Shown piece after piece: positions 1-64,000 of a DNA stretch of 64,000 bases; position 1 is the stretch's first letter; the number at the start of each line of letters is the position of its first letter. The position numbers and the translations under genes were made by a program. Source of the stretch: Cladocopium goreaui (taxonomy: Eukaryota; Sar; Dinophyceae; Suessiales; Symbiodiniaceae). The stretch lies in assembly GCA_947184155.2 (NCBI GenBank), contig CAMXCT020003367.1, positions 1 to 64,000 of the forward strand, given 5' to 3'. Under the pieces are notes generated by a model that did no database searches, had not been told where the DNA came from, and saw only the letters and a program-made list of their open reading frames with translations.

Positions 1-805
1 TTTTGGAGCCAAAAAACAATTTAAAATTGATTTAAAATCAATTTTTCCATGCTTTTGGAGCCAAAAATCAATTTAAAATTGATTTAAAATCAATTTTTCC
101 ATGCTTTTGGCGCCAAAAATCAATTTAAAATTGATTTAAAATCAATTTTTCCATGCTTTTGGCGCCAAAAATCAATTTAAAATTGGTTTAAAATCAATTT
201 TTCCATGCTTTTGGCGCCTAGAATCAATTTAAATTTGATTTAAAATTGATTCAAAATCATTTTTTCCTTGCTTTTGGCGCCAAAAATCAATTTAAAATTA
301 ATTTAAAATCAATTTTTCCATGCTTTTGGAGCCAAAAATTAATTTAAAATTGATTTAAAATCAATTTTTCCATGCTTTTGGCGCCAAAAATCAATTTAAA
401 ATTGATTTAAAATCAATTTTTCCATGCTTTTGGCGCCAAAAATCAATTTAAAATTGATTTAAAATCAATTTTTCCATGCTTTTGGCGCCTAGAATCAATT
501 TAAATTTGATTTAAAATTGATTCAAAATATTTTTTTCTTTGCTTTTGGCGCCAAAAATCAATTTAAAATTTATTTAAAATTGATTTAAAATCATTTTTTC
601 CATGCTTTTGGAGCCAAAAATCAATTTAAAATTAATTTAAAATTAATTTTTCCATGCTTTTGGCGCCAAAAATCAATTTAAAATTGATTTAAAATCAATT
701 TTTCCATGCTTTTGGGGCCAAAAATCAATTTAAAATTGATTTAAAATCAATTTTTCCATGCTTTTGGAGCCAAAAACCAATTTAAAATTAATTTCCATGC
801 TTTTG
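1..805. repeat. 52-bp minisatellite array
   Basis: About fifteen tandem copies of a 52-bp unit that alternates an inverted-repeat core (TTGGCGCCAA or TTGGAGCCAA) with AATTTAAAATT and ends in TTTTTCCATGC. Some units carry an extra TTGATTTAAAA block. The array starts before the window. Open frames across it are repeat artefacts. Confidence 0.95.
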
Positions 806-1035
806 AGGTCCAGCAGTGCACACTGAGGTGGGAAGGTCCCAGGTTGAGGTCCAGCGGTGCACACTGAGCTGGGCAGGTCCCAGGTTGAGGTCCAGCGGTG
901 CCCACTGAGCTGGGAAGGTCCCAGGTTGAGGTCCAGCGGTGCCCACTGAGCTGGGAAGGTCCCAGGTTGAGGTCCAGCGGTGCCCACTGAGCTGGGAAGG
1001 TCCCAGGTTGAGGTCCAGCGGTGCACACTGAGCTC
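806..1035. repeat. 41-bp GC-rich minisatellite
   Basis: About five and a half copies of a 41-bp unit beginning AGGTCCAGCGGTGC and containing CACTGAGCTGGGAAGG. It abuts the 52-bp array directly but is unrelated to it and far richer in GC. The long overlapping frames on both strands here come from the period not being a multiple of three. Confidence 0.93.
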
Positions 1036-1107
1036 GGACGTTGGCGAAGAGCTTGGCGAAGAGTTGGCAAGGCAACAGTGGACGTGGAAGTGGAGGCAGA
1101 GGTGGTG

Positions 1108-1166
1108 GAGGAGATGCTGGCGGAGGAGGAGCAGGAGGAGCAGGAGGAGCAGGAGGAGCAGGAGGA
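1108..1166. repeat. GGAGCA/GGAGGA microsatellite
   Basis: A purine-only run of GAGGAGCAGGA units. It reads as Leu, Pro or Ser runs on the minus strand, which accounts for the homopolymeric peptides there. I see no gene. Confidence 0.85.
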
Positions 1167-1454
1167 TTTGATATGTTTGTGTGCATAGTGCATGCATGGA
1201 CCATCAGTTTTGACACATTTTGACAATGCGGGATTGAGAGCATGTGTTTAGCAAAATCCTGTGACCCAAATTACCCGCAAAACGCCCGCAAAAATCCCGC
1301 AAACGCGCGCAACAACTGTCAAACGCGCGCAAATCCTGATTTCTGGTCATTTAGGGTAATTTGAGTCGTTTTGCAAAGGACGCATTTTTGACCATGTTTG
1401 AAGGACAATGAGTTCAATCGCTCTCATGCCCATTCTGTCTGTTTGGGTTTATAT

Positions 1455-4400
1455 AGCCAGTAGCCAGCAGCCAGCGGCAGTAGCAGCCAGCAGCCAGTAG
1501 CCAGCTGACTGTACATAGCCAGTAGACAGCAGCCAGCGCCAGTAGCAGCCAGCAACCAGTAGCCAGCAGCCTACCAAAAAAAATGCTGACTTTCTATATT
1601 TTCAATATATTGAAAATTTTCTATAGGGTTTCAGACGTGACGTTTGGCACTTTTCCCGTTTATAAGCGTTTCAAGAACATGGGAAAAAGCACGCAAAAGG
1701 TAGACAAAGGTGAGCAACTAGCGCCAGTAGCAGCCAGCAGCCAGTAGCCAGCAGCCTACAAAAAAAAAGCTGATATTCTACTAATTTTCTATATTTACTA
1801 TAGGGTTTCAGACGTGACGTTTGGCACTTTTTCCTTTTTATAAGGGTTTCAAGAACATGGGAAAAAGCACGCAAAAGGTAGACAAAGGTGATATTCTAAG
1901 CAACTAGACCGGCACATAGACAGTAGCCAGCAGCCACCGGCAGTAGCAGCCAGCAGCCAGTAGCCAGCTGACTGTACATAGCCATTAGCCAGCAGCCAGC
2001 GCCAGTAGCAGCCAGCAGCCAGTAGCCAGCTGACTGTACATAGCCATTAGCCAGCAGCCAGCGCCAGTAGCAGCCAGCAGCCAGTAGCCAGCAGCCTACC
2101 AAAAAAAATGTTGATTTACTACATTCTTAATAATTTTCTATAAGGTTTCAGACGTGACGTTTGGCACTTTTCCCGTTTATAAGCGCTTCAAGAACATGGG
2201 AAAAAGCACGCAAAAGGTAGACAAAGGTGATATTGTAAGCAACTAGACCGGCATATAGCCAGTAGCCAGCAGCCAGCGGCAGTAGCAGCCAGCAGCCAGT
2301 AGCCAGCTGACTGTACATAGCCAGTAGACAGCAGCCAGCGCCAGTAGCAGCCAGCAACCAGTAGCCAGCAGCCTACCAAAAAAAATGCTGATTTTATATA
2401 TTTTCAATATATTGAAAATTTTCTATAGGGTTTCAGACGTGACGTTTGGCACTTTTCCCGTTTATAAGCGTTTCAAGAACATGGGAAAAAGCACGCAAAA
2501 GGTAGACAAAGGTGAGCAACTAGCGCCAGTAGCAGCCAGCAGCCAGTAGCCAGCAGCCTACAAAAAAAAGCTGATATTCTACTAAATTTCTATATTTACT
2601 ATAGGGTTTCAGACGTGACGTTTGGCACTTTTTCCTTTTTATAAGCGTTTCAAGAACATGGGAAAAAGCACGCAAAAGGTAGACAAAGGTGATATTGTAA
2701 GCAACTAGACCGGCACATAGACAGTAGCCAGCAGCCACCGGCAGTAGCAGCCAGCAGCCAGTAGCCAGCTGACTGTACATAGCCAGTAGCCAGCAGCCAG
2801 CGCCAGTAGCAGCCAGTAGCCAGCAGCCTACCAAAAAAAAACTATATTTTCAATATTTTCTATAGGGTTTCAGACGTGACGTTTGACACTTTTGCCGTTT
2901 ATAAGGCTTTCAAGACCATGGGAAACAGCACGCAAAAGGTAGACAAAGGTGAGCGGCCAGCGCCAGTAGCAGCCAGCAACCAGTAGCCAGCAGCCTACAA
3001 AAAAAAACTATATAGGGATTCAGACGTGACGTTTGGCACTTTTTCCTTTTTATAAGCGTTTCAAGAACATGGGAAAAAGCACGCAAAAGGTCCACAAAGG
3101 TGATATTGTAAGCAACTAGACCGGCATATAGCCAGTAGCCAGCAGCCAGCGGCAGTAGCAGCCAGCAGCCAGTAGCAGCCAGTAGCCAGCAGCCTACCAA
3201 AAAATGCTGATTTTCTATTTTTTCTATATTTTCTATAGGGTTTCAGACGTGACGTTTGGCACTTTTCCCGTTTATAAGCGTTGCAGGATCATGGGAAAAA
3301 GCACGCAAAAGGTAGACAAAGGTGATATTGTAAGCAACTAGACCGGCATATAGCCAGTAGCCAGCAGCCAGCGGCAGTAGCAGCCAGCAGCCAGTAGCCA
3401 GCTGACTGTACATAGCCATTAGCCAGCAGCCAGCGCCAGTAGCAGCCAGCAGCCAGTAGCCAGCAGCCTACCAAAAAAAATGTTGATTTTCTATTTTTTG
3501 AATATTTTTCTATAAGGTTTCAGACGTGACGTTTGGCACTTTTCCCGTTTATAAGCGTTTCAAGAACATGGGAAAAAGCACGCAAAAGGTAGACAAAGGT
3601 GATATTGTAAGCAACTAGACCGGCATATAGCCAGTAGCCAGCAGCCAGCGGCAGTAGCAGCCAGCAGCCAGTAGCCAGCTGACTGTACATAGCCAGTAGC
3701 CAGCAGCCAGCGCCAGTAGCAGCCAGCAGCCAGTAGCCAGCAGCCTACCAAGAAAAATGCTGATTTTCTATATCTTGAATACTTGAATATTTTCTATAAG
3801 GGTTCAAACGTGACGTTTGGCACTTTTCCCGTTTATAAGGGTTTCAAGAACATGGGAAAAGCACGCAAAAGGTAGACAAAGGTGAGCAGCCAGCGCCAGT
3901 AGCAGCCAGCAGCCAGTAGACCGGCACATAGCCAGTAGCCAGCAGCCAGCGGCAGTAGCAGCCAGCAGCCAGTAGCCAGCTGACTGTACATAGCCAGTAG
4001 ACAGCAGCCAGTGCCAGTAGCAGCCAGCAGCCAGTAGCCAGCAGCCTACCCCCAAAAAATGTTGATTTACTACATTTTTAATAATTTTCTATAGGGTTTC
4101 AGACGTGACGTTTGGCACTTTTCCCGTTTATAAGCGTTTCAAGAACATGGGAAAAAGCACGCAAAAGGTAGACAAAGGTGAGGTAGTCAGCAGCCTACCC
4201 AAAAAAATCCTGATTTTCTATATTTTCAATACAATATTTTCTATTGGGTTTCAGACGTGACGTTTGGCACTTTTCCCGTTTATAAGCGTTTCAAGAACAT
4301 GGGAAAAAGCACGCAAAAGGTAGACAAAGGTGATATTGTAAGCAACTAGACCGGCACATAGCCAGTAGCCAGCAGCCAGCGGCAGTAGCAGCCAGCAGCC

Positions 4401-5235
4401 AGTAGCTGACTGTACATAACCAGTAGCCAGCAGCCAGCGCCAGTAGCAGCCAGTAGCCAGCAGCCTACCAAAAAATGCTGATTTTCTATATTTTGAATAT
4501 TTTCTATAGGGTTTCAGACGTGACGTTTGGCACTTTTCCCGTTTATAAGCGTTTCAAGAACATGGGAAAAAGCACGCAAAAGGTAGACAAAGGTGAGCAG
4601 CCAGCGCCAGTAGCAGCCAGCAGCCAGTAGCCAGCAGCCTACAAAAAAAAATGTTGATTTTCTAAATAGGGTTTCAGACGTGACGTTTGGCACTTTTCTC
4701 ATTTATTATAAGCGTTTCAAGAACATGGGAAAAAGCACGCAAAAGGTAGACAAAGGTGATATTGTAAGCAACTAGACCGGCATATAGCCAGTAGCCAGCA
4801 GCCAGCGGCAGTAGCAGCCAGCAGCCAGTAGCCAGCTGGGATATGTACATAGCCAGTAGACAGCAGCCAGCGCCAGTAGCAGCCAGCAACCAGTAGCCAG
4901 CAGCCTACCAAGAAAAATGCTGATTTTCCATATTTCGAATATTTTCTATAGGGTTTCAGACGTGACGTTTGACACTTTTCCCGTTTATAAGCGTTTCAAG
5001 AACATGGGAAAAAGCACGCAAAAGGTAGACAAAGGTGAGCAGCTAGCGCCAGTAGCAGCCAGCAGCCAGTAGCCAGCAGCCTACAAAAAAAATGCTGATA
5101 TTCTACTAATTTTCTATATTTACTATAGGGTTTCAACCGTGACGTTTGGCACTTTTCCCGTTTATAAGCGTTTCAAGAACATGGGAAAAAGCACGCAAAA
5201 GGTAGACAAAGGTGATATTGTAAGCAACTAGACCG
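1455..5235. repeat. Composite satellite: about 110-bp block plus CAGCCAGTAGC arrays
   Basis: Higher-order repeat about 3.8 kb long. One component is a conserved block of about 110 bp beginning TTTCAGACGTGACGTTTGGC, running through CCGTTTATAAGCGTTTCAAG to a block ending AGACAAAGGTGA. It occurs about sixteen times, for example near 1634, 1811, 2153, 2436, 2610, 2875, 3025, 3247, 3525, 3812, 4104, 4256, 4519, 4678, 4960 and 5139. Between blocks lie short arrays of CAGCCAGTAGC/CAGCAGCCAG and a variable AT-rich spacer with ATTTTCTATA. Block spacing varies (150-340 bp), so units have been gained and lost unequally. Open frames across it (Trp/Cys/Leu/Ala repeats on the minus strand) are artefacts. 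Confidence 0.95.
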
Positions 5236-5254
5236 GCACCAAAAGTGTAAAAAA

Positions 5255-5560
5255 AAACTGGATTCAGAGCACTTTTGGAAGTTGAGATGTTGAAAAAGTG
5301 CACGCCGTTGTGGCGCGAAGCACATTTCGAAGTCAAAATGTACAAAACACACTACGTTCAGACTACTTTTGGAAGTTGAGATGTTGAAAAAGCGCACGCC
5401 GTTGTGGCACGAAGCACCTTTCGAAGTCAAAATGTACAAAACACACCACGTTCAGACCACTTTTGGAAGCTGAGATGTCGAAAAGTGCGCGAAGCACATT
5501 TCAAAGTCAAAATGTTCAAAACACCACATGCTCGGACCGCCTTTGAAGGTTCAGATGTGG
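5255..5560. repeat. Diverged 92-bp tandem repeat
   Basis: Four progressively diverged copies of a unit starting ACTTTTGGAAGTTGAGATGT, near 5270, 5362, 5456 and 5537. Each continues with a CGAAGCACATTTCGAAGTCAAAATG-like segment. It follows the composite satellite directly. Confidence 0.88.
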
Positions 5561-8500
5561 TTTTGCCTGGTAGGCGCAAGGGATTCTGCACCTTGCCAAA
5601 AGTGAGCAAAACGTGAGGGTTTTGTGGCATTTCTGGCAGGCGTGGGAGATTTGCAGAGGATCTGCAAAGATGCATGTCGCGTGGCAGGCGCAGTACAAGA
5701 GACATGTTCATCAGATTTCTTGAGAGGAGCTGCCTTTTGGAGCATCAGATCTGTAGGTTTGCTAAGATGTTTTTGCGTGGCAGGTGCAGCACTTCGTATG
5801 ACCTGGCATCAATTTTTCGTGGCAGGAAAATACTTTAGAGACATAGACCAGAAAAATCGCATAGACAGAAATAGGATGATGGATGGACGGCTGCATGGAC
5901 AGATAGAGAGCTAAGCAGATGGATGGAAAGAGAGAGAGATGGATAGGTTGACAGGCAGATAGATCAGTAGAGAGAAAAGAAGGATAGATAGATGGATGGA
6001 TGGATAGATAGATTGACAGATGGATAATTCGACATTCCAACCACCTTTTGGTCCATCAGTGGATTCGCTCTGCCATCCGTGATTCACAACAACCAGTCTC
6101 CCCTATAGGTTTCCTATTTTTGAAACTTCCGCCACCGCCTTGCGCGGTACTATTGGTATTTAATACCCGTCCACATTGCAGAGATGACGTTGTGGGATTA
6201 TGCGGTCATCTACGATCTGTATTTGTCATATGAACACTGCGCAACCCATGTAGCCTATTGTAGCCTGTCCTGGCACAGTCTGGAGGTCGAAGAAAGTGAC
6301 TCCTGGCGGCTCCGCTGTAAATTGCTGTAGCACAACATCAAAGTCCAGCTGCCACTCCAGCCATTTCACATCCCAAAGAACGCTCTATAAGGGCAACAGG
6401 GCAGTTGGAGATGACAAATATGACAAGTCTTGATGAACTGATGAACAGTTCTCCGAAGATCTCCAGAGGTTCTCCACGGTTCTCGGGTTCTCCTCGACTG
6501 GGGCTTTCAGAAACTCCTGAGGAACTTCGCTGAGCGGCCGGCTCGACCCGCCTGCCTGGTGAGGACCAAACAATCCAGAGCTCTCAAGTCGGGACATGTG
6601 ACTTATTATTAATGATATTTAAGGCAGGTAGAAAAGCGCAGGGTCTTCGATGGTGCTGTTTCATCGCAGTCGACAAGATGTTCAACAATGTTCAACATCT
6701 GTCTACACTACTCTTCTACATACTCTCATTCAAGTATTCAAAACATGGTGTTCTGTGTGTGTGTCCTGGGAGAAATTGTAAGTCCAGTGTCAACTTCACC
6801 TTATCATCTGCAGAATGAAAACTTGTCCCACGACGTGTGGATTCACGTGTTTCACTCCTTTTCCCATAGTTTGATCCCGGAATACCTGTTTCCACCCAAC
6901 CGGGAAACACAAGCCACTGCCTCAAGGCATCATTCTCAACACTTTCAAGCCAACTAATCGCTGACAGAAGAAACATGGGAAACCCGACGCTTACTCAGTG
7001 TAATTCCAGAATGACTTGTTGCTCTGGTCCGTTACTCACCAAGCAGGATAGTCATGGAATTGCCAACATTGCACTGAAGTTCCTCCCAGCCTGTGTGCTC
7101 TGACGGCAGCGGACTCGAAGTTGTTTCCCGTCCATGTCCTGCAAAGGAATGCCCATTTTTCTTCACACGGGTCAATCTGGCTGCAGCAAAAAGTGGAAGA
7201 ACGCATCGACTGAATCTCTCTGCCCTGCACCACAACAGACGTGCTAACATGTTGAAACAATTTGAAACATGTTGCTGTCAAGAAAAGTTCGATGAAACTG
7301 GTCCAGAGTTCACTTTTCTAGGACACCCATCCGACCCGTCAGGTCCACATCCCGCTTCCCTTGTCACGCCCAAACACTTCCCAACTGCTTCTGCTTCCCA
7401 TGGATCCTTGGCGTGACGTCATCGGAAGGACTGGAGGACCGGAAGAACCTGGAGAAAAGCTGCGTCATCCATCGTCTCGTCCAGGAGGAAGTTGGGAGCA
7501 GGCGGTGGAGCGGAACCTGGCAGGTTTTCTCGTCCATGGCGGTGCATCGTGCTTTTTGACAGGTAGAACTCGGTAGAACTGTAGAATAACTCAAAATATT
7601 CTCTAAAATATGAAGAACCAGATGAAGAACAGAATGAAACTGGGAGATGTAAATACCAGTCCTAGCCTCTACATGGTTTTTGGACCCAAGGTGGCCGTGT
7701 GGGTGTGCACTGGCACTTTTGTGTCCGGTTGTTGTGTTTGCCTTGTTTTTTGCGCCGTTTTTTGAAAATTAAAAAGTCCCACACTTACATGCTACCACCA
7801 CTGCTACATGCAGAGTCTTGACAATCCAGGTCTTCAATCTCCTTGTCCACTTTCCTAGTGTAAAACCGACACTGATCTTTGCTGGTCTACAAGGCCAAGA
7901 AGGCAAGCTGTGACTCTCAAAATAACGCCATTATATGCCATTGTCACACCCTGTCACCACTTGTTTCTCCTTCACCTTTAGATGCCTTCGGATGCCTTCG
8001 GTGGGATCCTGTGCTTTTCTGGCCTCTGGACGAAGGTCTTGGCTGGCTCAAAGCAGACAAGCGCCCTGGCAGAGATAAACTGAGCTATGATCAGCTCAAA
8101 CTTCATCCAGAACTGATCCATCCTGGTTACTGCAGAATCGCCAGAGCAGCAAGTCCCTTTTTTTATCGCATGTTTCATGTTCAACCCAATGTTCCAACTT
8201 TGGAGGAGGAATGCTCAAGAGACCGTGTCAATCCGTAGACTGATAAAAATGGGAAAAATGCAACAACACACCTAGACCTAGACAAGGAAATGGGCGTGTC
8301 CTGCGACCAGGGCAGGCAGCACTCCCTTAAAAGTTCATTCCTTCCAGTGCTAGATGCATCGACTGAAAGCATGGACCGCAACCTGTACAAAGGTCCACAG
8401 GGTTGTGCACAAGTACCTGGCCACCTACTGTTATGAGTCCAACAACACAGAGAATATAGGGTTTGACAAAAAAATAAAAACACACAAAAAAAAAAACAAA

Positions 8501-9060
8501 ACCAGAGCAAACAAAAAAAACAAACTAGAAAACCAAAACCAAGGAAAAAACAAGAAAAAAAGAAAAAAACAAAACAAAAAAAAAACAAAAAAAACGTGTT
8601 TTTTTTTCTAAAATCCACTTTCTCTGTTCTACACGGGGTCATAAACCTACTGGGCCTCAAGATAAACACACCTTTTGATGGCTAAATATGCAGTGGTAAG
8701 GTTGCTGGAGGCAGCTCTGATTTGTAGAAGTGTTTTTCGCACGTCTTGTGGCAATGCTTTTGGAGTCAAAGCAGCAAGCAGAACAGGCAGCTGCAGATAG
8801 CTGCAGGCAGCGCTGGTTTTGTGAGCGAAGTTGGTTCCGGAAGTTCCTGTCGTGGTACTGGCGCTGTGTATTTTTCCTCGCTCAAGCGTCACCTCGAATC
8901 GTCGAAGGTCGACTTGTACACAAAGTATTGCGTCTTGTGGGGCTGTAAGAACGCTGCATTTCTCCCAGGCCACACACGGCATCGCTGCATTTAAACAATG
9001 GTAGGAAATTGTTTAGATATGTTTTTATTTTTTTTTGTTTAGCTTAGGGATTTTTATTCC
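5561..9060. other. No recognisable gene; short simple repeats
   Basis: I find no conserved domain, exon chain or RNA gene on either strand. It contains a GATA/GGAT-type microsatellite at about 5875-6030 and an A-rich run with a T-rich end at about 8465-8610. Several 60-120 codon frames exist, for example plus strand 7879-8238, but none shows a domain I know or convincing exon structure. Composition is near balanced, unlike the AT-rich block beyond 16.25 kb. Confidence 0.6.
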
Positions 9061-9072
9061 TGGCCGTGCCAA

Positions 9073-9370
9073 TTTTCCATGCTCTTTGCAACATTTTGGA
9101 GCTGGAACCTTTCATTTTGCATGCTATTCGGCTCTGCACAGCATTTTAAAGCTAGAGCCTTCCATGCTGCAGACTATTTGCAGCATTTTATAGTTGGAAC
9201 TTTCCTTTTCGTATGCTATTTGCAACAACATTTGGAAGCTGGAACCTTCCATTTTGCGTGCCAGTTGCAACCTTTTGGGAGCTGGAACCTTTGATTTTGC
9301 ATGATATTTGCATATATTTGCAACATATTGGAGCTGGAATCTTTCATTTGGCATGCTACCAGTATTTGCA
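9073..9370. repeat. 40-45 bp degenerate tandem repeat
   Basis: About seven degenerate copies of a unit reading GGAGCTGGAACCTTTCATTT then TGCATGCTATTTGCAACATT. Two further diverged copies appear at about 9795-9925. Confidence 0.85.
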
Positions 9371-11560
9371 AATTGTTGTTAGTTGTTGGTTGTTGGTTGT
9401 TGGTTGTTGTCTGTTAGTTGTGGGTTCTTGTTTGTTTTGTTATTCTTGTTGCAGTTGTAGCTGTTGTATAGTTGCTGTAGTTTTTGTATTGTAGCTACAG
9501 CCGTAGTTGTATTAGTACAAGTAGTTTCTTGTTGTTGTTGGTTTTGTTGTTGCTGTTGCTCTTGTGGTTGTTGTTGGGGGGGTGGTGTAGCTGGAGGAAC
9601 ACGCCAAAAACTGTTGTTGTTGTGGTCTTGGTTTGGGTGTAGGCCGTGTTTGTGATTTCCTTGCGCTTGTGGCTTTGGTTCTGGTGAACAGGTTTACAAA
9701 CAAAGCCATGAAGTCAAGAAGACGGTAAAGCTTTTTGCAAAGCCAAGAAGAAAGAAAACTAGCGAAACCATCAAGGCCAAAAAGGCAGTTTGCGTGGTAT
9801 TTGCAATATTTTCAGCATTCTACAACTTCAACCTGCATTGTGGAGATAGAACCTCTCACGTTGCATGGCATCTGCGGCGTTTGGAAGAAAGAACCTTTCA
9901 TGTTGCATGGTAGTTGCAGGATTTAGCAAATGATATGTGCAGCATGGCTACTTTCCAGTTTGGTTAATAATTGAAGCATTGTGAAACTTTAACTTCTTAA
10001 CCAGCTCATTTACATCATGGTCTTTACACCAACGCAAAGAAACCAAAAAGGGCAAAAACGAAAGCATGCAACAACAAAATAGAAACAGCTGGAGGGGGTC
10101 ATGGTTGCAGTTGTAGTTGTTCCGGTTTCTCTTGCTGTTCATGTTGCTCTTGTTACATTGTTGCCGTTGTTGCGTTTGTTGTTCTCGTTGTTCCTTTTGT
10201 ATTTGCTGCTCTTGTTGTTTGTGCTGCTGGTGCGGTTCTTTATGTAGTTGTAGCTGCACTTGTAGTCAAGCAGAACGACAAGGAAGCAAGTAGATAAAAA
10301 GCAACGAAGGCAGAAAAAATACAAAGCAGAGAACAGAAAACAAAACAGAAACAAACAAGCAGAAAAATAGAGAAGCAAAGAAGCAGAGAGGCAAACAAAA
10401 AAAGTACGAGTAGAAGCAAAAAAAATAAATACAAAAATCCAGAGAAGCAAAAAAGCAGAAAAGCAAGAAAACAGATTCAGAAAAGCAAAAAAACAGAAAA
10501 GCAGAGACGCACAAACAACAAAACAACAGAGAAGCGGCGTAGAAGCAAACAAAAACAGAGAAGCAAAAATAACAAAGCAGAAGAGCAGAGAAGGAAATGG
10601 AAAAAACTGAGCAAAAAAGCAGCACAGTAGAGAGGAGAGAGGCATCCAAAAAAAAAACCTAAACTAAAAAACAATGCCCTAAATAAATGGCCCTCCTGGA
10701 AAAAAAGCAGCCCGGCAGACCATCCGTTAGGCCCGATGCAGGGGTGTCCGTTTTCTGGTCAAGGCACTTCCGATTGGAATTCAAATGATAGGCTTGGAGA
10801 CTCCCCCACAGCACAGTGCGTTTAAGGATCTGCAGCCCTGTAAACCACAGAGCTCCGTAAACCATCCGCGTTTTGTGATCGAACCCCATAACCACACCGG
10901 CTTAAGGATGATGTCCCGGTAACAACATTGCGCTTCAGGGTCTTGAGAAAGGATGCATGTTTCCTGCAAGAGGATTCTTCGATGGTTGCACGTTTGAATT
11001 TTAAAGGGACAGCAACGCGTCAAACCACAGACGAATGGTTTAGGCCTTCAACACATAACACCATGACGCACATTTGTGCTAAGAAAATGTAAGAAGAAAT
11101 GCCTAGCATCTTGCATTTTTTGGGGTGGCATAGTTCCGCGATCTTCTGAGGCTTCAAGAGTCTTGGCTTAGTCGGAGGGGTGTGCGACAGAGGATGTGAG
11201 TGTCCCTACTATAATATTTCTAAGTTTTCAGCACATACTGAAATCCAACTGGTGCCCCCCATGCTGGAAAATGCAGGTGGTAAGAGCCTTGTGATGTGTA
11301 GAATCAGGAACATCAGGAACCGTTCTTCTACCTTCCCCCCATCCCTTGCGCACAGCCCAGGTCTACCTTGAACAAAACTGTACACCCTAAACAACGCTTC
11401 CAGACGTCTCCATGCTTCGAATCAAGCAAATGTGAGCAGCAAGTACAGCTGGATCGGGATGGCACAATGCCACAACACCAATGAGCGTGTTCCAATCCTC
11501 AACTTCGGGGACTGAACAATTTCTCAAGAAAGGACAGGAACAATCCGTAGCAACTACAAA
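9371..11560. other. Low-complexity TTG-rich and A-rich DNA, no gene seen
   Basis: GTTGTTGTT-rich stretches at 9371-9620 and 10100-10260, a long AGAAGCAAAAA-type purine tract at 10260-10640, then unremarkable sequence to 11.56 kb. Leu/Phe/Cys-rich peptides on the minus strand come from the purine tract. The stretch is downstream of the minus-strand MFS/ATP-grasp gene and could include its 3' untranslated region. Confidence 0.6.
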
Positions 11561-11599
11561 CATCTCATAGCATGTCCGTCTTCATTCCGGCTTCTTGGG

Positions 11600-14490
11600 C
11601 GCAAATTAGATTTTCAGCTTGACTTGCAACATCTTACAACACTGTCACTGTCCTTTTCGCCGACTTGCAACTGAGAATCGGTTGTTTTACACATCATTTT
11701 ATCCAGCTCCACATTCAGGGCAACATCTGTAAACGATGATAAGCCACGGACAGCCTCAAGCCCTGGCATCGCCGTATCAGTGATGAGACGCTCTTCGTAG
11801 GAGATCAAGTGAATGATGTCGCCAAACATCAAAAATGTCGGCGTGTTGGGCAGTGCATCGAAAGCCTCCTGTCAAGGTCCAATCTCGTCAGTTGGGAAAA
11901 AACATTCGTCCAAACCGAGTCTCTCTGGCCCTTCTACAAATTCTACAAATATCAATATTTGATTCCAAATTGAAGTAGTCTGAAATTAGTGGAATCCCCC
12001 ATTCTCTTTGTTCTCTTTCCTATTCTTTCCCTATTTTCCCTGAGGCTGCATCGAATCATCAGCTCTCCTGTCTCAGGTAGGCACCAATGACGGCATCAAC
12101 TTGGCTGTAGCCAGTCATCTTTCGGCACAGGGGCACCCAAAAGCCCGTGCCACCCTGACATCGACAGTTCACCTGCACCAGAAACAGACAAACATCCCAA
12201 ACTTCCAAATGTGCAATTTTAACATGTGTTCGCATCAGCATCAAGAAACATTGCAAAATGATGCAAAATGTATCAAGATATATCAAAAATTATCAACACG
12301 TCTAATTAATTCCAGTGATGTCTCAAGGTTCGGCCTGCAAAATGTTCAAAATGCTTCATATCATCTCATATCTTTCCCATCTTTCCCCTGGGATCCCCCG
12401 GTGTGCACCTCCACCAGGCAAGGTCCGCCCGAGGTCCACATCACTTCAGTATGGGTTGCACCGTTCCGGACACCCAAGGCGTTTAAACACTGCCGCGTAT
12501 AGGCAACAAGCTCCGCCATCGCAGACGAATCACAAGGGACTGGCCTCTGTGCAATGCAAACACGATGCCCGTTGACTTCCTGGAAGTCGTACATCCACAG
12601 CATGGTCGTCTTGTGCACCCCATCACAGGAAACGTGATCAACTATGTACTCTGTTCCCTCGAGAAATTCTTGTAACAGAACACCGCGGCCTTGTGCACCA
12701 CACCAGCGACCGGAACTGTTTAAGAAGTCAAAGTGCTCACGTGCCTCGGCACACAAGAATCCCAGTATCCATTGCAACTTTTGCAGACTATTTCGCACTT
12801 CCACCAACATCCGTATCATTAATCTTATTAGAAGTTTCAAGCCGAAACGCGCTATCATTACTTAATCACTGTTGTGGTTTCTGCCCCGCCTCGTCCATGG
12901 AGTCACACAACTTAAAGCCATCTGCACCAGCTGATTCGATGGGTTTCACAACCAAAGGGTATTGCTCCGTCTCCGCAAATGCAGCGACCTGAACCATCTG
13001 AAGACCACTTGCACTGACAGAAGTCTTTCCCAAACAAAAACATTGCAGCAAACACCCTACTGTTTCTTGATTTAGAACAACTTAAATTCATACTGAAAAA
13101 AACATCATGCAAAGGATTGCAAAGGACTTAACACGACGTTCTCACCAGCCTGTTCCCATGTGGTTCCGCTCACTGTGCGTGCAAATCTCAGACCGGCTGC
13201 TTCCAACGCCTGGTGTTGCACCAATTTGTCTCGACGATTGCCATGGCCGCCGCCATTGCCGCGCAAATCCAGTGCTTCGCTCAGGGCATCTGCGGCGTTG
13301 ACGCCGCTGTCGCCTCCGCAAATCACAGCTGCCAAGCTACCGCTATCAACGCTATCAACCACCTCACAGGGCCACGCAGGGGTCCAGCGTGTCCCAACGG
13401 GGTCCAACGGGGTCCAACGGGGCAACGTGTTCCAACGCGTTCCAACGTGGACACAGATTTTCCGATAGCCTTGAAGACTTAAATTGCTGTTGTCTTGGCT
13501 ACCTACCTTTGTTGCATTGGTTGCATGTTGTTGCATTCTTTTCAGCAAATGTGCCTTTCAAGTTGCACAAGAGAGTCACATCATAAACTGTAAAGCCGCT
13601 CTCGCCTTCATCTTTTTGATTAGGGCTGCGTTCTCCAGTTCGCCAAATAGAAAGTTTTGCCAGTGGCCAAACAGAAAACGGCTTTAGCCTTCAAATTCTA
13701 TTCCGATGGAACATGATCGAACCCTGGCACTGAGACCCATCTATACCCACCTCCATTGAGAATCGAGAAATCAAAGTCACAAGTCCAAAGGTGTCTGGTG
13801 TCCCTAGCGAATTAGAACAAGTTTTGTATCCGGATTTGATAAAACCAAAATCCTGGAGATTGGGAAGCCGAAGCAAGAATTGTTTTCCAACGCGCTTTCC
13901 ACTGGAGCGGACTCGCACCCCGGATCGAGAACGTCGAAAAATGTCGATCACCAAGAAATCGCGACGGCGACAGCGTGATCCCACACCCGGCACACCCGGC
14001 CCAAAGCGAAAGCCACGCCTCGCGAAGTCGAGCTGCTGTGGCTTCCACGGTTGGCTCTTCGTCCAGCTCGGCCAAGAGTTGTCTGGGATCGAAAATCTTC
14101 GGATAATCCTAGGGAAAACAAGGAAAAACAAGGAAAAATAGCTCCGAACCCAGCATGTATACATCGTGTTAGTGTAAAATACTGTGAGAAATGGATAATT
14201 CATGTCAATTCCAAGTCCCAGACATGCTTTACGGCTTTACCATTCTTGGAAGATGTTTCGCAATCTTTCGCAAGTCAACTAGGAGCATCCACAAAGTGCT
14301 TAGTGATGCTCAGTGCGATCCGAGCATCGTGATACCGGATATTGGATTCCTTGGTCCACAGCGCGATAACGGCACAGCCTTGGCTCAATAGCTCTGCTGC
14401 CAAAAATCCTCCAGTGGAGAATGGATCCACCACAACCACCACCTCTGCAGCTCCACTTTCGAATCTTTCGAATTTTGGAGCATTATGAGC
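11600..14490 (-). CDS. ATP-grasp ligase module, C-terminal part of an MFS/ATP-grasp fusion gene
   Basis: Several minus-strand exons spell an ATP-grasp enzyme of the carboxylate-amine ligase type, which joins a carboxylate to an amine through an acyl-phosphate. In order: an N-terminal Rossmann-like strand VVVVDPFSTGGFLAAELL (14.46-14.40 kb); an exon near 13.4-13.2 kb with AAVICGGDSGVNAADALSE and RRDKLVQHQAL; an exon near 13.0 kb with YPLVVKPIESAGADGFKLC, the strand carrying the nucleotide-binding Lys; an exon at 12.76-12.40 kb with LLQEFLEGTEYIVDHVS and the metal-site region HTEVM...LVEVHTGG; then 12.17-12.07 kb (CRKMTGYSQVDAVIGAYL) and 11.88-11.62 kb. The domain follows the last MFS membrane segment in one reading frame in the exon at 14.72-14.28 kb, so the fusion is seen directly. 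Sequence around 14.1-13.7 kb should hold one more exon, but its frame is unclear. Substrate is unknown. Confidence 0.82.
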
Positions 14491-16142
14491 CTTTGCATTG
14501 GGCGAAACTTCGACAGGTTCGGATGGAAGTCTCTGGGGTTTTAGGAGGAGGAGAGGCGAGAACACGACTAGAGCCACTGCACAGAGCCCTGCAGCTATGC
14601 AGAAAGTGTATTGGTAGCCGTGCTTGTCCAACAGCTCTCCAGCAATCACGGCGGCCCCACTCCAGGACATGTTCAATACCTCGGCACGCCGCAACTTAAC
14701 ATTCCAAGTGGTTTGCGCCATGATTTTCTGCTTGGCGTGCTCGCCTTGGTGAGTTCTCTATCTCAAAATGTCCTTAAATTGTAATCTTCTGCCTACCATA
14801 CAGCACCATCTTACATAGAACGACTGTCATCCTTCTTTATCCCTTCGAAGTGTGAACTGCGTTATTTTTTGGGATATGACATGATATGACGTCTATCAAT
14901 GAAGCGATCTTCCCATTTTTTGTACAGATTTCTTTGGGATGTTTTGAGTCACCGAGATTTGCTGAGGCCTGGGGATCACTGTCCTTTGCAAGCAACAAAT
15001 CACTCCACTGACTCCACTGCCTCCCTCTGCGGAAGAAAGATACAGTACATATCATTACAATTATACAGACATATAATATATACAGACATGATATTTGATT
15101 TTTGAGATTTCCGAAAGTGTTTTGCGACGATTTTGACGGCTTGTCATGGTTCAACATGGTCTCCACACTTTCAGATCTTTCAGACCCAAGATACGGTACA
15201 GCTGCTGCTCCATCTGCCCCTCTGGGATGCAGGTACGCAATCCATCAAGATTGCCCAAGCAAGAGCAAAAGATGCTTGGGCAAGGCTTCCTCGGAACATG
15301 AAGAGAGCCAATGATGATAACAGATGCGTTCCTTCCTCTCTTTGTATCGATAGGCCAAGGAGGCATCCAATGACCCCGACCATACAGACACTGGTGGCTT
15401 TGGCTCGACCAACCACCGGAGCACAAACACCCACCAGGTAGGTGAAGCAAGCCTTCACCAAGGGCTCAATGGCTTGAACCACGCTGATCTGGACAACAGA
15501 CATGCCATAGATGTTGATGAAGAAGAGGGGGAAAAATTTGAAGACCATCCCTGCGGCCAGTGCAAGAATCAACAGTGCCAACAGCACCACATAGGGTACC
15601 CAAGCTCTCCCTGTCTTGATCTCTGTTTGGATCTCTGGTTGTTCGGCTGGCAGGTCCTTTGACTCTTTCTGAGCTTGGGGGAAAGCAAACAGAGACAGCA
15701 TCACAGGGACGAGCAAAGCAAAACCGGCCAAAAGAGCTGACTTGGTCTGGAAGCCCGTCCAGTCTTCAGGAGCCTGGTGCTTTCGAGGACATTCGAGGAC
15801 TGGTGTTGGTTGGGGATGTGCTGGTCGGATTTTCATACTTGGGGGATCCCAACACTCAAGCCAATACTCAAGCCAGTCTTCATGCCATGTTCGCCATGTT
15901 CTGCTCTTCAAAAACCATACTTCTCTTATCTTCTTTTCTTATCTGTTTAATCTGTTTCGGCCTGAAAGGAGAGCAAAGTCAAGGCATAGGTGGCAGAGCC
16001 CGCAGCCGTCCCCAAGTTTTGAAAGACCTGGACGTTGGCGAAGGCAGCTGTCCGTTGATCCAGGCTCCGCGACGCCAGGCTGTCCGTGAAGATCGCCATG
16101 GCAAGACAGCTAGCGAACTCAGCAAAGATCACGAATGCCACC
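14275..16142 (-). CDS. MFS transporter, C-terminal half (same gene as 61827-62352)
   Basis: Minus-strand exons encode the second half of a major facilitator transporter, an integral membrane protein moving small solutes. The first exon here follows acceptor CGGCCAG and starts at 16142. It carries AMAIFTDSLASRSL...AFANVQVFQNLG, the MFS pattern of a DS(L)-R-S loop with the next helix. The exon at about 15.84-15.35 kb has helices ALLAGFALLVPVMLSLFAF, a charged loop, VVLLALLILALAAGMVF and further helices. The exon at 15.33-15.18 kb has FALAWAILMDCVPASQRGRW, the second conserved MFS loop (D-x-VP-xxxRGR). The exon at 14.72-14.28 kb gives the last helix (FCIAAGLCAVALVVFSPLLLL) and runs in frame into the ATP-grasp start. 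The N-terminal helices are 45.7 kb away because a giant transposon sits in the preceding intron. Confidence 0.85.
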
Positions 16143-16242
16143 TGGCCGAAAATCCACAAAATACATCAAAATTTGAATCAAAATGCAAAATATGTGGAAT
16201 CAACAGCTGTCTTTGTGCTCCAATCTTGGAATTGAGATGTCC

Positions 16243-16250
16243 ATCTCAAA
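16243..16250. repeat. Left target-site duplication of the giant element (8 bp)
   Basis: ATCTCAAA lies directly outside the left terminal inverted repeat and is repeated exactly at 61702-61709 directly outside the right one. The inferred empty site is one copy of these eight bases inside the MFS-gene intron. Confidence 0.9.
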
Positions 16251-16274
16251 TTATCTAAACTCAAGAGTGGTGCT
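16251..16274 (+). repeat. Left terminal inverted repeat of the giant element
   Basis: Twenty-four bases beginning TTATCTAAACTCAAG. They match the reverse complement of 61678-61701 at 23 of 24 positions, with G/A at position 17. Confidence 0.9.
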
Positions 16275-16291
16275 CTGGAAGCACCTTCAGA

Positions 16292-16450
16292 AGATGGTAC
16301 GTGGGGTACAGTATGCTAGTACGCTAGGGTGTACGGTATGGTGGTACGGGTGGTACGGTACGATGGTGCGATTGGTACTAGTTTATGGTACGAATGGTAC
16401 TAGATTCTGGTACGTATGACACAAAATGGTATAGTACAATGTAGTACGAT
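16292..16450. repeat. Left subterminal GGTAC-rich repeats
   Basis: Dense irregular copies of GGTACG/GGTACT/TGGTACG over about 150 bp, just inside the left TIR. Read inwards from the right TIR, the 61.4-61.65 kb array gives the same GGTACG core, so the two are mirror images. They may bind a transposase (inference). Confidence 0.75.
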
Positions 16451-16512
16451 TGCTACTATATTTATGTGATAAATCGGAAAAGTAAGATATGCAAATGACA
16501 AAATATTAATCT

Positions 16513-16614
16513 ATGACTGTGACTAAGCATTGGGTTGGTGCTTCATTGTGAAGGCTTAGTCCCCATTATTCACTATTCACATGACTGTGACTAAGCATTG
16601 GGTTGGTGCTTCAC
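16513..16614. repeat. Direct repeat pair of about 33 bp
   Basis: ATGACTGTGACTAAGCATTG and the 13 following bases occur at about 16513 and again at about 16581, separated by about 35 bp. This is inside the giant element near its left end. No gene is visible between here and 17.55 kb. Confidence 0.85.
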
Positions 16615-17556
16615 CCGGATGAATATTTTTTTTCTCTATCTCCTGCTCAGGGTTTGCTCTCTGCTCGAATTGATCAAGTGTTTCTGATCATTCTGTACGA
16701 AAGCCGGTTTGGAAAAGTTCGATTTCCATGATCCGGAAAGACAAGTGTTGAGTGTTTGTGTTATTAAATTTCCTAAACGGGACGAAGACGAAAGCAAAAA
16801 GCTATTGTTTCGCCTGAAACTCAACAATATCAGTATATATAAGTTATGATTTGATTTATGTTAAAGTCAGGGAAATTTTTCCTACAGCCAGCTCTGAACC
16901 TGTATGGTTCCTCTTGCACGTTCACCTCCCGAACGTTGCGACACATTTCGCAGGTCCAATTTCAAAATGAAATCTTGATTTCTTGATGATACAAGTTACA
17001 TAGAAATGTAAACTGAACAGTAATAGTAATAGTATATGTTGTGTGGTTGTTTCGGGGTTATTGTTTTAAGGCCAATAATGAAATGAACTAACATTCACAT
17101 TGAAACTGAAACCACACTGAGCTGGGACCTCGGGAGTGTCTAAGATGAAACCGATGAGACTTGTGGAATAGATGTAGATCGGTCGTATAGTACAGGTCAC
17201 TCAGTGCGACGGAGATTCTTGAACCTGAGATGAGCGTCACATACTTAAGTTACAGGGGATAAGTAAAGTATGGGGAAGCTAAAAACTATGAAAACAATAA
17301 ATTGAATTATTAAACCAATAGCCTGTCATATCAGAATCATAATATTGATATTGATATACAATTACAATATATTTCAATAATATTACAATCATGTCACATT
17401 CATAGCTCATAGTTCATAGTAGTATGATTCTATCATATCTTACAGCCTGCAACAATAACGTGAAGTAAGTGTAGTAGTAATGTTTTAGATTCTGATAAAA
17501 ATTAAATGAAGTAAGTTAGTACCGTACAACATAGCTCAATAAAAACACGACACATA

Positions 17557-20500
17557 TCATATCTTCATGTTATGTTTGGATGGTTTAGGGAAATTGATTA
17601 AGATGATGCAGCAGAAGAACGTCTGCAGCGCAGTTGCGTTTGCTGACTCCTCTTCCACTTCGGAATCTGTAATATGAGGTAATTCGATAAAGCAAGCCAA
17701 TAGGATGGCGAGCACGATGGTGCTGCTGAACCTAGGGCAATGACACACACACAGAGCTACGAAACCAAGGCGAAACCAAGAAGGAACACATGTAAAATCA
17801 GAATTCAATGAATCAAAACCATTGTATCATTCATTGTATCATTCATTGTATCATTCATTGTATCATTCACTGTATCATTCATTGTATCATTCATTGTATC
17901 ATTCATTTATCATTCATTTATCATAGCTACAAACAAACACCTTGAGTCTTGGGAAAGTGATGATTGTTGAACATTGAATCAAACCAACTTTGAAATTCGA
18001 AAGAACTATACTATCAATTCAATTATCATATTCAATTCAAATTCCAATTACGTTTGGAATATATGTCCTAAATCCCCAATCTCAAAGTGCTTTCAGAGTA
18101 CGAGTTCCCAGCTAAATCGCAAAGTTGTGGTTCTGTGAATTGATTCAGCACCGCATCCTCAAACTGAAGTCCTTGAAGGTGTAATAGCTCCCGTCCTGCG
18201 ATATATTTTGCAGTTCATTGATGATGTAGCATAGTATAGCCACATAGTCATAGTAATAGTAATAGGTACTAGTAGCCATCGGTATCAACCACATAATCTC
18301 ACGAATATATTGTTAGAATCAAATTAGAAACATATTTAACTTAAAAATGCAAAACAATACGCAGCCAAGTATAGTCTACTAGCATGCTATCATGTAATAA
18401 TAGAACAAAAATGCAACACTAATATTTATTATGATGTAGTAGCAGTAAATATGCTTATGGAAAAAACAAAGACATATTGTATTAAGTTTCGCTCAATATA
18501 AAATAGAGTATAGAGTATAGAATATAAAGTTTGTAGAGTATATAATATAGATAGCATATATAGAAAGTACAGAGAGTTATATAGAGTATATATATATATA
18601 GATTATAGATTATAGAATACAGAATTGAGTATATAGTATAGAGTATAGTATCATTGTACTATATATTTATTTAAATAAATCATATTCATATTTGCATATA
18701 AGATTCAAATCTAAGTTATCATAACTACAATATTAAGAATGTATAGTAACATATCAAATTAAAGCATTATTTTATTATAAGAGTATATAGAATTAGAATA
18801 TAATTTTGAATTTAAAATTAAAAACATATTTTATTAATATGATACAACACAAAATAATTACACACATGATAAACAGCATAACATGTATATAACTGTATAT
18901 AATCAATATGTTGTAGTTTTAGCTACCGTTTAACCGTCGCTATATAGTGTAGTTTAGTCTAGAGTCTAGAAGAAAAACACAATAAAGTGTTTATTTAGAC
19001 ATTATCGTATAGTCTTATGTTATAGCATAGAGTCTAGAGAAGTAACATTATATTGGGTATAATAGTTACTATACATTGCCGATGACTATGTTGAATGTTG
19101 TTTTTGTTTTTTAAACATCAAATAATGATTTAACAATCTAACTTATCAATTTGACTGTATTTTGTTCCATTATACATTGATGTCTTACTTATTTAGGGTA
19201 GAGTTGTAAGATTTGATGGAAATATTGAAATATCACACATTGATGTCTCATCAGTTTCATCGTTTAGTTTGGTCCTAAGACGAGTCGGCCATGCTCAATG
19301 TCCCAAAGTTTGGTGGATGGCAACGCTGTCGGAATTTCCTTAGTGTGCGAAAATTAAATGCACGATTGCAAACATCACATAACTCACATATATAATCTAT
19401 AGTCTAATATGTTAATGACATATTCATCTCATGTCTAGCAACTGTTTCTGGTGACGTCGGAGTGCGTGATGCGCTATGATAGAGATCACCAAAGCGAACA
19501 ATTGGATTCGTGCCACCAGCTGCTTGTTGAGAGTTCCTCTCCTTGATCAGGAATAATACCACCTCGTCAAGCTGTAGGGATAGGAATCATTTGTTGATTA
19601 GCTTTTACATGTTACCATAATTAGTTCAATTAATTGAATTATGATTTATATCTCCTATGTTCAGTTTGAAGTGGTAACAAATCTTTCGACTCTAGAATGA
19701 AACCCATTTAGAATGAAAGAGCCTCCTTCTCACGGTCTGGCAGTGTCTGAAACCATTCGTTTCGACCCAAGTCGTCTGTAACTTCAAGGGGCCAGCGAAT
19801 CGAACCTCAGTGACCACGCGCTGGAATATAATAAATCAACAAATAAAAAGTATCTGAAAAATATAACATTAAGTATATAGTATTGTTTCATATACATATA
19901 ATATATATATATATATATGTATTGTATTAAAGATATATTATTTATTAATTGTATTATATTTAATATTACATATTTATCAGCTAATCATAAATATAATAGT
20001 ATATGCTAGTATTACTATATATAGTGAGATCATATTGTCATATACTCCAATCTAATTGATCATTATTTCTATAGGAACTATATAAGATATGTTGCTATAG
20101 GGATGTGGGTAGGAGATGGTTTTGTATGAACATGAGATTGATTGATTTGGATAGTTTGATTTGTAAACTTACTATAATGAAATGAAAACAACAACTTAGA
20201 ATTAAAAAATCTAAAATTAGCAACTATATCATGGATCTAGAATCTAGATATATGCTGCTTAGCAACGGGATTCTGCTAGGGTCATATGCTGTTCTTTCCA
20301 CTTTGATGATTTCTCGAACTCTACATTGCCCATGTTTTCATCATTCTCAGTGTCCAATTGAACCTGGTTATCCTTGTCTTTGTCTTTCTGGTTGTCCTTC
20401 TCTTTCTTCTTGCGACCTTCGGTTCGATCAGCCTGTGCCTTTCGTGTTTGTCTGCGTTCCAATTCAGCAAGAACTGCATCATCAGTGGCATGAAGCAAAT

Positions 20501-23500
20501 AGTCACCCTCAGCGATTGAGTCTGATCTCTTGAACTGTTGTTACTTATTACTTATGTTGATTGCACACACACATATATGATCATATATGTTGAAATTTGA
20601 GATTCTTGCGATTCAGGGAAACCGAAAAAAACTATCAACTCTGAAAAGAAAAAATAAAGTACATAACATTTCAAAAAAAGAATCCGGGCTCTGACATTGC
20701 AATTTGAAGGCCTCTAGGTGTTTGGTCACTACGTCCATGTTGAAGTCGGGATAATGACGTTTCGAGACACCGAGGAAGAACAACCTGATGCGCCTCTGGG
20801 GAAGTCCAAAGTCACGAGTTAGTACTTTGTACACACGAAGCCAGAAACCACCTGCAAGTTCTTCAAGCTGTCGCACAATCAGATCGAGATTGTTGTCATC
20901 TGACGATGACTGCTTTGATTCTTCCATGTCAACATTTTCAAGGAGAAAGGTTCGACAATCCACTGACTCTATTGTCTCTTTCGTGCACTTGAATGTGACC
21001 ACTGAGCTTGCTTCCTTATCAGCGTTCAAAATTTGAACCTAAATATGTTAACATTGTAAAACCATATCAGAGTGTGAGGCGACTTACCTGCAATATGATG
21101 CAATCAGCATATATATATAATATAATACATACACCCACATTAGAAAAATAACATACTAAAACATATCGTATCTTTTACAAGTATCTTCGTCCTCGTTTGC
21201 CATCGCGTGTTGAAACTTCTGAAAATCTTTGTGAAGTTTGCTGTAGCTCTTGCATGAGAATCCGGCACCCAAAGCAAACAATTCTGACGGAAGCTCCTCA
21301 GTTGAGATCTGCAACACAAAACAACACATTAAATGATCGCTTGAAGCTCATACATCAAAAACACATTATCATACTTGTTGAATCACCAAGATATATATAA
21401 ATATATAGATATAATATATATATATATATAATATTATATATATATATGTTTCAAGTTTCAACTTGGTTTATCAAAAATCTACAAAAAAACTAATGAGAAA
21501 TGTCACACAACGCATATCTACAATCTACAATATGTTTAAGAATCATATCCAGTCCCATACCCCATCAGAATCTAATCAAGTCTCACAGGTGTCATTGTGA
21601 CGGATACATTTCCGTTCTCCAGTGAAGAGTTGTGTAGCTTCGGAAAACAAACGCGAGTTGTCCTGGTATGCCGGTAGGAGGAACTTCTGCTTGAACCCAA
21701 CATTCTCACACATGAAGTTGTGCACGACCTCAGGTTTGATTCATGCATATCAAACATGTAAAGTAAATATTAACATATTGACACATAAGATATGATTCTT
21801 CTTCTTTGCTTAAGTTTCCCAGGAGTATCTATTGATATCAAGTTGGTCACTAGTTGAATAGATATGTCCTAATGAAAATGTAATACTAAGATCAAACCAA
21901 ATAACCTCCAAGTCTTCACATTCCTCGGGATATGTATTTTGAATCGCATCAAATAGCGTCGCGAACACCTTGTTGAAGCAGCCTGTCCCTGTAAACAAAT
22001 CTGCCATGTTGATTTGTCTCGGTAGTGCACGAATGCGGTCACGCAGACCTGGAATCCTGTGTGCTGCTCGTTTCAAAAGCACCTTGGTGTTCGAAATCAC
22101 AAAGACATAAGTGAAGCTTGTTGAATGTGGTGTTACCATATATACTATATACATTAATCTCAGTCAAGATACATCTGTTGCTGACTGCAAGATGTCGTTG
22201 ATGTCAGGATGTGTTTTGTATGATGGTGGACATCGATACAGATCACCATATGGATAACAAGGTTCATCAGCATCGTCTTTGCCTTCAACTTGGTCTGTGT
22301 TCCCAAACATCGCATCAGTATCCATCTCCACTTCCATTGTGTTCACCGAATTATTATTGTTCTCGGTCGGCGTCAATGATTCCTACAGGTCAGAGTCATA
22401 GTTGTCCTACCAGTGAAAATGTTGTAAGTATAATTGTAACTCATTTTTTAATATATTATATTATATCATTCGGCTAGTTGTCCAATGGTTTGGATTCTAA
22501 ATATCAAAAGGTCAAATCATCTAAGTAATTATATAAATAGAATCTAAAGTCTAAAAAATCCAAAGCCTAAAGCTAATGTCTAAAGAACCGGAATATCTGT
22601 CTACGTCAAGTTGAATTTGCTTAGTAACTGATAATTAACTGCTAACCAGGTGAGTGATAAGTGATAACCATAGTCCTGGTCTTTGATCCATGTCTCGAAG
22701 AGCTTTGCATCAGCGGAAACCTCTTTCAACAAAGTGAAGCACATGTCACGATCTGGAAACTCAAAGCGATACTTGTCCAAAGCGTCGGGAAGGTCATGAA
22801 GATGGCATGGCATGGCATCTTTGATGTTGTTGATGAATCCAAGAGTTGGTCCACCGCTTGCCAGTTTGTCATGTTTGGCAAACTTCTGCACAAATCTAAT
22901 CCATTGAGAAACTTCCATCTCTGAATCAACATCTGGTGAATCGATTGTGAAATTCTCGTAGTACGTTGCCTCCATGGCATCCTTGTTGTCACCACTGGTC
23001 CAGAAGGCAACATAGTCTTTCCAGACTTCACTGGCCAGTGCTTCTTGAAGAATCGAAGCATAGGTCACTTGCTCTTGCTTGTCCTTGATCAACCACCTTT
23101 GGAAGTCAACAAGATCTTGGTGACATGTAGCTGGACTCAGAAATGGATCACGACCATGGGTGTCTTCCCAGAAGGCAGCAAACACCCGAAACCTCTCATG
23201 TTTTTGGGCGTCAAGAAACGGCCGCAATGTAAATGAATCAGCTGTTGAAGACTCCCCTGCCGATAAAGCACCTGCAACCATCTCTGAAAGATCATCACGA
23301 AGACTATCTTTCACTTTGACTGGTTCTTCTCCATGGTCTTGTTTTTGATCAACATCACACGGTGTGGGGTTGTTGTCCTTTTTCATATGCTCGATTGGGC
23401 TCTGTGACGTCGATTGGTTGTCCACAGTCGGATCAGCTGCAACATCAAGGGGATTGGTCACACTACTTGCGGCAGGTTCACCCAACGTAGCTCGTGAATC

Positions 23501-23997
23501 TTCTGCAGGTTGTGCTGGCTTGGTCTTCGTCTCCTGAGATTTTGTTGTGATAACAAACGATGAAGTAAGTCAGAAGTGAGAAAGAAACCTCGTATCATAT
23601 GTACTTAATGTAGAGTGTATATGTATGTATATACCATTACACATTACATTACTACTACTGCTACATATACATTTATCTAGAATCTGAAATCCAAAATCTA
23701 AATCTAAAATCTAAACATAAACTTAAACCAAGGCAAAGTTTCAGTCTCAGTAGTTGTCTCAGCTGTGTGTCCTTTGGAAACAGTGTCTGCGTTCTTGGTA
23801 TCCTTTGGTTTGGAAAAACCCAATGACGTCCACTGTTGTTGATACTGAGCAACCTGCTCTGGAGGTAGTTGTTCTATGGCATCATCTGCTAATTTCTTCC
23901 TCCTTTTGTTGCCTGTCGATTCTGCTGACTTTGCCGTAGCCTTTGCCTTCTGTTCTGGCTCGGCTATGGTTTCATCTTTCTTTTTTTGGGGTGCCAT
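17557..23997 (-). CDS. Cytosine-C5 DNA methyltransferase, multi-exon, cargo of the giant element
   Basis: About thirteen minus-strand exons give a complete C5-methyltransferase, which transfers methyl from SAM to cytosine. Exon 1 starts at an ATG at 23997 and is Lys-rich (MAPQKKKDET..., RRKK), a possible nuclear signal. Exon 2 (about 23.54-22.60 kb) is an unrecognised helical N-terminal region; exon 3 (22.39-22.17 kb) is acidic. The catalytic domain follows in canonical order: motif I DLFTGTGCF (about 22.0 kb); 21.73-21.59 kb; motif IV with the catalytic Cys in FSCKSYS (about 21.25 kb); motif VI LLENVDM and motif VIII FGLPQRRIRLFFLGV (21.04-20.69 kb); 20.53-20.27 kb Lys-rich; target-recognition exons near 19.75 and 19.57-19.44 kb; 19.34-19.275 kb; motif IX/X GRELLHLQGL and LAGNSYSEST (18.195-18.07 kb); final exon 17.73-17.56 kb. 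The Pro before the catalytic Cys is replaced (SC, not PC). Exons 19275/18195 join as a GA-AG intron. It probably methylates DNA in the nucleus; target is unknown. Confidence 0.87.
17818..17935. repeat. 12-bp TTGTATCATTCA tandem repeat
   Basis: About eight copies of ATTGTATCATTC with two shortened copies at the end. It lies in an intron of the methyltransferase gene. Confidence 0.93.
18210..19260. other. AT-rich intron of the methyltransferase gene
   Basis: Long AT-rich stretch between the exons ending at 19275 and starting at 18195, with ATAGAGTATA-type low-complexity runs at about 18500-18660. I see no exon in it. The corresponding protein junction (GRLVLG to RELLHLQG) is continuous without extra residues, so it is an intron. 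Confidence 0.75.
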
Positions 23998-24204
23998 AGC
24001 GTCAAACTATCGAATCTGCAAACTATCAAATTGATCCAAAATGTCTTCTAGATTCTAGATTCTTACTTCCTTGCAAACACAGAGAGGGAACTGACAGAGA
24101 TCAAAACTCAAAGACTGAAACATTCAAGTTCAATCAACATTGGCCGAGTCATCTTTAGTTACTATAGTTTGCATTTCTGATTCTATTCTACTCAACTCAT
24201 TCTA

Positions 24205-24335
24205 CTACATTAGTCGCTGATCAAACGAACTGTTCAGTCTGGAAGTTTTTGCAGCCGTCGATTCAACCAGAACTAAGTCTATCTGACGACTCGCGCAATC
24301 CCGCACTGCACGGTGTGTCAAGTCCCTAAGATAAA
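24205..24335 (-). CDS. Possible isolated exon between methyltransferase and G5
   Basis: A minus-strand open stretch after an acceptor-like AG reads DLTHRAVRDCASRQIDLVLV and then an alanine/lysine/serine segment to a stop at 24205. It could be an exon of either neighbour, or chance. The rest of 24.0-24.85 kb shows nothing I can interpret. Confidence 0.3.
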
Positions 24336-24848
24336 CATAGCGAACCAGCAACAGAATGACATCCCTCCTGCCTTCAAGCAAGGGAGTCATAAAATAATGA
24401 AAGCAAGTTTCGACGCTGCCATATGACTCAGAAATCAGAAGTTCACAATCATCAAAAACTATGAATAATTAGGACTAAGGACATAGGTTTAGGCATATGA
24501 TATAAACATAAACGCAACAGAAACATAAACAGAAACAAAGACTATTGTCATGAACTGAGACCCCCGAAACTGAGCCACTAGTGTTGGCATTAGATCGGCT
24601 ACATTAAGCAGCCAAGCCACATGTTGAATTTGCAATTGGAACGAACTAAAGCAATGAGATGGCCATCGACAGTTGTTGTCGTCGAACTTGTCACTCCACT
24701 GCTCATTAGATCACTGAGTCCGAAACACAAATTTAGATTGGAAACTCAACAACACCATAACAAACATAAGTTGATTTGATTTAATTTATGAATCTATGAG
24801 TTCCATCCTTGCTTCAATAACAAACATAGAAAATGTTGGAATGAATGC

Positions 24849-26825
24849 TCAGTCGTCTGACTTGTCTGTGTTCTTTGTTTGAACACTGTACTGTGCTGCC
24901 TGTGCCTGCAATGCACCAGGAATGATTAGCGTGTGCTCTTTACAAGTGCTCAATGTCTCTGCTAACTCAGAAGTCAACTTCGATGGGATTGGTGAATTGG
25001 ATTCAACTGCCTTGGTAAATCGCTTCGCACTCAAGATTCGAACCAATACCATAGTCGCAATCACTGATAGGAGGTTGTTCATGACGGCCACAGCCTTCTC
25101 AAGGACATGCATTGAGAAATTAAAACATAGTTTGTTTAGGTTAGTTCATTAAGTTTGTAACTCGAAGAAACTAGAATGGAAGACTGGAAGGGTAATCAAA
25201 CTACAACAAATGGATCTTAGAGTTAGTTGTGAAATACAATGTCTAAGTAAATGCAACCAAACAAGACTTAGTAATTTAGAACCTAGACCATGTTGCGAGT
25301 TGGGAGTGTGAAAAATGGGAAATCGGAAATCATATGATATCTTTAAACAGTTCAGGCCTGGTCATACTTGGTTGTGTCAGATTCACAGTTCGCAATCTTG
25401 ATTTCATTCATCACCGCGCGCAACTTGTTGGCATATCCCGAGAGTTCCGGAACGCGATCACTGAAAGCTGTGAGTTGTGGAAAATCTCGATCAAGCTTTG
25501 GTAGGCTCTTGTCATCACTAGGTGCATAGCTCAAGGAGGAGGTATCTGGTAACTTCAGATCTGTTACACATTCAACAGCAGCATCCAATTCAACTGCCTC
25601 CCAGGGAACTTGTCAGTGCATTAAATTACATGTTCTAGTTCTAAGATTATAACATAGAAATAGTATATCAAATTATCAAACAAATATAAATCTAAACTAA
25701 ACCTAATCTAAAATATAACGAACTGGTTTTGATTAGATAAAGTCAAAACTATAACTTAAAACAATTATATAGTTAGAACATTTAGTTGCTATATGACTAG
25801 TCATTGACTCCACGGTCAGTTTAGCTTAGTTACAGAGTTTAGTTTGTAACCGGCCTTCTGGCTTGTCCATGTATGCAATGATTTGGAAGCATCCTCACTA
25901 AGCTTCGCGCACATCTGACCAAAGTGCTCCGCAGTCAAGGGCAGCTCCATGGTCTTGTTCTGAAGAGTTTTGAGAACTCCCACAGCCAACATGTCAATGT
26001 CCGTGTACTTGTTGAAGTCGTCAATGCATGCCTTCAACTTCTTGACTAAGTCTCCCTGAGCCACATCTTCTGCGAGTTGATGACTTTGTGTGACTTCCAC
26101 AAGTCCAAAAAGTGTATCTAGAAATCCACAAGATTTCAGCTGAACATTGCGTCGTTCTCCATCAGGTGGCAGTGCTGCTGCAAGAAGGGACAACCGTTCC
26201 GTGTACTTGGCAATCTCCTGAAAATCGAGCTTGCGCTCCTTGAGCGGTTCTTGCAACCTGCCCAAAGACTCCAGCAAGAATACCTTCGCAACATCACCGT
26301 CCTTCTCAGTCACACAGTCACGCAAAGTTCTCAGCTCAGCCATTAATCCCTTGATACAAGCGGAAAAGGCTCCAATCTCATCTTTGGTGACCGAGGGGAT
26401 CAAGATTTCCAGAAAGTCCTGCATGTAAATTCTAGACAAACGATGTCAATAATTTCAAGACATTCTATTCTAAACCATAGCCACACATTTGCAAGTTAGA
26501 TCATATAGTGTAAGGTTTAAAGTGTAATAGAGAGAATGTAACCATTAAATATAATTAAACCCTAATAGAAATAAAATATTATATTGTTGTATGTATAATA
26601 TATATATATTAATCTAAATATATATATATATATTAATCTAAATATATATATATTAATCTAAATATATATATATATATATATTAATCTAAATATATATATA
26701 TATATTAATATATATATATTAATATATATTGTATCATGTTCCAAGATATAGTTAGTTAGTTGGGTAGTCAGTTAGTTAGTTGGTTGGAATGCTGGTTAGT
26801 TAGCTAGTTAGATGGTGAGTTGGCG

Positions 26826-26878
<53 letters not shown>

Positions 26879-29800
26879 TTTAGTTACTAAATTAGTTAGT
26901 TAGTTTTCTTAATCTATCCTGAAGAGAAAACAAAACAGAAGTCTGAAGACATATATACTTGAAAAAAGGAAGAAACACATGTTTATGAAGTTCAGTCCTC
27001 AAAGTCGCAGATCGATTTGGCAAAGCCAGTGAGCAGGTTATGTAGCTTCTCCCCGTTTGCCACAATCACACCACTCTTCATGCCGATAGTCTCCTTCGAA
27101 ACTGCACATGCTTCACCAAGTAGATCTTGAAATGGCTTGCACTGATCAAGTCGTGTCAACTTTGCTACATCCTCATTGAGAGCGTCAGGTTCCTTGAAGC
27201 ATCGCTGGGTCTTCATGGATTCAATAGAGTTGTCCAGCCATGGAGTAACCTTCCAGCAAAATAATGTGATATCAGTACAGGAAATATAAAGGTGTAACAT
27301 TTTGCAAACAATTTCAATCAATATCAAAAATGAAATTTCTCAAAGTTGAATAATATATGATTAGCATTAAAAAAACACAGTTATTCATATTGTTAAACCA
27401 ACATCAACAATAAGTTTCATAAAATACGTGCCTCTGATTGGCAGATGTACCACACCACAATGGCCATAGATTTGCGCACAAGGGTTGCAAAGCCATCAAC
27501 AGCCTCCTTCCCAAGAACTTTCACCTGTTGCCGTGAAGATCGTAGCTTCTGCAAAGTATCAGCACCATTGAGAATGCATTGGCACCTGCAAAACGCAAAC
27601 TGATGTGACAACAATGTATAAAAAATCTTAAGCACAGACTACTCGTGCAGACTACTGACCTATTGTCAGCTCATATAGCCATGACTAATAAAACATTATA
27701 TTTAGAGCCTAAAACATTAATTAAACTAAAAGTTAACTTTAATAACATATGATCTAAAGTAAATAATAAAAAAAAACTAAATAAAAAAAACACACCAAAA
27801 CCTTTGTTAGAAACTAATAATAAACAATTGACAGGCAAAGACATAATTCAAAACTAAAAGTTAAATGAAGTCATGATACCATTTGCTCAAATCATCATCA
27901 CGTTTGAGCTGCCCTTTGCTGATGAGATCCTTGAGAGGATCAAATGCTTCTGCCACTGATTCATGTAGCTGCTCCTCTGATCCCCTTGACTCTAAAACCA
28001 CCTTCGCTTCAGCCACAATCCTTGGGCCAAACGTTGTGGCCATGACCACTGCGCACAGCTGTGATGAGGATCCCGTCTTGGAAGACCTGATTTCAAGGCT
28101 CAGGCCAAATATACTCTTATAATAATGAAAGAATTTTAACATATCACAACAAACTAATAAACCATATCAATATCATTTGAAAACAAACTATATACAAGCA
28201 ACAATAATGATACCTCATAACTTGCCAAGCAACTTTGAGACATGGCTCATATGTTCCACTGCAAACTTCAGTTTGGCAAGGGGAGCTGAATCTTTGCGAA
28301 TGAGATGCAAAATGATACCAGCTTCGTCGGCAAGGTTGCTGACTGGGCTGCCATAGATAGCATCAAGAAACTTGGTAAGCTTGTCAATGGCAGGCTGTTG
28401 CTCCTGAAGCTTCACAGGCTGCATTTTAAAAAGTAAATGTTGATAAGTTGAGAATGAAAACCAAATAGCATACAAACTCAAACTATTGTCCCTGAAGCTT
28501 TTTCCAATTTGCATTTTAAAACTAACCACCACTATATCCAATTGTTTTCTCTCCTTCTTCTGAGCAATGACCCACTTCACCAGCTTCTGCAAAGACTGTG
28601 CAATGGTAGTGGCAAAGAAGTCGTCAGCAGTCTCCTTGGGATTCTCCTGATCATTTTCGAACCGCTCCTTGATGGTCTCACGTGTTGCGCCCATAACGCG
28701 GTCAAACTCCAATAGCTTGATGTCTTCAAAAAGCATCATTTTCAATGCCCTCCTGATGATGCTGGCACTGAAGGTCATGTTGTACTTCACCGCAGCATCG
28801 TCCAAAAACATGAGCAGTGTAGTCTTGCTGTCAACGGTAGTTTGACCAAGTAGACCTTAGGCATAACACTGTATGGCTGGAACCAAGTGATACATTATGG
28901 CCAAAACCACAGTGAATTATATCATATAGTCATTTGATAATCATTAATGTAATATGTTTCTAATCTTGAAGTGAATTGTATAAATTAATATAGTTTGTGA
29001 CGAATAATTTGGAAACTTATATATACATTATACATATGTATGCACATGTATGATATAAACATTCATTGAAGCAAATTTGTTGGATCATATATATAAATTA
29101 TTTAATATATATATATATTATTTAGTGTTTTAAAAGAAATATTCATAGCATAGAAGTATGTATTGTGTTAAGGATTAGTCTATGTTGAAACTAATATTTA
29201 TAGTATAGTATAGATATATTGGCTTTCATCAAAAATCACATAGCATCAGGATATTGTACAAATGTAGATTAATTAATTATATATATTTAAATTAAAATAG
29301 TATTAGTATTATATTATATTTTATATATTTTATATTTCTTATATACACAAAATATATTTGTACATTGTACATACATCGATTTACAAATTAATAACCTTTG
29401 TGTTCATTCCAATTTGTGCTTGTATTGAACTCTATTTCTTTGAAACTTGACTTGTGAGACTATAGGTTTCTTCATATAGTTTCTCTATTGGTTCAATGTT
29501 TGAATGGTGGATGATGGTGAATGAAACAGTTACAACGTCCACAATGAACCAGCTCTCAAAACTCTGAACGCCATATGTTTCAAGTCCCAGTGACACTTGA
29601 TAACTACTTGCATGTTCTTCACCAGCTCTTCGATCTTCCCTAGCTCTTCATTGATCGGTGGAATCTCTTCACTGTTGCAAACACGTCTGTTGAGAGACTT
29701 CATCTTCAATTTGAGATCTGCTTTGAAGGCAGTGAGTTCAGACTGATGTTCTCCAAGTTTGGAACGAAATTCCTTGTCAGCCATCGGCGCACTGACATCA

Positions 29801-29940
29801 CGAAGCGGCTTGAGCTTGTTGTTGTAGGACTCCAAGATAGCGAGATCTGATTTCGACAATGTGGTGCCAGCGTCATCATCGAAGTCCAAGTCCAGCTCAG
29901 TCACATTGGCTTCGCGTTTTCCTTGGAAATATAGACATAA
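24849..29940 (-). CDS. G5: multi-exon helical protein of unknown function
   Basis: A chain of about nine minus-strand exons, each open and flanked by plausible splice sites: about 29.94-29.56, 28.85-28.53, 28.42-28.22, 28.10-27.89, 27.59-27.44, 27.25-27.00, 26.43-25.83, 25.60-25.36 and 25.11-24.85 kb, ending in NTDKSDD and a stop. The product is charged, rich in Leu, Lys and Glu and lacks membrane segments, so it should be soluble and largely helical (for example KRDDDLSKW, MMLFEDIKLLEFDRVMGATR). Some exons run into stops just after GC- or GA-type donors (after DQ near 25.36 kb, after DFE near 27.0 kb), as in dinoflagellate genes. I recognise no domain. It lies between G4 and the methyltransferase in the same orientation and belongs to the giant element. 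Confidence 0.6.
26575..26735. repeat. TA-rich repeat with TATATTAATCTAAA units
   Basis: Several copies of TATATATTAATCTAAA with variable (TA)n. Intronic in G5. Confidence 0.9.
26752..26905. repeat. GTTA tetranucleotide array
   Basis: Nearly pure (GTTA)n at 26825-26880, with degenerate GTTGG/GTTAGCTA variants before it. Intronic in G5. Confidence 0.95.
28900..29520. other. AT-rich gap, no exon seen
   Basis: Very AT-rich sequence with (TA)n tracts, for example at 29085-29125 and 29280-29345, between two G5 exons. Most likely an intron. Confidence 0.65.
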
Positions 29941-30069
29941 CTCAATAGCTAGCTTGATGTGGGATATATTTTGTTTCGCTATAGTTTTTTTTTGAAATCT
30001 TCAACATTGTATGCATAACTCCAGAAACTTATAATACGAAAACAATAATTAAAGTAACTAAAGCAAAGG

Positions 30070-33000
30070 CTAGTAGCCAGCATTTCCAACAACAGTCTTC
30101 TGTGGCTTGGATTCCTTCTCATTCTTGGACTGTTCTGCTGCATTCTTGGACTTGGTAGCTACGGACCCTGTGGATCTATTCTGCTGCTTCACAGTTGCTG
30201 ATGCTGCTGCTTTTGGCCTTGCCTTACCTTTTGGTGCTGCCTTCTGAGGTGAATTTGAAGGAGCACTATAGCGATTCAAGAATTTCATCATTCTGATCCC
30301 CCCTGTGTTTTCTTCACTCTCAGAACCAGAATCATCAGATTTCTTCCCGTCCTTGTCTGTGCCACTGTTGGCAATTGACTTTGCATCATCTTTTACCTTT
30401 GGCCTCTGTACCTTAGTTTTTCAGTAGCGATAGAGGAGAAGAGAAATAATATATAACTTCACTGTTTATATTATATAGCATTACACACGCATATATATAT
30501 ATATAGTAGTAATTATCAATAATAACAATGTTATTCATTATAATTAGAGTTCATCTCTCCAAGTGGAAATACAAATCAATCCCAGTGTGCAGCTTAACTA
30601 CTTGCTATTCATTCAGGATAAATTAAACTTCAAACAAGTTGCGCCGGATGATGAAGATGACACACCAGCCATTGGTGCATCTTCATGCCTGATTGGGCGA
30701 ATGTCACGTAGAACGGCTCGTTTGGCAGCCGACTGGATATTGTCAAGTGCTTCTCCGGTGGGGTCAACTGCTGATTCCTCTACCAACTGTGCTTCCCGTT
30801 TCACTTGATTCGTACGTTTGTCAATCCTCTTCCACCATCCTGATTTGCCAAGACTCACGTTCACTCCATACACTTTGGTACCACAAGGAAGGTAGTCGGT
30901 GGTGACTTGATGCGGTTCAGGTTCCCCATATTCTGCACGGTAGGCTTCAAGCTCGACGAAAAATGATTTGTTGGCCTTAAGTCCTTGTGTACTCTTCTCA
31001 TTGGTTGTGATGGTCTCCAAACAGCCAATGTTCATTTCGACTCTGAACTTCATCTTGGGGTTCTGAATCTTCATTTTGATAATCCCAGAGCGAATGTCCT
31101 ACACAGGTTAGTGGTAAGTGAAGCCAAATTGTAAGTTGTAATTTTGCATATTTGTCTTTGACATTGCTTGGATAATATTCTATTCTATAGTACTATAGTG
31201 GATGACAACTCTAGTAATGAAACCAAACCGTTTTCATAAACAACATCTCCTGAAACTTGTGACCAACGGTGGGGTCAACTTCGCATGCTCGGTTGAACTT
31301 CTCCTCTGTCTTGAACTTTGCTTCAAAGCCTCTCCGGTCCCATACCTTTTCTGTTTTTTGTTCGTTTGTGATTAGATAGTTGTTCAATGTTCCGATATAA
31401 TATAGAAATATAAAATACAAACCCCATACAATTAAAAAACAACATTTACGTTAGCTAGAGACATGCTACCAAAACAAGCGGAGCGCTCACGACTCCTATT
31501 TTTGTCTGTGACGAGTGGTGCAGTCTCTGTACAAACCACTCACCCAGAGAGACTTGCCAGCCGACATTCTGTCAGCGGCATATCCCCCCGGGTGGGTGGG
31601 AGGGCCAACAATCAAAATGGGCAAAGACTTGAGCCCAAAATGACAGTAGCAAAACACGCTAACCCTCCGTTCTCGTGAACATCCAAGTTAGCTAGAGACA
31701 TGCTACCAAAACAAGCGGAGCGCTCACGACTCCTATTTTTGTCTGTGACGAGTGGTGCAGTCTCTGTACAAACCACTAGAGAGACTTGCCAGCCGACATT
31801 CTGTCAGCGGCATATCCCCCCGAAATAGGCATGGGCATCCGCCAAATAAAAATCTACAATGGACATGCAAAAGAAAACCCACATGGTATCGACCGTGAAA
31901 CAAAGAATCAAGGCTGCCTCAGACATTCCCCGGCTCTCAGTAGGCAACCTGTACGTTGAAGCCTCCATGGAACACGGATGAATGCAGAATTGCCACGGCA
32001 AAGTCTCACTGGTTCCACTGTCGATCCTGATGGTTTCCATAGTCATAGCTGGACCAGCCATCTTGGTTGCTGCCTCGTTGCCCATCTCTGGTCCAGTTGC
32101 CCCAGTTGTCATCGTCTGCGGCATTTGCATCTCTCCGTTGTGTGACATCTGGTTGATGCCGTTGCCACTCACTGCTGCGTCTCGCTTGCCAGTCGTGCCA
32201 TTGACTTCCTGCTTCCCAGTTGGCCGTGCTTTCAGCTTCAGCCTGGTTGGATGCAGCAGCTGGAGCAGCTGACTGGCGAGGTGGTGGAGTGCTGCGTGAT
32301 CTATCGGATCGATAGTTGGCCTTTGTAGCTTTTCGGCGGGCCCGCTCCTTGTTCTTCTCTTCGAGGAAACCCGGCTTCAGGACTTGCTTGGAATACCCAT
32401 GTGACCAGGATTTCGGGAAATCCTCAAAGGAGGCACCCTCCATTTCAGCCAAGGCTCGCTGATGTCGGGCGGCCCGTTGCCGGCCCTTTTGGCGTTGTTT
32501 GGCCTCCGCATAGGTGAAGCCATCCTTGAGATCCTTCTCGAATTTGCCTGGGTGCATTTCGGGCAGTGGACGAGTGCTGAACTCAAAGTTGAGCTCCTCC
32601 AGTTTGCTCTTGCACCGCTTCCATGCTTGGGAGCGAAGCGTCTTCCTCATCTCTGGGGGTGCTCGCAGGAAAGCTTCCACTTTCGTCTTGGTCTTCTCGA
32701 GCAGCTCCTCATCTTCTGCCTTCTCCTCAGGGGTTCGATCATCGTCATCACCATAGTCGACTTCAGACTCGTCAAACCCAAAGTGGTTCACCTCAGTGGG
32801 CGGAGCGCCCTCAGAAGATGATGCTGTTGCGCCTGAACCGAGTCCCATAGCTCTTGCCGGCATGGCATATATAGCTGGCTGCTGGCAGTGGCGGAGGGGG
32901 CTTCTTTGGTGCTGGTGTCTTGTGCATCAGCACTGGAGGAACTGGTTTGGGGGCTAGGGCTTTCGGCGGCTCCTTTGGCTCAGGTACCTGTTCTGGATGA

Positions 33001-36000
33001 GCTGGCTTTGGAAGTGGCGGCGGAGCCACCTTTGGGGGAGCCGAAAGCATGGGAGGCTTAGGAGGTGGTGGCTTCTTGAATTCGACACCTTTCGTCCCTG
33101 CCATTAGCCATGCTTTTGCGCTGGGATGCATTTTTTAGAAGCCCCGGATGGTCTCCCAAACATGCCTCCCGGACCTCTCTTGGGACAGAAGTCATAGGTG
33201 GAGCATCTTCAATCAGCATCTTGGCCCGTCCTCTGTTCACGAAATCCATGAACTGGAGCAGTCCTTGCATCACGGCTTGATCGAAGGTTTGGAAGACTTG
33301 CTCAGACCCGGTCCCCTCCTCAGGGAGCTCTTCCCATGCCGGCTCGTCCCAATCTTCTTCATCGAATTGGTGGTCTTGGAGGATGTCCATGTCATCGTCT
33401 TCAGCTTCCACCTCAACATACACATAGTCATCCTCGTTGTCTGGGACGGTGCTCTCCGGTGGAAGGTCATCTTCGACCCAAGGCTCAGACCCGGGCTCCA
33501 ACCAGCTCGAAGGGGCCCTATATCTGGATGACGTCTCTGACCACCAAGACTCAGACGGAGCGTCTGATCGTTTCACCCCTGCATCTGCCAGTGCGATGCG
33601 AGGAACTCGCAAATCGCCCACCATGCCCCCTCCAGTGTATGGTTGGGTCGCCCTGGGGAAATGCTTGGCCGGTGTTGGCGGTGCTCCCTTTGGAATAGCT
33701 TGCGTGGGTGCCATTTTTTGCATTGGTGGGGTGGTAGGTCCTCTGGGCCTCCCATCATCATTTCTTGGTGGCGGTGCTTTCCTTGGCTTCGCACTTGAGC
33801 TCGGAGTAGGCGGATTCGCGGGCGGTGGAGGTTTCCTTGGCTTTTGCGCGGTCCCTGCTGGAGCAGGAGGGGCTTTGGCTGGGGGCGGTCCTCCTTGCGC
33901 TCCTCCTCCAGGATATCCCTGTGAAGGGGGGGGCGGTTTACGAGGCACCTCCCGGCCTGCTCCTCCCGAGCTGCTGGCTCCTGCGCCAGCAGGAGTGGAG
34001 GACCGATCAAAACTTGATCTGGCTTGTTGGAATGATGAAGCTTGCTTGGCATAGACACCAGCTGGAACAACTGGGGAACGGCCTCGCCCATGCTTTGCAG
34101 CAATTTGCTCTTGTCTCCACCTCATGTATTGAGTGGCCATCAGTGGATCCAAGAGGATCTCTCGGACCATTCCCAACATCTTAAACTCCTCTCCTTTGGC
34201 TTTCTGGACATCTTCCCCAGCAGTTGCAAAGCGGTCTGGATGAGTCTCACGGGACCTGCGACGATATGCGGTGAGCACCTGAGCTGGAGTCGCACCGGGT
34301 GGAACACCCAGGAATTGATAAAGATCTAGTCCTGGGTGAGCTGCTACAAAGAGGTTCGCTGCATTGGCTCGATCTGGAGCTGCTGGCTTTCGTCCCCCAT
34401 CGGCACTTTCATCAGTAGCATCCATAGCACCAGCCTTCACTGCAAACGATACCTTACGATCTGGTGCCCACGAAAATGCACGATTGGTGTTTGAGCCTCG
34501 AGGAGCTCTGGATGTTCGCTTCGTGGCAACTGGGCTGCTAAAAGGGTTTGATCCTCCATGACTGTTATGGAATAACTCATCTTGAGGGACCCCCAATAAA
34601 CCAGGATAGGACTCTTGGGGTTCAGTTGGAACAACCGCTGGATGCCTACGGACCCCGGGGTCTTTTTGGCTGGGGAGTGTAATGAGGCTGGTACCCAACA
34701 TCCCTTCTGAAATCCCTTTCTGAGCGGTATGATCTTCATAAAGGTAAGCATGAACAGCATCGGATGACCAACCACCGTACCTCTTAAGCCTTTCTAAGTC
34801 CCCAGTACTTGCGAAAAATGCAGTGGCTCCCCCCTTACGTAGTGAGTGTGAACCAGCGAGTTCGCCAGGAAACCCGGCGGCCAATGCAGCTATCTTGATG
34901 AAATGGGTGATGCCCTCTCTGTCAAGCCCCGTCCCGTCTTCATAGCGGAACAAAGGCGCCTCGTCTTCAGGGCTGCGCCACCGATGGGGCTGTAGGACCT
35001 GTAGCGCGGCTAAGGCTTCAACAGGGCAGAGATCTCCACCGGAACGGTGGTGTGACCGTGTTTGGCCCCTACCATACTGATCGGTTTTGAAGATCTAATC
35101 TGCACTACGACTTCATCGGCCTTGGCGCCTATGGTAGGCTGCCCATGCGAAAAGAAAGCAACATCAGCTGGGCGGAGCGCCCTATTCATGGGGTCTTCTC
35201 CATTGATACTGGGCAAGAGTTCACTGGCCCGCATCATGAAAAACCAACCTGTAAGAAGGGCTCCTTTGATCATGGTTTGATCGACAACTGATAAACCGCT
35301 ACTTTTCAAGTGCTGGACCAACCATCGCAACATGTTGGGGGTAACAGGGAGGTTTCGTTTTGGGGCGCCTTCCCAACGTTGTAGACCCGCAACCGCTGCC
35401 CACAACCGAGGTCGCCCGACCAGTGGATCAGGGTATCCTGCCGCAACATGTGCATAACGAATGGCTGACAACCTTTGTCTGACCCCACCTATGGACCTTC
35501 CCATGACTTGATGTAGAAATACTACAAACCGAATCAACCTCTGCTCGTCTTCAGTCCGAGCGGAGCGCTCTTCTCCGTCAAGGAACGGGTGAGTGCCCGA
35601 GCTGGCATTGTACAACGCCCATTGCTTCCAGCCTGATGCATAGACCCTGCGAGTTGAATCAAGCTCTGCTGTGCTCCCTCCTCGGGGGCGGGGGGTCCCA
35701 GTAGTCCCGCCTCTTTTGGATGCGGGCTGGACCAGCCTCTCCACTTCACTGAGTGCTGGCTTCACGGTGGTGCGTTTGCCTCCGCCTGCTTTCGCCTGGG
35801 TTGTCGCTCCCACGAACTCATGAGTGGGTGCCACTGCCACACGTGGCTCTTTCCACGAAGTAAGGAAAAGCTCGGAAGAGGGAGCCTTCGGGTTCCTCCC
35901 CCACGCTCGCAGCCAGACCTCTAGTTGCTCGTGGGCTTGGATCTCATCGGGGTCCAGGACTCCTGCCTTCCCATCGGTTCCAGTCAGAGCCTGCATGAGA

Positions 36001-39000
36001 CTCATAGCCACTTGCCAGCCTGGCTCCCGGACTGCAGCTGCTATCATGCGATCCTTTTTCTTCGAGTCGGCGGAACGCCAATCCTCTGCGAGGCCCCCTT
36101 GCATTTCCCACACCTCTTCTGGGAGGAGAGGACGGACCAGACCCGTCCCATCTTCCAACAGGGTGCCTCCTGGGATCTTGAGACGCTCACCTGTGAGCCT
36201 AGGTCCGCAAGCTGGGCCCCGTGTGCTATGGACCAGGTGCCTGCTGCCGGCGCGCACGTCAACCAAGTGGCCGACTGGTTTTGGAAGCCACTTGTCTCCG
36301 GTGGTGATGAGGTTTGGTTCTCTCGTGAAAAGGTAGTCGGGCGGGCATAATCCCTTACCTGACTCCTCTGCGGATCGCAGAGGTAACATCTGACACTCGT
36401 TGACTTGTGCAACTCGCCATGCTTGAACTCTCTCCTTTTCGTCGGCCGTTCCTCCAAAAAGCCAAAGTCTTCTGGCCCTGGCAAAGAAGCTGCCGTGGTG
36501 TGAAGTCTGATAGTCGACCACTTGTGCCTGACCCCATTGAACCTGAAGCTGCATCAGGCGATTTCGGCTGGTTTCAGAGAGCTCCCTGGGCTGGTCAACG
36601 ATAAGTCGTCCTCTCCAATCAGTTCTGGCGAGGGTTTTTAGAAGGATGTCTGCCTCCCGCCCTTTTGGGTCTTGAGTGAGAACACAGACGATCCAGTCAG
36701 CTTGCGCCTGGCTTGCGATCGATCCTCCGCCCTTGGCCCACCCCAGCTCGAACGTCAGTAGTTCCGACCCTAGCCGGATTTGGTGGAGTCCCCCTTTGAA
36801 TGGCTTTGGTTCGATCTTGGCGGGGAAGGCATGCACGGTTTGCTGTTCGTTGGCCAGCTGAATGGCTAAAGCTGCACTCGGGCCCTTCTCCCCTGGTAGC
36901 TTCAACGTGGGGCGCATGGCTTCTCGCAGGAGTCCTTCCCAGTCCTCATTGAGCTCGAGGCGGGTCCAGCCACTGCTTTCCATTTCCGCATGGACCTTGT
37001 CTTCATCCTCCCTTGTCAGCCAGTCGTTGAGAGTATTGTGGTAGGTACGGACGTACGCTCCATCGACAGTGAAGCTATTCTCCGCTTCGAGCCGCTGGAG
37101 CAGCAGCAAGAGCGCCCTCACGTATCTGTTTGAAGCGCGCCTGGTACGTAACCATGCTTTGACATTCATGTTGTCAGTCACATAAAGGATCAGTTGCCCC
37201 TGCCAGGTTTCCTTCCGCGCCGCTGCCAGGACAATGAACGTCAGAAGCTCCATCACTCCGATGATCTCCAAGTGATCTCCGCCCCCTACGACTTCGCTCA
37301 CGGCCCTGACGTATCTGCTGCTGTCCGCCATGTGGTAGCATCTATCCTTCCAATCAGTGCTTCCGAGCCTGGTTAGCGTGGCATCTCCTCCAACGAATCG
37401 GGCCGAAGCGGCCATGCCAGGGAGTGCGAGCCTTTCCCTTAACGGCAGGAGCTTGCCGAAAGCTGCTCTGAAACTGGTTCCCCAAGGCTTTTCCATCTGG
37501 AGGCGAACCCAATCGAGCGCATCCCAGAACTCAGCCCAGGCAGCCTCTAGCTCACTCTCGGAGCCCCTGGGTTTCACCCATTCATGATCGCCTACTTCCT
37601 GCTGCAGGAGCCTGTAAAAGACTGGTAGATAGGGTGCAATCTCCGGGCGGAGACGGCCCAATACTGCGCTGTCCCTGCCAGTTCTCGGAGCAGCTTGGTA
37701 CGAACTCGTTGGCACCCCCTTTGAAGCTGAGGCTCTCTTAGGAGATGCTTCGCCTTTATTCGCTTCGGTTCCGGGAGGACCACAACCTGTTCTTCAAAGT
37801 CTAGGTGGAGGCCCCACAGGAGCTGGGATTTTGCCGGGGTGCCTTCTTCGGCGAGCTTGTCGAGATTGATGGCTCCAGGGCCCCAGACTGATACCATAGC
37901 TGCATCCATTGCTGACAGGGATCTCTGGATCCTATTCCCCACTAGTGGCTCTACCACCACGCCGTCATCCATCAGCCATCGGCTGGTGTAGGGAACCACA
38001 TCGTTGAATTGAGGATGGCATGGTCGGAACGACCCGTGGTGCTTTTGGGCTGCGGTGGCCCATATCACGAACTCCCCTGGCGCTCCTACCCAACCGAACA
38101 CCATCACCAGACTCAGGATCAGCACACCTAGAATCCTCGTGCAGAATTCAGGGACATCGCCCGGCTTGAGGAAGTGCCACTTGAAAGCCCTTGGCACGTC
38201 GCGTTTCGCACACCTCTGTGGAACCTTCGGGTGTCGCACCCTCCACCAAAGGCTTTGCCTGACCACTGCTCTGTGCCTAGGCTGAGCGGCGGGTGGGTGG
38301 TCGTATTTGGAGCCCGAAGCATTCCTGGCTCGCATATCGTTGATGGGACGACCTTCCGCTGAGATGGTTCTGTCGGGGTTTTGCTTGGGCACTCGGCCGA
38401 GAGGGCTCTCGGCCACCTTGCTCTCGGTCAGTATCTGGTCGATTTGCCGATTTTCTTCTTGGTCCTCGGTCTCTGTGGAACACAGAAGTACCGCCCCATA
38501 AGATGCGTCTTTCCATGCCTTCTGCAGCATCTCTTCCTCGTGCCCCCTGACGCTCTTGGGGGTACTCTTAGCTCGGCTGGGCACGCCCTTGAGCACACAG
38601 TCTTTCAAGTATTGCTCGTGTAGGGGGCTGAGCCCTTTCAGTGCTCCTTCCTTTGCCTTCTGGAAGTGTTCCCCATACTTCCTCAGCCTCGCTTTGTTGA
38701 CTAATTCAGCTGCTCTTGGCACCGAGCCGGCGGCCCTCAACAACGCATTTCCTGCCTCTGTGGCTTTTCTCACTGCCTCCTTGCTGTAAGCACTCTGGCA
38801 TACCTCCAAGTATTTCTCAGCAGTGCTTTGGCCATTGGCGTCGTCCACGCTGCCTGCCCTTGTGCCCTGCCCCTCAGCTTGCTTTTCGGGATCGGAAACA
38901 GACCCCTCCCCCCCACAAAACGTACAAGGGTAGACCATCTGTTGGAGTTCGCATCCTGAACAGGTGTAGCCATGTGGGAGGCCTGGTCCATCCGCTTGGC

Positions 39001-42000
39001 CAGCAACCACCGGTGCCAAATGTTGGCCAAGGGTTCGCTCCAACGTATTGGCTGGATCAGCCGGCCAAGGGGGTGCGTCCAGTTCGGTCCAACATTTCTC
39101 TAGGGCTTTGAGCACGCTGTGCTCTTGCAGATATGTTGTCCAGCTCCATTCTTCAAAAGCTGCTCGGACTACCAGACCCCAGGCTGCACACAAAGCTGGT
39201 GCGTATTGCTGTGCCAGTCGAGTGAGAGGTACTTGAGGAATTGGACTGGGTCCCTCAAGGGTGCGTGCTGGTGAGTCGGGCCGACTCCTGGGCACTGCCT
39301 ACCAAGGAATAACAAGGCCCATGGGTAGAGTTCTGGGGAGACCAGCCACCAAGAATGCTTGCGATGAAACAGGCCCTCCTCAGTCTCAGGCGGTCCCAGA
39401 CCCCAAGCGCACATAGCCATAGAGACAATTTTTGCGCCGGTGCGGCGGCGGAGCCTCTGCATACAAGGCAGGTCCCATATCTTGGGGTAGCGGCCCGACG
39501 GCGCGCTACTCTCCAATGCGAAGACTCTTCCGTTGTCCGCCAGAACCGTACAAAGTTCGGCTGCGAACTCTGCGTCTTCATTTCCTTGAACTTCAGAGGG
39601 ACGAGTGCCGTCGCCTTGTGGGCGTTGCCAGGTCCTGCTGCCACCGTTCTTCAGCTGGTGGTCGCAGAAGGAAGTACAAACGACTCCAAGCTGCCAAGTG
39701 TTGGGGACATCGGGCCCTGGTGGAGCACCAGCTAATCCCAGCAATCGTTCTCGGACCTTCGGGTCACGGGTATCATGCTGCGGCTTAAAGCCCTTTTGCT
39801 CGATCGGGTCCTCATAGTATTCAATGGGTTCTCCGCACGGGATCCCCTGGTACTGAAGCCCCTTGGTCCATCCTGCCCATCCAGCGTACACCTCTTGACC
39901 AATTGGCCCATAGGCGAAGGCGAGCCTTTTTCGCAGAGGCACACCGCTGTTTTGAAGAGCCTGTGGATCATCCTGCAAGCAGGACTCAAATGAAGCCGGT
40001 GGCAACGGGAATCCTTCACCAACACGATAAGGCCTTTGCTGCTGTTGCTGGCATCTTGTGCAGGCGGGGGACTTGGCTGGAACCATCTGATCCTCCACTT
40101 TGCTCTGGTCCAAGATCACCCTCCAATGTTCAACCTGAAGTTCCCTGGTGACCTTGTCTGCAGTCCTCAGGTGATCCAACAGCTGCTGGGGCTGTTGTGG
40201 AAGAAGCAGGCGCATATGCCCCCGGTGGATGGTAACGAAAACTAGCTTCCCATTGCCAGCATCATCTCCGTGGAGCAAGTCGACCTCCAACCGACCAAAA
40301 TAGGAAATCCTGAGGACCGCCAACGTGTATCCTTGCAGCATGGATCCTGTGAGGGTTTGCAAGGCGCGGTAGTCTTTCTCGTGGTGAGGATAGAGGCAAT
40401 CATGGACGTTTTGACGCAAGAAGTGCTCGCCCTCAGGTATCCACGCTGGCGGATCGCCAAGGTGTGCGTGAGCCTCCACTGCTTCATCCCAGAGATGTTT
40501 TCTCAACTGGTTGGCTCTGGCTACGGCCTCTCGTAGTTCTACAGATGGATCATCGGCCAACGCTAACCCGACACCCACATGAAGAGGCAGGCATTGGCGC
40601 TCTTCTTCCAACTGCCCGTCTTGCAGTGGGACCTCGCTGTCTTTTGCGTTCAAGCGATCCTGGTAGTCACGGACCGTGACTGAGCCGATATGCGACAAGT
40701 TTCCTTGAAAGTTCAACAGGCCATGACCAATACCCTCGTCCCATGTGATGGGCGTAAATTCGACATCCGCTTGGTGACCCGCTTTTGGCTCGTGCTTGAG
40801 GAGCTCAAGTTGACGTCCGGCTTCCTTAGAGAGCGCGGGATGTCCATGTTCTGCCGCATCTTCGAGACACCGGTTCAGCTCCAGTTCATATCCTTCATCT
40901 TGTGCTGCCATCATGCGTGCAATCACATGGGACCTGAGATAATCCGTGGGCGACTCCAAGGCCGCCAGAACCCCTTTCTCCTCCAGCGACTTCCATCGTT
41001 TCAGCCTTTCCCGCTCCTCTTGGCTCTGGTCATCCCAAGCCGGAGCGGCTTCTTGCTCAGTGGGTTGTGAGGGTATTCGCAGCCAGCCCTCATCTGGGCC
41101 CTGAACCGCCTCTTGCAAGTCAGTCTCGAGATGGGTCAGAGGGATATCATAGTCTTCAGGTGCGACCCACTGGGTGTTCCCAACCTTGTCTTCTTCAGCT
41201 TTACCCTCAGCTTCCTTCCCAGCTTTGGCCTTTGGCTTGGGCTTGACTTTCGCTTTCTTGCTAGGTTGGATCTTGTCGGCCTTATCCGCCGCTGCCTGGG
41301 TTCGCAGCTGAGCGACCCTTCCGTCGACCTCTTTGGGATCGATTTTCGGCCCACCTTTGAGTCCTCCTCTTCGAATGACCTGCATGGCAACTGTGTAGTC
41401 AAGTTTGGCCAATCCCGGCAAAGGCTCGTGCGCGTGCTGGCACTTGTCGCCTCTTGTGCATCCCATGTGTGTGGCCGCATCCCAGCAGATAGGTTTGTTG
41501 GTCTTGGGATCCTTAGGTGCGTGCTCCACGGACCGTGAAGCTTCTCCTTGTGTAAGCCGTTTTCCAGCTGGGTAGGCTGATTTCATGCTGCCGCCCGCAT
41601 ATCCATCGGCCTCTTTGTCTTTCAGGTTAAGCTTTGGGGCTTTCCCTGTCCTTGGCTCTTCATCTTCAGCTGGACCAGCTGTCTTCTTCTGCTTGAGGTT
41701 GTGGTCGTGCAGCTGCTTGTGGAGCAGCCTCGACATTTGCCTTTGCTGCCTGGGTACCACAACTGTCTGGTAATATCCGTTCGGGTCGCCCAGATCCCAT
41801 ATGCTTGGAAACTGGAAGTTTGCTTGCCCATCCGCTCCCGGCGCCAAAGCTAGCAGCTTCAGGTCTTCAAGCCGTGGATTTTCGGTCCCCAGCAGAGAGC
41901 AGAGTTTCCTTCTGCTTTCTCGCAGTTCTTCGCACCAAGCCGCGACAAGTTCCTCAAAGAGCTCGATGCAGTAGGCAGCTGGGAAGGCATGCTCGTCTTC

Positions 42001-45000
42001 TTCATGGGCCTCCTTCAGGGCTTGGAGACAATCGAGCCTTTCTTGGATATGCTCTGTACCATAGCAGGATCCAAACACGCGAACTGAGTTTTCCGCGTAC
42101 CTGAGCCAAGTGTTGAAGACTCCTGGTGGTCTCATGCGATTTTCGATCTTGTTGTCGGAGGACGGATTCCAACTGTCCAACTGCTCGGACCGAGCGGTAA
42201 CGCAGTCACTTGCGTGCAAGGTATAGGTGTCTTTGCCACCCCACCACAGACCAGCGATGCCAAGTAGGACCCTGTTGGTCATCAGCACCGGCCATTTGAT
42301 CAAGTGCAGCATATGGCGAGCGTGATTTGCCACCCTTTTCCCCGCGTGGAAAAGTTCCTTCCCGTACACTCCCGGTGCGAGTTCAACGGTCAGGGTGCCA
42401 CAGCCTCGTGCCAGGAAGACGTCCATCTTCTCCGCCTCTTTGATAGAACTCAAGGTCCCTTTCGTGAGGTTTTTGTCGTCATCCTGTGCTCTTCTCAGAC
42501 CGTCGATGGCGTGAATGATGCGGTCCGCGCTCTGGACTTGTGTGCTGTCTCCGAGGGCTTCTCCGAACGTGGCTCCTGCTCTGCCATCCGGCATCTGCTC
42601 CGATGCTGGTTTCACGAGACTGTTTCGACCGCCTGACCCCTTGGGAAAGAGCGACAATCCACCTCTCTGGACCGGGGGGATTGAGGAGGAGCTCCTCGGC
42701 AGAAGTGGATTCGCCGGCCGGGGGACTGCTGGCTTTACGGTCACTCCTCCTGGCATAGTTGCCGTCACGGGTCTTCTTGCAAACTCCATTTCGCTTTGGT
42801 CGGCTCCCAATCCTGGTGGTGTCGTTGGCTTCGAGTAGCTAAGGCGGTGATTCCTCGCATACATCGACTGAGCCAGTTGCTCATGATCTAGGTCGAAGGC
42901 AGTGGCCACGGTCTGCAACACTTCGGAATCTATCTCTCCCTCAATGTGCTGGTCAAGAGCTCTTCGAGCCGCCTCCATTCTTCCCTGGCGATCTGAATCA
43001 TCTAGGTCTGGGAAGGGTGGAATCGCCGGTCCCGCACCCTCTTCCAGCTCGACTTTCGGCTTTGGCGGTGTCATAAAGTCGTCGGACATCTCAGCTTCTT
43101 CACGCAAATATGCATCAGCATGTGGGAGGATCTCCCGGTAGAGTCTCCCCTGCCAGGCTTTACTTGGCTTCGCTCCTTCATCCGTCACCTCACCGTCCCA
43201 GGCATTCAGGGCCGCTGCTTGGTCTTCGGACAGGCGCGCGACCAAGACCGATATCCCTTGGCCGACTTCTTCGTCATGGGTATGCTGAAGGAACTTCTGC
43301 ACCCAATGCTTACTAATTCGACCCGCCCCGTTGTCTCGAGGGGACCCTTTCAACAGCCTTCTGTGGATCACACACGTTTGCTTCAAGGAAGGGATGTGGA
43401 CTTCGAGCAGCTCCTGGCTGCGCCCTTCTTCGGCGAACCCCTCGATGCGCCCCAACCATGCAGTCCACCTGGGTGGGGCCTCCGCGGTTTGTAATGACTT
43501 TGGTCTGAGGAGCACCATGCACGGGCCCTTCTCAAGCTTGCCTTCAATCTTCTTCTGGGATTCACTAGGATCGGCCGAAGCAGCCCTGGGCCCAAGTCGT
43601 TCAGCGCCGTCAAAGATGATCCGGCGGCTTCTTCGTGCAGGGGTGAGGCATTCTCCTTCGGACATAGATGCCTCGGATCGTGCAATGGAGCTATCTCTCT
43701 CATGTGTCCAGCTAACCCTGCGGGTAGGGCGAGCACAACCACCAAGGTCCGTCAGGTGGTGCTTGCAGAGGGGAACTCCCTGTTTGGCACCATCAACCTG
43801 TTCGTAGCAAGCCAACACGCTGCATTTTCGGCTTGAACATGCCGCCACGTAGAGCTGCCGATGATGGTCGCAAAGCCTGACGGAGGATCTCCTTTTGACG
43901 TCAGAGAGTTCTCTGTCCCTCTCCAGGAGCCGGACCGGCTCTCCGATAGCCCGATCTGCACATGGGTCTGTGGCCAATGCTCTCGGTTTGCCTCCATGTT
44001 CCAAACCGACTAATACGGCCTCACAAGGGTCATCTTGTACCTCTACTTCAGATTCAGATTCCGCATCCAAGGGTCTGACGACGGCTCCTTCGACTATGGT
44101 TCTGGGTGGCGTCCGCTTTGCCCAGAGTTGTCTGAGAATGAACCATCCCGTCAGATAGTACACGCAGAGACTAAGCCCCCGCACCATTCTACGTAGCCAT
44201 CGACCCATCAAGACGATCACCCTGCGGGTGGACCACCCTGCATAAGCTCCCAAATCCACCAGCCCATTGGCATCCACCGAAGCGTAAGCTTTGCAATGTA
44301 GACCGGGTGTTGGTTGCAATTCAAGCGGACACCGCTGCTCGCGACAGAGATGGATTTTCCCCTCCTGTTCCAACGTTTGGCGAAGCGCTTTCGACGTGGA
44401 ACCCTTCACTCCACGGAGACGAACCCATAACCCGTATCGATCCACACGTGCCCAATGATCCCCGTCTACCTTCAAGCGAGCTATTTGGTCATTCACCACA
44501 ACAGCTACGTCATTGGGTTTTCTTTCTGAACCTCGACCCTTGACGCCTCGTTGGTAGAATTCGGAATCGACGCCCCCGCTAGAGGCGGGTCCACGGATAT
44601 CCAGCTTTCGTATGTGCCCCCAGGTCTAAGTTCGGGGAGGAGCTCCCCCACCTCTTTGGCTACTGCTCTGGTCTGTCTGCAGCAACATTTGCAGAAAGCT
44701 TGACAGGGCCGGCAGATAACCAATAGCAAGTAGAGAATCAAAATTGCTCCCAAAACCACGATGGCACTTAACAAACATCTGGCAACCCATGGCCAAAAAT
44801 CTCCGCATGTCCACACCCCCAGCTGATCCAAGAAGTACAATCCCCACCCTCCTGAGGAGCTCAGGGTTCCAGGTGCTGTTGGTGTGCTGAACCATGAGGA
44901 GCCTATCCATGAACGGAAATCAAAGTGGAGGACAGAGTATCCCCACACATGGGCTATTCCTTCAAACGGGATTCCAGATTGAGAACTTTCCTTCGTGGGA

Positions 45001-45533
45001 TCGGACTGACCTTCTGATACTTCGGGTTGATCTTTCCCATTGGTGACTTCTTCCTCCCTAGATCCAGTCATCCCATGAAAGACATCCAGGTACCATGGCA
45101 GGCCATACACAGAAGGGGAACCTACACTGGAAACTAGCCCTAATATGAGCGCCCAATTGCAAATGGGCATTGTGACGATTTCGTCAGTATCCAACAATCA
45201 AAATGGGCAAAGACTTGAGCCCAAAATGACAGTAGCAAAACACGCTAACCCTCCGTTCTAGTGAACATCCAAATAAGCATAAACATGACACCACAGCGCA
45301 TACCTTACAGACTTCCCCTGATGGTTTGAGTTTGCTACCCCTTTGCCATGGCCAAACTGGCCACCATGCTGATAGGGCAGTATCACGAGTGTCCCATGCG
45401 CATAGGCCAAAGGATCATACTCCGCAAAACCGACAACGATGCCCCTTGTATAGAGCGCCCCAAGGTTCAAATCACTCGGCACATCAGGACATTCAGTCCG
45501 GGACCCCTTTGTTTTCCCACTGGCGACCGACAT
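30070..45533 (-). CDS. G4: multi-exon gene of unknown function, split by a Ngaro-like retrotransposon
   Basis: Exon 1 starts with ATG at 45533 (MSVASGKTKGSR...) and has a His/Gly-rich segment (PYQHGGQFGHGKG). It ends at 45309 before donor GTAAGG. Exon 2 (about 31345-31229) reads VWDRRGFEAKFKTEEKF...TVGHKFQEML and joins in phase 0, giving ...QGKS-VWDRRG. Exon 3 (about 31.10-30.63 kb) contains KMKFRVEMNIGCLETI, AYRAEYGEPEPHQVTTDYL and YGVNVSLGKSGWWKRIDKRT. Exon 4 (about 30.41-30.07 kb) is a Lys/Ser/Ala-rich basic tail with a stop at 30070. No domain is recognised; the tail looks nucleic-acid binding. The 13.8-kb retrotransposon lies wholly in the intron between exons 1 and 2, 36 bp from the donor, so the gene could survive if that intron is still spliced. 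Confidence 0.62.
31450..31590 (-). repeat. B2 repeat of the Ngaro-like element
   Basis: 141 bp beginning (plus strand) GTTAGCTAGAGACATGCTAC. It matches 31687-31822 throughout apart from a 5-base CACCC insertion. It forms the outer end of the element. Confidence 0.93.
31605..31686 (-). repeat. A2 repeat of the Ngaro-like element
   Basis: 82 bp that match 45191-45272 with one difference (C versus A in TTCTCGTG/TTCTAGTG). It abuts B1 with no spacer and is separated from B2 by 14 bp of G-rich spacer. Confidence 0.93.
31687..31822 (-). repeat. B1 repeat of the Ngaro-like element
   Basis: 136-bp copy of the B repeat lying directly inside A2, bordering the internal coding region. Confidence 0.93.
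32006..33131 (-). CDS. Ngaro-like element: downstream Pro-rich and charged frames
   Basis: Two overlapping minus-strand frames. The first (33131-32811) is a proline/lysine-rich linker (KPPPPKPPML, PKPVPPVLMHK). The second (32863-32006, 285 aa) has an acidic start (SEVDYGDDDDRTPEEKAEDE), a basic helical region (AWKRCKSKLEELNFEF, AKQRQKGRQRAARHQRALAE) and an Arg/Trp/Gln/Asn-rich tail (QWHDWQARRSSEW). They continue the frame that follows the J-domain ORF, with frame changes between them. No catalytic domain is seen. The tail looks like an RNA-binding or disordered region. Confidence 0.55.
33058..34953 (-). CDS. Ngaro-like element: recombinase C-terminus, DnaJ domain and Pro-rich tail
   Basis: The frame opens within the tyrosine recombinase. 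It carries HSLRKGG (the H-x-x-R box, about 34.84 kb) and HAYLYED (the nucleophilic Tyr, about 34.74 kb), which complete the domain begun in the upstream ORF. After a variable linker, at about 34.33-34.20 kb, comes a J domain: LYQFLGVPPGATPAQVLTAY, then RRRSRETHPDRF with the HPD signature that stimulates Hsp70 ATPase. A long Pro/Ala/Gly-rich region (about 34.0-33.6 kb) and an acidic segment rich in Asp/Glu follow, ending at 33058. The real protein probably extends into the frame ending at 32006 through a shift. A J domain is not a usual part of YR retrotransposons as I know them. The reading frame upstream of 34953 is open (EALAALQVLQPHRWRSPEDE), so the first Met is not the true start. Confidence 0.78.
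   Translation of the reverse strand: MFRYEDGTGLDREGITHFIKIAALAAGFPGELAGSHSLRKGGATAFFASTGDLERLKRYGGWSSDAVHAYLYEDHTAQKGISEGMLGTSLITLPSQKDPGVRRHPAVVPTEPQESYPGLLGVPQDELFHNSHGGSNPFSSPVATKRTSRAPRGSNTNRAFSWAPDRKVSFAVKAGAMDATDESADGGRKPAAPDRANAANLFVAAHPGLDLYQFLGVPPGATPAQVLTAYRRRSRETHPDRFATAGEDVQKAKGEEFKMLGMVREILLDPLMATQYMRWRQEQIAAKHGRGRSPVVPAGVYAKQASSFQQARSSFDRSSTPAGAGASSSGGAGREVPRKPPPPSQGYPGGGAQGGPPPAKAPPAPAGTAQKPRKPPPPANPPTPSSSAKPRKAPPPRNDDGRPRGPTTPPMQKMAPTQAIPKGAPPTPAKHFPRATQPYTGGGMVGDLRVPRIALADAGVKRSDAPSESWWSETSSRYRAPSSWLEPGSEPWVEDDLPPESTVPDNEDDYVYVEVEAEDDDMDILQDHQFDEEDWDEPAWEELPEEGTGSEQVFQTFDQAVMQGLLQFMDFVNRGRAKMLIEDAPPMTSVPREVREACLGDHPGLLKNASQRKSMANGRDERCRIQEATTS
35010..37715 (-). CDS. Ngaro-like element: RNase H, methyltransferase-like segment and tyrosine recombinase
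   Basis: 901-codon frame. The end of the RT thumb leads into an RNase H domain with catalytic acids in VGGDATL (about 37.39 kb), GVMELL (about 37.25 kb), VTDNMNV (about 37.17 kb) and LNDWLTRE (about 37.02 kb); it degrades RNA in the RNA-DNA hybrid. Next, at about 36.8-36.0 kb, is a segment resembling the second half of a C5-methyltransferase: FFARARRLWLFG like motif VIII and VRPLLPEEVWEMQG like motif IX/X. From about 35.66 kb comes a phage-integrase-type N-terminal helical domain (RRVYASGWKQW) and the catalytic domain with the first Arg in MRASEL (about 35.21 kb). The frame then stops at 35010, while the homologous sequence continues in another frame into the ORF starting near 34953. The remaining active-site residues lie there, so this copy needs a frame change to make a full recombinase. 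Confidence 0.85.
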   Translation of the reverse strand: MPTSSYQAAPRTGRDSAVLGRLRPEIAPYLPVFYRLLQQEVGDHEWVKPRGSESELEAAWAEFWDALDWVRLQMEKPWGTSFRAAFGKLLPLRERLALPGMAASARFVGGDATLTRLGSTDWKDRCYHMADSSRYVRAVSEVVGGGDHLEIIGVMELLTFIVLAAARKETWQGQLILYVTDNMNVKAWLRTRRASNRYVRALLLLLQRLEAENSFTVDGAYVRTYHNTLNDWLTREDEDKVHAEMESSGWTRLELNEDWEGLLREAMRPTLKLPGEKGPSAALAIQLANEQQTVHAFPAKIEPKPFKGGLHQIRLGSELLTFELGWAKGGGSIASQAQADWIVCVLTQDPKGREADILLKTLARTDWRGRLIVDQPRELSETSRNRLMQLQVQWGQAQVVDYQTSHHGSFFARARRLWLFGGTADEKERVQAWRVAQVNECQMLPLRSAEESGKGLCPPDYLFTREPNLITTGDKWLPKPVGHLVDVRAGSRHLVHSTRGPACGPRLTGERLKIPGGTLLEDGTGLVRPLLPEEVWEMQGGLAEDWRSADSKKKDRMIAAAVREPGWQVAMSLMQALTGTDGKAGVLDPDEIQAHEQLEVWLRAWGRNPKAPSSELFLTSWKEPRVAVAPTHEFVGATTQAKAGGGKRTTVKPALSEVERLVQPASKRGGTTGTPRPRGGSTAELDSTRRVYASGWKQWALYNASSGTHPFLDGEERSARTEDEQRLIRFVVFLHQVMGRSIGGVRQRLSAIRYAHVAAGYPDPLVGRPRLWAAVAGLQRWEGAPKRNLPVTPNMLRWLVQHLKSSGLSVVDQTMIKGALLTGWFFMMRASELLPSINGEDPMNRALRPADVAFFSHGQPTIGAKADEVVVQIRSSKPISMVGAKHGHTTVPVEISALLKP
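37592..39295 (-). CDS. Ngaro-like element: reverse transcriptase ORF
   Basis: 567-codon frame. The N-terminal part (AQQYAPALCAAW) belongs to the preceding polyprotein segment. A Cys pair (CSGCELQQMVYPCTFCGG) suggests a small zinc-binding knuckle. The RT domain follows: RDVPRAF is motif A with the first catalytic Asp (about 38.2 kb), FGWVGAPGEF motif B-like, LMDDGVV motif C with the DD pair (about 37.96 kb), and LLWGLHLDF motif E. LRELAGTAQYW begins the RT thumb, after which the frame ends and the homologous sequence moves to the ORF at 37715-35010. This RT is of the DIRS/Ngaro type by its position before RNase H and a tyrosine recombinase. It copies element RNA into DNA. Confidence 0.87.
   Translation of the reverse strand: MPRSRPDSPARTLEGPSPIPQVPLTRLAQQYAPALCAAWGLVVRAAFEEWSWTTYLQEHSVLKALEKCWTELDAPPWPADPANTLERTLGQHLAPVVAGQADGPGLPHGYTCSGCELQQMVYPCTFCGGEGSVSDPEKQAEGQGTRAGSVDDANGQSTAEKYLEVCQSAYSKEAVRKATEAGNALLRAAGSVPRAAELVNKARLRKYGEHFQKAKEGALKGLSPLHEQYLKDCVLKGVPSRAKSTPKSVRGHEEEMLQKAWKDASYGAVLLCSTETEDQEENRQIDQILTESKVAESPLGRVPKQNPDRTISAEGRPINDMRARNASGSKYDHPPAAQPRHRAVVRQSLWWRVRHPKVPQRCAKRDVPRAFKWHFLKPGDVPEFCTRILGVLILSLVMVFGWVGAPGEFVIWATAAQKHHGSFRPCHPQFNDVVPYTSRWLMDDGVVVEPLVGNRIQRSLSAMDAAMVSVWGPGAINLDKLAEEGTPAKSQLLWGLHLDFEEQVVVLPEPKRIKAKHLLREPQLQRGCQRVRTKLLRELAGTAQYWAVSARRLHPIYQSFTGSCSRK
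39169..44520 (-). CDS. Ngaro-like element: long Gag-like polyprotein with CCCH zinc finger and methyltransferase-like C-terminus
   Basis: About 1776 codons from a GTG at 44499, with the frame open a little upstream and no early ATG. It overlaps the end of the upstream small ORF in the -1 frame, so a frameshift or a spliced join is likely. The N-terminal part has Cys/His-rich segments (CREQRCPL, CDHHRQLYVAACSSRKCSVLAC) and a hydrophobic stretch near residue 110. Central regions are charged and disordered. A CCCH zinc finger, CWDAATHMGCTRGDKCQHAH, is at about 41.43-41.49 kb, in Gag/nucleocapsid position. The C-terminus (about 39.70-39.25 kb) has VVCTSFCDHQLKNGGSRTW, then FALESSAPSGRYPKIWDLP, which resembles motifs IV-VI of C5-methyltransferases. 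Together with the segment at 36.8-36.0 kb it may be a methyltransferase-like domain split by RT/RNase H (inference). The C-terminal frame stops at 39169 while homologous sequence continues in the RT ORF frame. Confidence 0.75.
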   Translation of the reverse strand, partial: KPNDVAVVVNDQIARLKVDGDHWARVDRYGLWVRLRGVKGSTSKALRQTLEQEGKIHLCREQRCPLELQPTPGLHCKAYASVDANGLVDLGAYAGWSTRRVIVLMGRWLRRMVRGLSLCVYYLTGWFILRQLWAKRTPPRTIVEGAVVRPLDAESESEVEVQDDPCEAVLVGLEHGGKPRALATDPCADRAIGEPVRLLERDRELSDVKRRSSVRLCDHHRQLYVAACSSRKCSVLACYEQVDGAKQGVPLCKHHLTDLGGCARPTRRVSWTHERDSSIARSEASMSEGECLTPARRSRRIIFDGAERLGPRAASADPSESQKKIEGKLEKGPCMVLLRPKSLQTAEAPPRWTAWLGRIEGFAEEGRSQELLEVHIPSLKQTCVIHRRLLKGSPRDNGAGRISKHWVQKFLQHTHDEEVGQGISVLVARLSEDQAAALNAWDGEVTDEGAKPSKAWQGRLYREILPHADAYLREEAEMSDDFMTPPKPKVELEEGAGPAIPPFPDLDDSDRQGRMEAARRALDQHIEGEIDSEVLQTVATAFDLDHEQLAQSMYARNHRLSYSKPTTPPGLGADQSEMEFARRPVTATMPGGVTVKPAVPRPANPLLPRSSSSIPPVQRGGLSLFPKGSGGRNSLVKPASEQMPDGRAGATFGEALGDSTQVQSADRIIHAIDGLRRAQDDDKNLTKGTLSSIKEAEKMDVFLARGCGTLTVELAPGVYGKELFHAGKRVANHARHMLHLIKWPVLMTNRVLLGIAGLWWGGKDTYTLHASDCVTARSEQLDSWNPSSDNKIENRMRPPGVFNTWLRYAENSVRVFGSCYGTEHIQERLDCLQALKEAHEEDEHAFPAAYCIELFEELVAAWCEELRESRRKLCSLLGTENPRLEDLKLLALAPGADGQANFQFPSIWDLGDPNGYYQTVVVPRQQRQMSRLLHKQLHDHNLKQKKTAGPAEDEEPRTGKAPKLNLKDKEADGYAGGSMKSAYPAGKRLTQGEASRSVEHAPKDPKTNKPICWDAATHMGCTRGDKCQHAHEPLPGLAKLDYTVAMQVIRRGGLKGGPKIDPKEVDGRVAQLRTQAAADKADKIQPSKKAKVKPKPKAKAGKEAEGKAEEDKVGNTQWVAPEDYDIPLTHLETDLQEAVQGPDEGWLRIPSQPTEQEAAPAWDDQSQEERERLKRWKSLEEKGVLAALESPTDYLRSHVIARMMAAQDEGYELELNRCLEDAAEHGHPALSKEAGRQLELLKHEPKAGHQADVEFTPITWDEGIGHGLLNFQGNLSHIGSVTVRDYQDRLNAKDSEVPLQDGQLEEERQCLPLHVGVGLALADDPSVELREAVARANQLRKHLWDEAVEAHAHLGDPPAWIPEGEHFLRQNVHDCLYPHHEKDYRALQTLTGSMLQGYTLAVLRISYFGRLEVDLLHGDDAGNGKLVFVTIHRGHMRLLLPQQPQQLLDHLRTADKVTRELQVEHWRVILDQSKVEDQMVPAKSPACTRCQQQQQRPYRVGEGFPLPPASFESCLQDDPQALQNSGVPLRKRLAFAYGPIGQEVYAGWAGWTKGLQYQGIPCGEPIEYYEDPIEQKGFKPQHDTRDPKVRERLLGLAGAPPGPDVPNTWQLGVVCTSFCDHQLKNGGSRTWQRPQGDGTRPSEVQGNEDAEFAAELCTVLADNGRVFALESSAPSGRYPKIWDLPCMQRLRRRTGAKIVSMAMCAWGLGPPETEEGLFHRKHSWWLVSPELYPWALLFLGRQCPGVGPTHQHAPLRDPVQFLKYLSLDWHSNTHQLCVQPGVW
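44505..45170 (-). CDS. Ngaro-like element: ORF1, small membrane protein
   Basis: 221-aa frame from ATG at 45170, directly inside the A1 repeat. The hydrophobic N-terminus (MPICNWALILGLVSSVG) looks like a signal peptide. A strong transmembrane segment, LLSAIVVLGAILILYLLLVI, is followed by a Cys-rich juxtamembrane run (CRPCQAFCKCCCRQ), a likely acylation or metal site, then a short cytoplasmic tail ending VQKENPMT. This single-pass layout recalls an envelope-like or matrix-type protein, but I see no homology and call no function. An in-frame ATG upstream at 45197 would start inside the A1 repeat. Confidence 0.6.
   Translation of the reverse strand: MPICNWALILGLVSSVGSPSVYGLPWYLDVFHGMTGSREEEVTNGKDQPEVSEGQSDPTKESSQSGIPFEGIAHVWGYSVLHFDFRSWIGSSWFSTPTAPGTLSSSGGWGLYFLDQLGVWTCGDFWPWVARCLLSAIVVLGAILILYLLLVICRPCQAFCKCCCRQTRAVAKEVGELLPELRPGGTYESWISVDPPLAGASIPNSTNEASRVEVQKENPMT
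45191..45272 (-). repeat. A1 repeat of the Ngaro-like element
   Basis: 82 bp matching A2 (31605-31686) with one mismatch. It is the 5' end of the element in its own orientation. The G4 exon donor is 36 bp beyond it. Confidence 0.93.
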
Positions 45534-45724
45534 TGCCAGAACTCACACTCGTGTTCGCACAACACGGAAGATAACACTCACCACTAGCGACTCAAGACTG
45601 AGCACTCAATCAGCTACAGTAGCCACAATAATGCTAATATACCAACAAAGCAATATAGCATTATTGATATGTGCATTAGATATCGGATGTATGTACCATG
45701 TTGTCCTGTCTATATGCATCATGT

Positions 45725-46172
45725 ACCTTTGGATGTGTACCATTGTACCATTGTATATGTACCATTGTACCACCCCATATGTACCACTGTACCATCCCAT
45801 ATGTACCATTGTACCACCCCATATGTACCATTGTACCACCCCATATGTACCATTGTACCACCCCATATGTACCATTGTACCAACCCATATGTACCAGAAA
45901 AAACATTGGTTGTTTTTTTTTTTTAATTGGTTGTGTTTTTTCTGGTACATATGGATTGGTACAATGGTACATATGGAGTGGTACAATGGTACATATGGGG
46001 TGGTACAATGGTACATATGGGGTGGTACAATGGTACATATGGGGTGGTACAATGGTACATATGGGGTGGTACAATGGTACATATGGGATGGTACAGTGGT
46101 ACATATGGAGTGGTACAATGGTACATATCCAATGGGACAGTGGTACACACGCAATGATACAATGGTACATTT
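45725..46172. repeat. Large palindrome made of 22-bp GTACC repeats
   Basis: The left arm (about 45740-45900) is tandem copies of a 22-bp unit, GTACCATTGTACCACCCCAT plus AT. The right arm (about 45940-46150) is the inverted copy, GTACATATGGGGTGGTACAA plus TG. A centre of about 50 bp holds a T tract flanked by GTACCAGAAAAAACA and its inverse. Transcripts would form a long hairpin. It lies between G3 and G4 and shares the GTACC core with the two subterminal arrays of the giant element. Six-frame peptides here (YHCT/GGTMVHMGWYNGTY) are artefacts. Confidence 0.95.
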
Positions 46173-46569
46173 ATACATGTCTATGTGTAGATATATACAC
46201 AGTACAAATAACTATGTTTCAGCACACATGTATATGCATTCCATGGTTTATTACTCTGAAAACAAAGTATATTGTGCAACATCTTGCAGCAATGATGCGC
46301 CCTGTCACATTATGCACAGATAATTGAAGTGTTCATTTTTTTCCCTTCAACATTGTCGAAACAGTTCTCTATGCAACTACGGGCTCATCCATCAGCTGAA
46401 AGTACCATTGGAGTAAACCTCAACATTGTGGTTCAATACAAAGAAAGGGAAATTCAAAAAAAACTAACACATACAACTCACTAAAATAAATTATCATAAG
46501 ATATGTTTCAAACATCAAACAACCACATGATATTGCACATCAAACAAAAAACAAATATACTAGTATGAA

Positions 46570-48289
46570 AAGAGAAACAAAAAGCCATGTGGTCTGAAGC
46601 CTGATCTCGGTTCGGTAATTCTTTTCCACTGTGAAGCCACTGAATTGCACTGGCCTTCATCATTGTTTGTTTTAGAGATGAGCATACAAACTAAAACATT
46701 ATAAACTTAAATCCATACAATCACTTAAACCCATTGATAATATAAAACAACAACAGACCATATCTCTCGATCTACATTTTTAAGCATGATGGCCTGAAAA
46801 GTGCTTGGTAGCCGACTCATCAAGGTAACCTTCCTGCAATTCTTGTGCTGATAGCAGACCACAGATACCGAATGACCAGAGGTGTTCTGCTTCCATTCAG
46901 TAATCCTTCCTGAAGGGAAGGCAATAACAACAACATAGTGCTATGTTGTTATTTGTGTTCTTTTGTTTCTTTTTAACAACATACCAACAGACCCTAAAAG
47001 TGTATAAGTAAAAACATATGTTTTTTTATCAACCGCTTGCCTATAGGTGCGTTTTTCTCAGGCACAGAAACACGTCCATCTTCTTTTTGGTATGCTATCA
47101 TATGTCCTCCCGCATCAAATACCTGAAACTCAGAAAGCACACATTTCGGTTTTGCTTGAGAGGCAGAAGTATGTGAACTCGTGGGTGCTGTAGCAGTAGA
47201 TTTTGTAGCAGAAGCTGAAGATGATGAACTTGGTTGCTCAGATAAAATGCACGCTCCATGTACCTAGGCGACTGCGTCTGTATTGAGTACTAGGTGTTAT
47301 GTGACATAGTGGTGTCATCATCAAAGCTTGTATTTCAACTAGTGATGATCTTATATAACAAGTATAAGGATACATCATATTACCTGATACAAATCAATCA
47401 TAAGTGGTTTTGGGGTTTAGTTTAGATTAAACTTATGAGATTAAGGATATATCATAATTGTTTTGTTTCAATAACTGATCAGTATAAAAACACATATACA
47501 ACTTCGGATACTGCCTAGTCACTGAATCGTGAGCTGTTTTCCATGCACTCTCCAGCTCAGCATCATCCACTGCATCAAGATCATCTCCTATCCAAACAAG
47601 AACAAACACACGCACACCCATACCTAGTTTGTTAGATGTTGATTTGTATATATTGTGTTTTTCTTGTGATTGTGTATGAAATATCTATCTACATATACAC
47701 ATATATAAATATATACATCCAACTACACTATAATGCATTATGTATTGACATGACTTCTGTGAATCCACCTGTCATAATCTACATTGGGTTAATCCAGTCT
47801 CATGTTCTATCACAACTGGTGGTCTCCTGATCGTGTGGTGGAAATTGGACCTTCTGCTGCATCATCTGTCTTCCTCTTGGTTGATTTGGTCTGCTGTGCG
47901 CTTCCACCTGTTCAGGGATAGACAAAAAATACACTTTAAAGGCACCTTTTGTGGCAAAGAAATCATAAGAACAATATAAACATAAGAGATTAGTGTAACA
48001 CACACATATATCTTAGTAACATCAAATTAGAATCATATATGTTTGGGGTTGAATTTGAATTTGCGGTACCCTGCCTGGACCGATTTTCTTTACATTGGTA
48101 CGCTTCGATTCATTGTTTGTTGTCTTTGGTTGCTGGGTTGCCTTTTTCAGGAATGAAACTGATGTAGCCACATTGTCTTCCTCTTCAGAACTGGCCATCA
48201 CACTGTCTTCAGACACCATAAGCCAAGATTCTGCAAGTGGGAACTGAAATTCAATCTCGCTCAAAGATCGAACCTTAGTTGTAGGCATG
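46570..48289 (-). CDS. G3: small multi-exon gene of unknown function
   Basis: Exon 1 starts at ATG 48289 (MPTTKVRSLSEIEFQFPLAE...) with an acidic and a Lys-rich part, ending near 48.07 kb before a GTACCG donor. Further minus-strand exons: about 47.90-47.82 kb (Lys/Arg/Thr-rich, QQTKSTKRKTDDAAEG), 47.59-47.46 kb (GDDLDAVDDAELESAWKTAH), 47.27-47.04 kb (Ser/Thr/Ala-rich linker, then CVLSEFQVFDAGGHMIAYQK), 46.92-46.79 kb (GRITEWKQNTSGHSVSVVCY, then QHKNCRK, a Cys/His pattern that could bind metal) and 46.66-46.57 kb (KASAIQWLHSGKELPNRDQA). The compact C-terminal part with conserved-looking Cys and His resembles modules I have seen in dinoflagellate repeat proteins, but I cannot name it. Confidence 0.55.
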
Positions 48290-48884
48290 ATTGAAATTAT
48301 ACTAAATGTTGTAACACATATGTGTTCATAATATCCAACTACATACAAATAAATGCTCGTATCTATGCTTAACAAAATTGTAGTAGCATGGTTTCAACTT
48401 GTTATTTTTATGATTTGTTTTTGTCTAGGCTGTAAACCATTGTGCTATATTATGCAACATCTAAATATTTTAACTATATATAATATAACATATCTGATTA
48501 TATATATATATATACACATTCGAGAGTTTGTTATATTCTGTTATGGAAACATCATGTTAAGATGCGTTCTGAAACATCTTTGTAGCATAAAATATACTAG
48601 AAACTAGTTGTTTGTAACTGATCTATACCCAGCAATATTGTGAAACATACCACATATCAAAATTATCACCGCAAATTGAAAAAATCAAATCCGAACGAAA
48701 CTTTATATTAAACATAATATCAACAAAATGGTAGTTATACAGCTAATGATCATTCACTTCTCAAGTGTCTATTCAAATAATTTATTATTTAGATTTCCAT
48801 TGGTTTGAATTTGACTCAACTACATTGAGAATGCTGTATGCAAAAAAACAAGCATAAGGTAATGTGCACTAGATCAATAAGCTT

Positions 48885-49870
48885 TGTGTCACGAACATCA
48901 ACTTTTGTAACGTGTTCGCCCTTGATGATGATGGATGGAAAATTGTCAATGTTTGGTATAAATTCAAGAGATTGCAATATTAATAAAAATTAAAATTGCA
49001 AGATTTGTTGTTTGTTTATGTGTTTGCAATCTATGGAACACATCAACATATATATATATATTGTTTGCAAAATTATAGTCATATATTCATAGTATGTGTT
49101 GCTGGTTCAAAAGGTTTACTGAATACATATAAAAAAATAATGTACCTACTACAAACTTAAGACTCTTATGTTTTGCGTAATTGATCGCAATCAAAAAGTC
49201 GGCCGTTGCCATCAGCAATCGACTGATCATAGGGTGAAACTGATCATAGGTTATGTTGACTCTAGTCATCGTCTTGTCGTCTCTTCTTCAAAGGACGAAT
49301 CAAATCTGTTTCAGATTCGGTGCAAGATTCATGAAGATCATTTGATGATTCTTCATGTGTTGAAGTTGAACCAATTTCATTTTCATCTTCGTCACTGTTG
49401 CTATGTCCTCCTGTAGTTGTTGATTGCTCACCAAGTGAAAATTGATCGTCAGAAAATGTCATATTCCCATCATTGTGGGCATGGTCATGATCATAATCAT
49501 CATCGGAATCGATTTCATCATCGGCTGTGGAAGTTTCAATGTTATTGGAATTGCCATGATGAAGATCATCATGGCTAGAACTCTCACTATCAGCTTTGGT
49601 GTTGCAGGTGGTTGCTGTTGAAGATGAACTCGATGTAGTGGCATCTCCTTCGTTATTGTTTTTTTCTGTGTCCGATTCATGTGCTGAATCCTCCTCAAAC
49701 TCATAGTCAAGGTACGGAAATGGAACTCCTGGACGACTCAATACGTTTCTATAGTGTGACATCCTGATGTAAAAGCAATCATCTCCATAGAACTCTGTAG
49801 GTGTACCTTCATTAGTATCAGTATCATTGCTCTCTGCATCTCGAGTGGCTGTTTCTGGAAGCGATGCCAT
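48885..49870 (-). CDS. G2: acidic Asp/Ser/His-rich protein of unknown function
   Basis: From ATG 49870 an uninterrupted frame of 202 codons to 49262 begins MASLPETATRDAES and contains FYIRMSHYRNVLSRPGVPFP. A very acidic low-complexity stretch (DSDDDYDHDHAHNDG) and a basic end (RPLKKRRQDDD) follow. A second frame overlaps its stop and reads MTRVNITYDQFHPMISRLLM (49.27-49.15 kb) up to a GT donor. A likely next exon near 48.95-48.89 kb reads DNFPSIIIKGEHVTKVDVRD. Either the acidic ORF is spliced into these exons near its 3' end, or they belong to a separate small gene. No domain is recognised. Confidence 0.55.
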
Positions 49871-50344
49871 AGTGAAAGCCGAAACTATGATATGATTCAA
49901 AAGTAATGATATAGATCCAGCCGGACTGTGTTTTGTTTTACATTCATATAGTAGAATAGACTGACAAACGTTATGTATGTATATATTAATATTATACATG
50001 TATTTGTATTATAAAGATTTGACTTAATTACTATGAAGTACTGTGTAAAGCCTTATACATACACATGGGCTTGAGCCTGAACACAACTGCAACAGTCAAT
50101 GTTTCAGATATATACAAATATTGTGTTTATATACATGTATATAAAACTTGATGATCATTGTGAAATGTCAGAAACTATTGAATATAATTATTCTGTTCCA
50201 ACATCAGAAATATCATTTTGTTTTAACTGGATGATACTTTGTTTTATTTTATATAATGTTCCTGAACTTGATACCCGGGTAACCTAATATATATATATGT
50301 ATATATATTCCATCAATATTACACACACATGTTCCATGAATGCA

Positions 50345-53300
50345 GACAAGAAACCTTGTATGGAATAACTGTCCAAACACATCCAGCACCAAATGCACCG
50401 TGGATGTTGTTGGAAATGTCTCTGGCCAATTCAGTCTGGGTGTAAATCACTGGAGAGCGCATTTCACCCTGATGATGAATACAAGTCGAAGCTACCCATA
50501 GTCCATCACCCGTGTGGTTTGGTTCCAACTTCCACTAATCACCTTCATAAGGATTGTATTTCGTACGACATAGAATCCAGGCAAGAACTCTAGGATGATC
50601 TGATTGCCTGATGTTTTTGCGAAACAAAATCACAATATATATATTATATATTGTACGATGATATTAGGTCATAGAGTCATAGAGCCACTAGGTGGTTATG
50701 ATATGATATGATTAGCGTATCATTGTAAAAAAATGTTTGCAGCTAATAAGAATACAACCAAATCTGCATCTGAATATAAATAGAATCTAAACTAACCTTA
50801 AGACCACCACAAAACAATAGGTGTTGTAAAATTCAATGAGTAAATAAGTGCTGAAGTACTCATCCGATTTCTTCAAGACCAAGAGAGGGTGCTGGATACT
50901 TGTTTGTGGCCCCTTGTTTCTACCATTCTTCAAGTGAAGTCTGCGGTGATTGGAAACATGTTGTTTCAGTTGAGTCAAAATATGATTGTATGTAGCCATG
51001 CATTGTATCTCCTTCATGCAAAAACCGTCCTTCTGCCCACAGCTCAAACGAACTGTAGTAGAAGCGAACTGACCAGGGTCAGGAATGATACCGGAAGCTC
51101 TTTCTCTCCACTTCGATGCCCATTTTCTCACAAATCCATCCTCCATGTCCGCTTGGTGAACAGCATGTTCGCTCAATGCCCAGTTTCCATCCCCAAGCCC
51201 AAACGAACCAAAATGATCTCCTTGATCAGTGTTTGCTTCCAATACACTTTTGGGAATAGCCACTAACTGCTTGAAGCGACCCTGAGTTGACACATCATCG
51301 TCATGGTGAAGCACGATGGCTTGACTGTTTTCCTCATCGTCATCATCATCCGAATCATATACATGCTGAACCAACATCGATAATGGATGAGATGTAGGAT
51401 TGAAGTTCGAGGTCTTTGGTGTGCTAACACTAACCTTTTCATCCAGATTTGCCAGTTGCATCCTCTGTTTGCGTTTCTCCTTGGCTTCCAACTTGTGTTG
51501 TCTTGCTGCATTACCCCAAAACGCTTTGAGTGCAGGATTGTTTTTCCATTGTTCTTTACACCAATTCAAAGTACGCCTCCTGCATGAATCGTATGATTCC
51601 CCAGGTTGCAGTGTTCTTTCGTTGAAAGCATGTGCACAAAAGAGAGTGTACCCGTTGTAGACTTTCGATTCTCCTACAGGGTTAGAAATTTGAAAGAGTA
51701 AACTCTGTGAAACAAAACAAAACCATATTCAGAGAAAACATATACATAATGACATATGAAAGTAATAATAATAATTGATTTGTTCGGGAATTCGAATGTT
51801 GTTGAATGATACTTATTGTATGATAGTGCGCAACACATTTACAAACTCCATATTCAAATTCAAAACATAGCGGCACAATACAAATGATCCTTTGATGTTG
51901 TCATCAATGGTCGATGTGATAGTCATGGGGTCGACATGCTCCCTGATATGGTCAAGCTGATCCACGTATGCCTTCTTGATTTCCGCAATCAAATGTTTTG
52001 AACATAGGGTGTGACTAAGATCACTTCTTCCTCGCCCAGACCTTTGCATGCTTTTGATTCGTGCGAAACAATTTTCAACAGCAACGTTGAATGGTAGCCC
52101 CTGGTATGCAGCTTTCAATAGCAAATGATGTGTTCGACCAGGCAATAGTTCTTCAAAACCCAAAGTACGTTCACGAAGTGGACCACTAAACGCTTTGTCC
52201 AGGCAGCATTCATCCAATGCCATGAACTCTTTTGCAATCACCTACAGGGAATGTGGTAAAGCTGAACTGGTATCTGATTAAATGGTATTTATAATTACTG
52301 TTCACAATTACGGTACACATTTTGAATCAAAACATACTAATTATATCTATTGTACAATAACAACTATTATATTTTGTTGAAAGTTTGTTGTTTCTTGGGT
52401 GGTAATGCCTCCTTGGAATCACGGGATTCTTCATTGGCCACAAGTCTGCTGAGACTCCAAGGAAGTAGTGAATATGGTTTCACAAGACGATGCCACGTTT
52501 GACCAACCAAAGACACGATGGCCCAAAATGTGTGATCCCTGAACGAATCAGGGATTTCGCCAAGAAGTCCTGATCAAGACTCAAGACAAAAGCACTGATC
52601 AAAGTAGAGTATGTATGTGTTTGTTTTGTTGATATGACATAGTGAAATAAGTTTAACAATGTTAAACTTTTACATTGGCAAACGTCTTTAAACTTTGCTT
52701 AAGACTTAAATGATGTTTACTATGTGACAGCCATGCTACGATGGTGATGCAACAGAATTCAAAATGAAAATGCAGTTCATTATAAGAATATTACAATTCT
52801 AATATGAATTCAAACTGCAAACAAACTATAGATTCGATTTGAAGTTCTTGTAACTAAAACCCACAAGAAATAGTTTGCTTTTCTTGTACTTTTTAATCAA
52901 CGCTATCAGTTTCGAAAATACTGAAATTGAAATTGAATTGATTAAACTAAACACCTGCACTGATACGGAAGTCCTGCCACAATCTCCTGCAGGGTGACAT
53001 CATCTTCTTCAGATACATCACGTAGTCTTCCAGTTTCCATTAGAAGAAGAAGATCATCCACAGCACGACAGGCAGGGGACATGTGTGTGGACATGCATGC
53101 AAGTGGAGACGTCATATCCTCACTTAAGAATGATAAGTCCGATTGCCATTGAAGAAACCGGAACATCAATTTCTCAAGAGGAGATACAGTAGCAACCGTA
53201 ATAAGCAGCATCAAGACCGTATCGTTCTTGGATAGCCATGCGAAAGCCTTCCAAGCCCGTACCCCCATTGCACGTCGGTGTAATTCAGCACTTGCCCCCG

Positions 53301-55639
53301 GAAGAACAGAGGATGAAAAGAACTCAACTGCTGACATACTAACGTTCATCTCCTCAAATTCAGACTTCATCTGTGATAGCTTGGTCTGCGAATGCATCAT
53401 CTCAAACCCCTTGGCCAGTAGATTGTGATAGGCCAGCGCACACCTCACAGCTTTGTGGGATGAAACAATTGTTGTAAAACATAAGTAATACATTCTGGTA
53501 ACTTTGTTTAGTTTTGGGCTATAAATATAGCAAATAGATAAATAAAATAGTAGAATTAGAGTACACATTTGGCTCAACATCTACCACACAAACTGTATAA
53601 CAACATCACACCCATACCCAAACAAGGCACAGAAAAAAACAAGGCACAGAAAATACCTGGTAGACTGTCCGCATGTTGTCCAGCGGCTGATGGCTGGCGT
53701 CGACGGTTTTGATCCAAAGATGAAAGCCTAAGTAGCTGTCCCTTGTTGGTTCTTCTAGCTAAAGGATAATAAACAAAAAAATGCAACAATGAGATTGTAT
53801 ATGGAATATATTGATTACAATTAATTGTATAATAACTTGAGGTTCAACATGTGAACATGTTATAGTAAATAGTGTGTATATATATATGTATATTAATATA
53901 CATACAGTACAAGGAGAATAGATGAATCTGATGATTGCATAGGTCAATATGATTTCAATTAAATATTACCTGTATCTAGAACCTATGTTGCTGAGGCTTT
54001 GGGTAATTCAAACCGAAAGCAAATCAATGAATCAAGTAACATAAACAAATTCTCAACTCCTAACATGTAATCACAAACAAAGAAACCAGGATTGCTGTCC
54101 ACAGTTTTTTCCTTGTTTCGTTCTTTCCTCCGGGACAACAAAATACACCTCCGCAATGATGATGTATACATCCACTGTGCCAATTCCCAGTATCTAAAAT
54201 GAGCAGTTCCTGTGAGTGCTTCCAACGATCTGGAATGTCTTGTCCTTGTCCCTTCAAACATTTGCCAAGCACCAGTTTGACCAGAGCCTTGTTCCGGCGG
54301 ATATCATCTGGATTCGGCCTGTCAGCAACAAATGTCTATGAGCTGGAACTGAGAAAATGTGGATTTTAAGTGAACAAAGATTTGGTTTTGAATGGAAATT
54401 TATACGAGTATGTAGTGATGTAGGCTCAAACACAAAACCAACCAATGAAATCATATAAGCGTTATCATTTCTATTTTTTAGGAGTTTGTTGGTTGTGTCA
54501 TGGTGTATGCTTCATACGGGATATCATAAGATTCATACGGAATATCATAAGATTCAAAAATGATAAGATTATAATAATGATATCATATATATATATTATA
54601 CTGTTTAAAACTTTGAAACAATACAATATTACTATGTATGTATCATATTTCTATACAACATGATATTGTAGTTTAATGTGGTTAATATGTTGTATTCTGA
54701 TTCAAAACTACTTGGCTACTCTGTTCAGTAATTATCATTTTGAAACTTACAACTTCAAACTTATTTGAAGTTGCATTGTTCTGATATGATCAGCTATGAC
54801 AGGACAACCAAGACAACACTATGGTTAGTTAATCAAATTGGTTTATAACTTTTGCTCATACAGAAGCAAAGTGTTAGTAAATTGCCCGAGCCTGTCAAAG
54901 CTGATTCGTACCGCAGATGGATCAGTAAGAATCCAGCGTTCCAAGTGTCTCAGCATGTGAAGCAAGTTTGTACCAGATGAGATAAAGCCCACGCAGTAAA
55001 ACCTCACAATGCAATGCGAGGCAACAACACAGAATGATCATAAATATGATTTTCAAAAACAAACCACATTTGGATGCAGTCTGGTGTCTAGAGTTTACAG
55101 TCTAGAGTCTAGTGAGGCTTTTAAAGCATAGAGATATGGATATGTCACTGAATCATATCACAAAGGTTAGAGTTCATATGTAAAACATTTATTATAATAG
55201 AGAAAACACAATAATGCAAAATTTATTGTGATGAAACCAAACAAACTTATACTTATTATTATTGTTAGTTGCTAGTGGCTACTCTCCCCATTCCAATTTT
55301 GCGGCGAGAAGCATTGGTGTCAGCTGACCAAATGCTCGATACAACGGCTCTGAAGCGTGATTCAAATCGTGCCTTTGCTAGCGGAGAAAAAACAACGATA
55401 AACATCTGGAATCTGGAAAAAAACAAATACATAAAGTGTGAAGAAATACACATTGCAAGACAACAGCATCATTGGTTTTGTTCAGTTTAGTTACTGAAGA
55501 TTACAGTGAAACTTAAATAAAATAATTGATCTCCATTCTCAAACATGGCAGTGTCAGTGTTAGTGAGTCCAACTCCAAGTTTCATGGCTATTGCAAATGC
55601 ATCTCATTTTACACTGCAGGCTATTGAAATAAACATACA

Positions 55640-55678
<39 letters not shown>

Positions 55679-58600
55679 AAGTAGTAGTAGTAGAAGTAGT
55701 AGTAGTAGTAGAAGTAGTAGTAGTAGTAGTAATTAGTAATAGTAGTAGTAGTAATTAATAATAGTAGTAGTAATAGGAGTAGTAGTAGTAATTAGTAATA
55801 GTAGTAGTAGTAATTAATAATAGTAGTAGTAATAGTAGTAGTAGTAGTAGTAGTAGTAGTAGGAAGTAGTAATTGTAATTGAAATATATCATTATTCCAT
55901 CCATGAATTATTGGTAAGTCACTCATATTTCATTTATCCAAAGTCAAAATTTCAATACAAGCCACTGTGCGCAAAGTCTTTGCAGTACCAAACAGTTGGA
56001 TGGTCGTTCTGGTAAGATCCCTGCAGTCAGCAACTTGATGTTCTCACTTGCTGCGTCGCATACAAGTCGTAAGACAAACGTCTTGCATGCGTCTGCCCAT
56101 CCTGAAGTCAATCATCACAGTAAACTGTGCATTGTTAACTGCACACTGTAAACTGTAAACTATTGTTTGTTATATTGTACTGATATTGTGTGATTGCATG
56201 TCCCTGATATTCAAACGATGTAAGTATATAATGTCAAGTTATATACAAATTGTATAAATTTAAAAAAATGCTGACGTTTTCAAGAATCTTCGAACTCAAA
56301 CTATGTCCGTTAACTGTTTCCATCAATGCATGTAAATAGTTTAAAGTTACACAATCTTGCACAACTGAAAATCATTTGTGTTGCTTCTGACAAGCCACTC
56401 CAAAGATGAATTGGGTGTTTTTCCTTCATGGCCTTGTAGATACATTCAGCAGTTTCAGATTCCACGACTGCCGGTGCAATGGGCAGTGCAGACTGCCTTG
56501 GCTATTGGTAGGCTGTTGGCCTTTGTTTTTAACATATATAAAAAAACAAAAATATCCAAAACAAAACATTTCAACAAATAATGTCACAATGGAAACTGTA
56601 CACTATAGAGCCCCCAAACTTTGAAATCCAAAATCAAACATTTGAATTGGGTTCCGAAACTCATAGGAACATTCAAGATTTAAGCTAGCACCTAGTGTAA
56701 AACTGATATGCATAGCCCCTGAGAATTTCTGACCTGACAAGAATTGTTGATACTAGTTTGTTCAACCACAACCCAGCTCTACCACAAGCTCTGCAGCCTC
56801 ATGGCTAAAAGAACCCAATTGTCTAGTTAGTTAGGTTTAGGTTTAATTTGATCTATTTAGTCAAGCAAATGTTTTTTTTTGCTTGGTAGAGAGAGAAACT
56901 TAGCATCACCAAGGTACACAAGATACTTCGAAGATTCGTGCGGTTGGCAGAACACATGTCCACGTTGTACCTTGCATGAAGTGAGTGAACCAAAATGTGA
57001 AGGCTTTACCGATCTGATCTATTTAACCGGTTTATATTTGGTTAATCGAATTGTTCAACCTGTTAAACTCAATAACCTAACAACACATTATGTAGATGGC
57101 ACTAGATGATATAGGTTACCTGTTTTTGTTTGTGTTACATATGGTTGTTAACATTGGCAGAAGTAATGATAAGAACTACTACATTATACGTATTAATAAA
57201 AAACTATTAATACATTATAAATGGTGTTTAATTGGATTGATTTTATCGGTTGAGTGTTTTTTGAGCAGCTCTAAGTTTATCATCAAATGACCCAACCTCC
57301 TGATTCCAGATGATATTCAACTTATGTCATGTTGGCAAGGGGTTGTTATAAGGTACTTGAAGATATAATGAATCACGTAAACTAATCATTAGGCCTTAAA
57401 AGTTAGTCTTAAAGACATAGCAAATCACAAATTCAAAATGTAAACATCAAACTAATAAAATCAAGATAATACTTGCAGACTCCATGACATATGACATACC
57501 CATATGACTATTATGACTATATGTGAGATGATTGTATGATGCAATTGATTTATCAATTTATCCTATGAGTTATCCTATGAGTTATCCTATGAGTCATCTT
57601 GCGAATCATTACATGATTCGATTATTTATCATATGATTCTACTACAATGTATAAATCATTTAGTATAGTAGCTTCAGAATAGTAGAGATATTCATCCCTT
57701 CTTACTTGTAGTTGTTACCTTCATTCATGTGTTGTATTTGAACAAAACTGTAAAACCAATATGAAGACAAATTGAACAATTCAATCTATGCCAAGTAACA
57801 AGCATGTGGTACATGCTGTCAACCTCAAGCAATCCAGATCGCACACGTGTTTTGATGGAAGACGCATCGAATTCCAGCGATAGAGCGAGCACCGTTGGTT
57901 TCGCCTGTCGATATGTTGTAGTATTTTGAAATTTCAATCTATGTCCAACAAGATCAACTAGAATCAGAAAAGAATTTAAGTTCAAGATTCTTGGGTTGTT
58001 GAAATTCAGACTACACCTGAAACCAAATGATGCATTCAACATTCAACTTACAGATTGTGATTCTCATTTGTCTGAAGAATGAAATTGCATATCATGATTC
58101 CATGATCATTCTCATCAAATTTCAAGTATTGATGTCTTGATCACAGCATGTCACACAAATAATCCAAAAACAAAAATACTGAAAAAACTGCAAAATTAAT
58201 TTAACTGCAGACTCAGTAGACATATATCACGAGCCTCGAACAGAGTCTGAAGAGCTTGTTTGAGATGATGCACCCACAACTCTGATACAGCACTGCGGAC
58301 CTTGGTCATTGTGAATTTAGGAACCCAAGGCATGAGTTTGTTGAAATTCAAAAGGGAACACAACATTGGCTAAGCACAAATACAACTACAGTGAAGACAA
58401 GGAAACAACAACAAACTAACAACAACAGCAACAAACTGACAACAATTACAACAACAAACACATCAACGACAGCAACCACAACAGCAACAACAAACTGACA
58501 ACAATGACAACAACAAACGCATCAACAACAGCAACCACAACAGCAACAATACTATACATATCAAGAACACCAACCACACCAACAACTACAGCAACCAACT

Positions 58601-59692
58601 AACTGGTAGTAATAGCAAACAATAACAATTAACAATAACCACCACAATCACAACCATTACAACAACAATCGCAACTCACAACAACAACAACAGCAATAGC
58701 AACAACCACAACCACAACCACCACCACCACCACCACAACAACCACAACAACAAGAACACTTACTAACAGCAGCAACGGCAATAGATGCAGCAGCAATTTG
58801 AACAGCAACACCAACATTGACTAGCAACTACAAACAACAGCAAGAACACTTAATAAACTAACTATAAAATTCAACTCCAAGCATGATCAAACCCAAACTC
58901 ATTTGCATAAAAAAAATAAAACTGCTAAACGGCTTAACTCAACCAGGCCACAAGTGATATATGTGATGTCGATGCAGAAATCCAAAACGCCAGCGCGTTG
59001 GTACTGAACATACTTGGAATTTTGGATTGCAGTTTGCCCAATTGTTTCTCATCACGAAGACCATATGCCAGACCAAATCTCAGTTGCATGCAACTCCATT
59101 CAAAAATGTCTAAGGTAGATAATCCAGGTAACAAAGTATTATCTAAGTATTAGTAACATCCTTGTACAGTAATTTATATTTATAGTATGTTAGTATAGGA
59201 GTGGAAATTGTACTATGATATATGAATGTAAATATAAAAATATAAATTTGGATATAATATATATATATATTTCAAGTTATATTATATTTACGCATATTTT
59301 TAGGTTATATCACAATTGCACACACATACATACTGTTACATCAACATTTACATTGAGTGATGTTATATGCACAGGTGACCTAATGTGATCAAATGAATAC
59401 CAATATAAATATAAATTAAGTAGTGCATGTTTACTTGTTTTTGTATATAAAATTACAGTACATCAGAATCAAACAATGACTAAACTTTGACTAAACGAAA
59501 ACCAAAAAAACTTTTGTTATGTCAAATGTGAAGTAACGTTGTTCTGAAGTAACGTTGTTCTGAGTAGACTTGATGCAGTCCATGTTTTGTACTTCCCCTT
59601 GCCTTTGATAAGCTTCGAACTACCAGCAGCTTCGAACTTGCGGACAGCGTGATGTCGTTTGTATCTGTCCAACATCTTCCTGTGGCGCACAA
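50345..59692 (-). CDS. Candidate DDE (RNase H-fold) transposase of the giant element, multi-exon
   Basis: A chain of about eighteen minus-strand exons between AT-rich introns. Key exons: 59692-59540 (VRHRKMLDRYKRHH...KYKTWTASSLLRTT, a basic DNA-binding-like start); 59109-58945; about 58.31-58.24; 57904-57785 with LSLEFDASS (candidate first Asp); 57016-56888 (HVFCQPHESSKYL); 56501-56372; 56101-55967 with LRLVCDAASENIKLL (candidate second Asp, typical D-x-A-x-x-N); 55.40-55.29; 55.01-54.89; 54.31-54.08 (Cys/His-rich: HHHCGGVFCC); 53760-53658; 53.47-52.95; 52.57-52.38; 52241-51830 with LPFNVAVENCFARI (candidate Glu); 51.67-50.80; 50.53-50.35. The two Asp strands and the late Glu helix in this order fit a DDE/RNase H-fold transposase with a large insertion. 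The last two exons could be a separate gene. Superfamily unassigned. Confidence 0.62.
55641..55868. repeat. AGT/GTA trinucleotide microsatellite
   Basis: Over 200 bp of (AGT)n with AGA and AATTAGTAAT interruptions, intronic in the transposase gene. Confidence 0.97.
58385..58850. repeat. CAA/CCA-rich low-complexity tract
   Basis: Degenerate ACAACAACA/CAACCACAA sequence, including a pure CCA run at about 58717-58733. Intronic in the transposase gene; open frames here are artefacts. Confidence 0.9.
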
Positions 59693-59699
59693 CTAAAAA

Positions 59700-61415
59700 T
59701 TCAACTCAACCATTAATACAATATATTATGTTAGTTATAGTTATCACATTCATGACTCATGATTCAAGATTCAACATTCAGCATCAAGACATGCCAATGC
59801 AAATCAAACACATATGTAATTCCTGTGCAATAACGATTACTCAAGTTAACTAAATTAAGCTAAATGAACAAGCATGAGTCAAACATAAATAAGAAAACTA
59901 AAGCTACACTGCCACTGCTCCCAACTCAATATCAATGGTAATGAAAATGAATCAGAATTTCACACAGTTCTTGATAAGAAAATCCAGTTATCATTCAATC
60001 AGCAACTCGCACAACTGACAGAGTCGTCCTGAAACTGTTTGCATCAGTTTGTATAGATCGTCGCAGTCTTGTTAATTCTGGACCTTCAGCATTGAGGTGA
60101 CTCTGGTTTGGATAGGGTTTTCATCTGGAAAAAAAAATAGCTAATCGAAGGTTTCTTCGTTTGCCTAGTTCAGTTCAGACTATGGATACACTTGATGTTA
60201 TACTACATGGTTTTTATATGATAAATATTTACATTTTACAATTTTACAAGACAATACATGTTCATTATTCATTATACATTAATGACTGTGACCTTGCAGT
60301 AAGTATAGTCTGGGAAAATCAAATTTGGTTTTGTTATGTTTTGTTTTATTTTATTTCGTGACTAATTTAGTTAGTTTAGGTTCGAAAAAAAAAACAACGA
60401 CGTTTTGTTTCCCATATCATTTTGGTTTTAGTTTCAGTTGTTTTGGTTGAGTTTTAGTCATTGTTTTTTAAGTTTCTTCCCTATATCTCATCCAAAAATT
60501 GCCACCGGGATACATTTGCGAACATATTTCAAATTCGTGGCTGTACGGGTTGAATTCTGACGCCGAAGTTGTCGATGAACAGCCATTGCATACAGCGGCG
60601 TGGGACTTGCAAAAGTCTCTGAAATTGAGTAAGCCAGATGTCTGGTTGCATACGATTTCAATTTCAGTATATACTATGTTACTATGATGTTGAAAAGAAA
60701 TCATACCTCAGTCATCATATTGTCAGATTTAATTTGATTTATGTGTCCTTATGTTGAGTCTCAATGTTGTACAGTTGTACATGTGATTTGGTATGACTGC
60801 ATGAAGTATGAAATGTATTGTTGTTATATGATGTTCTATGATATAGATTCTACTTAATTTAATATCCATGTCTTGTGTGTCTATGTCTGGTCTCTGTCCA
60901 TGTGTCTATTGCTGATATCCAACACACTGACCGATCTGGGCTTGTTTTGTGTTGCTGACTTTGTACATTGACATTTGTGCTGGCTGAATCCCATGACATA
61001 CAATATATGCTCCCCATATTCCATTATGAAATGAACAAACAAATTTGAATAAAATAACATTAACAAATTCTCATGAACATTACCGACTATTACCGAATCG
61101 ACAAACAATTAACTAAATACTACTAAATTTTGATGTATAATAAATGATGTATAAATGTGTAGTGCATATTTGTTGATCCATCTTACCCCCTCCTTCCTCC
61201 GTAAGGGAAAGTTTAAAAAAAAACTAAAACACATCAATGGGTGATGAAGAATTCATGATGAATATGCGTTCCGTCCTGCCCCCCCTCCAGCAGAGGAAAA
61301 CCACCGGTTGACTCTTGACTCTTGACAATCAGATTCAACCGTTCACTGATCATCTATCAAGCATGTCACACTTCATGAACTTCATGTCTATTCATTTAGC
61401 CACATGTTCCTTTCA
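59700..61415. other. Presumed 5' region of the transposase gene; uncertain exons
   Basis: On the minus strand an open stretch at about 60.08-59.99 kb reads ELTRLRRSIQTDANSFRTTL and could be an upstream exon. Another at about 60.63-60.47 kb reads DFCKSHAAVCNGCSSTTSA, while the plus strand is open there too (DAEVVDEQPLHTAAWDLQKS). Neither is decisive. The rest is AT-rich without visible genes. Confidence 0.35.
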
Positions 61416-61424
61416 TAGTGTACT

Positions 61425-61650
61425 ATGTGCCAACGACACGTACATTCATACCGTACCACGTGCCAACCACACGTACCTTCATACCGTACCACGTGCCAAC
61501 CACACGTACCTTCAAACCGTACCACGTGCCAACCACACGTACCTTCATACCGTACCACGTGCCAACCACACGTACCTTCATGCCGTACCCATGTACCAAG
61601 ACACTCGTACCTACGTACCAAGTGGTAGTACCCTATCACCGTACCCATCC
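61425..61650. repeat. Right subterminal 33-bp GTACC array
   Basis: About four and a half copies of a 33-bp unit, ACCACGTGCCAACCACACGT followed by ACCTTCATACCGT, then degenerate GTACC-rich sequence up to the right TIR. Read inwards it gives GGTACG/GGTACGTG, mirroring the left end. Each unit holds CACGTG, an E-box-like palindrome. Confidence 0.92.
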
Positions 61651-61677
61651 CGTAAGCTACTTCCAGAAACCATACTT

Positions 61678-61701
61678 AGCACCATTCTTGAGTTTAGATA
61701 A
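61678..61701 (-). repeat. Right terminal inverted repeat of the giant element
   Basis: Ends CTTGAGTTTAGATAA. The reverse complement matches 16251-16274 at 23 of 24 bases. Confidence 0.9.
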
Positions 61702-61709
61702 ATCTCAAA
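61702..61709. repeat. Right target-site duplication of the giant element (8 bp)
   Basis: ATCTCAAA, identical to 16243-16250 and directly adjacent to the right TIR. Confidence 0.9.
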
Positions 61710-61826
61710 TACTTCAATGTTTGTCAAATATGATCAAATATGTCTGTTTTAAAGTCAAAACAGCAAAGGCAGCAAAGGTCGCGGAGATTGGTGATTTGTA
61801 TTGATTTGTGCCATCAGGGGACTTGC

Positions 61827-62352
61827 ATGATGGTCAGCATCCACAGCCGCCCACTGAGAATCGCCAGCACACCAATCACAACTGTGGGACAACCGAGACC
61901 CAAGGCCACCCAAGCAAGCCGGGTTCGACTGGCAGGTCTCCAATCCACTACGCAACCAATAGGAAATGCAACCTGGACTTGCTCTGATTCAAAAGATATC
62001 GGAGGATCTGCTGTGAATAAGGCTTTTGCGGATGGCACAACATGACAGTTTCCCAATTTTCAGAAAAGGCTCTCATTTGACCTTTCACTCACAACAAGAA
62101 TATGACTAATCTCATCTTGAAATATCTTTGTACCGTTACCTTTATATACCTTTATAATCTTTTTAACAATATCTCTACATCCGATCTTTGACACTGGCCT
62201 CACTCCAAGATCTCCAATCCAAGCAGTCCAAGCAACCAGTAATTTGGTGACGCCAGCAATGCTCTCCAGGGTGCCCACAACCAAGTTCCCATGGTGTGGA
62301 GAGATGCCTTCAGCCACTTTAAAGATGTACTCGTCCAGATATTGGCTCTGTG
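61827..62352 (-). CDS. MFS transporter, N-terminal half (same gene as 14275-16142)
   Basis: Two minus-strand exons. The first (about 62352-62193, after acceptor GTGGTGCAG) reads SLAQSQYLDEYIFKVAEGIS, then GNLVVGTLESIAGVTKLLVA, matching the first loop and second helix of MFS proteins. The second (about 62000-61827) reads VAFPIGCVVDWRPASRTRL, the conserved MFS loop after helix 2 (G-x-x-x-D-R-x-x-R type), then helix 3 VALGLGCPTVVIGVLAIL. It ends at 61827 before a GCAAGT donor, a GC-AG intron typical of dinoflagellates. The next exon starts at 16142, so the intron is 45,684 bp, of which all but about 225 bp is the giant element and its duplicated 8 bp. The initiator exon upstream of 62.35 kb was not identified. 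Confidence 0.75.
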
Positions 62353-62399
62353 CCAGGGACTGCACCACTTGAAGAATGAAGGAGAAACCATACCTGCTT

Positions 62400-63075
62400 C
62401 ACGGGCTTCCCCCAACAAAAAGGCTGACAGCTGACATGCTCTGGGTAGACTCACAAGATCTGACAAGCGCAATTGACAAATCCATTTTCACAACAACACA
62501 ACAACCAGAAGCGAGATCAGCTTCTTCAAACAGCCGAGGTGCATCGCCCTCACATTTACCGAAGAGTTAATGGAAAGCTGAGCACCCATATTGGTTCACA
62601 CAAAGCTGACCACAAACTGCTCACTGTGAAAGCCAAAACTGCGCTGCGCGAAGAAAGGGTGACTGCAGCGGCTTTGGGAGCCGGAGCCCAACGATGTATG
62701 ACCAACAAAAAACACATCTCTCTTTCAGCGGAGCAATTGCAAATCCATTAAGCCGTCATTGAGCCATCATTAAGCCATTAGCAAAACCCGAAGTGTTGGC
62801 AAATGGTCATGATCTTTCGATTCCATGTTCTTCTCTTCGAAAACTGACCCTGTGCAACAAGTTGTCTCAAGTTCTGTCCTGCACGTGCGCTTAATGGACT
62901 GCCTGGGCTCGATCCTGGAGTTGAACGGCGTGCAGCGGCATCCCAAAACTGTTCTTGTCAATCAGACATACATAGATAATCATATAAATATATACTAAAA
63001 CACGGGAATCGTTCTTCGTCCCTATCGTCTTTAACAAGGGCATTCTACTGCTACCCAACCAGTTGAAGGTAAGCA
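62400..63075. other. No certain gene; upstream part of the MFS gene expected
   Basis: A plus-strand frame at 62473-62751 reads HIGSHKADHKLLTVKAKTAL and further charged sequence, but no domain is recognised and the host gene runs the other way. The first exons of the MFS gene should lie upstream of 62.35 kb on the minus strand, and I could not fix them. Confidence 0.35.
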
Positions 63076-63081
63076 ACTACC

Positions 63082-63300
63082 GTAGATGGACGAAATATTC
63101 AAACCCCTTCTATCCGGTACAACCCCCTCGCCCCCAAAGTTCAATGTTATTGTAACCTGAAGTGCGTTAGCCCCAATGGACGAAAAAAATCAAACCCCTA
63201 ACATCTCTTTTGCTAACACGCGCGCTGAAACATTGAGATTTGGGGGTGCGGGGGTTCAACATAGTGCGTGCTGCAGGGTTTGAATATTTTGTCCATCTAC
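63082..63300. repeat. Imperfect inverted repeat
   Basis: GTAGATGGACGAAATATTCA at 63082 pairs with TTGAATATTTTGTCCATCTA near 63278, and the arms continue with shared CCCCC and CCCCCAAA blocks further in. A partial third copy of the ATGGACGAAA...TCAAACCCC motif lies at about 63175-63200. Confidence 0.7.
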
Positions 63301-63384
63301 TGTCTCGTTCTCTGATGTTTTCACATCTTTTGGTCTCCAAACTCTGTTGTGAAAACATCAATGCGCATGCTGCTGATCTTCTTC

Positions 63385-63835
63385 CAAACTGCGCAAAACA
63401 TTGGCTTTTCACAAGTAAATGCCTCCTGTCTGTCTCCCGTCCCATTTTTTTCTATTCCCTAATTCGCAACTTATTCCTAAGTGCACAAAACATTGTGTTT
63501 TCACAGGTAAGTGCAACCTTTGCGCTTCCCGTCCAATTTTTTTCTATTCCCTAATTCGCAGCTTAGTCCAAACTGCAAAAAACATTGTGTTTTCACAGGT
63601 AAATGCTGCATGCGTCTCTCGTCCCATTTTTTCCTACTCCCTAATTCACAACTTATTCCAACATGCGCAAAACATTGTGTTTTCACAGGTAGATGTGCAT
63701 GTCTCTCTCGTCCCATTTTTTCCTATTCCCTAATTCACAACTTATTCCAACATGCGCAAAACATTGTGTTTTCACAGGTAGATGTGCATGTCTCTCTCGT
63801 CCCATTTTTTCCTATTCCCTAATTCACGACTAATT
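63385..63835. repeat. About 91-bp tandem repeat
   Basis: Five copies with starts near 63391, 63482, 63575, 63664 and 63755 (GCGCAAAACATTGTGTTTTC...ACAGGTA). Each contains TCCCATTTTTTCCTATTCCC and TAATTCACAACTTATTCCAA. The last two are nearly identical, the first most diverged. Confidence 0.94.
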
Positions 63836-64000
63836 CGTTTGACGTGGCCTTGCCAATGGATTATGTCATTTGTGACGTGCTGCTTCTTCTTAAGATAAAA
63901 ATATTTCCTTCTTTTAATTAGGAGCTGTCTCATGCTGTTCAAGTTGCAAAATCCATTGGCAGGGCTACGTCAAACGAATTAGTCGTGAATTAGGGAATAG
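63812..64000. mobile_element. MITE-like element with 51-bp inverted repeats, reaching the window edge
   Basis: 63812-63862 (CTATTCCCTAATTCACGACT...) and the reverse complement of 63950-64000 match at all but two of 51 positions, around a non-coding centre of 87 bp. The outer sequence CTATTCCCTAATTCA is also part of the adjoining 91-bp repeat, so the palindrome may extend past the window. Target duplication cannot be checked here. Confidence 0.82.

Follow-up and report, generated by a model that had tools for sequence, protein, structure and literature searches.

A candidate giant DNA transposon family carrying a Dnmt5-like methyltransferase gene in a dinoflagellate genome

Background

Dinoflagellate genomes are large and repeat-rich. 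Several described classes of mobile element are relevant to the one discussed here. The transposases of the hAT superfamily carry their motifs in the order D, D, CxxH-LN, E, and the maize elements En/Spm and Ac have subterminal arrays of short repeats that either the transposase or a helper recognizes. According to the partial text of PMC12730594, 8-bp target duplications are usual for hAT elements and are also generated by Zisupton (of the KDZ group: Kyakuja, Dileera, Zisupton), and some fungal DNA transposons pair a transposase with a DNA-modification gene of the TET/JBP type. In Symbiodinium, SymbioDIRS-Dnmt3 and SymbioLINE-Dnmt are described as retrotransposons encoding a cytosine methyltransferase (excerpt of PMC5890265). 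Among giant elements, Starships are fungal and are classified by their tyrosine recombinase (PMC12134995, in part), and Teratorn includes a piggyBac-like transposon (PMC10175614, in part).

Here, we discuss a 64,000-nucleotide stretch of the Cladocopium goreaui genome, which we call the window. A sequence-only reading had proposed that it holds a giant transposon with terminal inverted repeats (TIRs) that matches no described family. Within what was searched, this proposal stands: the titles and opening abstract lines among the matches listed in the open PMC literature contain no description of the element, with Repbase and most subscription journals outside that scope. Taken as a whole, the best explanation is that the window element is one copy of a multi-copy giant DNA transposon family in the nuclear genome of a peridinin dinoflagellate, a reading to which we assign a probability of about 0.85.

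An insertion with matching ends

The left TIR (24 bp, 16251-16274, forward strand) pairs with the right TIR (24 bp, 61678-61701, reverse strand) at 23 of 24 positions, and the two are flanked by exact 8-bp copies of ATCTCAAA at 16243-16250 and 61702-61709, just as had been claimed. When the window was scanned for exact 8-bp repeats at least 200 bp apart that adjoin 24-nt inverted termini agreeing in their first four bases, this pair came out on top with 1 mismatch; 43 pairs had six mismatches or fewer, and among the best eight, the seven others fall in TA repeats. The lowest mismatch count in 20 Markov-shuffled control windows was 7, and most of these gave 9 or no pair up to 9. The block at 16251-61701 arrived by insertion, with 8 bp of the target duplicated.

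This 45-kb block had also been taken as a single transposon. Its bounds hold, but 31441-45278 (reverse strand) is a nested DIRS-type retrotransposon, which lies outside the transposon proper and does not occur in the second complete copy, C846, described below. The nested block is GC-rich, spans 13,838 bp, and has split repeats, A at 45191-45278 and 31605-31692 (97%) and B at 31678-31822 and 31441-31590, giving the A-coding-B-A-B plan by which DIRS elements are recognized. Because it is nested within, the mobile unit is 31.6 kb rather than 45 kb; that is, the transposon proper (16251-61701 minus the retrotransposon) comprises 31,613 bp, is AT-rich, and has all of its conserved genes on the same strand. 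We posit that the retrotransposon would have inserted later into the window copy, between the exons of genes B and C. Separately, the one putative recombinase-like stretch spotted by eye lies inside it.

All three counterpart loci fetched from the same genome (L058, L059, and L060; paralogous or allelic) read through without the element, and the target is present once at each, L059 and L060 having it exactly and L058 having 7 of its 8 letters. This gives an empty site with the sequence that the sequence-only reading predicted. Given these three uninterrupted counterparts, both flanks of the element are one locus. L059 differs from the window flanks by 1 substitution and 2 gaps over 360 aligned columns, and from this near-identity it follows that a large copy moved recently. 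Does the insertion split a gene of the MFS family, as had been suggested? On the left, the exon at 15180-15911 does match MFS_1 in Pfam, whereas four short exon candidates spread over both flanks gave no Pfam match; the insertion point seems to be intronic.

A chimeric assembly might be invoked, as might a segmental duplication mimicking an insertion, given that the case is drawn from the assembled sequence. The target duplication together with three empty sites elsewhere, the separate exact duplication around C846, and the short copies elsewhere with the same ends leave that explanation a close to negligible chance. Based on the TIRs, the 8-bp duplication, and the DDE-like motifs discussed below, we infer that the transposon would move by a cut-and-paste route.

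Other copies and their shared layout

The second complete copy, C846, measures 26,929 bp and is divergent, with TIRs that agree at 21 of 24 positions and its own exact 8-bp duplication, ATATATAA. Its exons are the same set in the same order as those of the window copy, so gene content and order are kept at protein identities of 42 to 54%. Two short copies share the ends of the element and are mutually 97.4% identical over 496 columns; they stop no more than 3 bp from the termini, and their flanks do not align. The short copy on C5815 has 7 of 8 bp of its target duplicated, and it and C846 supply the further copies with other 8-bp duplications that the sequence-only reading had proposed to look for. 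Beyond the window element, the family includes at least one large copy in which both ends are present, as well as two short copies that share these ends.

Large copies seen with both ends number two (the window and C846); C458 and C5796 show one end each, and the other loci show none. Gene A is followed by genes B/C in 7 of 7 loci with at least 19 kb of sequence and by gene D on 11 of the 13 contigs carrying gene A, with no gene D match found on the other two, C5796 and C3942; C359 has a weak gene D match, at 32% identity and interrupted by three stops. On C3223 and C1362, no gene A exon was found in two 2.5-kb stretches about 10 kb upstream, and these stretches do not match each other. Locus L045 has about 60 bp resembling the right end and no credible gene match. 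Might the gene-bearing elements be old, static gene clusters, with the short copies alone being mobile? The two complete large copies do differ at about half of their residues, and only two are seen with both ends, but L059 is a nearly identical empty counterpart of the window locus, and two other gene A loci are 99.4% identical over 2,364 bp (although these could be duplicated contigs), and we consider static clusters very unlikely.

The large copies, which we take to be mobile, also share arrays of the motif GTAC, which peaks at both ends and in the middle, the middle lying at 49.8% and 50.3% of the element. In the window, the left subterminal array (16295-16440) reads GTACC in the direction of the terminus, and the right subterminal array (61400-61619) is built of 33-bp units that read GGTAC in the inward direction. 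The internal inverted arrays (45736-46170) have a palindromic core and occupy the same place relative to the exons in other copies; on C5796, they are seen one intron ahead of this position. In the window, the observed/expected CpG ratio is 1.31 and 1.15 in the terminal arrays versus 0.06 in the internal array, and in C846, it is 0.66 and 1.29 at the ends versus 0.10 in the middle, a difference between CpG-rich ends and a CpG-poor middle which suggested that methylation distinguishes the ends from the center. As a general rule, this code was rejected, as C772 and C5796, inspected by eye, have internal arrays rich in CG throughout. Also rejected was the idea that the internal array is a nested short copy: no adjoining TIR-like stretch was found in C846 (up to 9 mismatches) or could be seen in the window sequence inspected around the array, and other copies have this structure at the same place relative to the exons.

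A candidate transposase

Gene A (50352-59681, reverse strand) is a DDE-type transposase candidate whose model comprises about 1,090 amino acids. Its motifs are EFD, [S/C]DxAxxN, CxxHxLNH, and [V/C]E[N/T]xFAR, spaced as D, about 70 amino acids, DxAxxN, about 30 amino acids, CxxHxLN, a long insertion, and E. The E of the last motif is kept in 7 of 7 copies, and EFD, the second D, and CxxH are kept in all 6 copies that cover them; an apparent CxxQ in place of CxxH in C458 and C772 was dismissed as an exon-edge artifact, since the next exon of each starts with H. Differences between the window and C846 at the three codon positions of gene A are 0.42, 0.28, and 0.62 (0.65 to 0.70 at four-fold sites), and from these, selection has acted at the protein level between the two copies.

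One gene A protein, P0012, emerged from two database searches, in each of which about 8,000 candidates were scored. It matches the spliced gene A of the sister copy on C772 at 505 of 506 compared residues, with 10 introns spanned, although it could in principle be a processed DNA copy rather than the product of a transcript. The element has noncanonical GC-AG and GA-AG introns, which the spliced product backs for one copy and which hint at an adaptation of the element to host splicing.

From its motifs, we infer that gene A would encode an RNase H-fold DDE transposase of a hAT-like type. An AlphaFold2 model of P0012 combined with four window exons had a mean pLDDT of 41.9, too low for a fold to be read. 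Could the element, then, be an ordinary hAT-superfamily transposon, very large and very divergent, that gained a host methyltransferase gene? The 8-bp duplication, the short TIRs, and the order of D, DxAxxN, CxxHxLN, and E in gene A all agree with the hAT pattern. Against this, Pfam returned no family for five gene A members at E values up to 10 or for P0012 at E values up to 1, and the gene A profile had no PDB match at E values up to 5, although HMMER searches may overlook very divergent hAT members. Moreover, the termini read TTATC, unlike the usual hAT ends, and gene A has both a wider gap between its second D and E and a longer C-terminal extension than hAT transposases do. A hAT origin is a serious contender, to which we nonetheless give somewhat less than an even chance.

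A Dnmt5-like methyltransferase and two putative accessory genes

Gene B (46791-49942, reverse strand) consists of an acidic N-terminal exon and exons up to the internal array and is conserved with C846; matches to it lie behind gene A in 5 of 5 other loci, partly through the last exons only. Gene C (24852-31348, reverse strand) is a helix-rich protein of many exons, conserved exon by exon with C846, that had no Pfam match above the cutoff; it has matches in 4 of the 5 other loci, and the stretch compared for the fifth (C5796) stops short of that region. Genes B and C may be a single gene.

Gene D (17647-23997, reverse strand) has many short exons, and its stitched model matches the C5-cytosine DNA methyltransferase family (PF00145) at an E value of 2.9e-9. 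The nearest solved chain is 7r76 (labelled Rad8; E value of 8.8e-10), which we take to be the Cryptococcus Dnmt5, and the next is HhaI (E value of 0.46). A SNF2 domain was not found in the gene D model, and DNMT5c is likewise described without one in the available portion of PMC9998398. The exons are conserved in C846, where there is a possible frameshift or unmodelled intron near motif VIII.

Some viral genomes also encode cytosine methyltransferases, and this, together with the size of the element, raises the question of whether it is an endogenized virus or virus-like element, polinton-like or derived from a giant virus. Integrated double-stranded DNA viruses are common in protists (PMC10120064 and PMC12721341, both in part). 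However, the Pfam matches of the gene A-D models and of the scanned single exons include no capsid or polymerase (divergent ones could escape), the genes are rich in introns, and the short copies have the same ends. Viral contigs queried with two short gene A patterns gave 20 stretches, none confirmed as a relative. A viral origin is, in our judgment, highly improbable.

Proposed model and implications

We read the element as a new giant transposon lineage. A more specific proposal falls just short of even odds: that it represents a new, dinoflagellate-native superfamily of giant DDE transposons, in which the transposase has no recognizable outside relatives, the ends are paired with a central palindromic GTAC platform, and the element has its own Dnmt5-type methyltransferase. 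Under the broader reading of a giant transposon family, the gene A protein would bind the TIRs and GTAC arrays, pair both ends, excise the element, and insert it with an 8-bp stagger. Based on its position, the internal palindromic array might be a third binding platform, which would fold the 27- to 32-kb element into two equal loops and so bring the ends together. Genes B and C could be accessory factors. By homology, gene D would methylate the DNA of the element at CpG. Would such methylation make the element resemble the host genome, or would it tune transposase binding or expression?

A 30-kb gene-bearing DNA transposon family would be a new source of dinoflagellate repeat DNA and a new route for the movement of intron-rich genes. 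It would also place a methyltransferase-bearing DNA transposon beside the retrotransposons known to carry such a gene in these algae (PMC5890265, in part), such that the question of self-methylation can be tested in a second, independent setting. If the new-superfamily proposal is true, certain exon-rich DNMT genes that have been described from these algae would belong to transposons.

Comparison with known systems

The element is like hAT transposons in its 8-bp duplication, short TIRs, and motif order and spacing but has no Pfam hAT transposase or dimerization domain, no PDB match, and other terminal bases; it also spans 27 to 32 kb, with several intron-rich genes, a methyltransferase, and a central palindromic array. 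Pfam includes a KDZ transposase model, and gene A lacks any Pfam match, so the KDZ domain was not found. In contrast to the TET/JBP carriers, whose enzymes oxidize methyl groups, gene D would add them. Starships are likewise giant, multigene eukaryotic elements, but the gene A-D models have no tyrosine recombinase Pfam domain, and the element is bounded by TIRs and flanked by an 8-bp duplication. Teratorn is also a giant, composite DNA transposon of a eukaryote, but the window element yielded no piggyBac domain. Unlike polintons and polinton-like viruses, the gene A-D models have no capsid or DNA polymerase Pfam domain, although divergent ones could escape. The subterminal arrays resemble those of En/Spm and Ac, with the addition of an inverted array with a palindromic core in mid-element.

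Finally, based on the excerpt of PMC5890265, the element and SymbioDIRS-Dnmt3 and SymbioLINE-Dnmt are all dinoflagellate mobile elements with a cytosine methyltransferase, and the nested retrotransposon shares the A-coding-B-A-B plan of SymbioDIRS-Dnmt3. The enzymes of those two retrotransposons are intronless and belong to the Dnmt3 family or are orphans, whereas the carrier here is a TIR transposon, and its enzyme is exon-rich and Dnmt5-like.

Insertion of the element

The observations outlined here show that the giant element at 16251-61701 of the window is an insertion with an 8-bp duplication and a member of a family with conserved genes. The sequence-only reading had described 24-bp inverted termini and an 8-bp host duplication, and both are present in the window as it described them. 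When pairs in the window were scanned for an exact 8-bp repeat with inverted termini, this pair ranked first, with 1 mismatch in 24 positions; the best pair in 20 Markov-shuffled windows had 7. A right-flank query matched three further contigs at 97%, one in two pieces (97 and 92%). The same reading had anticipated an empty site, and three loci of the same genome (L058, L059, and L060) provide it. We aligned 351 bases from each with the window's two flanks joined; the element is absent and the junction continuous in all three, and the target ATCTCAAA occurs once, exactly in L059 and L060 and one letter short in L058. Differences from the joined flanks are 1 substitution and 2 gaps over 360 columns (L059), 3 and 3 over 361 (L058), and 17 and 3 over 309 (L060). 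These counterparts may be paralogs or alleles of the window locus; under both readings, the window insertion is young when set against L059 and L058.

The host genome searched comprises 1.166 Gb in 6,202 contigs. It holds 150 scored matches to PF02429 (peridinin-chlorophyll protein), with none in 14 control genomes, and the host is therefore a peridinin dinoflagellate. In the left host flank, window 1-5600 contains dense tandem repeats with units of 52, 41, about 177, and 277 bp.

A family with conserved genes

The exon at 50790-51728, used as a protein query, had 17 matches, spread over 13 contigs of which the window's is one. A second complete copy on contig C846 (645881-672809; 26,929 bp) has exons collinear with the window's from end to end, TIRs alike at 21 of 24 positions, and an exact 8-bp duplication, ATATATAA; it is thus a further copy of the kind the earlier reading foresaw. 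An alignment of 3,203 codons gives amino-acid identities between the two of 0.54 for gene A (a DDE-type transposase candidate), 0.42 for genes B/C, and 0.44 for gene D (a Dnmt5-like methyltransferase). Codon differences are fewest at second and most at third positions, and 0.65-0.70 of four-fold sites differ; together, these patterns imply that the proteins were kept by selection while silent sites turned over. Because the aligned blocks were picked as open frames, their freedom from stops is not independent evidence.

The conserved exons of genes A to D all lie on the minus strand. Gene A is followed by gene B in the same order in five further loci, each fetched at 19 kb or more, and gene C is present in four of these; the C5796 stretch ends before the C position. 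A gene D match lies downstream of gene A on the same strand in at least 11 of the 13 gene A contigs (weakly on C359); the search scored 86 of 243 candidates, which makes its counts lower bounds, and among those scored no match was seen on C5796 and C3942. Some of the at least 95 gene D-type matches in other places may come from methyltransferases of the host or of retrotransposons. Two contigs with gene A, C3223 and C1362 (L022 and L023), are 99.4% identical over 2,364 bp and then diverge, and C5996 has an equal gene D score; this suggests either very recent copies or duplication of contigs.

GTAC arrays and short copies

GTAC clusters at both ends of the element and at one point between them, 49.8% of the way along its 31.6 kb (the length without a nested retrotransposon). 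The central peak of the C846 copy lies at 50.3% of its length, and since the two copies are collinear relatives, these midpoint positions are not independent facts. The right-end array reads inward as GGTAC, GTACC gives way to GGTAC around the centre, and the left-end array reads GTACC in the direction of that end. GTAC density between the last B exon and the first C exon found is raised in all six loci holding both, at 8.7-20.7 per kb in five loci versus 3.0-4.5 over the fetched stretches; the window interval has 38 GTAC in 1,605 bp. On C5796 the arrays seen precede the last B exon, a shift of one intron, and that interval was used there. With RNA parameters, a central hairpin is predicted in all five sequences that we chose to fold (window, C846, C458, C772, and one short copy); C1580, C5796, and C687 lay outside this set, and the central array of C687 has a different repeat unit.

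Contigs C5815 and C5854 each have a short copy, about 490 bp long, that carries a right and a left end of the family. The two align at 97.4% identity in 496 columns whose limits are at most 3 bp from the termini; their flanks do not align with each other, and the copies are probably of one origin. That on C5815 is flanked by CTGTATAT and CTGTAAAT, alike at 7 of 8 positions, and that on C5854 sits inside a TA repeat in which a duplication is unreadable. Behind the TIR, an AAG[T/C]ATGGTT-like stretch marks the right ends of the window, C846, C458, C5796, and short copies (with a 1- or 2-base offset in C458 and C5796); the left ends compared lack it. The short copies keep the centre, including a AAAAAACACAACCAATT identical to the window's, which speaks for a putative role of the central array in movement. 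Given their probable common origin, this retention counts as one event.

At L047 and L048 (C4543 and C4335), a TIR-like end, TTATCTAAACTTAAGAGTAATGAA, adjoins a GTAC array; the contigs are identical over 3,177 bp and represent either a duplicated contig or a separate family whose ends are related. C1667:19000-25000 (L011) may be one more related element: its GTAC arrays run both ways, and it has a TAG-type repeat resembling that at window 55640-55877.

Coding capacity

Gene A (59681-50352, minus strand) was modelled from introns at matching places in both complete copies. Among seven loci compared, the E of [V/C]E[N/T]xFAR is present in all seven, and the EFD, [S/C]DxAxxN, and CxxHxLNH motifs in all six that cover them. 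About 70 residues separate D from D, about 30 more lead to C, and the second D lies about 440-475 residues from E in the most complete models; we take this motif order to be that of hAT. Gene A matched no Pfam family, its profile matched no PDB chain, and two short patterns gave 20 stretches in viral contigs, none of them confirmed as a relative. Among the protein-database candidates scored, an earlier search found no match, and one with five aligned gene A copies found a single protein, P0012. Over residues 146-651, which span 11 exons and 10 introns of gene A in the C772 copy, 505 of 506 positions agree with that gene (residues 1-145 lie outside the stretch compared); the introns start with GT (five), GC (four), or GA (one), and all end in AG before G. 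Transcription and splicing of one family member's gene A are thus very probable; less probably, P0012 is a processed DNA copy.

Gene D (23997-17647, minus strand; a stitched model) matches PF00145 (E 2.9e-9). The best match among solved structures is 7r76 (E 8.8e-10), which was deposited under the name Rad8 and is presumably Cryptococcus Dnmt5; HhaI is next (E 0.46). Its 11 protein-database matches include proteins labelled Cladocopium goreaui (39%) and Durusdinium trenchii (31%) and a symbB-named protein (35%), a name that we assume denotes Breviolum minutum. Gene D may belong to the DNMT5c class, for which enzymes without the SNF2 part are described in PMC9998398. Genes B and C are conserved among copies; their models have no Pfam match above the cut-off and weak ones below it (e.g., a spectrin-like repeat, E 0.008). 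In P0002, a database protein of 408 aa, sequence resembling gene C's first exon runs straight into the latter half of gene D, as though the intervening exons had been skipped; this is a hint that one transcript can include both C and D.

Proposed mechanism and relation to known elements

We posit that gene A would perform DDE transposition, with the arrays and the central platform pairing the element ends, and that gene D would methylate the element itself, as PMC5890265 proposes for retrotransposon-encoded enzymes. None of the titles and abstract openings listed by searches of the open PMC library describes such an element, and a term search of the giant-transposon review PMC6431247 returned neither "dinoflagellate" nor "Zisupton." We file the element under the giant TIR transposons and give it a fair chance of being the first member of a new superfamily. 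Nested within it is a DIRS-type retrotransposon (31441-45278; 13,838 bp), set apart by a GC content of 53-59% per kb across 32-45 kb and by its absence from the C846 copy. One of its ORFs has a DnaJ domain, and a tyrosine-recombinase-like stretch was spotted by eye. Its near-identical repeats (97-100%) follow the order A, coding, B, A, B, the plan that it shares with the Symbiodinium DIRS elements described in PMC5890265.
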